A stretch of 64,000 nucleotides of DNA from Notolepis coatsorum (Eukaryota > Chordata > Actinopteri > Aulopiformes > Paralepididae), in NCBI GenBank assembly GCA_963971535.1, contig OZ020591.1, positions 12,362,577-12,426,576 of the forward strand, given 5' to 3'. Shown here piece after piece: positions 1 to 64,000 of the stretch (position 1 is the first letter of the stretch; the number at the start of each line of letters is the position of its first letter). The notes beneath the pieces were generated by a model that ran no database searches, had not been told where the DNA came from, and saw only the letters and a list, made by a program, of their open reading frames with translations. The translations under genes were made by a program, and so were the position numbers.

Positions 1-170
1 CCAGGGCACAGCGGTCTGGAAGCCCCCCCCCCCCCCCCCCCCTCCTACAGACACCTACCCAGGGCACAGCGGCCTGGAAGCCCCCCCCCCCCCCCTCCTA
101 CAGACACCTACCCAGGGCACAGCGGTCTGGAAGCCCACCCCCCCCCCCCCCCCCTCCTACAGACACCTAC
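1..170 (-). repeat. Tandem copies of the exon 171-386 end and splice donor
   Basis: Reading the minus strand downstream of the exon ending at 171, the last 12 exon bases followed by the donor GTAGGTGTCTGTAGGAGG are repeated at 112-170, 59-111 and 1-58, spacing 53-59 bp. Each copy carries a G/C homopolymer of variable length (for example the C-run at 22-42). Each copy also has a short CTTCCAG before its pseudo-exon bases, so it resembles a tiny exon with both splice sites. The array runs off the left edge of the window, so its true size is unknown. Confidence 0.85.
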
Positions 171-386
171 CCAGGGCACAGCTGAGGGCGGCGGCCTTGC
201 GCAGGCCGTCCAGACTCAGACAGATGGTGTCTCTCTCCCTCTGGCTCTGCTCCTTCACGCCCTCCGCTCCCAGGATGAAGGCCAGGCCCTTGGAGCTGCC
301 GGCCATGCGGCCCGTCAGCGGGGTGGACAACACGTCCATCAGGTTCTTCCACACGCCTGTCAGGATGTAGCGGGAGAACACGGCAC
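171..386 (-). CDS. arfgef3: arfgef3 exon (most 3' in window)
   Basis: This 216-bp exon encodes 72 codons in phase 1-1. It includes SRYILTGVWKNLMDVLSTPL, the block TGRMAGSSKGLAFILGAEGV and ends with ...LSCALG. These correspond to the human ARFGEF3 segment ending LSCALGVAAN. The acceptor is CCAG at 387-390, preceded by a CA/TG microsatellite (391-412). The donor is GTAGGT at 165-170. Reading into the intron gives a stop five codons past the junction. The donor and the last 12 exon bases are duplicated at least three times immediately downstream (1-170). Confidence 0.93.
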
Positions 387-390
387 CTGG

Positions 391-426
391 AACACACACA
401 CACACACACACACGTAAACACACACG
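391..426. repeat. (CA)n microsatellite at the exon acceptor
   Basis: A run of CA dinucleotides lies directly upstream (in the gene sense) of the exon 171-386 acceptor. On the minus strand it is (TG)n and so forms an unusual GT-rich tract before the CCAG acceptor. Confidence 0.8.
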
Positions 427-534
427 TGTCGTGAGATCCCACAAATGAATGGGAAATGCACTTGCCGTCGTCTCTAGACAAGAAGATAGATGGCAATTTC
501 CTGGCAGATACGGACCAGCTAGCCGGAGTTTTAA

Positions 535-1058
535 GCTAGGCTAGTGGTCTGAATCCGCTGAGCTAGGCTAGTGGTCTGAATCCGCTGAGCTAGGCTAGTG
601 GTCTGAATCCGCTGAGCTAGGCTAGTGGTCTGAATCCGCTGAGCTAGGCTAGTGGTCTGAATCCGCTGAGCTAGGCTAGTGGTCTGAATCCGCTGAGCTA
701 GGCTAGTGGTCTGAATCCGCTGAGCTAGGCTAGTGGTCTGAATCCGCTGAGCTAGGCTAGTGGTCTGAATCCGCTGAGCTAGGCTAGTGGTCTGAATCCG
801 CTGAGCTAGGCTAGTGGTCTGAATCCGCTGAGCTAGGCTAGTGGTCTGAATCCGCTGAGCTAGGCTAGTGGTCTGAATCCGCTGAGCTAGGCTAGTGGTC
901 TGAATCCGCTGAGCTAGGCTAGTGGTCTGAATCCGCTGAGCTAGGCTAGTGGTCTGAATCCGCTGAGCTAGGCTAGTGGTCTGAATCCGCTGAGCTAGGC
1001 TAGTGGTCTGAATCCGCTGAGCTAGGCTAGTGGTCTGAATCCGCTGAGCTAGGCTAGC
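535..1058. repeat. 27-bp minisatellite, about 19 copies
   Basis: The unit GCTAGGCTAGTGGTCTGAAT plus CCGCTGA repeats head to tail about 19 times with virtually no variation, so the array has been homogenised recently. It lies in the arfgef3 intron between exons 2205-2312 and 171-386. I found no similarity to a neighbouring exon, unlike the arrays at 1-170, 32098-32941 and 59293-59613. The surrounding 427-534 and 1059-1432 hold no recognisable gene, only short TG runs. Confidence 0.95.
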
Positions 1059-1432
1059 TTGCAGCCGGATAGCTTTCTACTGTACGCACAGAGAGGAAAT
1101 TGGTATCCATCTTCTTGTCTGACTCTGGAGAAGACAAAAAGTGTTGTGTGTGTGTGTGTAGATAGTATTATTTTGTATTATTGTGTATGTAAGACACAAA
1201 TAATACATTATTGTGTAATGTATGTGTGTGGGTTTTTATAGTTGAAACGTATAAGTTCAGTCTAGTGTTTTTGATTTAATGTTCCGCTGTCATCCTCTAA
1301 CAGAATAATCACCTCTTTTGTCATTGTCAGCTATTTGTGCGAGTGTGAGTTGAATAAATTGGTTATTTTTGTGATACAAAAGCCTCTCCTTCCTTTGAGT
1401 TACTGTAAATCTCCACGCGGGGTTCCCATTAA

Positions 1433-1589
1433 CCCTTTCGCTGCCACACGACAGAAGGTTAACCCTTTACTATCACCGACTGTCGGTTGTGTGGGTTAAC
1501 CTGCTGTTGTGTGGCAGTGAAAAGGTTAACCTTCTGTGAATTGTCTCAGTGAAAGGGTTAACCGTTTTGGTAGTGCGGCAGTGAAAGGG
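1433..1589. mobile_element. piggyBac-type palindromic MITE
   Basis: TTAA at 1429-1432 and 1590-1593 bracket an element whose ends read CCCTTTC(G/A)CTGCCACACG and the inverse GGCAGTGAAAGGG. Internal TTAACCCTTTACTATCAC and TTAACCTTCTG segments are inverted copies of the same motif, so the whole element is a nested palindrome. TTAA target duplication and CCCTTT-type ends are the hallmark of piggyBac-derived MITEs. Related copies lie at 33637, 42393, 43149, 60749 and 63776. Confidence 0.8.
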
Positions 1590-1593
1590 TTAA

Positions 1594-2204
1594 AGTTAAA
1601 CTGCAAGACTGTCCTTCACATCATCACATTGTAGTGGGTGCTATGGACATAATTCACCATTGTATTGTTTTGATGTATTGATGGGGCACTGTCACTTTAA
1701 GGAGGTTGGTTTTGGGGTTGGGCTTAGAGAAGACGCGCTGGTGGGATGTCATTGATCAAATGTTTGGTTACTACGAGCTGTCAGAGGCTAGCACGGCATA
1801 GATCCGACAGCTGTCACTTGTGCTATAAATGTAATAAATGACACACAGCTTTGTGTTGTCGCAAGATAGAAATTGTGCGTTTCTCCTTTCCGACGATTTC
1901 TACGACATCATAATAACAAAGCCATGTCTGCTTTCCTACAGCTCACCTGCAAGGTGTTAAGTGGGGGAGGGGTTAGGTATATTGCAATGGTCCCTGGGTC
2001 CAGCATGCATCGTTAACAGAAACAAGCTCCAAGCTCATCATAAATCATCATGGTTCATAAGACATAGATTTGAAAAGTATCCGCTGTGATGGCTTATTTT
2101 GAAGGTATGCACTTGTACTTTCATATCATGTAAACACATATAATAATTTCTAATCATCCAAACTGCACCACTCAAAACGTCAGCGGTGCCAGCGAGGTGC
2201 TGAC
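1594..2204. other. Intron without recognised features
   Basis: This is unique-looking intronic sequence between the MITE and exon 2205-2312. I see no exon, RNA gene or repeat in it. Confidence 0.6.
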
Positions 2205-2312
2205 CTGCCATGACAGTGTCGCTGGCAGCCTTGTCAGAGCTGAAGGGAGACTGGCTGGAGGCCCTTCTGATCAGCTGTCCTCCTATAGCACTGCTACCCA
2301 GACCATCAATAT
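2205..2312 (-). CDS. arfgef3: arfgef3 exon
   Basis: This 108-bp exon (36 codons, phase 1-1) encodes DIDGLGSSAIGGQLIRRASS, then a serine-rich stretch ending DTVMAG. Human ARFGEF3 has DIDGLESSAIGGQLMASAAT at the corresponding place. The acceptor CAG lies at 2313-2315 and the donor GTCAGC at 2199-2204. The polypyrimidine tract before the acceptor is an almost pure (TC)n microsatellite about 75 bp long, so its length probably varies between individuals. Confidence 0.92.
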
Positions 2313-2315
<3 letters not shown>

Positions 2316-2396
<81 letters not shown>

Positions 2397-2680
2397 CGGG
2401 GAGAGAGGGCGAGGTAGAGGGAGGTAGAGGGAGAGAGAGTGAGAGAGAGAGAGAGAGATAGAGGGAGGGAGGGGAGAGAGAGAGCAATGGCATGGTAGAT
2501 GGAGAGAAAGAGAGAGAGTGAGGTAGAGGGAGAGAGAGTGCGGGAGAGAGCGAAAGAGGGAGAGAGAGAGGGGGAGAGAGAGAGCGGGCGAGGTAGAGGG
2601 AGAGAGAGGGAGACAGAGAAAGAGATAGAGACAAAGAGCGATACAGAGAGAGAGAAAGAAAGAGAGAGAAAAGGGGGGCA
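2316..2680. repeat. (GA)n microsatellite and GA-rich tract
   Basis: The tract starts with about 37 uninterrupted GA units (2316-2390), followed by impure GAGAGGGA sequence to about 2680. On the gene strand it is (TC)n and serves as the polypyrimidine tract of the acceptor at 2313. Long open frames across it on both strands are products of low complexity, not genes. Confidence 0.95.
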
Positions 2681-2721
2681 TGGGGATAAACAGGAATGAA
2701 AAGAGAGGGGGTCAATGAAGG

Positions 2722-3030
2722 TAAGTTCAAGTTCAAGTTTCAAGATTGCTTTTATTTGTCACATATAAAGTGCATGTACATTACAGTGAAATGCTTGGTT
2801 CTGTATGAGCCCCTGAGACTGTGCTTCATACAGTAAAAAAAGTAAGTAAAAGAGGAATAAGTCCCAACACTATACAATAACAATATATATACAATATACA
2901 AACTAAAGTACAACCTAAGTACAACCTAAATACAATGAAGTAAAAATGCATACAATGAGGTACAAAAACTTAAAAAAAAAGGCAAGATGCAAAATGAGGT
3001 ATGGGTTAAATCTCTTTAATAAATAGATAA
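2722..3030 (-). mobile_element. L2-like LINE 3' end fragment
   Basis: A (TTCAAG)n tail is followed on the plus strand by ATTTGTCACATATAAAGTGC and GTGAAATGCTTGG, the typical 3' untranslated end of fish L2 LINEs read in reverse. The same layout occurs at the 3' end of the longer L2 element at 4627-8110. No coding part is present, so this is a 5'-truncated copy. Confidence 0.7.
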
Positions 3031-3034
3031 ATAT

Positions 3035-3408
3035 AGGGCGGCCGGGTGGTGCAGCGGACTAAGCGTCTGCCTACCACCACAGAGCCAGTGGGATCGAATC
3101 CAGCTGTGGTGCTTCCGGGTTGGCCGACCGTCCATACTAACACAATTGGCAGTGTTAGCGGGTGGGAAACCGGCGAGGGTGGGTCCTGGTCGTTGTAAAC
3201 AGCGACTCCTACAGTTCGGTCGGGGCGCCTGCACAGCGAGGGAAGGATCTGTGGGAGGTAGTGTGACCTTCCACACGTTGCACTCTCCCAGTGAGAGTCC
3301 GCGCTGCCAGGTGAAAAGAAGCTGTGGGCTGGCTACACATGTGTCGGAGGAAGCATGTGATAGTCTCCGCCCTCCCAGACCGCCGGTAGGGGGTAGAGTG
3401 CATAGATA
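3035..3408 (+). mobile_element. tRNA-derived SINE
   Basis: The head GGCCGGGTGGTGCAGCGG resembles a pol III A box and GGGATCGAATCC (3090-3101) a B box, as expected for a tRNA-derived SINE. The body includes GTGTCGGAGGAAGCATGTGA and ends in AT-rich sequence. A second, diverged copy lies inverted at 53790-54085, sharing the body and the box B region. Exact family name not assigned. Confidence 0.8.
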
Positions 3409-4626
3409 TATATAGAACACTAGATAGCTTACCCGCGCTGCCGGCCAATGGAGAGCGACGTCACTGAACCGCCGCCATCTTGCCCAGGTCAGCCTTGAGT
3501 GAGAGTGTGTGAGCTGCACAGACAAAAATACTCATAACTCGCTGAAATATTGACGGATTTACAAACGGTTTGGTTTATTACAAGCATTATTAACGTGGCT
3601 ATGATTCAAGCGGTTTGTAAAAATCTTAAAAAAAAAGAAAATTAAGTATGCAGTATCATAACTACATCTTTGATGTTTATACCAAACCAACCCGTTTGTA
3701 AATCCGTGAATATTTCAGCGAGTTATGAGTATTTTGTCTGTGCAGCTCACTCACTCTCACTCAAGGCTGACCTGGGCAAGATGGCGGCGGTTCAGTGACG
3801 CTGGTGACTCCGCCTTAAAGTGGAAATGAAGCAGTGCGATAAATACATATTCATAGCATCACATTAGTATTTAGATAAGCCACAGAAGAAATCACGTTAT
3901 AAAAATAAGCAGTTTCTAAGAAAAAACGATTTGTTGTGTGCATTTCTGAAGCATTTAGCATTATGGGCGCGGCCATTTTGTTGCTGACGTCATGCCGCTG
4001 GTTGGGTGTATACACTGCTGGTTAGCTGCCTATAGTGAATGGGTCAGTCAGTAAATAAAATGTTGCCTACAAAACAACGGGACCGCGGTGGTTCTGTTTG
4101 TATTGCTCCTGGCTGTTCAAACTAATTTTACCATGTGAGAGAGAGGAAAGTTGGTTAATTTCCACAAACTACCAGTGAAAAAAACAGTGTTGTTGGCACG
4201 TTGGCTCAGGCTGGCTGCACTCAGGCGGCGCGACCAGCCTGTTGGACAGGGAATGAGGATCTGCAGAGAACACTTCATTGCCTCGGATTATGTTGTTGGG
4301 GGTGGAAGGTTTGTCCAGAAGACCACTAATCAGCTGAAGCCTGATGCGGTTCCCTCGGTCTTCGACAGACAGACCGGCGTTAGCTCTCGGGAGCGATCGC
4401 TAGCTAGTTGGCACCAGCCGGGGACCGGAGTCAGCCATGACGTCAGCAACAAAATGGCGGCGCCCATGTTGAAAACAGGGATATTATATTTGATTTTTCA
4501 GACAAATAAGATAGATTTCACATTTGATTATAGAACCCTGTCTTACACAAGGTACACAACAAACAAACTAGGATCACATTGCTCACTGCTTCATTTCCAC
4601 TTTAAGCTATCTAGTGTTCTATATAG
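3409..4626. mobile_element. DNA transposon with THAP-domain remnant (P-like)
   Basis: The ends are an inverted repeat of about 23 bp, reading TATATAGAACACTAGATAGC from the left and the same from the right. The element is about 1.2 kb, so it lacks most of a transposase. Internal arms of about 125 bp (about 3455-3580 and 3675-3805) are inverted copies of each other. The right part carries a broken THAP zinc-finger coding region (see 4060-4410). P-element-type transposases begin with a THAP domain, so a P-like non-autonomous element is the best reading. Target duplication is unclear because the flanks are AT palindromes. Confidence 0.6.
4060..4410 (+). pseudogene. THAP zinc-finger fragment of transposase
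   Basis: From 4060 the sequence encodes a THAP start with CIAPGCSN, then an in-frame TAA. From 4151 the frame reads FHKLPVKKTVLLARWLRLAA, then RICREHFIASDY and LKPDAVPSVF. These fit the THAP pattern (C-x-C near the start, a C-x-x-H type pair and a closing AVPSVF box). The stop and the lack of any downstream transposase core show that it is dead. It could have been copied from a host THAP gene, but its position inside terminal inverted repeats argues for transposon origin. Confidence 0.65.
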
Positions 4627-7600
4627 ATTCAAGATTCAAGATTCAAGAGTTTTAATTGTCACGGCATACAGGTATACAATGAAATGCGGCTGGTCTTGCC
4701 CGCGACGATGTGCAATACAGTGGTACAACATATAATAGAATCCAATAAAAATACAGTGGTACAACATATTAATAGAATCCAATAAAACAGTGCAATAAAC
4801 AGGCACATGGTGTGCCATCTCGGTATCTGTACATTAGTATTTACAGAGCATATAGGACATGCTAGTTAGCTTTAGTAGTGCAATACACTGTTCCTGATGT
4901 TATACTACTTTAAGTGGCCTTTCCTCTGGCCATAAGTGTGCGTGTGTGCGGCATGAGTGTTAAAGTGGCTGCTAGTGTGTGAGCGTGCTCAGCGTGCGTG
5001 TCGTGTATGTACTTGTGTGTGGATAGTTCAGTTTCGGTGTCTCTCAATGTTCATTGTTCAAGGCTCTGATGGCCTGGGGGAAGAAGCTTAGCCTAAGCCT
5101 CTCCGTCTTAGTCTCTAGAATTCGCAGGCGTCTGCCTGACCTCAGCAGCTGGAACAGGCTGTTATTGGGGTGGTGGGGGTCTTTCATTATCCTGCAGGCT
5201 CTGGATCTGCACCTCTTGTCGTATAGAGCCTGCAGGGGAGGTAGCGCAATACCCGTGGTACGCTCGGCTGAGCGCACCACTCTCTGTAGGGCCTTCTTGT
5301 CCTGTGCCGTGCTGTTCCCATACCAGGCAGTGATGTTTCCGGTCAAGATGCTCTCTACAGCTCCTGAGTAGAAGGACTGGAGTATCTTCCCCGATACTCT
5401 GAACTTCCTTAACTGTCTCAGGTGGTAGAGGCGCTGCTTCGCTTTCTTTACTACTGTGGCTATGTGTGTTGACCATGTCAGGTCCTCTGAGATGTGGACC
5501 CCCAGGTACTTGAAGCTGCTCACCCTGTCCACGGTAGCCCCGTTAATCCTCAGTGGTGTGTGTGTCTCCCGCTGTCCTCTCCTATAATCCACGATCAGCT
5601 CCTTGGTTTTACCAATGTTCAGGAGCAGGCTGTTGTCCTGGCACCAACGTTCCAGTACCTCAACCTCCTCCCGGTAGGCCTTCTCGTCGTTGTCCGAGAT
5701 CAGCCCCACCACCACCGTGTCGTCGGCGAACTTCACAATGGAGTTGGAGCTGAACTTGGCCACACAGTCGTGTGTGTAGAGTGAGTACAGCAGGGGGCTT
5801 AGAACACAGCCCTGGGGGGACCCGATGCTCAGGGTGATGGTGTTGGAGGTCTGACCCCCCACCCTGACCGCCTGGGGTCTTTCACTCAGAAAGTCCAGTA
5901 CCCAGGCGCTCAGGGCGGAGCTCAGGCCTAGCTCGATCAGCTTGTCCACCAGTCTGGTGGGGACTATGGTGTTGAACGCTGAGCTGTAGTCAATGAACAA
6001 CAGTCTCACATAGCCCCCCTTCTGACGGTCAAGGTGGGAGAGAGTGCTGTGCAGTACCTGGGAGACCGCGTCATCAGTGGACCTGTTTGTCCTGTATGCA
6101 AATTGCATAGGGTCCATATCACTGGGGAGAGAGGCACAAATGTGGTCCTTGACCAGCCTCTCGAAACATTTCATGACCACAGAGGTGAGTGCCACCGGTC
6201 TGTAATCATTTGGACATGTTGGGGAGGGTTTCTTCGGTACAGGGATGATGGTAGACATCTTGAAGCAGGCAGGGACTACTGACTCCGCCAGGGATTGATT
6301 AAATATGGCGGTGAACACCGGGGCAAGCTGGTTTGCACAGGACTTAAGTATGCGTCCTGTTATACCATCTGGGCCTGCAGCCTTCCTGGTGTTCACCTGC
6401 ATAAATGCTCTTCTCACACTGTGTTCCGACAACGAGAGAGCGCCCCCGCCCCCCCGCGGTTGCCCCCCCCCCTCCACAACAGCCGGTGCGCCAGTGACGT
6501 CACTAGCCAGAGGGCTAGCGGCGACACTGTCTACACCGAACCGAGCGTAGAAGGAGTTGAGTTTGTCCGCTAGAGAGGCGTCGTCGCTCCCCATTGAGGG
6601 GGCGCTGACTTTGTAGTCAGTTATTGTCTTCAGTCCCCTCCACAAGCCTCTTGTGTCGTTTTGTGCCATTTGTGTCTCCAGTTTCTCAGCATATGTCCTC
6701 TTAGCAAGTTTAACAGCCTTGCGCAGAGTGTAGACTGAAGCCTTGTATTCTTCCATATTTCCTGACTCTCTGCCCAGGTTATAAGCCGTGGTGCGTGAGT
6801 TTAGGGCTGTTCTTATAGTGCTGTCCACCCAAGGTTTCTGGTTTGGGAAAACCCGCGCCGTCTTTGTGAGGACAATGCCGTCTGCCACTGTAGTTATGTA
6901 GCTTACAACGGTATCAGCATACTCGCTGACGTCACTGGCGCTTCCTTCAAACATGTCCCAGTCTGTATCCTTGAACGCGTCACGGAGCTCGGCCTCTGAT
7001 TCGTCAGACCACTTTTTTGTCTCACGTGACACGACGACTTCGCGTGATCTCTGTTTGTATGCTGGGATTAAAAAGATGGAGTCGTGATCGCTCGCGCTTA
7101 CAGAGCCCATCAGTGGCGGAGCCGCTACAGCCTTGTAGGCAGCTCTGAACGGGGTGTAGCAGTGGTCGAGTGTGTTCCCCCCTCTTGTGGAGCAGGCGAT
7201 GTGCTGAAAAAAGGTCGGCATCACTTTTTTCAGGTTTGCCTGGTTGAAATCACCAGTCACTATCGTCGCGGCTTCCGGGTGCTTGATCTGCTGTTTGTTG
7301 ATGTGGTCGTGTAATTCCCCCAGCGCTTTGCCGGTATTTGCCTGTGGATGAATATACACAACGGATATAATGACCGCGGTAAATTCACGGGGTAGGTGGT
7401 ACGGCCTGCACAGGATTTGGAGATGTTCCATATCTGGGGAGCATGAACTTGAGAGGACATGTACTTCCTTGGGATTAACCCAGAGATTGTTCGTGAGGAT
7501 GCAGACCCCACCTCCGACGCTCTTCCCAGAGGATGCCGTGCGATCTGCTCTCAGGACGGTGAAATTGTCCGATGGAGAGACGCTGTTGTCCGGCGTCGCT

Positions 7601-8110
7601 GGCTTGAGCCATGTCTCAGTGAAACACATGATATTAACGTCTCTCATCTCCCGTTGGAATCGGACCCTCGCTCTCAAGTCGTCCATCCTTCCCTCCAACG
7701 AACGTGCATTCGCCAGAAAGATGGATGGAATTGCTGGACGGTAAGCAGATCTTTTTAATCTAAGTCTGATACCGCCTCGTCTACCTCTATGTTTCTTTCT
7801 GCCGTTTCCTTTGTTGTTGTCGTTCTCCCGCTTGATTTCTGTTAGCCCTTCTGGGCATAAAGTGTCTCCCAACTCCAATTTGAGTCCGGAGTTTAGGTCC
7901 ATAAGTGTCTGGCGGTCGTATGACATACCCGCCAGTGATGTCTTAATAAAAAAAGTCGAAAAAACAAACATAATAGCTAAAAATTTGCACAATCGTCGCG
8001 GAGCTAAACCAAAGGCGACTGACCGGGGTCGCGCCATAGTAATAATAATTGGTAATATATCTATGGTAGAGTGCGCAACGACCAGGAAGGGGATTGGGAA
8101 TTGGCATAAC
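4627..8110 (-). mobile_element. L2/Maui-like LINE, near full length
   Basis: The 3' end on the minus strand is a (GATTCAA)n tail at 4623-4646. The 3' untranslated region has TTTTAATTGTCACGGC and GAAATGCGGC on the plus strand, as in other fish L2 LINEs. The single long ORF lies at 5044-8037. The 5' boundary is not defined; similarity to coding sequence stops at 8037 and GT-rich sequence follows to about 8417. The element is separate from the host gene and runs in the same direction within an intron. Confidence 0.85.
5044..8037 (-). CDS. L2-type endonuclease-reverse transcriptase, uninterrupted
   Basis: A 997-codon ORF without stop or frameshift. Residues about 100-330 form an apurinic-like endonuclease with FTETWL, GDFNQANL and the closing SASDHDSIFLIP. 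Residues about 510-830 form a reverse transcriptase with KAAGPDGITG, PNDYRPVALTSVVMKCFERL, FIDYSSAFNTI, GSPQGCVLSPLLY and the catalytic FADD in VKFADDTVVVG. The C-terminal part ends ...LSFFPQAIRALNNEH, characteristic of L2/Maui LINEs. The length is normal for a complete ORF2-type protein of this clade. The first 45 residues are basic then hydrophobic and may not be the original start; another methionine lies at about residue 38. The ORF integrity suggests recent insertion and perhaps coding competence. Confidence 0.9.
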   Translation of the reverse strand: MARPRSVAFGLAPRRLCKFLAIMFVFSTFFIKTSLAGMSYDRQTLMDLNSGLKLELGDTLCPEGLTEIKRENDNNKGNGRKKHRGRRGGIRLRLKRSAYRPAIPSIFLANARSLEGRMDDLRARVRFQREMRDVNIMCFTETWLKPATPDNSVSPSDNFTVLRADRTASSGKSVGGGVCILTNNLWVNPKEVHVLSSSCSPDMEHLQILCRPYHLPREFTAVIISVVYIHPQANTGKALGELHDHINKQQIKHPEAATIVTGDFNQANLKKVMPTFFQHIACSTRGGNTLDHCYTPFRAAYKAVAAPPLMGSVSASDHDSIFLIPAYKQRSREVVVSRETKKWSDESEAELRDAFKDTDWDMFEGSASDVSEYADTVVSYITTVADGIVLTKTARVFPNQKPWVDSTIRTALNSRTTAYNLGRESGNMEEYKASVYTLRKAVKLAKRTYAEKLETQMAQNDTRGLWRGLKTITDYKVSAPSMGSDDASLADKLNSFYARFGVDSVAASPLASDVTGAPAVVEGGGQPRGGGGALSLSEHSVRRAFMQVNTRKAAGPDGITGRILKSCANQLAPVFTAIFNQSLAESVVPACFKMSTIIPVPKKPSPTCPNDYRPVALTSVVMKCFERLVKDHICASLPSDMDPMQFAYRTNRSTDDAVSQVLHSTLSHLDRQKGGYVRLLFIDYSSAFNTIVPTRLVDKLIELGLSSALSAWVLDFLSERPQAVRVGGQTSNTITLSIGSPQGCVLSPLLYSLYTHDCVAKFSSNSIVKFADDTVVVGLISDNDEKAYREEVEVLERWCQDNSLLLNIGKTKELIVDYRRGQRETHTPLRINGATVDRVSSFKYLGVHISEDLTWSTHIATVVKKAKQRLYHLRQLRKFRVSGKILQSFYSGAVESILTGNITAWYGNSTAQDKKALQRVVRSAERTTGIALPPLQALYDKRCRSRACRIMKDPHHPNNSLFQLLRSGRRLRILETKTERLRLSFFPQAIRALNNEH

Positions 8111-8417
8111 GACTAACATTGGGAGGGGAGAAAAACGGAAAAAGAAGGGGGAAAAGATAATAAAACATTTTAATTAAATAGAAATAGATAAATATGATAT
8201 AGTGTTAAAGTGTTTAAAGTGTCTAAAGTGAGTGTTACGATGAGTGTTTGTTTAAAGTGAGTGTGTGCATGTGTGTGCAATGAGTGTAGATGGATGGGTT
8301 GATGTTACATAGTGTGTGCGTGCGTATGTGTATGTGTGTGATGATGTGTGTGTGTGTATGTTTTTTATTACATCCTGTCATGTATATAATGTTGTGTTTT
8401 GTGTGGACCTAACATCA

Positions 8418-8445
8418 TATTGGGGGCGACAGTGGCTCGGTAGGT
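8418..8445 (+). mobile_element. Truncated SINE head
   Basis: GGGGGCGACAGTGGCTCGGTAGG resembles the A-box head of a tRNA-derived SINE. It is cut off by the tail of the CR1-like LINE that follows, which suggests that the LINE inserted into a SINE. The GT-rich stretch 8160-8417 before it has no other feature. Confidence 0.45.
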
Positions 8446-10665
8446 ATGAATGAATGAATGAATGAAAACTTTATTTAACAGATTGCAGAATGGGTACAAT
8501 ACAGTACGGCTCAATACATACAATTGTTAAGGGGATGCAGACCTGAGAAAGACGTTTGTCTTGTTTCCATCAGGGTCCCCCATTTTCAATTCATATAGAC
8601 ATATATGACATACATGACATACAGATAGTCAGTACTGCTACATCTATACATTTATGACATACCAGATTTGCAAATACAGTACTGTTTGTGATACAGAAGG
8701 AGTCAAGAAAAGGGAGTATATACATTTGACGTAGAAACTGTACATTGGAGGTTGGGTGGGGGGGGTTGGGTACATTGGGATATTGACAACCATACTGGGT
8801 AATTTACATTGGAGGTGGTTGGGGGGGGGGGGGGGGGGCGGGGGGCATACTGTATAAACAAGTAACACTGTACATTGAGGGGGGGGGGGGGAGGAGACAC
8901 TGTACAAACAAACACAATTGTACATTGAACTATTGACAAAACCATACTAGGTAAATGACTGTACATTGGAGGGGGTTGGAATGATTGGGTTAGGATATTT
9001 ACAGGGGCCAGTGTTGAATTGCAGTCTCCCGTAGGTGTCCCTTGAGAGAGGTTTTGAAAGTGGGTAGTGATCCACATTCCTTTACAGCTTTGGGTAGGGC
9101 GTTCCACATTGATGTGGCATAATTGCGAAACGTGTTTAGTCCCTTATTTGAGCCGAATCTGGGTTTGACATGATTTGTGGAGCTCCCTCTGGTGTTGTGA
9201 TCGTGGTATTCACTGACCTTTGGGAAGTATTTTGACATGTACATGGGTACCTTGGTCGTGTAGTGTATCTTGTAGACCAGGCCCATTGCAAGTTGTTGTA
9301 CTCTGTCGTCTACTCTAAGCCATCCTAGGTTGTCGAAGTGGGCAGGGGTGAGGTGGGTTCTAGGAGTAAGGTCAAGCAGTAGTCTGACCAGTTTGTTTTG
9401 AGATGTTTGTAATTTTGTTTTTAGCGCCTTTGAGGTGCTTTGGTACCATGAGGTGCAAGCATAGTCGTAGTACCCCTGAATGAGTGCTCCTGCCAGAGTC
9501 TTCAGGGTGTTCTTGTTTACCAGAGAGGAGATCCGGTACAAGAATCGAGTTCGTTGGTTGACTTTTTTTATTACATTGGATGCCATTTTGTCACAGGAGA
9601 GATTAGCCTCTAGGATGGACCCCAGGTAGGTAATTTCATCTTTCCTTGTGACAATATTGTCACCCACTGTAACTGAGAAGCCGTCGGTCTTGCTGAGTTT
9701 GTTATTTGAACCGAAGAGAATGGACTCTGTTTTGCCCATGTGTAATGATAGTTTGTTATCAGCGAGCCATATGCAGATTCTGCCTAGTTCCGAGCTGAGG
9801 GTTTTTTCAACCTGTAACTTGTTCTTGTCAGAGACCAGCAGGGCTGAGTCGTCCGCAAACAGGAACAAGTTGCAGTCACAAGCTGACGACATGTCATTTG
9901 CATAAATTAGGAACAGTAGCGGTCCTAGTATGCTTCCTTGTGGAACACCACAGCTCACTGTGAGGGGGGGGGATAGGGTACCGTTTACCTCCACCATCTG
10001 TTCCCTCCCCTCAAGGTAGGATTGCATCCAGCTCACTGATAGACTATCAAAACCAATTGCTTTTAGCTTGTCAATCAGAATGGAGTGATTGACCGTGTCA
10101 AAGGCCTTTTGTAGGTCCAGCATGACCATGCCGCAGTATTTGCCTGCGTCCACCTCTTGTTTGATGTGGTCATTCAAATAGAGAAGGCATGTGTCAGTGG
10201 AGTGGGATGTTCTGAAGCCAGATTGGAATTCGTAGATTAGATTTTTTTCCGCTAGGTACTTTTCGACCTGTTCGTAGACTATTTTTTCCATGACTTTCGA
10301 GATGGAGGTGAGAATAGAAACAGGGCGGTAGTTGCCTGGGTCTAATTTGCTGCCCTTTTTGTGCAGAGGGGTCACCCTCGCAATTTTGAAGTCCTTGGGG
10401 ACGTGTCCCTGTTTTATGGAGAGGTTTATTATGTGTGTGATGATTGGTGTGATGGCGGCTGCTGAGTCTCTGAGGAATTTGGAGGGGATGTTGTCATGGC
10501 CAGTGGCCTTGTTAGGTTGGAGGGCGCTCAGTTTATTGAGTACCTCATCTGTTGTTACCGTTTCCAGCTTGAAGTCGTCCTTGCGGACCCCTAGGTTTTT
10601 GTAGAAAGCTACTATGTGTTCTACCCCATAAAGCCCTGAGTGGGAGGGTAGTTTGTTTACCAGTG
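8446..10665 (-). mobile_element. CR1-like LINE, 5' truncated
   Basis: The minus-strand 3' end is a (TTCA)n tail (plus strand GAATGAATGAATGAAAACTT). The 3' untranslated region (8460-8998) has long G-runs at 8758-8765, 8821-8843 and 8879-8892 on the plus strand, in variable tandem blocks. The reverse transcriptase lies at 8999-10665. There is no endonuclease, so the element is 5' truncated; it meets the SINE at 10666. A second minus-strand copy is at 35875-36931, a plus-strand one at 44600-46420 and a tail-only copy at 63100-63411. Confidence 0.85.
8999..10665 (-). pseudogene. CR1-like reverse transcriptase, truncated at 5' end
   Basis: The frame stays open over about 555 codons. It carries NYRPVSILTSISKVMEKIVY, MLDLQKAFDTVNHSILIDKL, GVPQGSILGPLLFLIYANDM and the catalytic FADD in LFLFADDSALL, then a C-terminal block with GLVYKIHYTTKVP and TSMWNALP. 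This is a non-LTR reverse transcriptase of the CR1/L2/Rex group. The endonuclease half is missing. An upstream ATG at 10762 belongs to the SINE beside it, so the first 30 or so codons of the longer open frame are a chance fusion and are not included here. Confidence 0.85.
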
Positions 10666-10915
10666 TTGTGGCTATGTTGGTAGAGCAGTCGTCTGGTAAT
10701 CCAGAGGTTCCCGGTTCGATTCCCGCTCCTCCCGGGCAGCGTGTCGAAGTGTCCTTGTGCAAGACACTTAACCCCTAACTGCTCCCGATGAGCAGGTTGG
10801 CACCTTGCATGGTTGCCTCTGCCATCGGTGTGTGAATGGGTAAAATGTGAGGAACAAATTGTAAAGCGCTTTGGATAAAAGCTGCTATATAAATGCAGCC
10901 ATTTACCATTTACAA
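10666..10915 (+). mobile_element. tRNA-derived SINE (HE1-like tail)
   Basis: TGGCTATGTTGGTAGAGCAG and GGTTCCCGGTTCGATTCCCG match tRNA A and B boxes, consistent with a tRNA-derived head. The body has CCTTGTGCAAGACACTTAAC and the tail AAAGCGCTTTGGATAAAAGC with ATATAAATGCAG, typical of a widespread fish SINE. It abuts the truncated LINE on its left and ends at the 8-bp duplication of the hAT MITE on its right. Confidence 0.85.
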
Positions 10916-11272
10916 TAGGGATGTTCGATATTGGCTTTTTTACCGATATCCGATATACCGATATTGTCCAACTCTTAATTTCCGATACCGATATCAACCG
11001 ATAACGATATATGGAGGGTTTCACCCCCAAAAAACTGAATAATTTCAGGTAATTAACATTACATATCTCTTGTTGTGGAATTAACAGTATCCATACTTTT
11101 GACAATAAATAAAATAAGAATTTGTTCTTACTTGCTTAACTGGGTAAATAAAGGTTAAATAAAGCTACAAAAAAAGTTTATTTGAAAACTGATACCGATA
11201 TTTTCCGATATTACATTTTAATGCCAATATCGGCCGATAATATCGGTAGGCCGATAATATCGGACATCCCTA
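10916..11272. mobile_element. hAT MITE with 8-bp target duplication
   Basis: The termini are TAGGGATGTTCGATAT and the inverse ATATCGGACATCCCTA. The 8-bp duplication ATTTACAA is at 10908-10915 and 11273-11280. It lies across the end of the SINE, so the MITE inserted after the SINE. The interior is rich in CCGATA/TATCGG repeats and has no transposase. Confidence 0.92.
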
Positions 11273-11332
11273 ATTTACAACATGATGTTTTGGAGACTTG
11301 TGTGGACCATGTTCTACCCTTCAAACACCAAC

Positions 11333-11498
11333 CTGTCAGCAGGGTGATGAGGGGCAGAGAGTGGTCTTCAGGGGAGCCCCGGTAGCCCGCCTCTCCAAGG
11401 AGGTTCCTCTCCAATACCTGCTGGTACAGCTCCTCGATCCAGGCCTGGGACAGCACCACCAGAACCCCACTGCTCTGGATCACACCGACAAAATCCTT
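11333..11498 (-). CDS. arfgef3: arfgef3 exon
   Basis: This 166-bp exon starts in phase 0 and ends in phase 1. It encodes KDFVGVIQSSGVLVVLSQAW, IEELYQQVLERNLLGEAGYR and GSPEDHSLPLITLLT. The human protein has SGVLMVFSQAWIEELYHQVL and AGYWGSPEDNSLPLITMLT here. The acceptor TCCTCTGCAG and donor GTTGGT are regular. The upstream intron, to the exon at 32942, is about 21.4 kb because of the retrovirus and the splice-donor array. Confidence 0.95.
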
Positions 11499-11559
11499 CT
11501 GCAGAGGACAGACAGAATATACTTCTATCCTGTTCTATTCTCTGGATCAGACACAGGCT

Positions 11560-11685
11560 AGGCTTCTCTACTCTACTCTACTCTACTCTGTTCGACTCAA
11601 CTCTACTCTACTCTGTTCGACTCTACTCTACTCTACTCTACTCTACTCTGTTCGACTCTACTCTACTCTACTCGCCAGCCTGACG
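11560..11685. repeat. CTCTA-based minisatellite
   Basis: CTCTACTCTACTCTA pentamer runs are punctuated by CTCTGTTCGACTC at irregular intervals, so it is a higher-order variant of a pentanucleotide repeat. Confidence 0.9.
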
Positions 11686-11689
11686 ATTG

Positions 11690-12055
11690 GGGTCAAGGGT
11701 GTCAACAATAGTCGTCACAGCATGGAACTATTCTATAGACACTTTTTGGACAACATAAACAATCTAAATGGACCAAAGTGTATTTCCTGTTACACCTGTT
11801 TGTTAATAATATCAAGAGCTGACAGGACATTTACATTGTTTTATGTTAAACACATGAGACCCAGATCTCTTTTTCATGCATGAGCTGTTCACAATAAGAC
11901 ATAAAAAAACACTTTGGACAAACAAGTACAGTTCCGAAAGCAACATCTAAAATACCAGAGTTAAAAACTTTAAAATCTTCTAAGGTAATGAAATACACTT
12001 GGGTCCAAGGTGTTTCCCTATCAACGCAATTCCACTGAAAAGGTTGATTCTATTC
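11690..12055. other. Intron without recognised features
   Basis: AT-rich single-copy sequence between the CTCTA repeat and the splice-donor minisatellite. No coding or RNA feature seen. Confidence 0.6.
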
Positions 12056-12774
12056 TACTAACCAGGCTCCCTGTGGGAGGTGGTAGTTGTACTAACCAGG
12101 CTGACTGTGGGAGGTGGTAGTTGTACTAACCAGGCTGATTATGGGAGGTGGTAGTTGTACTAACCAGGCTGACTATGGGAGGTGGTAGTTGTACTAACCA
12201 GGCTGACTATGGGAGGTGGTAGTTGTACTAACCAGGCTGATTATGGGAGGTGGTAGTTGTACTAACCAGGCTGACTGTGGGAGGTGGTAGTTGTACTAAC
12301 CAGGCTGACTGTGGGAGGTGGTAGTTGTACTAACCAGGCTGATTATGGGAGGTGGTAGTTGTACTAACCAGGTTGACTGTGGGAGGTGGTAGTTGTACTA
12401 ACCAGGCTGACTATGGGAGGTGGTAGTTGTACTAACCAGGCTGACTGTGGGAGGTGGTAGTTGTACTAACCAGGCTGACTATGGGAGGTGGTAGTTGTAC
12501 TAACCAGGCTGATTATGGGAGGTGGTAGTTGTACTAACCAGGCTGACTGTGGGAGGTGGTAGTTGTACTAACCAGGCTGATTATGGGAGGTGGTAGTTGT
12601 ACTAACCAGGCTGACTGTGGGAGGTGGTAGTTGTACTAACCAGGCTGACTGTGGGAGGTGGTAGTTGTACTAACCAGGCTGACTGTGGGAGGTGGTAGTT
12701 GTACTAACCAGGCTGACTGTGGGAGGTGGTAGTTGTACTAACCAGGCTGACTATGGGAGGTGGTAGTTGTACTA
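12056..12774 (-). repeat. 34-bp minisatellite from arfgef3 splice donor (distal block)
   Basis: About 21 units of 34 bp. On the minus strand a unit reads ACCACCTCCCATAGTCAGCC then TGGTTAGTAC. It is the end of exon 32942-33111 plus its GTTAGTAC donor, with an internal 13-bp deletion compared with the 47-bp units next to that exon. The array was originally continuous with 32098-32941. The retrovirus now separates the two parts by 19.3 kb. Confidence 0.92.
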
Positions 12775-12789
12775 TGCCATATATGTATA
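12775..12789 (+). repeat. Residual tip of the outer 5' LTR
   Basis: TGCCATATATGTATA matches the first bases of the LTRs at 17578 and 30599. It then switches to env sequence within a shared AAATCC/GAATCC stretch, so a microhomology deletion probably removed the rest of this LTR together with gag, pol and most of env of the first unit. Confidence 0.6.
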
Positions 12790-13068
12790 AAATCCAGAAC
12801 CACTGGATCAAACGTGTGCAACTATAAAAATGACCAATCCATTTTTGTATCCGTTAAGTGAGCAGACATTTGCGGTTGCAGATAGTTATTGGATGTGTGC
12901 GGACAATATTCTGCGAAATGAACTTCCACCACGATGGGTAGGCATGTGTGCCCTGTTAAGACTAAAAATGTATGTAGTCTTAATGTATGAAGGAGTGAGT
13001 GAGATGATTCAAGTGGATGAAGCTTTAAATAAGCTTGATAGAACAAGGAGAGGCCTGTGGTCTCCTGG

Positions 13069-15196
13069 GCCCTCATTCATCAACCTGACTTACGCACAGA
13101 TATGTGCTTAACCTGTGCGTACGACCATTTCTAAGCAAAGAGTGGGATTCATCAATTTCAACTTGAACTTAACTTCGTGCTTATGTGTACGCACAGCTCG
13201 GAGCACACTTAGCTGACGCCCAGTGGTAGAATATGGGGACTGCAGACGGACGGCATAGATCAGTTGCATGCATTAGTTTCAACGCGGGAATAGGCTTGAC
13301 TGACGTGTTCTGTATGACCCCCGTAATTCATTATAGTTCATTGTGAAATAGCGATATTAGTGTAATTATTGTCAAACCCTAAATAGCATGTGGAATAGGT
13401 CTTTCTCTCCGAATGAATGCAGGTTTATATATATAGCGTTATCGGGTGCAGTGACTGCGCTCGCAGGAACCGTTTTCAGAGATAGCATCAGATAGGGATG
13501 AATGAATGAATGAGGGGCAGTCTAATTGCAGAGAGAACATAATATTAACTAGAGTCCACTACCCGAGACACCTCCTTCATTTGTACCGCAATTTGGGACC
13601 CAGATTGGAGCTATGAGCTTAAAAGCTTTTCCGTGCTTATTTGAGAAGGTCCAGCTGCAGAGCCGGAGAGACAGACAGCAGAGAGACACACAGTGTGTGT
13701 GTGTGACCACTAGTCTCCTAGTAGAGACCCCCCCCCCCCCCCCTCTGGACCACCTCCCAGTAGAGACCCCCCCCCCTCTGGACCACCTCCTAGTAGAGAC
13801 AAGTTTTCTGAAATGTATGTTTATATATGCAAATGAGGCACTTCCCCATTAAATATGTGGACATTTATGGATGCAATAAGGCAAAATGAAGTAAAATGAA
13901 CAACTAAATGTGTGTTATTGATGTTTTATTGTCACTAGTTTCATAGAAGACATGTTTAGGAAGCAAAATATAACAAAATCTCAAAATCAACAAAAAAAGT
14001 ATATTTGCCTATTCACCTGCAGTGTCTCGCCTTAATCCTCAGCTTCGTCTTCTTCCTAGAGAAGTCTTCACTAGGAGGTGGTCCAGAGGGGGGGGGGGGC
14101 TGAGTCTCTACTATTAGACTAGTAGTCACACACACGCACGCACACACACACACACACAGTGGAACAGTGTCTGTCTGTCTGTCTGTCTCTCTGCTGTCTG
14201 TCTCTCTGCTGTCTCTCTCAAAATAGTATAAGTGCTATCTTGGCCCTGAGAGTTGCTCTCCGGCTCTGCAGCTGGACCTTCTCAAATCAGCACGAAAAAA
14301 GCTATAAGCTTATAAAACGATTTAATATGCTAAACTTCGTTTTAAATTCCTTAATTCACTTTTGTTTATTTCATAAAGATTTTCCCGACATAATGCTACT
14401 TTCCCCGACCAGATCCGTGACTCTGTTGCGATACAGATGAATTATCTACTCAGAAAGCTTATAAAACTATTTAATATGCTAAACTTTGTTTTTAAATTCT
14501 TTAATTCACTTTTGTTTATTTCATAAGGATTTTCCCGACATAATGCTACCTGCCCCGACCAGATCCGTGACTCTGTTGCGATACAGATGAATGATCTACT
14601 CAGAATAGTATTATAAAGTGGCTATCTTTTATGCTGTAGATCACTGCTGGTATGTCCATGCAGAACCTTTATTTCAGCGGGGACTGTAGTATTTATTTGA
14701 CGTTACTGTACAATATATGTGTATTAAAAGACGGAGCTGTCTTTTATTGTATTATAATAATTATTAATATTAAAAATAAATTAAGAAAGGCATTCTTATT
14801 CCAGCATGCATTAATGACACTAACGGGCAACGGCAAAACAGTGGTTAATGGTCTTTATTAGTGTTTGCGGTGTCCAGGCAGCAATGGTCTTTTAGGAAGT
14901 TAATAGATATAATATCCGACAGTGTACAACACCCTCGGTTTAGTCCATTCTTCCACATTTCATGGGGGTGCCCATTACCGTATATGGTTAATCGGGGCGG
15001 TTTTGGTATGCAAATACGTGAAAGTGTGCACGAGCCTCGCCGCAGGGCCAAGGTGATATTTATCATGACAGGTGTGCGTAGAACCTGCGTACGCACGTGT
15101 GGTAAATCCCGTTTTTTTTGTGCGTGCACTGATTCTAAATTCTGTGCTTACGTGTGGAAATAGAACATTTTCTACGCCACGTTGATGAATGAGGGC
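13069..15196. mobile_element. 2.1-kb inverted-repeat DNA transposon in env
   Basis: The ends GCCCTCATTCATCAAC and its inverse, and a CCTGG duplication at 13064-13068 and 15197-15201, mark an exact insertion: the downstream env copy has the site once. Subterminal TGCGTACG motifs occur at both ends. Inside lies a second inverted repeat around GAGAAGGTCCAGCTGCAGAG (13645-13800 and 14030-14290) and a direct duplication of about 155 bp (about 14298-14455 and 14456-14607). No transposase is recognisable. The superfamily is uncertain because a 5-bp duplication does not single one out. Confidence 0.8.
13724..13797. repeat. C-run tandem GTAGAGACCCCCC repeats
   Basis: Three to four copies of CTAGTAGAGACCCCCCCTCTGG with variable C-runs lie inside the transposon, in one arm of its internal inverted repeat. 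An inverted counterpart with a G-run is at 14070-14100. Confidence 0.75.
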
Positions 15197-15861
15197 CCTG
15201 GAGTAACAGATGGGGTTGTGTTGAATGAAATTAATCAGCCCACTGGCATTCCAAAGGAGTTCAGGGCCTAAAATGTAGTAGAAGCAGGGTTAGCCTCCAT
15301 CTTTCCATGGATAACAATTAACACAAACGTTAATTGGATTAACTACCTATATTTTAATCAACAAAAATATATGAACTATACACATGCTGCATTCACGGCC
15401 ATAGGTCAGCAATTACAAGTATAATGACTTGGCAGAATAGACAGGTGTTGAATTGGTTGATGGCGGCCCAGGGCGGAGTCTGTAGCATGTTCGATAAATT
15501 TAGTTGTACTTATATTCCAAACAATACCGCAGCCGATGGAAGTTTTGCTGTTGTTATGGAAAAATTGGCAAAACTGAAAACTGAGCTCAAGGTGAACGCT
15601 GGCAGTGATGATCTTTCATGGGATTGGCTAGAGCTAAATTTAGGGAAATGGGGTGCCATTTTAGCCAAGATAGCAGTATCTGTGGTAGTGGTACTAATTG
15701 TAATCTTCTTGTTGGCATGTTACATTGGACCCTGTGTGACGAGATGGTGTCGAAGGACAATGGACAGACGAATGGACATCGAAATTGGCATACAAGGAGC
15801 AATGATGATGAATGGACAAGGTGTACAGCCATCAGCCCCGTATCTGGATCCAGGATACTAG

Positions 15862-17577
15862 GAAGGACTGACGCAGGAAGAACGAGAAGGGAACAGATGG
15901 GAAACAGGTTGAACACTAATGTGGGACAATGTTACTGTTGAATAAAAATGGGAAATGGGGAGATGATGTGTAAGTACACAGGAAAAGGGACGCAAGGGGT
16001 CCTGAACAATCACAGTTGTGTGCACTATTACTTAGCAATATTATCAAGATGTTTTCAACATATAAAAGAAAAAGCTTTTAGATGGTAGGTTGGTTTTTGC
16101 AAATATACAAGAAAAAGCTTCATATAGTAATCTGCAATATAACAATAATATCTGTTTTAACACTTTGGTTGCCTTGGGTTAAATTCATGATATACCATAG
16201 GTTGCCGGCTTTATTTGTCTATGGAGAAGTACCCCTTCTTTGCATGGCTATAACTTTTTAAATTCTATTGCTATATTGCCATTATTAGGGCCCATTCAAA
16301 GTCCTATATGTATTGTTCATTGTGTAGCAACGTTAAACTTTTTCATTCACATATTCATAGTAAAGTATGGTCTAATGTATAAGTATGTTTTCATCTCTTT
16401 CTGCAGCTTTCTCCAGAACGTGATCTATAGCCCCAAATGCATTATATTGATGATGCAATACAGTTTTATGGCAATCAGCGCGATATAAAAGATTCCAACT
16501 AGACGTACTTCTAGAAGTTACTACACGTCATCTGATGTTGACCGGATGGGCTAGGGGGCGTTTATAATTCCGTGGGCAGCGTTATACCAATCATCTAATG
16601 TGGGTCAAATGTTGATAATAGCAGTTAGTATCGAAGACGGTAACGTTACACGCTGAAACTCACCCCAGTCTCCGTGCGCCGTTGGGCGATCATCGTAGAG
16701 TAGAAGTCTTATCATTATGGGATGTAAATTTACCCGGTCCATCTCCAGCTTGTATAATGGTATATACGTCCAAATCATGTTGTTTATCGAGTTATTGGCA
16801 ATCGATCACTGTGTAGCGTGATGAGCCAGAGTCCCGGGACCTATAGCGAGTGCCCGGAAGTACTACGGACGTCTAGCACAACCTCTATGGCACATCCTGT
16901 TAAGCGATTGCGCCGATCGGCCACCAGATGGCGCTCCTGAACCGCCAGAGAGCTCAGTGGGTCCTGCTGGTGGATCTCAGGCCAGCGGAGGGGACATATG
17001 AATCCGATCGCAGATTTTTGAAATATTGATATAAGGACGCTGTACAGCGTCCTCCGGCAACTTGAGCATGGCCAGCAATGGCGTCTAAACACGTTTTATG
17101 GCAGTCAAAGTGTTAATAGTAAGATGTTGGTGATGAATAAGTTACAAATAAGGAATGGATTTACTAGTTGTCTATGCTTTGAAAAGGTTCAATTTGTGCA
17201 TGCTGATGGTTCACAAAAAACAACAATGAAACACAGCATTTCAGGTGTCACTGAGGAAGACACTGGGGCACAAGCTTTTCCTGTAACAAAATCTGCGGTA
17301 TCAGGTTTTTCCTCTTGCTAATGGAGTGTTTCATTAATGAAAATGTATTGTATAACCAAGGTATATCTGAGGTACATCTTGCATGTTAGTACATTAGTAC
17401 TGAGTAAAGTGTTATGTTTATACTCATTCATTTAGTCATGTGAAGTATTATTACATATGAATCACTAGTACACAAATATCATTAGTACATATATGTACAT
17501 CTAGTACATGACAAAATCACGGATAAGTAGTACTTATTCATGGCAATGCCATGAAAGGGAGGATTGTGGTGGCAGAA
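15862..17577 (+). other. ERV 3' region of the upstream copy (with MITE)
   Basis: From the env stop to the LTR. It aligns with 29823-30598 of the downstream copy once the piggyBac-like element 16161-17112 is removed. A possible polypurine tract GAAAGGGAGGAT lies at 17553-17564, just before the LTR. A short frame at 17124-17321 corresponds to the second half of the frame at 30051-30326. Confidence 0.75.
16161..17112. mobile_element. piggyBac-like MITE in ERV 3' region
   Basis: It begins CACTTTGGTTGCC and ends with GGCAGTCAAAGTG, flanked by TTAA at 16157-16160 and 17113-17116. The other ERV copy has a single TTAA at this place (near 30118), which proves insertion. The 952-bp interior is related, in inverted orientation, to parts of the element at 50861-52652. 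No transposase ORF is present. Confidence 0.92.
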
Positions 17578-18207
17578 TGCCATATATGTATACCAAAATC
17601 CTATATAAAATAGGTTACACACTTATGATTACAGGTCATTACAAAACACATATGGGTTTGATGAAAATGACCATTTGTCAGGTTCCAAGTTGTAATATAT
17701 GTAAGCATAATTACAGCTGGATAAAACAGACTTCTGAATTTGAGGAATAATAAGACAAAAACACATCACATGTGCAGACACTCAGTTTTGGGACAAACCG
17801 TGTCAGAGCTAAAAGACATAAGGGGCCATAAGGAGAACAAGGGATATTTCCAGTGTTCCCCTGTTCACCCACAACACTAGAAGATTGGGAAAGACTAAAG
17901 TCTGTGACCTCGGCCAAGTGGCCTGAAATGAACTCACAGACTCTAGTGCAACAATAGACTGGTGAAGACAGCATACGTGGTAGAAAAGATTGCCAAAATC
18001 ATACGCAGTTAGAAAATGAAAGATTTGGCAAAAACAGAACTATTAACACACACAAATATACACCAAAAATACATTGGTATTCTGGGTACCGAACCACACA
18101 CACACACACAAAAACAGATATATACACATAGGAACTACACACCCACCAGAGCTCGACCAATAAGAAACACACCCACCTAGATTGCAACATGTCATGTGAT
18201 GAAAAAG

Positions 18208-18213
18208 TATAAA
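18208..18213 (+). promoter_or_regulatory. LTR TATA box
   Basis: TATAAA in GAAAAAGTATAAAGGTGACA, about 60 bases before the AATAAA signal, placing the transcription start near 18235. The same box is kept in the 3' LTR at 31924-31929. Confidence 0.7.
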
Positions 18214-18271
18214 GGTGACAGAGTGAGATGACGATGTTAGGATTTTGTTGGATTTTATTGTTAACTCACTG

Positions 18272-18277
18272 AATAAA
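18272..18277 (+). terminator. LTR polyadenylation signal
   Basis: AATAAA in the presumed R region. The equivalent in the 3' LTR is 31988-31993. Confidence 0.7.
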
Positions 18278-18383
18278 AACAGTTTCCTCAAACCGCGGAG
18301 ATTCCGATCTGAACACAGCTGCCTGGTGTCTTCATTTTCTGATTTATTCTATATTACACAAAGTCAGAGAATTCCACTACAAT

Positions 18384-18401
18384 TGGCGCCCAACGACTGG
18401 A
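18384..18401 (+). promoter_or_regulatory. Retroviral primer-binding site, Lys-tRNA-like
   Basis: TGGCGCCCAACGACTGGA starts two bases after the LTR end. The first 12 bases match the 3' end of tRNA-Lys as used by Lys1,2-primed retroviruses; the rest differs. A primer from a related fish tRNA is possible. Confidence 0.75.
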
Positions 18402-19780
18402 AAAGATATTGGGGGTCCGGTCTTCGGGGACCTGTACAGCAGTTCTGCCGGCAGAGAAGGTGAGGAATTTGTATTTCTCTTTATATTAGGATTTTACTGC
18501 TGGCTGGGTCTCTGAGGCTGAGCGCTCATTCTTCAAAAAGAACCTAAAAAGTTAAGGCACCCAGGGCCGTGGTTCAGATCGGATGATGTTAATTTTTCTT
18601 TCTTTTCTTTAAAAGGCTGTTCAAGTCGACTAACAGTGTATTCTGTTCTTATGATCTGTGATAAAACTGCTTTTTGAGTCAGTAGGTCAATACGAACAAG
18701 GTTTTGGTAAACAGAGAGTTACTCTGTGTAGGTGTTATGTAAACAAAGGTAACAGACGACTTTGGTTGTACATAGTGACAGAGGTAACGCCGACTCTGTG
18801 TGTTGTGTCACGTTGTTGTAATGATTAGGCTAGGCATGTGTTGTAATGATTAACACTGGTTACGCTGTTGTAATAATCAGGTTAGTCACGGTGTGCGATG
18901 ACTAGAATTTTCACGTGTTGCAATGTTTAGACAGTTTTAGACCAAGGGAGTGGCCCTGGGGTTTATTTTTAGTTGACATAGGTGACAGGGGTCTCGTGAC
19001 GAGAGGCTCTGTGCGTATGTATTTGTACTCAGAGGTACTTACAAGTACATCTGGGGTACGGTTTTTATTCTTTTTTCTTTTCTTTGCTTTCTTTCTTTTT
19101 TTTGAAAAAGTCTGGGCAAAGCACCAAGAAACATCTGGGTTTCATTTACTTTATATGGTGTGAAAGGACGTGCGTCATCTATTCTTTATTTATGTTGTGG
19201 AAGACAGAGTAGACTTCAGAGAGGTTTTGGAGTGGAATGAGAGAAAAAACTCAGAGCAGAGAGACAGTACCCAGGGGTGGAGCTATATGGCACACGAGGG
19301 TGGGGGCCGTGGTCTGTGACAAACGGGACGTTCTATTTATAGAAAAAGCACATACAGGCTTTTGAGAATGAACAAACAGTACCCAGTTTTTAACCACTAA
19401 ATACATTGTGATTCGTCTGAATTGAATAATCATTAATTTGTTGCGTTTCTTTTTCTTCCCTGTTAAACCGGACGGAGCAAACCAACCATGAAATGAGAGA
19501 GGATCAAACAGAGGAGATATTTTCAGAGGAGCAGGTCGTATGAGTGCAAATACATCAATGCTTCTCCCTCAGGATATCCTCTGTTTCATTACATGTGAAT
19601 AGGAGAAGAGACAACAAACAGCCACTTATCTAATATTTATTTTTTGGTTAGTATTTTCATTTAGTTTATAAATTACTTTGTTTTGTGAATTCAGAAGGTG
19701 ATTACTGGTTGGTTGTGGTACATTGAAAATAACTTAAATGCTGAGTAATAAACAAACTAAATAACTAATTAACTACTAAA
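18402..19780 (+). other. ERV leader region
   Basis: About 1.4 kb between the primer-binding site and the first gag-like frame. It has T-rich tracts and several short GTAATGATTA repeats (18815-18880). No coding similarity is visible. A splice donor for env would be expected here but I cannot point to one with confidence. Confidence 0.5.
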
Positions 19781-20143
19781 ATGAATATAACACCAGTCTG
19801 CGTAATTGCAAGCTTACATCCAGAAATAAAAGAAAGAATCCAGAAAATATCTATCAAATGGAAAAAGAGGACAAAGTCATTTGCCACGCACTGGCCAGAT
19901 CATGGGACATTTGATGTCAGCGCTTGTGATGACATGGACATTCGGATAAAAGATTACAAAGCGACGCAGAAAACGGTGAAACGCCAGAAAAAGAGAGAAG
20001 AAGAGTTAAAAATATTAGATATTAGAAAAACGCACAGAGAAGCCATCAGGGTTACGAATAATATTAACAAACAAATAGACAGACAAAACGGCAGGACTCT
20101 ACCCAGCTTTAACAGGGACGATAGCGATCAAAGGGAATTATGA
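19781..20143 (+). pseudogene. gag: ERV gag 5' part or leader protein (uncertain)
   Basis: A 120-codon frame, lysine- and arginine-rich, with a predicted helical charged region (about residues 55-85). It lies where a matrix protein would be expected but I see no diagnostic motif. It is in a different frame from the capsid part at 20518-21762, so a frameshift, or a separate small gene, lies between. Confidence 0.4.
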
Positions 20144-20517
20144 GTGGGAGGGGGAGGGTGTCGAGAATGCAGCTCCCCAAGGAGGGTCATCTCAAAATGC
20201 AGAATAAAGAGTAAGATTAATCAGTCTTGGGACGCCAGAACCCCAGCAGCGCGCACATGACAGAGGAGTGACATTTACAGCAGAAAATGCATCACCTGTG
20301 GTAACACATGGTAACTTAACACTACCACAAGCAAAACAGTGGGAGCCAGTACACTGCAGTACTGGAAGGAAAGAGAGAACAGTGCCAATTATGAGACCAG
20401 TATTGGATTGCTATGCCAAAAGACGAGAGACAAGGGGGGTCTCCACATCCCTACATCCCTCATACTGGATAGATCCTCAAAGAGAGACAACAAGAGAGGA
20501 TATTCAACAGCTGGAAC

Positions 20518-21762
20518 ATGACAGATGAACAATACAAGACCATGATTGATCAGGTCACACAAGAGGGTGGGGCAAGAGGGACAACAGAGGAGTCACCAAG
20601 GGAGGATAATCAACAGGGAGGAAGCAGGGAGGTAGAGGCAAACTTCGCTGTAACATCCAGACCAGTGTATCTTAGACGCACAACTAGGCCACCCGATAGA
20701 TACACAGATAAAGGGATGTATCCAATTTTGATAAAGGGCACAGAAGGCCATTATATCCCTTGGCAGACACTAGATCTTGCAGGGTTAATTGCTAAATTGC
20801 CTGACATCCATGAGGGTGCATCAAAATGGATCAGGGCATTTGAGGAAGAGACTATTGGCAGAATGTTAGCTATCAGGGACATAAAAGCAATTTGGGCAAA
20901 ACTTTGGGCGCATCCACTATGGAAAACATTCTCAAATATCACAGAAATGAATGGATGATAGACTATGTCCGATGGAACTGAGTTCAATGCATACCGAACG
21001 GAATTATGGCGGGCATTGAGAAATGAGTACCCCACGAGAATCGAGCCTAAATCTCTGAAAGGGGACGCGCTCAAAGAAACAGAAAACCCTGCGGCTTACA
21101 TAAACCGTTTGTTAAAACAGTGGAAACAAGAAACCGAGGAGGAAATTGAACACATTCCGGTACTAGAGACGTTTAGAAACTCTGTGATTGAAGCAATGCC
21201 ATTACCAGTACAGAATAAACTGGAGGATGTGGTTGCTCTCACTTCAAAGACCCATCGCAAATTCTGCCAGCACGTTTTTCACGCTGTTGAGAAACACAGA
21301 AAAGATGAAAAAAAGCAGAAAGACCAAGACTTAACCACCCAGCGTAAATTGATCCAGTTACAGATCAATGAGATTAATCAAAATAACAAAATGAAAATAC
21401 AAGCAACTGTCATGCCTGACATTATCCCTGCACCACCTACGCAACCACCTGTAGTTAATGTGTACCCACAACAAACCACACCACAATACGGTGGAATGAG
21501 ACAAAATGGTCGCCCAAACGGTCAGAGAAGCATTGATGAGGTTATATGCTATCGTTGCAATAAAACTGGGCACATATCCAGAAGCTGCAGAGCTACTGAC
21601 ACTGGGCCACGAGTTTGTTGGTTATGTAGAGACCCAGGTCACATGGCAAACGCCTGTCCAAAACAGATGGTTAATCGCAGTGGGGGCACAAGAGGGGGTT
21701 ATGGAGGAAATAGACAAAAAGGACCTGCCAATCCATGGGCAGGGCCAAACCATGGTTACTAG
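20518..21762 (+). pseudogene. gag: ERV gag capsid-nucleocapsid region, broken
   Basis: Two stretches in one frame (20518-20958 and 20965-21762) are separated by adjacent TGA and TAG codons. The second holds a capsid C-terminal domain resembling gammaretroviral CA (NPAAYINRLLKQW, residues about 46-58), a charged coiled segment, and a nucleocapsid with two zinc knuckles, CYRCNKTGHISRSC at residue about 195 and CWLCRDPGHMANAC at about 218, then a GGYGG-rich tail. The frame ends at TAG 21760-21762 and continues in the same frame into the protease. The double stop disables the protein. Confidence 0.88.
21760..21762 (+). promoter_or_regulatory. gag-pol UAG, readthrough-type junction
   Basis: A single TAG followed by GGG separates gag from the protease frame without a frame change, and no other stop occurs in the intervening 48 bases to the first pol ATG at 21811. 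Gamma- and epsilonretroviruses use stop-codon readthrough at this junction, unlike the frameshift of other genera. Confidence 0.7.
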
Positions 21763-22491
21763 GGGTGCCCAGAGAATCCTAAAGGGGGAGTTCAGTTTCC
21801 AATTGTAAGCATGGCAACTGATAAAGCGCCCATGTTGCAGGTGGAAATTGAAAACAAACCAGTTTCAATGTTGATTGACACAGGAGCAACATACACATGC
21901 GTCAGTCCAGAACATGCTAAGCATCTCCCCATGTCTGGTAAATACGTTAAGACAATAGGATTCTCGGGAGTAAGACAACTGCTACCAATAACAGCACCAG
22001 TTAGATTGGTGACACACAGAAAAGAGGCAATAGTAGTGTCTGATCAGACCCCAATCAATCTACTGGGACGAGATGCGTTATGTAAACTAAAGATTCAAAT
22101 TTGGTGTACTCCACAAGGTATTTACATAGATCAATCAGGGGTAGATACACAATTTGTTGTTCAATCAGACCAGGCAAAAGTTTACTGGCTGAGCGAGATA
22201 ACGGAGCCAATGACGAGAGCATATGACAGAAGGAAAGGATTCATACAAGCTCAAATTCCAAAAACAACAGTAACACAGCTTAAATATCACTGTACAATGT
22301 ACTATGATCAATCAGGAAGCACAGGATATGAAAAAGAGTGGGAGAGCAGAACAAAAGGTAAAAAAATCGATTTGAGGTCAATATATAATAATTGGAGATC
22401 AGGGAGCCGTGCTAAACATAGATTCAAAAAAACACTTTTATTACAGAATGGTATAATGTTCCTAAATCCAGGCCACATGTTACGCTATTAG
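21763..22491 (+). pseudogene. pro-pol: ERV protease and start of pol
   Basis: The aspartic protease core is clear: SMLIDTGATYTCV (active-site DTG) and, about 55 residues later, LLGRDALCKL (the second conserved G-R-D/N block). Beyond about residue 120 similarity fades into the linker before reverse transcriptase, and the frame ends at a stop at 22491. The next pol segment is in another frame. Confidence 0.85.
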
Positions 22492-22526
22492 TAAACATAA
22501 ACTTTGAATCTAAAGACATAGGACCT

Positions 22527-23252
22527 ATGATGAAAGGGGCAACACAGATTACGTGGGAGAAAACAGACAATCCATTGATTTTTATGTCACACGACAAGAC
22601 CATGATCAAAATCATGTGTGATGTGGAATTGACGAGTCAGCCTCAAACAATAATGATACCAGTAGAAATGATGACGCGGCAAACGTCAGATGAGGCCGAG
22701 AGGAAAAATCCACTTGTAAAAGACATGTTGTAACAGATCCCAGTTCAGTTGTGGTCGACCCATGACACAGATGTGGGAATGGTTAAATCTGCAAATCCAG
22801 TAAGAGTAGAACTGAAACCACACGTGAAGTTGCCAACTCGACCACAGTACCCGTTGAAGCGAGAAGCAGAGGAAGGCAGAAGCAAAACGATAGAGGGGTT
22901 AATAAGATCAGGAGTGTTAGTACAAACTGACAGCAGATGCAATACCCCGATCTTTCCAGTATTAAAAGCTGATAAATCTAAATACAAATTGGTTCACGAC
23001 CTGAGGGCTGTAAATGAAATTGTAGAAGACTGCCAAACAGATGTGCCAAACCCTCACACGATTTTGTCAAACATACCGGTTGACAGTAAATATTTCACTG
23101 TGATAGATTTATGCTCAGAATTCTTTAGCATTCCTCTAGATGAAGAATCACAATACCTGTTTGCATTCACGTATAGAGGAAGGAAGCTAACATATACGAG
23201 ATTACCTCAGGGATTCAAAAATAGTCCACAGGTTTTGAATCAAATAATATGA
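22527..23252 (+). pseudogene. pol: ERV reverse transcriptase, N-terminal part
   Basis: Two stretches in one frame (22527-22733, 22749-23252), separated by a stop. The second has LPTRPQYPLKREAEEG, LVHDLRAVN, FTVIDLCSEFFSIPL (first catalytic aspartate) and LPQGFKNSP, all retroviral RT landmarks of the gamma/epsilon type. A stop right after the LPQG block and a frame change separate it from the YADD half. Confidence 0.9.
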
Positions 23253-23262
23253 TCTTGAGGGT

Positions 23263-24222
23263 ATGGATACCCATGGGACTATCATTTCTTATGCAGATGA
23301 CATCATCATATGTGCCAAAACATTAGATGAGTGCCATCTGGATTCGATAAAAGTGCTACAGAAGTTGGCAGAAGGAGGACACAAAGTTTCAAAAGCCAAA
23401 TTGCAATACTGCCTACCAGTGGTAGAGTATTTGGGAAGATCGATTTCAGAAAATTCCATTGCAATATCAGCCTCACAGTTAGAGGGGATTGGCAAAGCGC
23501 CACATCCGAGGACGGTTCAGCAAATGATGACATTTCTAGGAATGACAGGATATTCCTCAGAATGGATTGAAAACTATGCAGAAGTAACTGCACCTTTAAG
23601 AGAAATAATAAAGGAGGCAGGCAATCAATCTTTGAAAGCTCCCCTAAGATGGACAGACAGGGCCGAAATAGCATTTGAGACGATTAAACAAGAAATGCAA
23701 AGAGCTCCAGCTTTGGCAACACCAAACTATAACAAACCATTATTTTTATATGTTTCAAACCGACAGAACTTGTACGCGTCAACAGTGTTGATGCAGGACA
23801 CATGCAGTGGATGGCAGAAACAACCAATTGCATATTACAGTATAAAGTTGGATAATGTAGTTCAAGGACTAGCAGCTGTACATTATGCATATGAAAAGGC
23901 TGCTACTGTAACTATGGGATATCCAATTACCATTTTTACACATCATAAGATCGCGGAATTAATAGATCAAGGGAAATTTGTGGCAAAACAGGCGAGGTGT
24001 TTACAATACACACCACTGTTAACCTATCCTGATGTCACAATAAAGAAATGTACAACAACCAACCCAGCCAACACCATACCACTCGATTTTGAAGGAGAAC
24101 CTCACGAATGTATTGCAGAGACAATGAAGTACACGCGATTGAGGCCTGACTTAGAGTCAGTACCAATATCAAATGCAGATGTGGTTACTATGTGGATGGA
24201 TCGTGCTATAGAGATCATATAG
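23263..24222 (+). pseudogene. pol: ERV reverse transcriptase, YADD half and connection
   Basis: It begins just before the catalytic ISYADDIIIC block, then has KLQYCLPVVEYLGRSIS and FLGMTGYSSEWIENYAEVTA (the thumb and connection landmarks) and a degraded tether domain. It is in a different frame from both neighbours. The 3' end overlaps the RNase H start by frame change. Confidence 0.9.
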
Positions 24223-24617
24223 GGAATCATGCAGGTTTTGCTGTAGTACTACAGGAGGGAGACACGTTTACTGTAGCAAAGGCTGAGAGCTGTGATCAGC
24301 CCTGCTCAGCTCAGTTGGCGGAGCTGAAAGCACTTACCGAGGCATGCAAACTGGCACAAGGAAGAAGAGCTAATGTGTTCACAGATAGCAGCTACGCTCA
24401 CGGAGTGACACACCTGTTCGGCTCGCTGTGGAAACAGAGAGGTTTCAAGAAAACAGATGGTAGCCCGATTCAACATAAACAACAGATAGATGATTTAATG
24501 TCAGCTATGATGCTGCCTACACAATTAGCCATCATCAAGTGCCAGGCCCATAGAAAAGGTAATGATGATGTAATACGAGGAAACAATGCAGCCAATGAGG
24601 CTGCCAAAACAGCTTAA
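24192..24617 (+). pseudogene. pol: ERV RNase H
   Basis: The four acidic/His landmarks are present: the first aspartate in DGSCYRDH, the glutamate in QLAELKALTEA, the aspartate in VFTDSSYAHG and a histidine in CQAHRKGND. The frame is closed at 24617 by a stop before the integrase. Confidence 0.9.
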
Positions 24618-25670
24618 AAATGCCAAACAGCCATTTTGGCATCTGTAGTGTCACTAGAACCTATTATGACACCTGAAGACATCATATTGATACAGAAGGA
24701 GGCAAACCAGAAAGAGCAGAACACGTGGCGAGAAAGGGGGGCGACAGTGGACGAAAAAAGGGTTATGGAGATCACATGAGGGACTCCTGGTAGCCCCAGT
24801 AACCCTACTAACAATTCTAACTTCACATGTGCATGATGTAGACCATTGCGCAAGGGGCGAGGTGATGAGAAAAATACGACAACAAGGTCACCATACATGC
24901 AGGCTATGGTTGATGAGATACTGTATCAATGTGAGGTCTGTGCTGAACGAAACATTCGTAAGGGAATAAAAACACCAGTGGGACATATTCCAGTCCCAGA
25001 AGGACCTTTTAGACATTTAGTATTAGATTTTGTTGATATGATTAAAACGGTACAGGGAAAACGCTACATGATCGTAGTAATTGATCGTTTTAGCCGGTGG
25101 GTGGAAGCTGTTCCATCCAAAGATATGAGTGCTGACACGGTTATCAAATTCCTAACAAGGGAGGTGTTTTCCCGTTTTTGCACACAGTCAGAAATCTTGT
25201 TGGATAACGGACCAGCGTTTATACAGAAGGTGGCGAGAGGGATTCTGCAACAGTTGAGGATAAAGCAAAGACTGGGTGCAGTCTATCACCCGGAGAGTCA
25301 AGGCATCTGTGAGAGGGTAAATCAGACCTTAAAGAGTAAGATAAGCAAGATCTGTACAAGCACCACGCTTTGCCACTGGCACTCATGAGCTATCGAACTC
25401 AAACACAGAGTTACAAACCTGACCCCTCATCAGATGTTAACAGGTCGTATGCCAGCTCCACAGTTTAGAGGTCCATACAAGGGACCTCCGCTCGAACAGC
25501 TGCAAACGGAGCTGAGAGAGTATATAGAGCAATTAACTGCGGTCAATAGGACGATCTATTTACATGAAAAAAGGAGAGAACCAGACCAGGATGAGGAGAT
25601 CAAGGGGCAAGTGGTGCCAGGAGATCTGGTCTACATTAAGGTCTTCCGAAGGAAGTGGCATCAACCATGA
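24618..25670 (+). pseudogene. pol: ERV integrase, broken
   Basis: The zinc-finger CxxC (CEVCAERN) is at 24936. The DDE core follows with LVLDFVDM, LLDNGPAF and YHPESQGICERVNQ. The catalytic residues are present but stops at 24618, 24780 (TGA) and 25388 interrupt the frame. The C-terminal part at 25434-25670 resembles the retroviral IN tail with a VVPGDLVYIKVF beta-strand block. Confidence 0.88.
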
Positions 25671-25782
25671 CAGGAAGGACCTTACACCGTGGTACGAGCA
25701 ATGCCGACTGCAGTCCAGGTCTGCAAGAAAGTTCGGACCACAAACAAGGACAGTACTGTGACAAAAGACAAAATTTTACAAA

Positions 25783-27449
25783 ATGACAATGTTGTGTGTA
25801 ATCTCGATGGTAATCATTCAGTTGTGGATATTACCAGGCAATCTGGGGGTACAGGAGCAGCAGAGGCCGGACGTGAGGCTCAAGAGAGACCTGAGAGACC
25901 CAGGAGACAGTGCGCCAGACATCCAACGGTTCTCCAATAATGATGATACTCCCTACTCAGATAAGTACAATGCAAACATGACCATGCCAGCCCACTTGGG
26001 GCCCACATGCATGTCAGCCTTCCTGAACAAGCTCAATATAAATTGTACCAAACACCCACAGAAGCAGAGTCACATAAGTAGACGTGTGAAAAGGAAAATG
26101 CACGAGGTGTGGTTTTGGTAGACACATGATATCAAACTTAGTGATAGATGGGAAGGAGAAAAAATATATGACATAGCAGTGTCCTCTAACATGGGGAGGT
26201 TATGTGGTTTCAAGACAGGAACCAATGGAGGAGAATGGGGATATCAGGAATGTCAGATTATATTAAGAACAGAGGAGCCGTTAAAGGTTAGGTTCGACGC
26301 GAGACACAATCCATCACAGGACTATTCAGTACAAATACGCGTAATCAGAGCAATTGACAATAACACCATTTCATTGATTCATGCCCCACTCATACGAAAG
26401 GATGTGCTTGAGGTAGCAAAACCCAGGGAATCACCTCTCTATGGCGATCTGGTAAATGGAACAATAAAAATAAGCATTCCACCGCAAACCTTGACAGGTA
26501 TCATATTTAGACGAGAGGTTAGAATGTTGGAAACAGAGATAGAGGACGGGAGAGTATTAACTAGTGTGCTGTGTGGATGGATGCATACACATACAACTAG
26601 TGCAGCAATATGGGGAATGAGTCAATGCAAGTTAAGGGTGGTAGTAGAGGAGAGCAAGTGGGTAGTGGAAATAGATGCCGGTGTGATTCATGAGAATAAC
26701 ACATCAGATAGAAATGAAGGCTGGGGATGAAGAGGGGAGAGAGTACAAAAGAGTGTATCCATGGACTGTGGATCTTAAAAATTATGTCCCGAAAGTAGAA
26801 CAGCTAGAACCAGTAATTCCCATCCAACATGATGAGGTAACAGTGCCCCCTATTTTGGTAATTTAACCTATTCCACCGGGTCCAACAGAAAAATCAGGGC
26901 CAGGTGGATCAGACAATATGATTACCAGTATAGTGACAAATCAGACCCAGGTGAATGCAACTCTGAATCTAACATCTAGTCTAACGGTACTGTCAGTAGT
27001 GGCAGAGAACATAACCATGACTGTCAGTAGTGTCAGAGAACATAACCGTGACTCTACCAATATCCAGTCTAGCAGTACCAGCGTTAGAAAACATAACCAT
27101 GAATCGGCCAACATCTGATAGGACTAGAACACTAATCAAAGATGTGATTGTTTGTCAAAATGTGACTAAACAAAATATGTCAGGGTCAAATATAACAGGG
27201 GTGATCACACCAAGGACTAGTAGGACTAAGGTTAAGGATCAGGTGGATATAGATTTTGATATATATAGTAATGAGGATTACAGAAATATATCAAAGGGAG
27301 GAGTTAAAGGGGAGGTACTGATACCGAGGCAGAGGAGTCTGAGAGCATCAACTGACGAATTGTGGACAAGGGCTAGTGAGAATGGTTGGTATACCTGGGC
27401 GTTATATACAGTGAAGAGGATGACGTCTGACGAATGTATCATGTGTGCA
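25783..27449 (+). pseudogene. env: ERV env surface subunit, 5' part, broken
   Basis: It opens with a hydrophobic signal-like segment (MTMLCVISMVIIQLW) and a basic RRVKRK motif near 26083, then a TAG at 26119-26121. A second stretch in the same frame is 26179-26730. After that stops and frame changes are frequent, with Asn-X-Ser/Thr-rich segments (26918-27118) typical of glycosylated surface protein. Only the position and these gross features identify it. The LINE fragment at 27450 interrupts it. Confidence 0.65.
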
Positions 27450-28461
27450 GAATCGCCATTATCATCATCATTAGGTGGCTTCTTCGTTCCGAAGGTTGCC
27501 TATCACTCTCCAACCCATTCTGTCCCCACTTCTTCTCTCCAACTCTGTGACTCCGCCTCTCACTCCACTCCAATCACAGACGTCGTCTACCCAGCCTCTT
27601 CTTGGTCTTACACTTCCTCTCTTTCCATCCACCTTCCCCATCACCACCTTCTTGAACATCTCCCTGCTGGATCCTCTCAGAACATGCCCACACAACTCCA
27701 TCTTTCTCTTTTTCAACCTCTCCAGCAGCTGTCCTCCTTGCATATCCGCTCTTCTCAGTACCTCCTCATTCTTGATCTTATCCTTCCATGTTATCTTCAG
27801 CATCTTCCTCAGTGTCCACATTTCAAAAGAGTCTATCATCCTCTTTGCCTCTTCATTCAGCGTCCATGCTTCTGCTCCGTATGAAAAGACTGACATAACA
27901 TACGTTTCCAAAATCCTGGTCTTCGTTTTCCAACTTATGTTTCTCAATAATTCTTTATGGTACCAGAATGCGCCCTTTGCAATTCCGGTTCTTCTCTTAA
28001 TGTCCATGTTAGCTCTTCCACCTTCACTGATCCAGCTTCCAAGGTACATGTACTCCTTCACTTGTTCAAGTTTTTCTCCATCCACCTGTATTTTACAAAC
28101 AGTTCCTGGTGTTTTTTCAATGATCATTACTTTAGTTTTCTTTGTGTTTAGCGATATTCCATAGTTTTTGCATTCAACATTCAGCTTATTCATCATGTCC
28201 TGTAGATCTTCTTGACAGTTACAGACTATAGCAGTGTCATCCGCGTATCTTATATTGGTGATGTTCTCTTCGCCAAGTTTTACTCCTTTCCCTCCTCTCA
28301 GACCTTTTTTCATCAGTGATTCACTGTACATATTAAAGAGTACAGGGGACAAGATGCATCCTTGTCTTACACCCTTCTCCACCGGGAAGTCTCTTGATTT
28401 AGTCTCTTGATTAGCTCTACCTATAGTAATTCCAGAGCCATATACATTTGAAGAATGTGCC
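27450..28461 (-). mobile_element. Non-LTR LINE fragment inserted in env
   Basis: A minus-strand fragment ends on its 3' side in a short (ATG)n-type tail (plus strand ATTATCATCATCATTAGG at 27459-27476). Env-like sequence lies on both sides. The 5' junction is not exact: LINE similarity ends near 28440 and env resumes by about 28462. The short trinucleotide tail and the protein fit an RTE-like or related clade. Confidence 0.75.
27471..28440 (-). pseudogene. Non-LTR reverse transcriptase C-terminal half
   Basis: An open frame of about 320 codons in the LINE with VEKGVRQGCILSPVLFNMYS, the catalytic NIRYADDTAIVC, then YLGSWISEGG and SYGAEAWTLNEEAKRMI. These match the palm-thumb half of an endonuclease-reverse transcriptase. 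The endonuclease and fingers are missing. The longer frame to 28505 reads into env on its 5' side and is a fusion by chance. Confidence 0.85.
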
Positions 28462-29822
28462 AAAACACAACAGAGAGAGTGTAGAGAAGGTAGATTTACT
28501 CCCACAGATGATATATCACCGATGTTTGAACTTCCAATGTGTGGAATTCAGTGTAGACTGCTATATGGTTCAAAAAGAATACATGAGCACTTAGCAGCCA
28601 CAAATCTTTTTCTATTTCAACATCCTGACATTCAAGTAAATTTTAAGGAAGCCTGTAAGGAATTTGAGACTACAACGGACCAGAAGGAACCAACCACAGA
28701 TATGGAGTAGATGAACTAGCAGAGTATGAGTGTTTTGCTAGTGGAGGACATGCGACAGATGAGAAAAGAGTTGTGGTAGGTAACACGACAGTAAACTGCA
28801 AGACCACGTGGGTAGTGTCATGGTTTTCAGAGTCAGGAATGAGGAGTCTGTTCATAAGAAGACATATTTGGTTTGAGAATCCAGAACCACTGGATCAAAC
28901 GTGTGCAACTATAAAAATGACCAATCCATTTTTGTATCCGTTAAGTGAGCAGACATTTGCGGTTGCAGATAGTTATTGGATGTGTGCGGACAATATTCTG
29001 CAAAATGAACTTCCACCACAATGGGTAGGCATGTGTGCCCTGGTAAGACAAAAAATGTATGTAGACTTAATGTATGAAGGAGTGAGTGAGATGATTCAAG
29101 TGGATGAAGCTTTAAATAAGCTTGATAGAACAAGGAGAGGCCTGTGGTCTCCTGGAGTAACAGATGGGGTTGTGTTGAATGAAATTAATCAGCCCACTGG
29201 CATTCCAAAGGAGTTCAGGGCCTAAAATGTAGTAGAAGCAGGGTTAGCCTCCATCTTTCCATGGATAACAATTAACACAAACGTTAATTGGATTAACTAC
29301 CTATATTTTAATCAACAAAAATATTGGAACTATACACATGCTGCATTCACGGCCATAGGCCAGCAATTACACGCTGCAAGTATAATGACTTGACAGAATA
29401 GACAGGTGTTGAATTGGTTGATGGCGGCCCAGGGCGGAGTTTGTAGCATGTTCGATAAATTTTGTTGTACTTATATTCCAAACAATACCGCAGCCGATGG
29501 AAGTTTTGCTGTTGTTATGGAAAAATTGGCAAAACTGAAAACTGAGCTCAAGGTGAACGCTGGCAGTGATGATCTTTCATGGGATTGGCTAGAGCTAAAT
29601 TTAGGGAAATGGGGTGCCATTTTAGCCAAGATAGCAGTATCTGTGGTAGTGGTACTAATTGTAATCTTCTTGTTGGCATGTTACATTGGACCCTCTGTGA
29701 CGAGATGGTGTCGAAGGACAATGGACAGACGAATGGACATCGAAATTGGCATACAAGAAGCAATGATGATGAATGGACAAGGTGTACAGCCATCAGCCCC
29801 GGATCTGGATCCAGGATACTAG
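28462..29822 (+). pseudogene. env: ERV env, downstream copy, SU end and TM
   Basis: Resumes after the LINE. Stretches are 28522-28710, 28773-29225 and 29226-29822, the last two in one frame separated by TAA (29223-29225). A TGA at about 29392 further interrupts it. The TM part has the CX6CC motif intact (CSMFDKFCC), preceded by a QNRQVLNWLMAAQGGVC block of the type known as the immunosuppressive-like region in gamma-type Env, then an anchor of about 24 hydrophobic residues and a 40-residue cytoplasmic tail. The protein cannot be made intact. Confidence 0.88.
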
Positions 29823-30050
29823 GAAGGACTGACGCAGGAAGAACGAGAAGGGAACAGATGGGAAACAGGTTGAACACTAATGTGGGACAATGTTACTGTT
29901 GAATAAAAATGGGAAATGGGGAGATGATGTGTAAGTACACAGGAAAAGGGACGCAAGGGGTCCTGAACAATCACAGTTGTGTGCACTATTACTTAGCAAT
30001 ATTATCAAGATGTTTTCAACATATAAAAGAAAAAGCTTTTAGATGGTAGG

Positions 30051-30326
30051 TTGGTTTTTGCAAATATACAAGAAAAAGCTTCATATAGTAATCTGCAATA
30101 TAACAATAATATCCGTTTTAATAGTAAGATGTTGGTGATGAATAAGTTACAAATAAGGAATGGATTTACTAGTTGTCTATGCTTTGAAAAGGTTCAATTT
30201 GTGCATGCTGATGGTTCACAAAGAACAACAATGAAACACAGCATTTCAGGTGTCACTGAGGAAGACACTGGGGCACGAGCTTTTCCTGTAACAAAATCTG
30301 CGGTATCAGGTTTTTCCTCTTGCTAA
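30051..30326 (+). pseudogene. Small ERV 3' frame of unknown nature
   Basis: A 91-codon frame. The second half (about 65 codons) is also open in the upstream copy at 17124-17321, with only a few replacement differences. No domain recognised. It may be just an untranslated region that happens to be open. Confidence 0.3.
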
Positions 30327-30573
30327 TGGAGTGTTTCATTAATGAAAATGTATTGTATAACCAAGGTATATCTGAGGTACATCTTGCATGTTAGTACATT
30401 AGTACTGAGTAAAGTGTTATGTTTATACTCATTCATTAGTCATGTGAAGTATTATCACACAACAATCATTATTACATATGAATCACTAGTACACAAATAT
30501 CATTAGTACATATATGTACATCTAGTACATGACAAAATCACGGATAAGTAGTACTTTTTCATGGCAATGCCAT

Positions 30574-30585
30574 GAAAGGGAGGAT
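30574..30585 (+). promoter_or_regulatory. Candidate polypurine tract
   Basis: GAAAGGGAGGAT, 13 bases before the TGCC LTR start and immediately before TGTGGTGG. The spacing is unusual if TGCC is the true LTR start; it is perfect if the LTR begins at TGTGG. Confidence 0.45.
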
Positions 30586-31130
30586 TGTGGTGGCAGAATG
30601 CCATATATGTATACCAAAATCCTATATAAAATAGGTTACACACTTATGATTACAGGTCATTACAAAACACATATGGGTTTGATGAAAATTACCATTTGTC
30701 AGGTTCCAAGTTGTAATATATGTAAGCATAATTACAGCTGGATAAAACCTGTTTTATTAACAGAAAAGAGACTTCTGAATTTGAGGAATAATAAGACAAA
30801 AACACATCTCATGTGCAGACACTCAGTTTTGGGACAAACCGTGTCAGAGCTAAAAGACATAAGGGGCCATAAGGAGAACAAGGGATATTTCCAGTGTTCC
30901 CCTGTTCACCCACAACACCAGAAGATTGGGAAAGACTAAAGTCTGTGACCGCGGCCAAGTGGCCTGAAATGAACTCACAGACTCTAGTGCAACAATAGAC
31001 TGGTGAAGACAGCATACGTGGTAGAAAAGATTGCCAAAATCATACGCAGTTAGAAAAGGAAAGATTTGACAAAAACAGAACTATTAACACACACACAAAT
31101 ACACACCAAAAATACATTGGTATTCTGGGT

Positions 31131-31788
31131 GCGTATAGCTTATCCGCAACAGTAAGTTACTTCCGGGGTAGGCCTGATTGGCCCCGACAGGCACGTGACG
31201 CGCAACTTTCTCTGCCGCGCGGCACGCTCGGCAGAGCTTGTGGAATTACGTAACCGTCCAAATCCGCTATGACTCTCATTCGGCGCTTTAGCTCACCTGG
31301 CATAGCAGCGGTCCGTGGTCCTGCGGTTCGTTGTTGACGCGAGTTCAAATCCCATGATTTTTTTTTTAACGTGTATTCTTTCGCCGGTTAAGGTTAGGCA
31401 TGGTTAAGGTTAAGGTTAAGGTTAGGCATTGTTTCGGAGTTGGTTAAGGTTAGAACGGTTAAGTTTAGGCGCTGTTAAGGAGCTGGTTAAGGTTAGAGTT
31501 TGTGTTAGAGAATGGCAATATTCTTTCTATGGTTAAGGTTAGGCATGGTTAAGGTTAAGGTTAGGCATTGTTTCGGAGTTGGTTAAGGTTAGAACGGTTA
31601 AGTTTAGGCGCTGTTAAGGAGCTGGTTAAGGTTAGAGTTTGTGTTAGAGAATGGCAATAGACAGCCTATTTCCGCGCGACAGCTCTCAGCAGCCTCGTTG
31701 CGCGTCCTGAGTTTGCCGCGTCACGTGCCTGTCGGGGCCAATCAGGCCTACCCCGGAAGTAACTTACTGTTGCGGAACAGGTACACGC
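31131..31788. mobile_element. MULE-like element with 9-bp target duplication
   Basis: ATTCTGGGT at 31122-31130 and 31789-31797 is a perfect 9-bp duplication, and the other LTR has the site once (near 18074). Terminal repeats begin GCGTATAGC and GCGTGTACC and include 57 perfectly inverted bases (31144-31200 with 31719-31775). Nine-base duplications with long terminal repeats are the mark of Mutator-like elements. Inside are a tRNA-like segment (31281-31373) and a direct duplication of about 150 bp built of GGTTAAGGTTAGG-type repeats (31385-31520 and 31530-31660). There is no transposase. Confidence 0.85.
31281..31373 (+). other. tRNA-like segment with pol III terminator
   Basis: TTTAGCTCACCTGGCA resembles an A box and GCGAGTTCAAATCCC a B box, followed within 10 bases by a T9 run, which would terminate RNA polymerase III. 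The acceptor stem does not pair convincingly, so it is not a working tRNA gene. It may be a captured tRNA or SINE head. Confidence 0.5.
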
Positions 31789-32097
31789 ATTCTGGGTACC
31801 GAACCACACACACACACAGAAACAGATATATACACATAGGAACTACACACCTACACACCCACCAGAGCTCGACCAATAAGAAACACACCCACCTAGATTG
31901 CAACATGTCATGTGATGAAAAAGTATAAAGGTGACAGAGTGAGATGACGATGTTAGGATTTTGTTGGATTTCAATGTTAACTCACTGAATAAAAACAGTT
32001 TCCTCAAACCGCGGAGATTCCGATCTGAACACAGCTGCCTGGTGTCTTCATTTTCTGATTTATTCTATATTACACAAAGTCAGAGAATTCCACTACA

Positions 32098-32941
32098 GTA
32101 CTAACCAGGCTCCCTGTGGGAGGTGGTAGTTGTACTAACCAGGCTCCCTGTGGGAGGTGGTAGTGGTACTAACCAGGCTGATTATGGGAGGTGGTAGTTG
32201 TACTAACCAGGCTGATTATGGGAGGTGGTAGTTGTACTAACCAGGCTGACTATGGGAGGTGGTAGTTGTACTAACCAGGCTGACTATGGGAGGTGGTAGT
32301 GGTACTAACCAGGCTGACTATGGGGGCCAGGGTCCTGCGGTGGTAGTGGTACTAACCAGGCTGACTATGGGAGGTGGTAGTTGTACTAACCAGGCTGACT
32401 ATGGGAGGTGGTAGTGGTACTAACCAGGCTGACTATGGGGGCCAGGGTCCTGCGGTGGTAGTGGTACTAACCAGGCTGACTATGGGGGCCATGGTCCTGC
32501 GGTGGTAGTGGTACTAACCAGGCTCACTATGGGGGCCAGGGTCCTGCGGTGGTAGTGGTACTAACCAGGCTGACTATGGGGGCCAGGGTCCTGCGGTGGT
32601 AGTTTTACTAACCAGGCTGACTATGGGGGCCAGGGTCCTGCGGTGGTAGTGGTACTAACCAGGCTGACTATGGGGGCCATGGTCCTGCGGTGGTAGTGGT
32701 ACTAACCAGGCTCACTATGGGGGCCATGGTCCTGCGGTGGTAGTGGTACTAACCAGGCTCACTATGGGGGCCAGGGTCCTGCGGTGGTAGTGGTACTAAC
32801 CAGGCTCACTATGGGGGCCATGGTCCTGCGGTGGTAGTGGTACTAACCAGGCTCACTATGGGGGCCATGGTCCTGCGGTGGTAGTGGTACTAACCAGGCT
32901 GACTATGGGGGCCAGGGTCCTGCGGTGGTAGTGGTACTAAC
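32098..32941 (-). repeat. Splice-donor minisatellite, 34- and 47-bp units
   Basis: The units nearest the exon are 47 bp: exactly the last 39 bases of exon 32942-33111 (13 codons) plus the first 8 intron bases GTTAGTAC. Further away (32098-32330) are mostly 34-bp units lacking 13 bp of the exon part. About 20 units. Each copy presents the same 5' splice site as the true exon. The array continues at 12056-12774 beyond the retrovirus. Confidence 0.93.
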
Positions 32942-33111
32942 CAGGCTCACTATGGGGGCCAGGGTCCTGCGGTGGTAGTGGTCACAGCAGCAGAGTTTCA
33001 GGTTGAGCAACAGGGCGTAATAAGACACCAGGTACAGACCATCAGCGTTCATCAGAGCCTGACAACTGAGATTCTCACTGGCCTCAAAACCACCTGGGGA
33101 GTGGATACCTC
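32942..33111 (-). CDS. arfgef3: arfgef3 exon
   Basis: A 170-bp exon, phase 1 to 0. It encodes GGIHSPGGFEASENLSCQAL, MNADGLYLVSYYALLLNLKL and a shorter end HYHRRTLAPIVSL. In human the counterpart has FQMLMNADSLYTAAHCALLL and RPTLAPGVMKDF, the KDF falling in the next exon. The acceptor is TAG at 33112-33114 after a (TC)n polypyrimidine tract. The donor GTTAGT is followed by tandem copies of the junction; reading through the true donor meets a TAG 11 codons later. Confidence 0.94.
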
Positions 33112-33112
33112 C

Positions 33113-33114
<2 letters not shown>

Positions 33115-33193
<79 letters not shown>
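33115..33193. repeat. (GA)n microsatellite at an acceptor
   Basis: About 38 pure GA units. On the gene strand it is (TC)n ending in TAG and so forms the polypyrimidine tract of exon 32942-33111, the same arrangement as at 2316. Confidence 0.95.
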
Positions 33194-33196
<3 letters not shown>

Positions 33197-33632
33197 AAAG
33201 GGGAATATAAAAGAGGAGAGGGGAGTTGAGGAGAGGAGAGTATTATTACTAGTATTATCAGGAGGAAAACATGCCATGGAGATTTACAAACTCCTTTCCC
33301 CCGTACACAATTAATTAAACCAGAAATCAATAATGGAAGAGCAGCCACAGTATGAAAGTGTGTTGAAAGTCATTAGCAGTAAAAAGCCTGGTGTTGCATA
33401 GTGTGGCTATAGAGCTACTGATCCTTTGAGCCTCTCAGTAATCACCCTCCCTCTGCAAACATCCTGTGTTTGTCTCGTCACTGGCACACACACGCTCACA
33501 GATCAACCATCAGAGGAGAACCTCACTGGGGAGCGAGAGGGGAAACTTCAGCCCAGCAGCTTTGAGGCTGAGTGTCGCTCCCTCAGCACACCCTCGGGGA
33601 CACCAAGCCCTGTAACCCAGCGCTGTAGCCCA
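33194..33632. other. Intron without recognised features
   Basis: GA-rich margin, then unique-looking sequence. No gene or repeat recognised. Confidence 0.55.
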
Positions 33633-33636
33633 TTAA

Positions 33637-33763
33637 CCCTTTCACTGCCACACGACAGAAGGTTAACCCTTTACTATCACACAACCGACGGTAGTAAAGG
33701 GTTAACCTTCTGTCGTGTGGCAGTGAAAGGGTTAACCGTTTTGGTAGTGCGGCGGTGAAAGGG
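33637..33763. mobile_element. piggyBac-type palindromic MITE
   Basis: TTAA at 33633-33636 and 33764-33767. CCCTTTCACTGCCACACGAC at the left pairs with GTCGTGTGGCAGTGAAAGGG at 33711-33730, a near-perfect hairpin, followed by another half copy ending GGCGGTGAAAGGG. Confidence 0.85.
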
Positions 33764-33767
33764 TTAA

Positions 33768-34058
33768 ATCAAAATGACGTGTGCGTGTAATAAATAAAGG
33801 AAAACTGTCGATTATGTTTCTTATTGCCTGTGCTTGCTATACATTCACAAATGAAGCACTTGAGTTTGGCTGTTAAGACAAACCAATCCCACTTATTGTT
33901 GACTGCTGGCTTTGTTGTTGTACACAATTGTAAGTGGCTTTGGATAAAAGCATCAGCTAAATGAGTAAATATAAATGTATCTCCTCTCCTCCATCACTTG
34001 ACTGCACCCTTCCTCTGCCTCCCAACCCCCCCGCCATGACTGGTTAGGTACCTGTAGC
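33768..34058. other. Intron with SINE tail remnant
   Basis: AAGTGGCTTTGGATAAAAGC and ATCAGCTAAATGAGTAAAT (33928-33970) match the 3' tail common to fish tRNA-SINE and LINE partners. No head is present. The rest is unremarkable. Confidence 0.5.
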
Positions 34059-34079
34059 TAGCTAGCTAGCTAGCTAGCT

Positions 34080-34118
<39 letters not shown>

Positions 34119-34139
34119 TCTCCCTCTCTCCCTCTCTCC

Positions 34140-34172
<33 letters not shown>

Positions 34173-34442
34173 CCTCCCTCTCTCCCTCCCTCTCTCCCTC
34201 CCTCTCTCCCTCTCTCCCTCCCTCTCGCCCTCCCTCCCTCCCTCCCTCCCTCCCTCCCTCTCTTCCTCTCTTCCTCCCTCTCTTCCTCCCTCTCTCTTCC
34301 TCCCTCTCCCTCTCCCTCTCCCTCTCCCCCCCCCCCCGTCCCTCTCCTCTCCCTCTCCCTCTCCCCTCCCCCCGTCCCTCTCCTCTCCCTCTCCCCTCCC
34401 CCTGTCCCTCTCCTCTCCTCTCCCCACGTCCCTCTCCCTCAC
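34059..34442. repeat. (CTAG)n, (CT)n and CCCTCT low-complexity tract
   Basis: (GCTA)6 at 34059-34082 is followed by (CT)n, TCCC-rich runs and CCTCT tandems. On the gene strand this purine-rich tract directly follows the donor of exon 34443-34789. Long Arg/Glu-rich frames across it are low-complexity artefacts. Confidence 0.93.
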
Positions 34443-34789
34443 CCGCTTGTAGCCCAGAACAAAACGACGAGGAGAAGTTCTGCAGCGACAGGTCCACCTC
34501 TGTGGCGCCGGCCAATCCCAGCAGCCGGGGCAGCAGCGCGGCCAGCGATTGGACGAACAGCCTGGCGCTCTGCTGGTCCGCCTCCTGGTCGCGGAGCAGC
34601 TTGAGTGACAGCGCGGCCGTGCGGAGGGAGCGGTGGCCGGGGCCGTCGCGTGGCGTCTGCTGCTCCTCGTCGGCCAGGGACACGTTGTCGGAGCCCATGT
34701 CGGACAGGTCCGAGCGGCCCGAGTCCTTCTCCGCCGCCATGGAGTACTGGTCGCACGAGTCCAACTCTGTGCGGTCCTGCTCCTCCACG
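34443..34789 (-). CDS. arfgef3: arfgef3 exon
   Basis: A 347-bp exon, phase 2 to 1. It encodes DSCDQYSMAAEKDSGRSDLS, DMGSDNVSLADEEQQTPRDG, GHRSLRTAALSLKLLRDQEA, DQQSARLFVQSLAALLPRLL and FSSSFCSG. These are among the best conserved blocks with human ARFGEF3 and settle the gene identity. The acceptor is CCTCCGCAG and the donor GTGAGG. Base composition is GC-rich compared with the surrounding introns. Confidence 0.97.
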
Positions 34790-34792
34790 CTG

Positions 34793-35636
34793 CGGAGGCG
34801 GACATGTTGGAAGTGTTTAGGTCACAACAACACAAGAAGACATGGGTTAAATATTCTTCCACGCTGGCGATTACCAAAATGACAGCATTAGCAAATCATC
34901 ATTTTTGCTTTATATTGATTAGACAGTAGTGACTATTGATTGTAAAATCAACTATAACTATTATTTATTAACAGAAATTATTATAATTACTGTAATTATA
35001 CTGTAATTATATAATCTGAAAACAAAACCACATCAAGTTCATATTATTATTATTATATGTAATATTATTAGTATTAATATTATTAACTTGATCGTGATTG
35101 GAAGAAAATTTAACACTGTTTTGAACAATTGTTAACGGTATATTGCAATAAGGGGTAGGACCTGATCAGCATATTGCTTCTTTCTTTTTGGACAGAAGAC
35201 TCTTATGTTTATTATTTTAATCTTACTTTATTAATTAATAAAAATGTTCACAGCAAATTATCTATTTTATTATCATTTAAAAAAAGTTTTTTATATGAAT
35301 GAATACAGCGTATTTCAAACTGTAACGTCAACACTCCTCTCGCTCTCTTCCCTGGGTCTCTAGTTTTGTCTCTAGTCGTCTAAACCAGTGCTTCTAACCA
35401 GGGTGTCGGGAAAATATATACAAATAAAATAACGTGTTTATTTGTATTAATTAATTAGAGAAGAAATTACATAAAGTAGCTTTGTAAACATGATGGAAGC
35501 AGATGAAAAGTGTTGCTTGGTCCAGTCAACAGAAAATATATAACTTTTTTTACGCCCAGATGTAACTGTTGATAGGAGTGCCGTTCTGTGCAGTTTGTGC
35601 AATAAGGGATTTTCATATCATCGGATACTTCAAGCC
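34793..35636. other. AT-rich intron without recognised features
   Basis: Strongly AT-rich. No exon, RNA gene or clear repeat seen. Confidence 0.55.
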
Positions 35637-35874
35637 TGAAACATCACCTCAACTTCAAGCCTGAAGAATCACCTCAACTTCAAGCCTGAAGCATCACCTC
35701 AACTTCAAGCCTGAAACATCACCTCAACTTCAAGCCTGAAGCATCACCTCAACTTCAAGCCTGAAACATCACCTCAACTTCAAGCCTGAAACATCACCTC
35801 AACTTCAAGCCTGAAGCATCACCTCAACTTCAAGCCTGAAACATCACCTCAACTTCAAGCCTGAAACATCACCT
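35637..35874. repeat. 25-bp minisatellite, left block
   Basis: About 9.5 units of ACTTCAAGCCTGAAACATCA plus CCTCA, with an A/G variant position (GAAAC or GAAGC). The array continues at 36932-37088; a LINE copy separates the two parts. On the gene strand each unit contains TTTCAG and GAGGTGATG, resembling a 3' and a 5' splice site 13 bases apart. Confidence 0.93.
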
Positions 35875-36931
35875 GATTGATTGATTGATTGATTGATTGA
35901 AAACTTTATTAACAGATTGCAGAATGGGTACAATACAGTACAGCTCAATACACACAATTGTTAAGGGGATGCAGACCAGAGAAAGACTTTTGTCTTGTTT
36001 ACATCAGGGTCCCCCATTTTCAATTCATCAGGACATATATGACATACATGACATACAGATAGTCAGTACTGCTACATCTATACATTTATGACATACCAGA
36101 TTTGCAAATACAGTACTGTTTGTGATAAGGAAGGAGTCAAGAAAAGGGAGTATATACATTTGACGTAGAAACGTAGAGGTTGGGTGGGGGGGGGTTGGGT
36201 ACGTTGGGATATTGACAACCATACTGGGTAATTTACATTGGAGGTGGTTGGGGCGGGGGGGGGGGGCACACTGTATAAACAAGCAAAACTGTACATTGAG
36301 GGGGGGGGGGGGGGGGAGACACTGTACAAACAAACAAAATTGTACATTGGACTATTGACAAAACCATACTAGGTAAATGACTGTACATTGGAGGGGGTTG
36401 GGTTAGGATATTTACAGGGGCCAGTGTTGAATTGCAGTCTCCCGTAGGTGTCCCTTGAGAGAGGTTTTGAAAGTGGGTAGTGATCCACATTCCTTTACAG
36501 CTTTGGGTAGGGCGTTCCACATTGATGTGGCATAATTGCGAAACGTGTTTAGTCCCTTATTTGAGCCGAATCTGGGTTTAACATGATTTGTGGAGCTCCC
36601 TCTGGTGTTGTGATCGTGGTATTCACTGACCTTTGGGAAGTATTTTGACATGTACATGGGTACCTTGGTCGTGTAGTGTATCTTGTAGACCAGGCCCATT
36701 GCAAGTTGCTGTACTCTGTCGTCTACTCTAAGCCATCCTAGGTTGTCAAAGTGGGCAGGGGTGAGGTGGGTTCTAGGAGTCAGGTCAAGCAGTAGTCTGA
36801 CCAGTTTGTTTTGAGATGTTTGTAATTTTGTTTTTAGCGCCTTTGAGGTGCTTTGGTACCATGAGGTGCACGCATAGTCGTAGTACCCCTGAATGAGTGC
36901 TCCTGCCAGAGTCTTCAGGGTATTCTTGTTT
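35875..36931 (-). mobile_element. CR1-like LINE, 5' truncated, in minisatellite
   Basis: A close copy of 8446-9520, with a (GATT)n tail, the same G-run 3' region and the last 170 or so codons of the reverse transcriptase. The minisatellite resumes at once on the far side, and ACCT (35871-35874 and 36932-36935) may be a short target duplication. Confidence 0.9.
36412..36930 (-). pseudogene. CR1-like reverse transcriptase C-terminal fragment
   Basis: It carries the same GLVYKIHYTTKVPMYMSKYF and TSMWNALPKAVKECG blocks as the longer copy at 8999-10665. Only the C-terminal part beyond the catalytic motifs is present. Confidence 0.85.
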
Positions 36932-37088
36932 ACCTCAACTTCAAACCTGAAGCATCACCTCAACTTCAAGCCTGAAACATCACCTCAACTTCAAGCCTGA
37001 AGCATCACCTCAACTTCAAGCCTGAAACATCACCTCAACTTCAAGCCTGAAGCATCACCTCAACTTCAAGCCTGAAACATCACCTCAA
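36932..37088. repeat. 25-bp minisatellite, right block
   Basis: About six units of the same 25-bp repeat as at 35637-35874, resuming after the LINE copy. Confidence 0.93.
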
Positions 37089-38034
37089 CACAAAGCACTG
37101 AGCAGCGAGCTCCCGCTCGGAGGTCAGACCTAGTACCTACTGTAGCCCCTGATGCTACCGTGAACAACCAGCCTCAAGCCCCTGATGCTACAGTGAACAA
37201 CCAGCCTCAAGCCCGTCAAGCCACAGTCGATCAGGCGTTCAAAAAAGCCCATGAATTTCATATTTAGGCTATTTGTCATTCTTATGTATGATGAATTCAT
37301 TAGATGATACTTTAGAAATTAAACCGTACACACAAATATTAGATTAGATTAGATTAAATTTGGTTGTCAGATAACAACAACATATTATGGGCAGCCTACA
37401 TATTAGTCTACAGGTTAATATTTGTTTCAGTTTCTGTTCAATGTGCCCCAGTTAGAGTCAACTTCAGTTTAGTTACAAATAAAAACAAAGAAAGAGAGAG
37501 TACAGTACTACAACATGACAAGTACAGTATGAGGCGGTAGAAATATATATTCATAATTCATTATATGTCAATATTAAATTTATTTGATGCTTTGAGAGCA
37601 ACAACAATTGCATTTCCAATGAATATTAGGTTAGAAAATACATTTGCCGGATTTAACGTGACATTCTTTAATCTTGATTACATCTGTTCCCATCTTGTAT
37701 TGTACAATAATTGTTGCAAAAAATACTTTTTTAAATGCTTCTCACCACAAATATTGATTAAATGTGATTAATTTAGATGAATTTCTTACAATGCCTGTAA
37801 TTAATTAGATACATATTTGCTTGACAGCACTATGTTTTTCAAATTAAATAATGAATATTTGAAGTCTCAAGTCCTCTTCCATTCATTAATCACGTTAGTG
37901 ATTCATCGCAAATCAATCACAAAATGTGAGTCTCTTTAACGCAATTGTAATAATCGAATTGTGACCGCGAGATGGAAATTCATATTGAATGTGAAAATGT
38001 GTGTATGGTTATATAAACACACACTCACACACAC
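37089..38034. other. Intron with a short duplication
   Basis: CCCCTGATGCTAC-GTGAACAACCAGCCTCAAG occurs twice at 37145-37210. The remainder is AT-rich, with no gene seen. Confidence 0.55.
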
Positions 38035-38621
38035 CTGAAGTTGCTCTCGCTGTAACGCGATCCTCCGCCGTGTTGCGACCTGGTCCGCGACTCTACAGAC
38101 AGGAAGTTGGTGATGTCAGGGTAGACCAGAGCATGACTTCTCTGGACCACATCTGGTGGAACCACACCTCCCCTCTCACCTCCTACTCCTCCTCCTCCTC
38201 CTCCTCCTCTTGTCTCCCTCTCGCCTCCTCCTTCTCCTCCCATCCCGCCTCCCGGACCAGGTTCGAGGCTCGGCTCTCTGTCGCTCCCTTCTAGACCGCC
38301 GCCGGAGGCGGGAGAAGGGAGGTGCGCCTCGTCCTCGCACTCCCCGGGAGTGGTATGGCCCAACCCGAGCTCCCCCCGCTCCGTATCCAGAGTGGTCTGG
38401 CCCATTTCTGTGGTGATGCTGATGCTGATGTCAGGGCTGCATTCCGTGGCGACACCGGCGGCCATGTTTGAGGAGGAGATGGCGTGTGGGTTCCAGGGGC
38501 CGTGCTCAGAGGAGAGGACGCGTCGCTGCCAGCGGAAGTCTGCCTCGTTGATCTCCATCGACTCTCGTGTGGACTCCTCCCCCTCTTTCAAATCCTCCAA
38601 TCGCCTGAGAAGCAGGCGTGC
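38035..38621 (-). CDS. arfgef3: arfgef3 exon, serine/glycine-rich linker
   Basis: A 587-bp exon, phase 0 to 2. It encodes RLLLRRLEDLKEGEESTRES, MEINEADFRWQRRVLSSEHG, SPDISISITTEMGQTTLD, VVQRSHALVYPDITNFLSVE and SRTRSQHGGGSRYSESNF. Human ARFGEF3 has MEINEADFRWQRRVLSSEHT and PYPDITNFLSVDCRTRSYGS here. A poly-glycine run encoded by (TCC)n (about 38180-38210) and a proline/glycine stretch make the linker longer than in human. The acceptor lies in TCTGTTACACAG, next to the branch-point array. The donor is GTGTGT within a TG repeat. Confidence 0.96.
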
Positions 38622-38655
38622 CTGTGTAACAGAGTTAGTTAATATAAGAGTGGAG
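38622..38655 (-). promoter_or_regulatory. arfgef3 3' splice site and branch region
   Basis: On the gene strand this reads CTCTTATATTAACTAACTCT then GTTACACAG. TTAAC/CTAAC are branch-point candidates 14-20 bases from the AG. This 34-base segment is the apparent founder, or the last unit, of the 29-bp array upstream. Confidence 0.7.
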
Positions 38656-38936
38656 TAGGGCTGACCCCTATTAGTCGATTAGTCGACTAATCGGTCGAAA
38701 GGAGCCGTAGTCGACTAACCAACCTCTTAGTCGAATAGTAAAAAAAAATATATATATTTACAATATATATTTTTTTATCATTCTTTCCAAAAGAAAATAG
38801 GCCTAGAAGCGTGGCTAACGCTAATGGCACGCATACCAGAGGCTAACTGCATTTTTTTTGTCGACTAACGGCACATTTTGGCCAATCATAGTCGACCATC
38901 CAAATCCTTAGTCGGGGACAGCCCTAGAGTGGAGTA
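38656..38936. mobile_element. hAT MITE in the branch-point array
   Basis: TAGGGCTGACC and the inverse GGACAGCCCTA ends, with 8-bp duplication GAGTGGAG at 38648-38655 and 38937-38944, though the same octamer is part of the minisatellite unit. Subterminal TTAGTCGACTAA palindromes are typical of the family. Confidence 0.88.
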
Positions 38937-40630
38937 ACAGAGTTAGTTTGTATAAGAGTGGAGTAACAGAGTTAGTTAGTATAAGAGTGGAGTAACAGAG
39001 TTAGTTAGTATAAGAGTGGAGTAACAGAGTTAGTTAGTATAAGAGTGGAGTAACAGAGTTAGTTAGTATAAGAGTGGAGTAACAGAGTTAGTTAGTATAA
39101 GAGTGGAGTAACAGAGTTAGTTAGTATAAGAGTGGAGTAACAGAGTTAGTTAGTATAAGACTTGTGTAACAGAGTTAGTTAGTATAAGAGTGGAGTAACA
39201 GAGTTAGTTAGTATAAGAGTGGAGTAACAGAGTTAGTTAGTATAAGAGTGGAGTAACAGAGTTAGTTAGTATAAGAGTGGAGTAACAGAGTTAGTTAGTA
39301 TAAGAGTGGAGTAACAGAGTTAGTTAGTATAAGAGTGGAGTAACAGAGTTAGTTAGTATAAGAGTGGAGTAACAGTTAGTTAGTATAAGAGTGGAGTAAC
39401 AGTTAGTTAGTATAAGAGTGGAGTAACAGAGTTAGTTAGTATAAGAGTGGAGTAACAGAGTTAGTTAGTATAAGACTTGTGTAACAGAGTTAGTTAGTAT
39501 AAGAGTGGAGTAACAGAGTTAGTTAGTATAAGAGTGGAGTAACAGAGTTAGTTAGTATAAGAGTAGAGTAACAGAGTTAGTTAGTATAAGACTTGTGTAA
39601 CAGAGTTAGTTAGTATAAGAGTGGAGTAACAGAGTTAGTTAGTATAAGAGTGGTGTAACAGAGTTAGTTAGTATAAGACTTGTGTAACAGAGTTAGTTAG
39701 TATAAGAGTGGAGTAACAGAGTTAGTTAGTATAAGAGTGGAGTAACAGAGTTAGTTAGTATAAGAGTGGAGTAACAGAGTTAGTTAGTATAAGAGTGGAG
39801 TAACAGAGTTAGTTAGTATAAGAGTGGAGTAACAGAGTTAGTTAGTATAAGAGTGGAGTAACAGAGTTAGTTAGTATAAGAGTGGAGTAACAGAGTTAGT
39901 TAGTATAAGAGTGGAGTAACAGAGTTAGTTTGTATAAGAGTGGAGTAACAGAGTTAGTTAGTATAAGAGTGGTGTAACAGAGTTAGTTAGTATAAGACTT
40001 GTGTAACAGAGTTAGTTAGTATAAGAGTGGTGTAACAGAGTTAGTTAGTATAAGAGTGGAGTAACAGAGTTAGTTAGTATAAGAGTGGAGTAACAGAGTT
40101 AGTTTGTATAAGAGTGGAGTAACAGAGTTAGTTAGTATAAGAGTGGAGTAACAGAGTTAGTTTGTATAAGACTTGTGTAACAGAGTTAGTTAGTATAAGA
40201 GTGGTGTAACAGAGTTAGTTAGTATAAGAGTGGAGTAACAGAGTTAGTTAGTATAAGAGTGGTGTAACAGAGTTAGTTAGTATAAGAGTGGAGTAACAGA
40301 GTTAGTTAGTATAAGAGTGGTGTAACAGAGTTAGTTAGTATAAGAGTGGAGTAACAGAGTTAGTTAGTATAAGAGTGGAGTAACAGAGTTAGTTAGTATA
40401 AGAGTGGAGTAACAGAGTTAGTTAGTATAAGAGTGGAGTAACAGAGTTAGTTAGTATAAGAGTGGTGTAACAGAGTTAGTTAGTATAAGAGTGGTGTAAC
40501 AGAGTTAGTTAGTATAAGAGTGGAGTAACAGAGTTAGTTAGTATAAGAGTGGTGTAACAGAGTTAGTTAGTATAAGAGTGGAGTAACAGAGTTAGTTAGT
40601 ATAAGAGTGGTGTAACAGAGTTAGTTAATA
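38937..40630 (-). repeat. 29-bp branch-point/polypyrimidine minisatellite, about 58 copies
   Basis: On the gene strand a unit reads ACTAACTAACTCTGTTACTC then CACTCTTAT. It repeats the sequence just upstream of the acceptor at 38622. Each unit presents TACTAAC, the ideal branch-point sequence, followed by a pyrimidine tract. The common unit contains no AG dinucleotide; a minority variant with ACACAAG occurs about six times (near 39154, 39470, 39590, 39670, 39995, 40160). It fills most of a 2.05-kb intron. Confidence 0.93.
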
Positions 40631-40669
40631 GTAACCCTGCCCAGAGGAGTGGTCTGAGCTCCACAGTAC

Positions 40670-40802
40670 CTGCTCAGGCTGCAGGCCGCGGCCCTGCGAC
40701 AGCTCGTCCAGCGCGCCCAGGAGAGCACAGGCACACGAGACAGAGGAGTAACATGCCTCGATGCCCCCCTTCACACACGCCTCCGTCATGCCATCCATCA
40801 CC
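40670..40802 (-). CDS. arfgef3: arfgef3 exon
   Basis: A 133-bp exon, phase 2 to 0, encoding VMDGMTEACVKGGIEACYSS, VSCACALLGALDELSQGRGL and QPEQ. Human: IMDGMTEACIKGGIEACYAA and LLGALDELSQGKGL. The acceptor is CCCCAG and the donor GTACTG. It belongs to the conserved helical N-terminal region. An (ATC)n run follows at 40815-40840. Confidence 0.96.
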
Positions 40803-40805
40803 CTG

Positions 40806-41060
40806 GGGGAGGACATCATCATCATCATCATCATCAGAAGAAGAAGTTAGTTGTGTTGATTCCTCGTCTTTCTCAACGTGGTGGCTCAGCTACATCAGTG
40901 GTTCTCTTTATTTTTGTCACATACTGTACTTATTGATACAAATTAAGCTTTGGACCCCATTTGATGAGATGTTGCCGTTATATAATGGAGTTTAGAATTC
41001 TGCAGCTGAGATAACGGTGGAGAAAGTGGAAGAAGAAAGAAGAAGTTTGCCTTTGAGAAC
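40806..41060. other. Intron without recognised features
   Basis: An (ATC)n/(GAA)n microsatellite at 40815-40850, then unremarkable sequence. Confidence 0.5.
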
Positions 41061-41340
41061 CAATGGTTCTCGAGCCGTAACGGCACATGGGGCAGGAGCC
41101 TATCTCCTGTTTCCGTAGCGTGAGTGAGGCAGCTTGATGTACAAGTACACCCCTTGGACATGGCGCTAGTATGTCGCAAGGACTTCCCCCCAAACCAATC
41201 CTTGATGCTGAGTGTCAAGCAGGGAGGCTATGGGTACCATTTTTAAATAGTCTTTGGTATGACTCGGCCGGGGCTTGAACTCCCAGCCTCCCGAACTCAG
41301 GGCGGACACTCTACCCACGAGGCCACTGCGCCGGGTGGAA
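41061..41340 (-). mobile_element. tRNA-derived SINE
   Basis: On the minus strand the head GGCGCAGTGGCCTCGTGGGT and the B box GGGAGTTCAAGCCCC are clear, followed by a body with GGGGTGTACTTGTACATCAA and CAAGCTGCCTCACGC. No target duplication checked. Confidence 0.75.
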
Positions 41341-41480
41341 AAAGTGGAACCTATGATCAAACTAGTCACTTTTATATATTCTCTCATAGGGCTACTGTTG
41401 TCACGATACTGGAATCTTCAACTTCGATACAATATCTTGAAAAATCGATATTCAATACCATTTCCGATACCCTGTTCAGT

Positions 41481-42245
41481 TTCTTAGCATCATATGAGTT
41501 TGCATCAAGAACTTCTACTCATGCACAATAGAGAGCATCCTGACTGGTAACATCACCTCTTGGTTTGGGAATAGCACCGCACAAGACCGTAGCAGACTAC
41601 AGAGAGTGGCACGTTCAGCCGAACACACAATTGGAGGTGGGCTTCCCACTCTCCAGGACATTTACAACAAGCGTTGCAGGGGCAAGGCTAAGAGAATAAT
41701 CAAAGACTCTAGCCACCCAAACAACTGCCTCTTTGAACTGCTGCGGTCAGGCAAGCGATACCAGAGTCTCATGGCCAGTACAGAGAGACTCAGAAGGAGC
41801 TTCTATCCCCAGGCCATCAGGATGCTCAACGACAATGACACTATGTAACAACCCATCATGTACACTCACAGCACACACATCCACACATACACACTTACTT
41901 TAAATAAACACTCACCTTAACACCCACTTTACTCACTTTATCTTTATTGGTAAAGGGATTTGCACTACAATTCATACCTCATTGCACCTTACCGTAAGTT
42001 TGTACCTCATCCCATTTCTGCATTGTACCTCACTGTTACTCTTTTTACTCTGTATTGTATATTATGTATATTGACTGAACACTTTATTTTTTATAAAAAA
42101 AAAAAAATTGTACTTTTGACTTTTTCTATTTTATACTTCATCTATTTTTATCTAGCACACTCCCAGGAGCTCATACAGAAAAAAGCATTTCATGATAAAG
42201 TATTCTGTATTTTACTATGACAATTAATAAACAAACTTGAAATCA
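41481..42245 (+). mobile_element. L2-like LINE 3' end
   Basis: The frame at 41606-41848 encodes RSAEHTIGGGLPTLQDIYNK and RRSFYPQAIRMLNDNDTM, the C terminus of an L2-type reverse transcriptase. The A-rich untranslated tail runs to about 42245. Only the last fifth of the ORF is left. The preceding 41390-41480 looks like a broken hAT piece (GATACAATATC, AAAAATCGATATT). Confidence 0.8.
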
Positions 42246-42392
42246 TACTTTGTTGTTAAATGACAGCTGGTAGGATCAGGGATTAAGGCTCTATTTTTCA
42301 TGGGTGCATCCCTGGTCACTGATGGAACAGAAGAAGAAACAGAAAGGCAGGCAAGGGAACGGCATCCAATTGAATAAAGCACATTAAATTAA

Positions 42393-42750
42393 CCCTTTCA
42401 CTGCCACGCTACCAAAACGGTTAACCCTTTCACTGCGACAATACACAGAGGGTTAACCCTTTCCCTGCCACACGGTGACTGTCGGTTGTGTGATAGTAAA
42501 GGGTTAACCTTCTGTCGTGCGGCAGTGAAAGGGTTAAGGGGGGGGGGGGTGTCACCACAGGGTTGGCTGGGTGTTTGGGCTTCTATTGTGTTTCTATTGT
42601 TCGTCATTTTGTATCTGTATATTAACCCTTTCACTGCCACACGACAGCAGGTTAAACCCTTTACTATCACACAACCGACGGTCGCTGGTGAACTTCTGCG
42701 AATTGTCGCAGTGAAAGGGTTAACCGTCGTGTAGTGCGGCAGTGAAAGGG
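42393..42750. mobile_element. piggyBac-type MITE cluster
   Basis: TTAA at 42389-42392 and 42751-42754. It contains at least five TTAACCCTTT/AAAGGGTTAA half units, arranged as two palindromes with a G-run and unrelated spacer (42538-42620) between them, consistent with one MITE inserting into the TTAA of another. Confidence 0.8.
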
Positions 42751-42785
42751 TTAATGAGTTGAAGAGCAGGAGAGGCTGTACTGAC

Positions 42786-42898
42786 AGTCTGAGCAGATCC
42801 AGTTGGGACTTCCTCTTGGAGAACGAGCGCTTCCTGGTCTCAGGTTCTGACGCGTACGGACCAGCGAGGTCATACAGGCGCTGAGGACTGCCCAGGAT
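42786..42898 (-). CDS. arfgef3: arfgef3 exon
   Basis: A 113-bp exon, phase 0 to 2, encoding ILGSPQRLYDLAGPYASEPE and TRKRSFSKRKSQLDLLR. Human: ILGSPQRLCDLAGPSSTESE and SRKRSISKRKSHLDLLKL. The RKRSxSKRK block is a likely basic phosphorylation region. The acceptor is GTTAG following (TG)n; the donor is GTCAGT. The upstream intron to 54252 is about 11.4 kb. Confidence 0.96.
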
Positions 42899-42899
42899 C

Positions 42900-42900
<1 letters not shown>

Positions 42901-42941
<41 letters not shown>

Positions 42942-42975
42942 GCACACGCACACGCACACACACACACACACACAC
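42901..42975. repeat. (CA)n microsatellite at an acceptor
   Basis: About 36 CA/CG units. On the gene strand it is a (TG)n tract immediately before the acceptor of exon 42786-42898. Confidence 0.93.
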
Positions 42976-43148
42976 TTGTTATTACCACATACCAAATGCT
43001 TATCAATCCAATGACAGATTATTCTTTTGAAGGGTTTAGCAAAGGCTACATCATCAATACTCTGTATACTTAATCACTATATCTGCTCACGTTCTGTGTG
43101 ACACTGAGGTCTCAAAAGCACTCGTCACGCGGCTCACGTTCTACTTAA

Positions 43149-43209
43149 CCCTTTGACTGCCACACGACACAGAAGGTCGTCGACCTTCCGTAGTGTGGTA
43201 GTGAAAGGG
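43149..43209. mobile_element. Minimal piggyBac-type MITE
   Basis: A 61-bp palindrome with CCCTTTGACTGCCACACGAC and inverse ACTACCACACT...AGGG style ends, TTAA at 43145-43148 and TTAT at 43210-43213. It is the shortest copy of the family in the window. Confidence 0.7.
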
Positions 43210-43409
43210 TTATTGCATCCAGACACAGTACGGTGTCCCTTGAGGACCATGGACATGGACTGGCTGTGTCTAAGGTCACTCAATGTTTGCACCATGGACT
43301 TATTACCTATACTGTCGTAACTTGCCGTTTTTGCACATGTACTACCAGACCGGCAGGAAAACTCTGGGTGGGAAAGTGAATGAATATCTCTCTCCCGTCC
43401 CTCAATACC

Positions 43410-43582
43410 AACTGCTGAAGTGCCCCTGAGCAAGGCACTTAACCCCCCAAACTGCTCCAGTGGAGTTGCTCAGTGGCCAACAGTGTCAGATTGTGGTTGT
43501 ACCGGTGTGAATGTGAAGCAGGGCATTGCTGAAAAAGAGCAAAATGTCCTCAGCGAACCCACCCTTTGTAAATAAAGGTAAA
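43410..43582 (+). mobile_element. SINE body and tail fragment
   Basis: CCTGAGCAAGGCACTTAACC and TAAATAAAGGTAAAGG match the body and tail of tRNA-derived SINEs like the one at 10666. The head is replaced by unrelated sequence. Confidence 0.6.
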
Positions 43583-43693
43583 GGTCGTGTTACTATAAAT
43601 AGCCCTGGCCATTAAATGCCTGTTACCTAATGTAGAGTGTCAGCAGTTTGTGCCAATTACACTCTTGTTGTCATCTGCTCCCCATGACATTAA

Positions 43694-44571
43694 CACTTTG
43701 AGTGCCAGCCATGTGTTATTTCACCCCACCCGTTGAATGCTGACGAATTCATATTTCATCAACCGAGTCTCCCGTTGGTACAGCAGCCCCTCTAGGAGCT
43801 CCGATGGGAAAATACCGCCCCCTATCGTCTATCCCTGTGTAACTGCAGGCCATTCGATTACACTGGTGGATGTGTGGGGGGGAGGCTACTGGCTCCACTA
43901 TGCTGGCGAGCCGTCTGATAAAGAGGGAAGTGATCGCGAGATGGAAAGCAGCCTGGAATATATATTTACAGCAGCCAATAATCAATCAATAAATGCGATC
44001 GATATTTGGAATGGCAATGAGGAATTGGAATAATCTTTTTGGAGAACATCTGATCTAAGGTAAGGAGTCTATGTTACCAGTTTTAGGATAATCAGAGCTG
44101 TTTTCACTGAGATAACAGCGTGCCCCATATGTGTATATGTGTGTGTGTGTGTGTGCTGTTGAGGAAATAAGATAATTTCTCAGCTCGCTTCTATAGCGTG
44201 CATAAGTACACATATACTATCGATAATCTAGCGTTTATTTGAAAACGATTCATAAATAGGCAGACAAATGACAACGTGTCTAGTGTATTCGAGAATATTC
44301 CAATAAATGCAGTTTATGACGGCATCTTTCTATTTTCCTGAAATTTTTGAGAAAACGATAGCTTTTCGAAATGCTATAAAAAGGATATGAACCGATTAAA
44401 AAACAATCCGTTTCGACAATGTTGACTGCAAACAAGTCATTGATAAGCGACGGGCAGATTAGACACATAGCCATAATTTAAAACATAGATTATGCGTTTT
44501 TAACGCTATCATTGAAGTGGATGCTGGCATCCAAGGACATTAATCAACATTAATCAAAGGCACTGAAAGTG
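43694..44571. mobile_element. piggyBac-like MITE, 0.88 kb
   Basis: CACTTTGAGTGCC and the inverse GGCACTGAAAGTG ends, TTAA at 43690-43693 and 44572-44575. Most of the interior reappears inverted at 56916-57770. A 98-codon frame at 43737-44033 shares NSYFINRVSRWY with a minus-strand frame in that copy. This shows common ancestry of the DNA, not a working gene. Confidence 0.88.
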
Positions 44572-44620
44572 TTAATAATACACCTCACCCGGCCACCACT
44601 CTCCACCACTCTCGAAAGTC

Positions 44621-45537
44621 ATGGAACATTTTTTATACAAACAGGTCGAAAAGTACCTCGCGGGAAAAAATCTAATCTACGAATTCCAATCTGGCTTCAG
44701 AACATCCCACTCCACTGACACATGCCTTCTCTATTTAAACGACCACATCAAACAAGAGGTGGACGCGGGCAAATACTGCGGCATGGTCATGCTGGACCTA
44801 CAAAAGGCCTTCGACACTGTCAATCACACCATTCTGATTGACACCATTCTGATTGACAAGCTAAAAGCAATTGGTTTTGATAGTCTATCAGTGAGCTGGA
44901 TGCAATCCTACCTGGAGGGGAGAGAACAGATGGTGGAGGTAAACGGTACCCTATCCCCCCCCCCCCCCCCCCTCACAGTGAGCTGTGGTGTTCCACAAGG
45001 AAGCATACTAGGACCGCTTGTCATCAGCTTGTGACTGCAACTTGTCTCTGACAAGAACAAGTTACAGGTTGAAAAAACCCTCAGCTCGGAACTAGGCAAA
45101 ATCTGCATATGGCTCGCTGATAACAAACTATCATTACACATGGGCAAAACAGTCCATTCTCTTCGGTTCAAATAACAAACTCAGCAAGACCGACGGCTTC
45201 TCAGTTACAGTGGGTGACAATATTGTCACAAGGAAAGAAGAAATTACCTACCTGGGTTCCATCCTAGAGGCAAATCTTTCCTGTGACAAAATGGCATCCA
45301 ATGTAATAAAAAAAGTCAACCAACAAACTCGATTCTTTTACCGGATCTCCTCACTGGTAAACAAGAATACCCTGAAGACTCTGGCAGGAGCACTCATTCA
45401 AGACTATCTTGCACCTCATGGTACCAAAGCACCTCAAAGGCGCTAAAAACAAAATTACAAACATCTCAAAACAAACTGGTCAGACTACTGCTTGACCTTA
45501 CTCCTAGAACACACCTCACCCCTGCCCACTTTGACAA
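44621..45537 (+). pseudogene. CR1-like reverse transcriptase fragment, frameshifted
   Basis: It has EFQSGFRTSHSTDTCLLYLN, MLDLQKAFDTVNHTILIDTI and GVPQGSILGP, then a deletion removes the FADD catalytic block and shifts the frame (after 45028). Later it resumes with MASNVIKKVNQQTRFFYRIS at 45290-45350. A poly-C run (44955-44972) and a small duplication of TLILID codons add to the damage. Confidence 0.88.
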
Positions 45538-46420
45538 CCTAAAACAGAGGAGACCCAGGGCTTTCAATGGACATCTAAATATCATAGAACTACACTACCC
45601 AGCTCACACCAGCCTCTGTGAAAGCTGCTGAAAATATAATCTTTTTAGACTTTATTTTTTCGTGATTATGGGTCGAACAAACCTGAACGTTATTGCCATA
45701 AAATACAATGTAGATTGTTTCTTTACCTTTCTGTGAACGTCTCAATCTGATGAAAAATGGCGGAGCTATTTACATTATAAAAAAGTAACTGTACTTACAG
45801 TAGATTTCATTTACAGTCTTTTCTGCCCTGTAATTGGCGCCTGGTGGTACTAAATCCTGATTGAACTCTGCCATTGGAAAGAGGATATTTGGCCCGATCC
45901 ATAGATGTATTGGCCCGATCCATAATAAGGTCATGTATAGGCCTGATATTCTATATTCATATTTCAAATTGCATGTGTCCGGATGGCAAAATTCAGTACT
46001 GTATCTACAAAACCCCCTGTAAATCATCTGCCCTTTATTAATTTGCTTAGACTTTTTGTACACGTGATCTCAAGAAGGTGCTGAATGAGCTCAGATGTTT
46101 CACGTCTGGTCAATGTTAGCATGGTGTTATTCACCGTCAAAGATAAACATTTGTTTTATTATATTCTCCTTTGGTTCATTACAATTTACTCAAGCATAGT
46201 AACAGACACAATATTTCTGACACTGGGGATACATTCCCTGAGGTCCATGGATGTCCCTAGATACCATACTATGATGAATTGAAAATGGGGGACCCTGATG
46301 GAAACAAGACGAAAGTCTTTCTCAGGTCTGCATCCTCTTAACAATTGTATGTATTGAGCTGTACTGTACTGTACCCATTCTGCAATCTGTTAATAAACTT
46401 TTCAATCAATCAATCAATCA
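45538..46420. repeat. Left arm of a 0.9-kb inverted repeat
   Basis: This segment is an almost perfect reverse complement of 49004-49895, from CCTAAAACAGAGGAGACCC to the CAAT tail. The only differences I noticed are single bases (for example CGTGATCTCAAG against CTTGATCTCAAG in the same sense) and the number of tail repeats. The arms are 2.58 kb apart. Confidence 0.9.
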
Positions 46421-46679
46421 AACTCCCAGAACTCTGAGTCATGTCTGCCGGGGTCGGCGTCTCACAACACCGAGTCATTATTTCACAGGGAGAGAGAGAG
46501 GCAGTAGAGACGAGGGGTGTAGCGTGTCTAGAAGAGTGTGGTGTGCTATTTGTTGTGTGTCTGTGTGTGTAATAAATCAGACATAAATATGTTTATGACC
46601 TCATAATGCGAAGAAGAGGATGAGGAATAAAGGATGGCAGAAGTAGCACTTTGCTACAGAGGGTCACTCACAGCTGTGG

Positions 46680-47015
46680 AAGGCACTCCTTATTAAGGAG
46701 AGGGGTATAGAAAGCCTGATGAGATATGGGATGGCAGTGTGGTTTGGTACGCTCACAGTACAGTGTAAGTCGAAGATTGAAAGGCTAGTGAAAGCAGCGA
46801 TGAAGGTGACCGGAAACACCAAGTATACGTCACTCCAATCCATCTTCGAGGAAGTAGTGGTCAGCCAGGCACAGAGAATCTTACAGGACCCTTCTCATAT
46901 TCTTTATCTCGAATATGAAGTTCTTCCCTCAGGGAGACGGTTCAGAGCAAGTAGATATAAGAGCAACCGCTACAAGCTCTCCTTCCTTCCTACATCAGGG
47001 CTGTACGTTAACTTT
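46680..47015 (+). mobile_element. L2-like LINE C-terminal fragment
   Basis: The frame from 46719 encodes GMAVWFGTLTVQCKSKIERL, KAAMKVTGNTKYTSLQSIFE and EVLPSGRRFRASRYKSNRYK, an L2-type RT C-terminal region. It is cut off at about 47012. A LINE-like 3' tail with CCCCTCTGGGACAATCAAG and TTATCTTGTCTTATC at 48640-48685 may belong to the same element, split by later insertions. Confidence 0.7.
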
Positions 47016-47257
47016 TTTTGCACATAGCACTGGTGCTACAGAGGTTGATCGTTTTGTAGCACAGGCCAAAATCTTGTAGCACAAGTATAAAATGTGTTAT
47101 ATTTGTAACAGTCACAAATGTGCCTATTGTATTTGTGTTATTTAGTTGCAGTGCCATGTTTGGCTGTCATTTTATGCTGACAAGTTGACGTCACACAGCC
47201 AGACACGCTACGTGTAAGGAATTATGGGATTTGGTGTTGGGTGTATGGACTCTACTA

Positions 47258-48110
47258 GGGGTGGGAATCACCAGTTTCATCACGATACGATATAGATTCT
47301 TTGGACAACAATACGATATTTGCTGATATATGCCACGATATGATACGATGCAGTTGCCTGCAATCGATATGAGACGATATCATAACATAAGCCCATTTAA
47401 CACAATCAGTAACATTTAGATCAACTCAAAAAAGGCAACGGAAATATCATTTGACATTTTTATTTTTTGACCTCTTCCAGACTTTTAAAGGAAAAACAAT
47501 CTATTGTTTTTAATACACATAGACCTCCTGTTCACTGTAAAGTGCCACGTTTTGATATATTGAGCTTTAAACTTTAAGTTAAATGTTTTGGAACTCGCAA
47601 CACGCAACCGTTTTATGTTGCATGATCATGAATACATTTATTTTGTATTGTATTTTTTATGTTTAAATATCAACATTATCTGTCCACCCTCAGTACATTT
47701 ACTATCAATATAATATACTCGTCTGACTTCATGTGATCTTTCCAAACGCACACACACACACAGAGAAGGGAGAATGTCTGCCCTCCTCCTCACTCTGCCC
47801 GTCTGCTGTTCTCTCTATATAAATATGGCTATGAACAGCTTGTTGTTAGCTCATGCTAACGTAACGTTCATTTCGGACTTTATGACGCGAGGATTGCAAA
47901 GCATGTTATATGCATTTGACCCGTTGCCGAATAAAACAGCAGGGATTTGTTTTGGGTCGCGACAACACTATCTACTAGCTCTGTTTCAATGTCCGCGTTC
48001 CAAACGCTGCTGAGACGAGTCCTGCAGTCACCTGCTGTGTTGTGAGCTGAGCCGAGCGGATATGAGTCACTGCTCGCAACTCGCGGGGATATTGTTCGCT
48101 AGGGATTATG
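47258..48110. mobile_element. Degraded hAT-like sequence (low certainty)
   Basis: TAGGGGTGGGAATCACCAG at 47258 is a common hAT terminus, followed by CGATACGATAT-type subterminal repeats. The right end is not identified. GGATTATGGGATTTGGTGTT-like sequence occurs both before (47222) and after (48105) it, which may be flanking duplication. Confidence 0.4.
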
Positions 48111-49003
48111 GGATTTGGTGTTTGATATATGGAGTTTTACGCAGAAGGGACATTGTATTTAATCGCACAAGACTACAAGTACCAAGCCATCGCGGGCCAT
48201 CGCACCAGTGCTATTGAAATCAATCCTTTCATCGCACAGACTGACGTCAGTGTCGCACGTGCGACATATATATCGCACTGTACTGCCCTGTACATCCATC
48301 GCTCTCCTAAATAACACAAGAGGTCTATTCCTTTGAGGTGCCACCTAACAGTGGGCTGTCACCTCTTTCTTTTCTTGTCCAAGTCTTAATCAGTTGTAAT
48401 TTAATTAGGGCAGGGTGCAATATGACGCTTTTTGAAGCTTTTTTAAATGAGTTGACCTACTTATGTATTATGGTTGCATGTGTCTAATGATATTATCCTA
48501 CACATGTCTCTGTATTGTCATATTTGTCTGAAGTTCTTTTTATTAACTGAATGAATGAATGATTGTATATATATATTTTTCTTCTTTGTTTACACTGTTA
48601 TCGCAGAATGATGCAGCACTGAAGTTCCAAGTAAATTTTCCCCTCTGGGACAATCAAGTTTACTCTTATCTTGTCTTATCTTATAAAGAAACTGCTAACT
48701 TTGGGACGTGCCCTCGCCACTATCAATTAACTGTATCCATCGGAATAAAAAGCAGCCGTCACCATGGCTACGTGCAATTAAAAACATCACCATAACAATA
48801 AATCTAGATATGGTATATATATAAAAACAAACTTTAAATACAATATGAACTTCAGTGTCAACTACACATTCTGTGATTTTAATAATACATTTTACTTAGC
48901 CTCTTAAGCCCTAGCCATATTTTCAGAAGATTTGCCTAAAAGTACATACCCAAGTAAATGGAAGATTGTTCCACTTCTACAAGGTCAATTTGCATGTTCT
49001 TGG
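48111..49003. other. Spacer of the inverted repeat, repeat debris
   Basis: AT-rich sequence with the LINE-like tail noted above. No gene seen. Confidence 0.45.
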
Positions 49004-49895
49004 TTGATTGATTGATTGATTGATTGATTGAAAAGTGTATTAACAGATTGCAGAATGGGTACAGTACAGTACAGCTCAATACATACAATTGTTAAGAGGA
49101 TGCAGACCTGAGAAAGACTTTCGTCTTGTTTCCATCAGGGTCCCCCATTTTCAATTCATCATAGTATGGTATCTAGGGACATCCATGGACCTCAGGGAAT
49201 GTATCCCCAGTGTCAGAAATATTGTGTCTGTTACTATGCTTGAGTAAATTGTAATGAACCAAAGGAGAATATAATAAAACAAATGTTTATCTTTGACGGT
49301 GAATAACACCATGCTAACATTGACCAGACGTGAAACATCTGAGCTCATTCAGCACCTTCTTGAGATCAAGTGTACAAAAAGTCTAAGCAAATTAATAAAG
49401 GGCAGATGATTTACAGGGGGTTTTGTAGATACAGTACTGAATTTTGCCATCCGGACACATGCAATTTGAAATATGAATATAGAATATCAGGCCTATACAT
49501 GACCTTATTATGGATCGGGCCAATACATCTATGGATCGGGCCAAATATCCTCTTTCCAATGGCAGAGTTCAATCAGGATTTAGTACCACCAGGCGCCAAT
49601 TACAGGGCAGAAAAGACTGTAAATGAAATCTACTGTAAGTACAGTTACTTTTTTATAATGTAAATAGCTCCGCCATTTTTCATCAGATTGAGACGTTCAC
49701 AGAAAGGTAAAGAAACAATCTACATTGTATTTTATGGCAATAACGTTCAGGTTTGTTCGACCCATAATCACGAAAAAATAAAGTCTAAAAAGATTATATT
49801 TTCAGCAGCTTTCACAGAGGCTGGTGTGAGCTGGGTAGTGTAGTTCTATGATATTTAGATGTCCATTGAAAGCCCTGGGTCTCCTCTGTTTTAGG
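49004..49895. repeat. Right arm of the 0.9-kb inverted repeat
   Basis: Inverted copy of 45538-46420, including the CR1-like 3' tail (49004-49165) and the sequence inserted in that LINE. The continuing sequence (49896-49982) matches 56018-56092, so this arm retains more of the inserted repeat family than the left arm does. Confidence 0.9.
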
Positions 49896-49982
49896 ACTAC
49901 AACGGTTTTATGACACGTTATTTCCTCACGTCTAATTCATCCGGTTTCCGCCGGGATGCGCCGAGATATTTCTAAACTCATA

Positions 49983-50836
49983 TGTTACGGACCCTGTCCT
50001 TATGTATGTATATAGAGGGAGTTATGTATGTTATCTGTTGTATATATAGGCATGTTTTGTTTGTTGTTGTCTTGTCTCCCTCTTGTGTCTACAAATCCCC
50101 ATTCTCAGGTGTCTCCCAGTCCCAGTTGCAGCAGCAGCTGAGGCTCGTCAGCAATTAAGCTTCACACCCCTTCATATACCCCATTGTGTGCCGTGTTAGT
50201 TAGCTCTCTGGTTCATTGGTTGTGGTAACTATTTTCTGGTATATTTTGTGGTAGAGCTCCCTCTGTCGTTTGCTATAGAGCCGTGACTCTTTGGGGGTAT
50301 ATTGTGTAGAGCTGGTGAAGGCTCTGGTATTGTGTAGAGCTGGTGAAGGCTCTGGTACTCTGTGTTTTTGGTGTAACTCTCATTGTATCTTTTGGTGTTT
50401 GTTGTTTGTAGTACATTTCTGTTTAACCCCACCTGTGTATATTTATTCCTTTGTCACCCAGCCTATGGTGATTCCTTTTCTTTGTATTAATCTTTTGTTT
50501 CGCACACAGGGACATTGAGGACAGGAAGATACCCTGGGGTCTACATTTTTGCATCACGTAGGTGACCTGCTGTTAAAGACACCAGCCTTAGAGTGAGCAC
50601 CGCCACCTGTACTTTTGGGCGTCCGCGCCTGTAAGGGGGGGGTGGGTTTTCATTTCCTTTTGATATTTCATTTGGTGCCACTAGGTAGTCCTCCTTGCTC
50701 TCTGTGTTGCTGAGTTTTTGTGTTTATAACAATAAATACTATTATTTTGCAAATTGTTTCATGGTTTTGTGTCACTGCACCCTCACCTACGCTGCCTGTG
50801 GCCTTGTGTTGCGTCTCCTTACTGGGGTACGTAACA
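49983..50836. repeat. Probable solo LTR
   Basis: It starts TGTTACGGACC and ends CGTAACA, 854 bp, with an AATAAA signal at about 50730 (AACAATAAATAC) and a TATATATAGG near 50041, both in the order expected of a plus-strand LTR. The related sequence at 56085-56115 lacks it (AAACTCATATTTAGC), which supports insertion. No clean target duplication is visible and no primer site or coding region accompanies it. Confidence 0.6.
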
Positions 50837-50860
50837 TAAAATTTCACTAATAACACTTAA

Positions 50861-52652
50861 CACTTTGGTCGCCAAAAACGCCTTACCACGTCATTCCCTG
50901 CCATGCTCATTCTGCCAAAGACGCCGTACCACGTCATTGAGATCAATATTTCAAAAATCTGTGATCGCAATCATATTTCTCCCCCGGAGACTTGAGATCT
51001 ACTGTTGATCCCCTCTCAACTCTCCAACGGTTCAAGAGCGCCATCTGGTGGCGGATCGCTCAAACCGGAAACGGAAGCTGGTGCTCATTCCAATTCGGTC
51101 CGATCACTCGCTAATAGTCCCGGGACTCAAGCTAGACACAATGGATAGCAATCCGTTACCAATAACTCGATAAACAACATGATTTGGACGTATATACTAT
51201 TATACAACCTGGAGATGGATGGCATATTTCAACATCCCATAATAGGAATATTTCTGCTCCACGCTGAGGGATTTGGGGCGCTTTTTCAATGTATGTGATG
51301 TATAGATTGGGGGAAGATGGTAGCATCTAACGGTGCCAGGTCAGAGAGGGCAGAAATGTGTTTGGCTTAGCAGAGGTTGGTTCAGAGCGAGGGAACACCA
51401 CACTGAGCAGGGTGTTTTGTTTTGCTGAAGACATAACACTGATAGCGAGAGCGAGGGAGAGGGGTTCATCTTAATGAAACAGTAGAAAACTGCATTTTAA
51501 TGTGTGAAAGGTTAGCAGTTGTCATGACAACGCGGCACCTGACAACCAGAAAGGGGTGGGCTATCATAGTTATGACGAAGATCCTATAAAGCTGACAGTG
51601 GTTCCGGGTAAGGCAGACCAAAAATCTGACTGAGACTAAGAGGGAAGGAACCAGGAGAGACTCTTCCTCCTCCACCACGGAGGGGGGGGGGGGGGAGGGA
51701 GAATGCCACATCACCAGTAGCTTCGGCTACCACGAGGATGGTCTTAGGCTAACAAACAGGCCTGAACACTATTGGACTGAATCACAAAAGGACGATAGAC
51801 GAACACACCGAAAGATCATTAGAATAGACTCTTCAAGGACGATACAATCTGATAACATCTGATTATGAGGTTCTGTTTAGAGCAATAAAACAACGCTTTT
51901 CCTCATAAGGTATCTCACGGTGTCGGAGTGTCGAATTCTTACGGAAGTGGAGAATTATTATGGTTTATGGATTGCACTAACGGGGGAGATAAGGATCTTA
52001 TCTGCCAGTATCGGAGACGTCAGGACCATTAAAATGACACAACGCAGAGGAATTGGATGGAGGGCCAAACAGACGAAGACGTGATACTGGCCAGTTTGAT
52101 CAGGATCTTACAACGCTCATCGCCCAACGCTACGAGGAAGTTACGGTAAGTTTCAGCGTTATTTTTTAACGTGTTCGATACAAACTGCTCTAATGATCAT
52201 ATCACCCACACTAGATGAATCATCTAACGTTGGCCACGGAATTATAAACGACCCCCCCCCCCCCCCATCCGGTCAACATCAGATGATAAGTAGTAACTTC
52301 TAGAAGCACGTCCATTTGAAATTTTTTATCTCGCGCAGATCGCTATCAAACTGTATTTGATCATCAATATAATGCATTTAGGGCTATAAATCACGTTCTG
52401 GAGAATGCTGCAGAAAACGATAAAAACATACTTATACTTTAGACCGTATTTTAGTATGAATATGTGAATGAAAAAGTATAACGTTGCTACACCCTGAACA
52501 ATAGATACTTGACGTTGAATGGGCCATAGTAATGTCAATTTAGCAATACAATTTAAAAAGTTATAGCCCTGCAAAGAAGGGGAACTTCTCCATAGACAAA
52601 TAGAGCTGGCGTGGGATGGTTTATTATGAATATAAGCCTGGCGACCAAAGTG
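50861..52652. mobile_element. piggyBac-like element, 1.8 kb
   Basis: CACTTTGGTCGCC and inverse GGCGACCAAAGTG ends, with TTAA at 50857-50860 and 52653-52656. The host repeat occurs uninterrupted at 56113-56128 (ACACTTAAAAT). The outer 400-500 bp on each side are related to the MITE 16161-17112 in the opposite orientation; the middle (about 51250-52130) is extra. No transposase frame remains. G-run at 51682 and C-run at 52252. Confidence 0.88.
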
Positions 52653-52798
52653 TTAAAATCATTGATAAGCAAACGTAGTGCTGAAAATATGCTGTTGATA
52701 GGGTTAGGGTCTTTACTCTTGGCTACATTTGAAAAACATTCATTAATACGGACTGTATTGATCTATTTATGACGTGATATTCATTTCGTCAGGCTTAC

Positions 52799-53720
52799 CG
52801 CTTTGACGGCCAACCGCGTAATATTACATGTTTCAGCGGCAACGCTTGAGCGCCAAAAACGTAAGAATACGTTTTTAGATCCTTTGATATTTTTCCTTTG
52901 ATCCCCGTTCTAAACGATCATCCGTATCACTCTAGCCGTCCCTGGCTCTTTTGCTTACGTTGGAATTGCAATGCCGATCGAATCTCACCAGGTGGCAGTA
53001 TCGCCTACCTTTTGAACTCTGATAGAAAGGGATCAGTAGAGACAATGGCTGAACTGGACTATCAAGACTCCTCACTCTGAGGGGGAGGAACTGCAAAGCA
53101 ATCGCTAGCAGATCTGCTCGCCTCAAAACCTATAGTTTCCCGTAAACATGTGTAATTACATATAAACGAGTAATCGCGATCGCCGATGGGATCATTGGAA
53201 TTATTCTTTTTGGAGTACCTTCTGGCCAAGGTAAGGACCCCCTATGTCTATTTTACCGAACCTGTAACATGTTTCTGTAACGATCAGTGTCTTACTTTAC
53301 CGGACCTAAACCAAGCGTTTTCTAACGATCGCATTTTCGGGGTAAGACTACTACTTGATGATTTTGCGAAGGCACATGTGTACATGGTATATACCTTTAA
53401 TTTGGGAGTAATTGGGGTTTCAGGGGATCAACCAGAACGATTTGGGCTTATTGCATATAACGCGTTTTATCTCGCGATCTATGGAAAAAGACTGGATTCT
53501 TTTGGAAATGGGCTATGTTTAGCGTGTAATAAACTACAAACTACAGTGTGTAGAAACAAACTCTTTTTTACATGTTGGACTAGAAATAGTGTCTGTCAAA
53601 TTAGCCATACTATTGTCTCCATAGCTATAATATAGAATATACAATAGCTCTGCAAAGATTGTGAAATATCGTGAAAATGGTCAAGAAAAGCTGGCGCTAA
53701 AGGGCGTGGCCGTTAAAGAG
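52799..53720. mobile_element. piggyBac-like MITE, mutated ends
   Basis: CGCTTTGACGGCCAACCGCG at the left and GGCGTGGCCGTTAAAGAG at the right are imperfect inverted repeats, flanked by TTAC (52795) and TTAA (53721). The 149-codon frame at 53186-53635 shows no known domain. Confidence 0.6.
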
Positions 53721-53789
53721 TTAAAGGTGCTATAGATAAAAAAAATTTTTTTTAACTTTTTCTAGATTTTTGTTCCCATCCCATTTTAG

Positions 53790-54085
53790 TGGTTATGCCT
53801 CCTCCGATACATGTGGAGTCAGCCAGCCGCTTCTTTTCACCCGACAGCGAGGACTCTCACTGGGGGAATGTAACGCGTGTGGAGGTTCACGCTATTTCCC
53901 CCCGATCCCCTCCCTGCTGAACAGGCGCCCCCCGACTGACCACCCGCTAACACTGCCAATAGTAGTAGTAGGGACGACTGACCAAGCCGGAGGTACCGCT
54001 GACAGATGGATTCGATCCCAGAGTCTCTGCGGTGGTAGGCGAGTGCATTCTCCACTGCAGTACCCAGCCGCACCATATATAATAT
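53790..54085 (-). mobile_element. tRNA-derived SINE
   Basis: A diverged inverted copy of the SINE at 3035-3408. Shared parts include the head GGTGCGGCTGGGTACTGCAG on the minus strand, a B box GGGATCGAATCC and the end TGTATCGGAGGAGGCAT. Confidence 0.8.
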
Positions 54086-54251
54086 TTCTATGTAGAGTAT
54101 TATCTTTTTTTTTTTTATCCATAGAGCTTTTAGAAAGGTGTAATTAATTAATTGATCATTTAAAAAATTTTGCGGGTCCTAAATGAATGTTGTTGTTTAC
54201 ATGTTGCAGGCATGTATCCCTTCCCTACTTGAGCCTCTGTGTGACTCTGAC

Positions 54252-54499
54252 CTCCTTCATGATGCGTATGGCCTCTGTGCGGTGCTGGGGGGGTGGGTAC
54301 AGCAGTATCCGGTGGTAGAGAGACTGCAACACCGGCTTCATGGACTCCACGCAGCCCACCAGGCGCACCAGCTCTGCCGCCATGTAACACACCGTCCGCA
54401 CCACCGGCGCGATCCTGGCGGGGGCGCTGGTGGAGCAGCCAGACCCCCTGCCCTGGTCAGACACCCCTCCAGTGGAGCTGTCCATTTCCTGACAAAACC
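54252..54499 (-). CDS. arfgef3: arfgef3 exon
   Basis: A 248-bp exon, phase 1 to 0. It encodes EMDSSTGGVSDQGRGSGCS, PVVRTVCYMAAELVRLVGCV, ESMKPVLQSLYHRILLYPPP and QHRTEAIRIMKE. Human: GVSDHGRGSGCSCTAPALSG and AAELVRLVGSVDSMKPVLQS. The acceptor is TTGTCCTCAG at 54500-54502, downstream of a C-run (minus strand). The donor GTCAGA starts at 54251. Confidence 0.96.
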
Positions 54500-54616
54500 C
54501 TGAGGACAAGGGGTGGGGGGGGGGGGGGTCACAAGAGAGGACACTATCAAACAACATCAGAGTTGCAATAATAGTCTTCTGACGTATTATTCACATTTTC
54601 AAAACTTCTTATGACC

Positions 54617-55983
54617 ACCCTGCTATCAGAAGGTCTCATTGAGTCATGGTGTCCTACTCAATCAACCCTGCTATCAGAAGGTCTCATTGAGTCATGGTGT
54701 CCTACTCAATCAACCCTGCTAACAGAAGGTCTCATTGAGTCATGGTGTCCTACTCAATCAACCCTGCTATCAGAAGGTCTCATTGAGTCATGGTGTCCTA
54801 CTCAATCAACCCTGCTAACAGAAGGTCTCATTGAGTCATGGTGTCCTACTCAATCAACCCTGCTATCAGAAGGTCTCATTGAGTCATGGTGTCCTACTCA
54901 ATCAACCCTGCTATCAGAAGGTCTCATTGAGTCATGGTGTCCTACTCGATCAGCCCTGCTAACAGAAGGTCTCATTGAGTCATGGTGTCCTACTCAATCA
55001 ACCCTGCTATCAGAAGGTCTCATTGAGTCATGGTGTCCTACTCAATCAACCCTGCTATCAGAAGGTCTCATTGAGTCATGGTGTCCTACTCAATCAACCC
55101 TGCTATCAGAAGGTCTCATTGAGTCATGGTGTCCTACTCAATCAACCCTGCTATCAGAAGGTCTCATTGAGTCATGGTGTCCTACTCAATCAACCCTGCT
55201 ATCAGAAGGTCTCATTGAGTCATGGTGTCCTACTCAATCAACCCTGCTATCAGAAGGTCTCATTGAGTCATGGTGTCCTACTCAATCAACCCTGCTATCA
55301 GAAGGTCTCATTGAGTCATGGTGTCCTACTCAATCAACCCTGCTATCAGAAGGTCTCATTGAGTCATGGTGTCCTACTCAATCAACCCTGCTAACAGAAG
55401 GTCTCATTGAGTCATGGTGTCCTACTCAATCAACCCTGCTAACAGAAGGTCTCATTGAGTCATGGTGTCCTACTCAATCAACCCTGCTAACAGAAGGTCT
55501 CATTGAGTCATGGTGTCCTACTCAATCAACCCTGCTAACCAGTGGTGCGTTATTGAAATCATCTGGGGTGACACGCACCACGTGCACGCGCGCTCCTGGC
55601 GCGTGCGCGCGCTCCCGCGAATGCGCATTTAATGTCCCCTCGCTTGGGCACAGACTAAAGACAGTGCCTAATTGCCTCTACGAATGGAATGTAACACGTC
55701 TTCACAACAAGGTAGGTGTGAATGTGTCTGAGAACGTATTTAACACACCTGACGACCGGCGCTATTGATATGCAAATAGCGAGTGAGCTTGCACTCCGTG
55801 CTACCCCGTCCCATGAACAACGCATGCCTGCTGCTAACAGAAGGTCTCATTGAGTCATGGTGTCCTACTCAATCAACCCTGCTAACAGAAGGTCTCATCG
55901 AGTCATGGTGTCCTACTCAATCAACCCTGCTATTAGAAGGTCTCATTGAGTCATGGTGTCCTACTCAATCAACCCTGCTAACA
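54617..55983. repeat. 48-bp minisatellite, about 22 copies
   Basis: The unit is CTGCTATCAGAAGGTCTCAT, TGAGTCATGGTGTCCTACTC plus AATCAACC, with a T/A variant (CTATCAG or CTAACAG). 48 is divisible by three, so a 16-residue repeat stays open over hundreds of codons on the plus strand. About 19 copies lie left of a hAT MITE (55540-55830) and three right of it. No relation to an arfgef3 exon seen. Confidence 0.94.
55540..55830. mobile_element. hAT-type MITE in the 48-bp minisatellite
   Basis: Perfect 8-bp duplication CTGCTAAC at 55532-55539 and 55831-55838, though part of the repeat unit. Ends CAGTGGTGCGTT and inverse AACGCATGCCTG. The interior is GC-rich near the left end (CACGTGCACGCGCGCTCC), unlike its surroundings. 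Confidence 0.85.
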
Positions 55984-56128
55984 GTGAAAGCCCTGGGTCT
56001 TCTCTTTCTTAGGACTAAAACGATTTCATGACGGTGTCATTTCCTCGTGTCTAAATCATCCGGTTTCCGGTGCAATGCGCTGAGATTTCTATAAACTCAT
56101 ATTTAGCTACTGTAATAACACTTAAAAT
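55984..56128. repeat. Interspersed repeat family, left part
   Basis: TGAAAGCCCTGGGTCTTCTC onward matches 49865-49982, and after the hAT element below the family continues as at 52657-52790 and 60592-60748. Confidence 0.75.
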
Positions 56129-56735
56129 TAGGGATGTCCCAATCCGATCATGTGATCGGGGGCCGATCACGTGATTTTCAGAAGATTGGGATCGGGGGGG
56201 GGGGGGGGGGGGGTAATCAGGATTTTAATTTTTTTTTACTTTTTTTTTTTATTCAACAAACATGACCATGTTCACGTCTTAAACTCATACTGAGGCCTTA
56301 GTTTTGGTTTTAAATTGCATATCATCATTCATTTATTTATTTATTGTCACACAGAGCAGAAGAATTTTGCCAAAACAAACGCATTTCCTTTGATTTAATT
56401 ATACATCAAATGATTTATGTCATGGATGAGGGACATCCACTAGTTGCAGAACTTGCAGTCACCTGATTTTTACAGACGATGGCGCCATTGCTCTCATGAA
56501 GCAGCAGGTTGGAGGCGGAGTTTTTAGATTACTCGGGTTGCAATGCCTTGCTTGAATGAAGTTAACTTTTCACCTGGATAACGTCAACATTCAGGGTGAA
56601 TGTAATGTGAGAAATTGGGATGGGAGAATTTTTTTTTTTTTTTATCGGATCGGGAAAGATCGGTATCAGTAGATACTCAAAATCACATGATCGGGATCGG
56701 ATCGGGAGCAAAGAAATGTGATCGGGACATCCCTA
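56129..56735. mobile_element. hAT MITE with 8-bp target duplication
   Basis: TAGGGATGTCCCAATCC and inverse GATCGGGACATCCCTA ends; CTTAAAAT duplicated at 56121-56128 and 56736-56743. The homologous repeats elsewhere have this site once. A second copy of the element lies at 60986-61576. Confidence 0.93.
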
Positions 56736-56915
56736 CTTAAAATCATGGTAAACAAACGTAGTGCTGAAAATATACACTTTGACTGCTGTTTTGATAGGGT
56801 TAGGGTCTTTACTCTTGGCTACATTTGAAAAAGAAACGCAACATTAATTAATACGGACTGTATTGATCTATTTATGACGTGAAATAAATCTCAACCCGAG
56901 ACCGGGCCAATCGGG
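56736..56915. repeat. Interspersed repeat family, right part
   Basis: AAACGTAGTGCTGAAAATAT and ATAGGGTTAGGGTCTTTACT recur at 52675-52735 and 60600-60660. The family ends with GGGCCAATCGGGCTTAA at both 56915 and 60748. Confidence 0.75.
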
Positions 56916-57770
56916 CTTAAACTATGTTTTAAATTATGGCTATGTGTCTAATCTGCCTGTCGCTTATCAATGACTCGTTTTCCAGTCAACATTGTCGAAG
57001 CGGATTTTTTTTTATCGGTTAATTTTCGTTTTATAGCATTTTGAAAAGCCCTCATTTTCAAGGAAAATAAAAAGATTCCATAATAAACGCCCTGTACTGG
57101 AATATTCTAGAATACACAAAAACGTTGTAATTATTCTGCCTATTTATGAATAGTTTTCAAATAAACGCTAGATTATCGATAGTATATATGTACGTATGCA
57201 CGCTATATAGGCGATCTGAAAAATCGATTATCTGATTTCCTCAAAGCCATCGCCCACACACACACACACACACATAGGGCGAACGCTGAGAGCTCAGCGA
57301 ATACAACTCTGATTATCCCAAGACTTGTAAAATAGATTCCTTACCTCAGATCAGATGTTCTCCAAAAAGATCATTCCAATTCCTGATCGCCATTCCAAAA
57401 ATCGATCGCTTTTATTGATTCAACGCTACATACTGTAAACACATATTCCACGCTGTTCTGATGGTCCACAATGAATCTGATCGGCTCAGGTTACACGCCT
57501 GAGAAGTAAAATGTGGATTCCGGATTTTTCTTTTCTCATCCATTTTCATTGAGTCCATTCCAAAAGGGTGCATTACCATCTGGGAGACGATAGGGGGCGT
57601 TTTTTTCCCACATCTGAGCTCCTACAGGGGCTGCATACCAACGGGAGACTCGGTTGATGAAATATGAATTCAGATCGCTAATAAAAAAATAAAACGCTAA
57701 TTGTCGTGGTGGCCATTCAGGCGTCGGGCTGATAACACGTGTTATCACGTGGTGGGCACTGAAAGTGTTA
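56916..57770. mobile_element. piggyBac-like MITE, inverted relative of 43694
   Basis: TTAA at 56912-56915 and after GGCACTGAAAGTG at 57770. The interior matches 43694-44571 in reverse orientation, with a truncated left end (no CACTTT terminus). Confidence 0.75.
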
Positions 57771-58242
57771 AGGGGTTAACAACCAGGAAATACCCAAGAG
57801 AAAGTTTTATGTTATTTGTTACTTATTTCTGCAACCAGGGTAATGGGAATGATAATATCGTTATCCAAAGTGACTTACAAGTTCTGTACAACAGGTCAGC
57901 AGGAAGGGAACAACTCTGGCTGCTAAGTAACAAACTGTGTTGAAACTTGGGTGCTACAGTCTTGAGTGCATAGTAGTAAAGACATATTAGCATAGTAAGT
58001 AGTAATATAGGCAAGGAAGATTATTTAGTAGCAAAGTGCATGATAGTAAAAGACATTACGAAGGTTCGTTTTTTTTTTTTTTTCAGATATTGATTGTGTT
58101 TTTAGTCGACAGCGGAACATTGGTTGGGTTTCAGCTGCTGTCCTGACTGTGGTGGGAATCTGGTTCCACCGCTGTGGAGTGAGGACCGAGAATAGCCGGC
58201 TTCCCTCTTAGCTTGGGAAGTGACGGTACGTTCTTCACACAC
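57771..58242. other. Intron without recognised features
   Basis: Mostly unremarkable apart from a T17 run near 58070. The stretch 58140-58242 just beyond the exon donor is intronic. Confidence 0.5.
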
Positions 58243-58367
58243 CTTGACTGAGCCGGTCCGCTAGCCGCTCTCGCTCCAGCGGTCCTGTGTGGCCGTGGTG
58301 AGAGCTGATGGTTTTATCGTTGACAGGGTTCCCCATCAACACCACCAGGGACGGGCACAGCTGCTTC
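58243..58367 (-). CDS. arfgef3: arfgef3 exon
   Basis: A 125-bp exon, phase 2 to 1, encoding KQLCPSLVVLMGNPVNDKTI, then SSHHGHTGPLERERLADRLS. The human match is NLCPALIVILGNPIHDKTIT. The second half diverges strongly, as expected for the serine-rich loop. The acceptor is GCCCACAG and the donor GTGTGT. Joining with exon 59614 restores the conserved tryptophan codon. Confidence 0.93.
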
Positions 58368-58553
58368 CTGTGGGCAGAAGGAGTGAGCAAACAGACCCAG
58401 GTGACACTTCTGGCTCCAATACCATTTAGCGAGGTTAGATTTCCGATAACAGATATCTGCTGATGTCCTGATTTATTTTCAGGACAGTGTGAAGATTGAA
58501 GAACATCCCTCCCTTTAAGATAGAACAGAAAGCGTGTTTCTAGTAGAATTGGG

Positions 58554-59034
58554 TACCGTTCACATTTGAACCGATACCGGTACCAGATTCTGGAATTCGG
58601 TATCGGTACCCAACGCTACCTTTTTTCGTTAGTTAACTCTCTCTGTAATAACAAAAAAAAATTATTTCAGTTATAATAAATAAGTCCAAACTTCTCAATT
58701 TCAACATTGTTATTTATTTTGAACCTTTTGTTATTTATTGTTGTAACACACCTCATGTATTATGTTTTTAAATGTTTAAATATCAACATTATCTGGCCGT
58801 CCTCCAGTCAATATGATCAAACTCCTCTGACCTCGTCTGGTCTTTCCAAAGAGACAGGACAGTAATATATATCTGTGGAAAAGGCTCCCTCTTGTCTAGT
58901 AATATTACACTCGTACACTAAACATGTAAAGGTACAGACATTTGGTACCGAATGAGGCAGCATGAATCGGTACTCGTGGTACCGATGTCATTTGGTCGGT
59001 ACCTTAAAAGTACAAAGTTCGGTACCCAACCCCA
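58554..59034. mobile_element. hAT MITE with 8-bp target duplication
   Basis: Ends TAGAATTGGGTACCG and inverse CGGTACCCAACCCCA; GTTTCTAG at 58546-58553 and 59035-59042. The interior contains repeated GGTACCGAT-type palindromes. Confidence 0.9.
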
Positions 59035-59292
59035 GTTTCTAGAGCTTATTTGCTTTAACCACAAACAAATACAAAAAGGTTAATGTTTCACACTCATCAG
59101 TGCCACAGGGTTATGCATATTATACGTACAGGGCACAGCATATTATTGCGCTATTGCTGTGAGGAATTGTATCTGTGCTTATATCGGCAGATAATATTTC
59201 AATATTTCATGCCAAGGACCCCGAAACATAAGCGTTTGGCCAAAGGACCTCAGCTTTGAGTAAAATGCAAATGAATAACTAAAGAGATCTTG

Positions 59293-59613
59293 CATTACCA
59301 TAATGAGGTCAGCGAAACCTCTGCACAGGTGCATTGTGGGCGGAGCATTACCATATGAGGTCAGCGAAACCTCTGCACAGGTGCATTGTGGGCGGAGCAT
59401 TACCATAATGAGGTCAGCGAAACATCTGCACAGGTGCATTGTGGGCGGAGCATTACCATATGAGGTCAGCGAAACCTCTGCACAGGTGCATTGTGGGCGG
59501 AGCATTACCATATGAGGTCAGCGAAACCTCTGCACGGGTGCATTGTGGGCGGAGCATTACCATTATGAGATCAGCGAAACCTCTGCACAGGTGCATTGTG
59601 GGCGGAGCATTAC
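59293..59613 (-). repeat. 52/53-bp tandem copies of exon end and splice donor
   Basis: Six copies start at 59293, 59346, 59398, 59451, 59503 and 59555, following the true junction at 59608-59614. Each contains the last 45 bases of exon 59614-59718 (including MHLCRGFADLI codons) plus 7 intron bases GTAATGC. Three of the six (59346, 59451, 59503) have exactly the same donor context as the exon, ATATG/GTAATG. Confidence 0.95.
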
Positions 59614-59718
59614 CATATGAGGTCAGCGAAACCTCTGCACAGGTGCATTGTGGGCGGACAGCTGCTAAGCATGGAGAGGATGCACTCGAGATAGAGAAGC
59701 TGGAGGAGCTGGTTATCA
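59614..59718 (-). CDS. arfgef3: arfgef3 exon
   Basis: A 105-bp exon, phase 2 to 2, encoding DNQLLQLLYLECILSMLSSC, then PPTMHLCRGFADLIW with the last codon split. Human: QLQLLYLECILSVLSSSSSS and MHLHRRFTDLIWKNLCP. The acceptor is CTACTCCAG. The donor is ATATG/GTAATG; if it is skipped the next in-frame codon is TAA. The 3' half of the exon has been copied six times into the intron. Confidence 0.96.
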
Positions 59719-59727
59719 CTGGAGTAG

Positions 59728-59730
<3 letters not shown>

Positions 59731-59780
<50 letters not shown>
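59731..59780. repeat. (CA)n microsatellite
   Basis: About 24 CA units just upstream (in the gene sense) of the acceptor of exon 59614-59718, so (TG)n on the gene strand. Confidence 0.95.
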
Positions 59781-59784
<4 letters not shown>

Positions 59785-60591
59785 AGTGCAAGGTAGGAAA
59801 GCTAGAGCTAACTAAACTAAAAGACACATTGTATTGTGATTGAGTCAACTGCATGAAAATAAAAATGTTGAATTTAAAAGGACTATACTGTTGTCACTAT
59901 ACTGGTGATCAAACCTTCCTTATATGTATCTCCTGGTTGTGTTAACAAACATGTTGCCTCTTGTCAGAGATCGAAGCTGGCATTGGACCACAAGGGAGCA
60001 ACGGACAGCTTGTGGTCATGAACAAGGAAGTAGAGAGAGGGAGGGGGGCGGGATTTAATTGAGAGAGAGGGGGGGGGGAGATATAATTTAATCTAACTTA
60101 ATTGAGAGAGAGTGAGGGAGAGAGAGAGAGAGAGAAGGGGGAGAGGTAGAGAGAAAGACTAAGGCCCAATCCCAATTTGCTTCCCTTGGCCCTACCCCTC
60201 GTTTGAGTGAAATTGTAATTCTGCTTCAATGCATACAATTCAATAATTGCTTTTCTTAGTCCAGTTAGATTACTTTCTGAATTCCGTTTCTGATTCTTTC
60301 AATCTTTATTTCATCTTGAAGGATCATCATTTACAATGATGTTGAGAGGTACAGTACATGTAGAAACAGAAAAGTCAATACATTTAACTATTTAAATGAG
60401 TTAAAACAACTACAGCCTGAGGTGAAATGGTGGGCTGTTATAGATTTAAACTGACCAATGGAATTTTAATTTGAAAGTGCATGTAAGGGCAAAACATTCA
60501 ACGTGTCAGGGGCACAGACACTAAAAGCAGATTTTCCTAATTCAGTGCAAACTCTGGGCACATTAACCTGTTAAGCCATATTTTCAGAAAA
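59781..60591. other. Intron, GA-rich then unremarkable
   Basis: A GAGAGAGGGG-rich stretch at 60040-60150. No gene or clear repeat. Confidence 0.5.
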
Positions 60592-60748
60592 GTGCGAAAC
60601 AAACGTAGTGCTGAAAATATATACTGCTGTTTTGATAGGGTTAGGGTCTTTACTCTTGGCTACATATTTGAAAAAGAAATGGACTGTATTGATCTATTTG
60701 TGTCACGTGAAATAAATCTCTGCCCGGGACCGGGCCAATCGGGCTTAA
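60592..60748. repeat. Interspersed repeat family fragment
   Basis: Third copy of the family described at 56736-56915. It ends in GGGCCAATCGGGCTTAA, where the piggyBac-type MITE begins. Confidence 0.75.
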
Positions 60749-60906
60749 CCCTTTCACTGCCTCGCTACCAAAACGGTTAACCCTTTCACTGCCACACACA
60801 ACAGCCGGTTAACCCTTTCACTGCCACACGGCAGAAGGTTAACCCTTTACTATCACACAAGTGTGATAGTAAAGGGTTAACCTTCTGTCGTGTGGCAGTG
60901 AAAGGG
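60749..60906. mobile_element. piggyBac-type palindromic MITE
   Basis: TTAA at 60745-60748 and 60907-60910. Four CCCTTTCACTGCC-type half units form a hairpin centred on TATCACACAAGTGTGATA near 60862. Confidence 0.85.
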
Positions 60907-60985
60907 TTAAGACTAAGAGGTTAAGCGTAAGCCAATCACCAATAATGGCTTCACACAGAAAAAGATGCCAGTCTCATATCCCTAC

Positions 60986-61576
60986 TAGGGATGTCCCGAT
61001 CCGATCACGTGATCGGAATCGGGGGCCGATCACGTGATTTTCAGAAGATCGAGATAAAAAAAAAAAAACAGGATTTAAAAAAAATAATAATTTAAAACTT
61101 TAAAAAAAAAAAATCAACAAACATGACCATGTTCACGTCTTAAACTCATACTGAGGCCTTAGTTTTGGTTTTAAATTGCATATCATTCATTTATTATTAG
61201 AATTTTGCCAAAACAAATGCATTTCCTTTGATTTAATTATACATCAAATGATTTATGTCAAGGATGAGGGACATCCACTAGTTGCAGAACTTGCAGTCAC
61301 CTGATTTTTACAGATGGCGCCATTGCTCTCATGAAGCAGCAGGTTGGAGGCGGAATTTTTAGATTACTCCGGTTGCAATGCCTCGCTTGAATGAAGTTAA
61401 CTTTTCACCTGGATAACGTCAACTTTCAGGGTGAATGTAATGTGAGAAATTGGGATAAAAAAGTATAATCTTTTTTTTTATAGATATTTTTTTTTATCGG
61501 ATCGGGAAAGATCGGTATCGGTAGATACTCAAAATCACATGATCGGGAGCAAAAAAATTTGATCGGGACATCCCTA
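60986..61576. mobile_element. hAT MITE, relative of 56129
   Basis: TAGGGATGTCCCGATCC and inverse GATCGGGACATCCCTA ends with the same interior as 56129-56735. No clean 8-bp duplication: ATCCCTAC precedes and CTCATGAT follows. Confidence 0.85.
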
Positions 61577-61653
61577 CTCATGATGGATAAGAAGTAAAAC
61601 GTTGAACAGAACAGAGTGGCTGTGGAGGACGAGACAGGATGGAGCGGTGTTAC

Positions 61654-61738
61654 CTGTCCACGGACTCCAGCTTCTCACAGAACACGGTCAGCACCGTCAC
61701 CACGTCCTCACACATGGACCGGCTGGTGGGAGACACGT
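61654..61738 (-). CDS. arfgef3: arfgef3 exon (most 5' in window)
   Basis: An 85-bp exon, phase 1 to 2, encoding VSPTSRSMCEDVVTVLTVFC and EKLESVD. Human has STVESLCDDVVSVLTVLCEK at about residue 210. The acceptor is TTTCAG next to a (TG)n run, the donor GTAACA. Upstream exons lie beyond the window. Confidence 0.92.
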
Positions 61739-61824
61739 CTGAAACACACACACACCAGTGGAGGTTTCTCTATGACAACACGTGAAACACAAATTCACTC
61801 ATAATTATTATTAATTTACACATA

Positions 61825-61825
<1 letters not shown>

Positions 61826-61873
<48 letters not shown>

Positions 61874-61890
61874 TTTTTTTTTTTTTTTTA
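61826..61890. repeat. (TA)n followed by poly-T
   Basis: About 20 TA units (61826-61868) followed by a T19 run. Confidence 0.95.
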
Positions 61891-63100
61891 TAATAAATGT
61901 TTTCATCAAAAAAAATTCCAGTGAATTTTTTTTTCTTCAAAAATTGTCAAAATTGACAGCTCTGAGCTCAGGCCTGCACTGCACTACTGCAGTAATGGCT
62001 GCAGTACAAACTGGTGAAACATTCTGCACGGGTTGACCCGGGATTAAATAAATAATAAATAGCCAATCAAAATAGGCTATTAACGTCATCTAAGCACGGT
62101 CCGTGCAGTTAAACTCTTGCCATTGAATGGGGGATTGAATGAGTGACAGCCTTGTGATCCAATCAGAGAATGGTTTCTCTTTTTTGCGGCTCTGCAGCTA
62201 GACGGAGGTTGAATGATTGACAGCCTTGTGATCCAATCAGAGAATGGTTTCTCTTCTGCGGCTCTGCAGCTTGTTTCCAAAATCATTTTTATCTCAGTTT
62301 AAGAAGCTAACTTGTTGGAGCTAACGTAGCTAAAGGGCTACCACCGCAGCTACCAGGCCCAGGCTGGAGTGTTTTGTTATTGTTCATGAACTTATTTGAT
62401 ATATATTTTTTTTTTTTATCTCAGTTGAAGTAGTGTAATTGACGTGATTGCCGGCTTGGACTGTGTAAGCTAACTTGTTGTAGCTAACGTGAGCTAATAG
62501 CTAAGTCATCGAAATGTTCACCCAGAGGAAGAAGAAGAAGAGGAAGATGGGATAGGTGAGCCCACAGCTTTGGTGAGTGCACTGCTTTGGCAATCGCTTG
62601 GGTGACAACTTGCTTGGGCTCCTGATATCAGTTTGGTGCTGGCTGGCTAACTAACATGAGCTAACTTTAGCTGCTAGCCACAATGCTATACTGTTATACT
62701 GGCATATTCCATTCACGTTAGCATGTAGCTAACAACATCGGCGATCTTTTTGTGAGAATAAACTATCCGCTCTTTGTGGTTAATTGTGTTGATGTTAGTT
62801 TTATTTCATCAACAAATGAGAGGCAGAACACACAGTGAATGTATCCATTTTGTTTATTGCACTTTTATTGCACTTTGCTGAAAAATAAGTGCTACATAGG
62901 CTAAATAGCGCACGGAGGCATTTAAAGATGGCGGCTTGTTGATTTTTTTTTCTCTCTCTCCTCCCTCTCTCTCCTCCCCTCCTCCTCCTCTCCCCTCCTC
63001 TCCCCTCCTCTCCTCCTACTCCTCTCCCCCTCCTCCTCTCCCTCTCCTCCTCCTCCTCCTCCTCCTCCTCCTCTCCTCTCCTTAATCAGAGTTTCCAACG
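61891..63100. other. Intron with short duplication and TCC tract
   Basis: A tandem pair of about 75 bp (62125-62200 and 62205-62275) around GACAGCCTTGTGATCCAATC. GCTAAC-rich sequence at 62300-62730. A TCC/TCCTC low-complexity tract at 62945-63080. No exon found. Confidence 0.55.
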
Positions 63101-63411
63101 CTATAGGTCTATATGACAGGCGTTGTACTCTTAAACAGTCATGTATATTTGTAGATCTGGTATGTCATAAATGTCTGGATGTAGCAGTACTGTCTATATC
63201 TCTGTATGTCATATATAGATGTAGCAGTACTGTCTATCTGTATGTCATGTTATGATGAATTGAAAATGGGGGACCCTGATGTAAACAAGACGAAAGTCTT
63301 TCTCTGGTCTGCATCCCCTTAACAATTGTGTGTATTGAGCCGTACTGTATTGTACCCATTCTGCAATCTGTTAAATAAAGTTTTCATTCATTCATTCATT
63401 CATTCATTCAT
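63101..63411 (+). mobile_element. CR1-like LINE 3' tail
   Basis: It matches the 3' ends at 8446-8640 and 35875-36100 in reverse orientation, with internal duplication of GATGTAGCAGTACTGTCTAT, ending in (ATTC)7. Confidence 0.85.
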
Positions 63412-63771
63412 TGTCCTTGTGTTACATAAAACCCATCTGTGGCCTCGTGCAGAGGAAGGTGGTAAATACATGTTAGATATTCCAATGTACGGTTTTGCAT
63501 ACCATTGACTCAGAATGGTCTGTTTTATTGAAATCGTCACAGCAGTATAGTTTGTTTATACTTCAGAAGTATGATATTTAAACATGGTCCCCAAAATGAA
63601 TGGAAGCGAATGAGGAGCCTGACACCTGGGAGGAATGGGGGTGTTGCAGCATTGGGGATGTTTAAAAAATATAATTTAATATATAATATAATATAATAAT
63701 TTGTGCTTCACCAAAAAATTTGGTCAGCAGCCTCCACTGACACACACACACACACAGTATGTTAACCCTTT
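63412..63771. other. Intron without recognised features
   Basis: Unremarkable, AT-rich near 63660-63700, short CA run at 63741-63756. Confidence 0.5.
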
Positions 63772-63775
63772 CACA

Positions 63776-63892
63776 ACCGTCTGTAGTGTGGTAGTGAAAG
63801 GGTTAACCGTCTGCAGTGTGGTAGTGAAAGGGTTAACCGTCTGCCGTGTGGTAGTGAAAGGGTTAACCGTCTGCAGTGTGGTAGTGAGATGG
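63776..63892. mobile_element. piggyBac-type MITE as 34-bp tandem repeat
   Basis: TTAA at 63772-63775 and 63893-63896. Here the half unit (GGTTAACCGTCTGCAGTGTG plus GTAGTGAAAGG) is repeated head to tail four times, instead of palindromically, apparently a MITE end that turned into a minisatellite. Confidence 0.75.
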
Positions 63893-64000
63893 TTAAGAAT
63901 ATGCAATAATCCAGGACAACATCCAGATGCAGACGTCCTGCCGGTTACTTACCTTAGTAATATGTAGTAAAAGCCACTACTAGAAGTATTCCGTTCATAC

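Follow-up and report, generated by a model that had tools for sequence, protein, structure and literature searches.

The window, the whole stretch of 64,000 nucleotides of Notolepis coatsorum DNA that was analysed, contains 12 exons of the teleost gene ARFGEF3, all on the minus strand (Table 1). Spliced together, the exons give an open frame of 801 amino acids. The predicted protein aligned over its full length with 10 ARFGEF3 proteins from other teleosts at 80-87% identity, the aligned version still including 22 residues from a false exon. Pfam and PDB searches with single ARFGEF3 exons as queries returned nothing informative. All data come from one assembly, of which we searched the window with fetched flanks (264 kb) and stretches of myosin genes; positions 43400-54100 of the window were covered by program scan rather than by eye. 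The ARFGEF3 gene region has 37 TRF loci with a period of 20-120, and junction-linked arrays occur in 9 of the 34 introns resolved in the window and flanks.

Table 1. Exons, arrays and insertions discussed in the text (window positions).
Feature	Position	Strand	Description
ARFGEF3 exon	59614..59718	-	donor ATG/GTAATGCT; orthologue alignment
Donor array D1	59292..59658	-	unit 52-53 bp = 45 exonic + 7 intronic nt
ARFGEF3 exon	32942..33111	-	donor CTG/GTTAGTAC
Donor array D2, exon-proximal part	32098..32982	-	47-bp units (39 exonic + 8 intronic nt), then 34-bp units
Proviral block splitting D2	12785..32097	+	genes named by eye on the basis of open frames
Donor array D2, distal part	12056..12784	-	34-bp units past the proviral block
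ARFGEF3 exon	171..386	-	donor TGG/GTAGGTGT
Donor array D3	1..182, on to -385 in fetched flank	-	50-59 bp units, ~12 exonic nt, G tract
ARFGEF3 exon	38035..38621	-	acceptor TTACACAG/GCA = edge of last, diverged A1 unit
Array A1	38926..40627	-	29 bp x 58.8, fills intron 40669-38622; branch/3' splice-site copies
Insertion with inverted-repeat ends, in last A1 units	38655..38925 (limits approximate)	.	direct reading
27 bp x 19.4 array, 100% identical	534..1057	.	intronic; 147 bp to nearest boundary; not junction-derived
48-bp arrays	54617..55984	.	intronic; nearest edge 117 bp from acceptor; not junction-derived
25-bp array, split by interspersed element	35627..37089	.	intronic; not junction-derived

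At three donor junctions in the window, tandem copies have formed that take in the GT donor together with exonic bases: 45 at 59613 (array D1), 39 at 32941 (D2) and about 12 at 170 (D3). D1 comprises seven copies, counting the exon's own end, and six decoy donors. In D2, the 34-bp unit is a derivative of the 47-bp unit without 13 exonic nt. We rejected the reading of the distal part of D2 (12784-12056) as a separate array beside another exon, since its units and intron are identical to those of D2 and the proviral block accounts for the split. The coding frame at D1-D3 is intact only when the exon-adjacent splice site is used. The intact frame and the match to orthologues are the observations that bear on whether ARFGEF3 splicing is undisturbed.

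The fourth array, A1, has units that reach the 3' splice-site region and contain no exon bases, so that it abuts the junction and does not span it; by TRF limits it lies 42 positions from the boundary, without touching, and it was assigned as junction-linked by reading. The interior motifs are TACTAAC (54) and TACAAAC (4), and both edge units have TATTAAC. The insertion, which looks hAT/MITE-like by eye, stands between the bulk of A1 and its final unit, whose end is the real acceptor. The window therefore does hold the three donor arrays and one acceptor/branch array in a single gene that the first-pass annotation had described. Its statement that the duplicated segments straddle or abut an exon boundary also stands, three of them straddling and A1 abutting.

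Such arrays might have been selected for, the repeated donors or branch points enhancing the recognition of weak sites or regulating splicing. The 59 TACTAAC-like motifs in the slice of A1 examined are in keeping with this, as are the low scores of the real donors of D1, D2 and D3 (1.7, 2.4 and 2.1 on a rough, approximate matrix). However, the D1-D3 decoys printed score the same as the real donor on that matrix, and their use would bring an in-frame stop (6 of 6 decoys in D1, in the correct phase, 20 of 20 in proximal D2 and 10 of 10 in D3). We consider selection very unlikely.

Five further junction-linked arrays of ARFGEF3 lie in the fetched flanks. Those at donors -2806 and -14336 and at acceptor -75404 span the boundary; the acceptor array, outside the window, has 5.6 copies of an 81-bp unit that includes 26 exonic nt, and the -14336 array, 143 from the boundary and not touching by TRF limits, was assigned by reading. 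In all, seven ARFGEF3 arrays re-copy a splice site, six of them at donors, with exonic shares per unit of 45, 39, 12, 8, 22, 26 and 3 nt, and their unit edges do not coincide with the junctions. Two ARFGEF3 introns are almost wholly array, and one intron of 84 nt is array-free. Two myosin genes in this genome likewise carry donor arrays (L033 and L036), and in L033 the tandem unit spans the exon-intron boundary. The intronic 27-bp array (1057-534) was rejected as a fifth junction array in the window: its supposed exon (1124-1059) is absent from the 112 ARFGEF3 proteins parsed of 120 listed.

What the array units copy is unspliced genomic DNA at the junction, except in two short introns, where it is the branch/3' splice-site region. 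The first-pass annotation had suggested, as possible causes, slippage restarting at junctions and repair seeded by R-loops or spliced RNA. R-loops on unspliced RNA may still be a cause. Slippage restarting at junctions and templating by spliced RNA are disfavoured, because the unit edges lie off the junctions, at the exonic distances given above, and because none of the 34 exon-exon junction 24-mers was found copied in the 264 kb (sense strand, up to three mismatches). For copies made from spliced RNA or cDNA, by reverse transcription or by repair of the exon edge on an RNA template, nothing speaks except the location, and the straddling units carry intron contiguous with exon sequence; we find this origin barely credible. 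An assembly artefact is highly improbable: near-perfect arrays are difficult to assemble, but the units vary by substitutions and a 13-bp deletion, the A1 edge units are distinct, insertions interrupt D2 and A1, and the same type of array occurs in other genes.

We compared the number of junction arrays with chance; for the loci in the window, these tests are post hoc. Over the whole gene, 6 of 28 core TRF arrays touch a boundary. Re-placing whole arrays gives an expectation of 0.96 (six was reached in a fraction of 0.001 of 3000 simulations), and placing just the seed unit gives 0.50 (six was reached in 0 of 3000). Raw repeat coverage of intron positions (13-21%) was rejected as a null, under which junctions (9%) would seem depleted. 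It is unfair because long arrays count many times, and founder-equivalent fractions were used instead. Array founders were found at 6 of 67 ARFGEF3 junctions, a roughly 10-fold excess over the intron average of 0.9% (P 4e-5) and a roughly 3-fold excess over the 2.75% of near-exon intron DNA at 40-300 bp (P 0.01; P 0.031-0.05 in four other settings). The founder fraction thus climbs toward exons generally. Outside the window, the count is 3 of 43, with P 0.007 when set against intron DNA as a whole and P 0.11 when set against near-exon DNA; part of the excess over near-exon DNA comes from the same window loci that had prompted the idea. In the myosin sample, which is independent but small (fetched stretches of 80.2 kb and 13.7 kb, with 17 and 8 loci), junction founders (2 of 97) show no excess over other array founders (1.33%, P 0.37), and junction arrays there arise at about the rate of the others.

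Junction-derived arrays are therefore commoner than they would be if arrays were scattered evenly through the introns of this gene. The earlier annotation's view that they are unlikely to be independent accidents is not supported, given the near-exon, outside-window and myosin comparisons, and a special shared mechanism behind them is weakly supported. One such mechanism would make splice junctions true hot spots of tandem duplication, for instance where R-loops form during transcription, where U1 is bound to the nascent RNA or where replication and transcription collide at exon edges. The 10-fold excess, the proportion of introns affected and the preponderance of donors among the re-copying arrays argue for hot spots, whereas the drop to about 3-fold against near-exon DNA, non-significant outside the window, the lack of excess in the myosins and the position of unit breakpoints away from the junction argue against them. 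We regard hot spots as rather unlikely. Unlikely, too, is the broader proposal that junctions, donors above all, found arrays via unspliced nascent transcripts, with introns growing by exon-end copying in many genes.

We favour, with a probability of roughly 0.68, the reading of the straddling arrays as 'mirage'-type minisatellites that arose by ordinary tandem duplication and are tolerated by splicing, a reading that needs no device specific to junctions. Tandem duplications of the ordinary kind, with breakpoints at any position, would have struck introns that were once very short (~60 nt where readable), so that many of them would have spanned or abutted a junction. The range of exonic shares means that the breakpoints are scattered. 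For the two introns now almost wholly array, the lengths before expansion were probably 62 nt (the A1 intron) and 60 nt. Junction-spanning copies may have survived because the outer, exon-proximal site stays in use, the copies becoming intron, and slippage or unequal exchange would then have amplified the arrays in a genome where minisatellites form readily. The in-frame stops that decoy donors would add, the lack of exon-exon junction copies in the 264 kb, the rise of founders toward exons, the many TRF loci and the ordinary founder rate at myosin junctions speak for this reading. Against this ordinary-duplication reading, the roughly 3-fold excess of ARFGEF3 junctions over near-exon DNA persists. 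Tolerance of copies that do not harm the exon had been among the causes first suggested, and it fits. The accompanying prediction, that arrays always lie on the intron side and leave the exon intact, is no real test, because any tandem copy of an exon end plus donor keeps the outer exon end if the outer donor is used.

In amphioxus, the cited parts of two reports describe mirages as minisatellite-like tandem copies of intron-exon boundaries, both 5' and 3', with many units carrying AG/GT signals and edges that escape homogenisation (PMC3087553; PMC3902484). The cases given there are Adh3, the globins BflGb6 and BflGb9, PGBD5 and, by citation, troponin C (PMC3087553; PMC3902484), and the unit lengths reported are 10-160 bp (PMC3087553). 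The straddling arrays fit this description: units with exonic and intronic bases span the boundary in D1-D3, -2806, -14336, -75404 and myosin L033, both donors and an acceptor (-75404) are involved, and the unit lengths of 25-81 bp fall inside the reported range. A1, without exon bases, is not a mirage in the strict sense; it is the array in which edge units were seen to differ from the interior ones. There are differences from amphioxus too: the host is a teleost, a single gene carries as many as nine junction-linked arrays, copies number up to ~59, two short introns are wholly filled, and the arrays are known here from DNA.

Other systems are less close, as far as the cited portions of their reports go. 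Introns of teleost MHC class II B genes contain CCAGGT hexamer and GTCCAGTTGA decamer repeats that hold splice sites (PMC4394517); these too are short tandem repeats in the intron of a fish and carry signals for both splice sites, 5' and 3', but with 6-10 bp units within introns and not long exon-end copies. The Rogers model, in which introns arise when AGGT segments are duplicated in tandem, with a potato RdRp case (discussed in PMC3087553; see also PMC4974935), likewise involves duplication across splice-like signals; the ARFGEF3 introns, unlike those of the model, pre-exist, and the copies lengthen rather than create them. In human paralogues, internal tandem repeats, minisatellites with ~30-bp units, lengthen exons or introns (PMC2812944). 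Half of these are in coding sequence, they lie in segmental duplications, and the passages cited do not describe them as exon-end copies.

The ARFGEF3 arrays show introns growing through exon-end copying. With several to ~20 near-identical sites in a row, the donor arrays offer a natural test of 5' splice-site choice among equals, in which proximity to the exon should win. Comparing junction founders with founders in adjacent intron DNA provides a sharp genome-wide test of duplication hot spots, and should the ARFGEF3 excess turn out to hold widely, it would suggest that tandem repeats can originate from a process tied to splicing or transcription.

The window (C23:12362577-12426576 of a 3.42-Gb assembly) holds 12 minus-strand exons, separated by introns with GT-AG ends in 11 of 11 cases, that splice into an open frame of 801 amino acids. 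Searched with this protein, the best 120 of 523 matches contained ARFGEF3 (brefeldin A-inhibited guanine nucleotide-exchange protein 3) of many teleosts, topped among those listed by Centroberyx affinis and a Polymixia, and ten proteins picked from the listed matches aligned with it over the full length. With 200 kb of fetched flank, we resolved 34 introns covering most of the gene; outside this set are the first intron, residues 1288-1364 and 1782-1851 of P0002, and N runs of 200, 5000, 200 and 2500 bases in the flank, and acceptor -16983 was positioned by hand.

The arrays claimed by the first-pass annotation, three at donors (D1, D2 and D3) and one of acceptor/branch type (A1), are real. 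Junction-linked arrays, which re-copy or abut an exon/intron boundary, occur in 9 of the 34 resolved introns. The distal units of D2 are 34 bp long, after loss of 13 exonic nt.

Tandem arrays in ARFGEF3 introns (negative positions and 92003 lie in the flank)
Array	Position	Strand	Unit and copies	Exonic part	Other features
D1	exon 59718-59614	minus	52-53 bp; 7 copies including the exon's own	last 45 nt	7 intronic nt
D2	exon 33111-32942	minus	47 bp	last 39 nt	8 intronic nt
D2 continuation	12784-12056				resumes past 19.3-kb proviral block
D3	exon 386-171	minus	50-59 bp	~12 nt	donor and G tract; extends beyond the window to -385
A1	intron 40669-38622, filled		29 bp x 58.8	none	TACTAAC-like motif; extends into 3' splice-site region
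Donor array	92003		72 bp x 16	CAG alone in common
Donor array	-2806		28 bp	8 nt	surroundings CA-rich
Donor array	-14336			22 nt	copies among GT repeats, some partial
Acceptor array	-75404		81 bp x 5.6	26 nt
Intron array	-29476..-29753		44 bp		nearly all of the intron

Other repeats occur as well. Within D2, the proviral block at 12785-32097 contains a segment inside 12791-18381 that aligns at 95-98% with 28878-32097, then a longer run of open frames of retroviral type on the strand opposite to the gene; by labels assigned by eye, the whole appears to be a tandem provirus truncated at one end. Reverse-transcriptase-like open frames, also assigned by eye, lie in introns at 5044-8112, 8999-10774, 36412-36954 and 44579-45034, the third duplicating the end of the second. 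A 25-bp array (35627-37089) is interrupted by an interspersed element of ~1 kb, and D2 and A1 are likewise split by other elements; arrays may be frequent insertion sites. Among the tracts at 2315-2669, 33114-33196 and 34082-34437, two acceptors have CT-rich microsatellites directly next to them as their polypyrimidine tracts, and ~5 bp past a donor a GAGAGG-rich tract begins. A repeat of 29-32 bp built around GTTAACCCTTTCACTACCACACT is dispersed over many places (1493-1593, 42389-42472, 60745-60860, 63775-63896 and, in the flank, -27693 to -29210), and in one place forms a 52-copy array. At 534-1057, a 27-bp unit repeated 19.4 times at 100% identity adjoins a frame-compatible stretch (1124-1059); we rejected the latter as an ARFGEF3 exon, as it is absent from all parsed ARFGEF3 proteins (112 of the 120 listed); its 3' edge has no GT donor.

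In ARFGEF3, contact of TRF loci (period 20-120, at least 2.8 copies, 80% match) with exon boundaries was compared with random placement. From the 37 loci in the gene region we removed four of low complexity (including the -2806 array), two of a dispersed GTTAACC family and three second halves of split arrays. Six of the 28 retained loci touch a boundary, against 0.96 expected when whole arrays are placed randomly (P 0.001) and 0.50 when the seed unit alone is placed (0 of 3000 simulations reached the observed value). We also devised a measure of our own, the share of positions founding a local array, with 24-mer probes, each array counted once and low-complexity probes (including 1 of 68 junctions) left out. 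The P values of both tests treat boundaries as independent of one another and, where window loci are concerned, are post hoc. Junctions were founders in 6 of 67 cases, compared with 0.91% across all intron (P 3.6e-5) and 2.75% in near-exon DNA, the intron 40-300 bp from a boundary (P 0.010). Of the junctions outside the window, 3 of 43 were founders (P 0.007 against all intron, 0.11 against near-exon DNA). Four other settings gave 5/67, 5/66, 6/67 and 5/66 (P 0.0003-0.0027 against all intron, 0.031-0.05 against near-exon DNA), or 2 or 3 of 42-43 outside the window (P 0.052-0.07 and 0.24-0.37). Plain repeat coverage reverses the contrast: repeats cover 13-21% of intron positions but 9% of junctions, and in exon interiors 0.5% of positions. 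We judged this null wrong because copies are later additions; the figures show how array-rich ARFGEF3 introns are.

For myosin genes of the same genome, a Pfam myosin-head search gave 145 exon places, sampled as 17 stretches totalling 80.2 kb, where 70 exons are listed and 69 were scored, and 8 more of 13.7 kb with 8 exons. Among the 97 scorable edges of 154 (88 + 9), all from one protein family and set by the best nearby splice score, local copies occurred at two, no excess over the local founder rate of 1.33% (P 0.37). The array type is nevertheless not confined to ARFGEF3. In L033:471-1061 (C45), the exon end ATCATGGAG|GTAAGA recurs in 25-bp units (23.6 copies, TRF), a clear donor mirage, that is, a minisatellite spanning an exon-intron boundary. 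In L036 the donor GTGAGTACAGAGAC is repeated (37-bp unit, 7.6 copies; the splice score chose the second copy), and in L024 a 23-bp array reaches an acceptor. An ATGG-rich microsatellite at L026:560-800 (C4) seems to extend from the exon end ATCATGGAG|GTAGGGATCATGGATGG, which resembles that of L033.

The first-pass annotation had suggested a shared mechanism, with slippage restarting at junctions and repair seeded by spliced RNA among the possible causes. Array unit edges fall away from the junctions and exon-exon junction copies were found in 0 of 34 cases, which argues against spliced-RNA templates as well as against a priming of duplication at the exact junction. By direct reading, copy boundaries share 0 (D1), 2 (D2) and 3 nt (D3). 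Two array-filled introns would have measured 62 and 60 nt before expansion, and one 84-nt intron has no array; in an intron of such a size, tandem duplications of 40-50 bp would mostly be forced to abut a junction or extend across it. A special mechanism common to the arrays is possible, but the evidence does not require one.

Arrays do lie on the intron side of unbroken exons, as had been noted. Use of an inner donor (an array copy of the real one) would add a stop in every case examined (D1 6/6, D2 20/20, D3 10/10), so the exon-proximal site must be used if protein is made. Intron-side position and an unbroken exon then follow by definition and give no evidence of selection on growth direction.

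Tandem repeats across exon-intron boundaries were named mirages in amphioxus, where they are reported at 5' and 3' boundaries, with undisturbed splicing, unstable length and a homogenisation that spares the edge units (PMC3087553, PMC3902484). D1-D3 agree with mirages in anatomy, their units spanning the boundary. A1 is a neighbouring type, outside the strict sense of mirage. Already in print are intronic minisatellites in fish genes (PMC3045353) and, for MHC class II B introns of fish, repeats that carry splice signals (PMC4394517); in searches of open-access literature, which most subscription papers fall outside, we saw no teleost report of junction minisatellites with long exon ends. The junction arrays of ARFGEF3 are real and of a known kind, and their number is striking for a single vertebrate gene.
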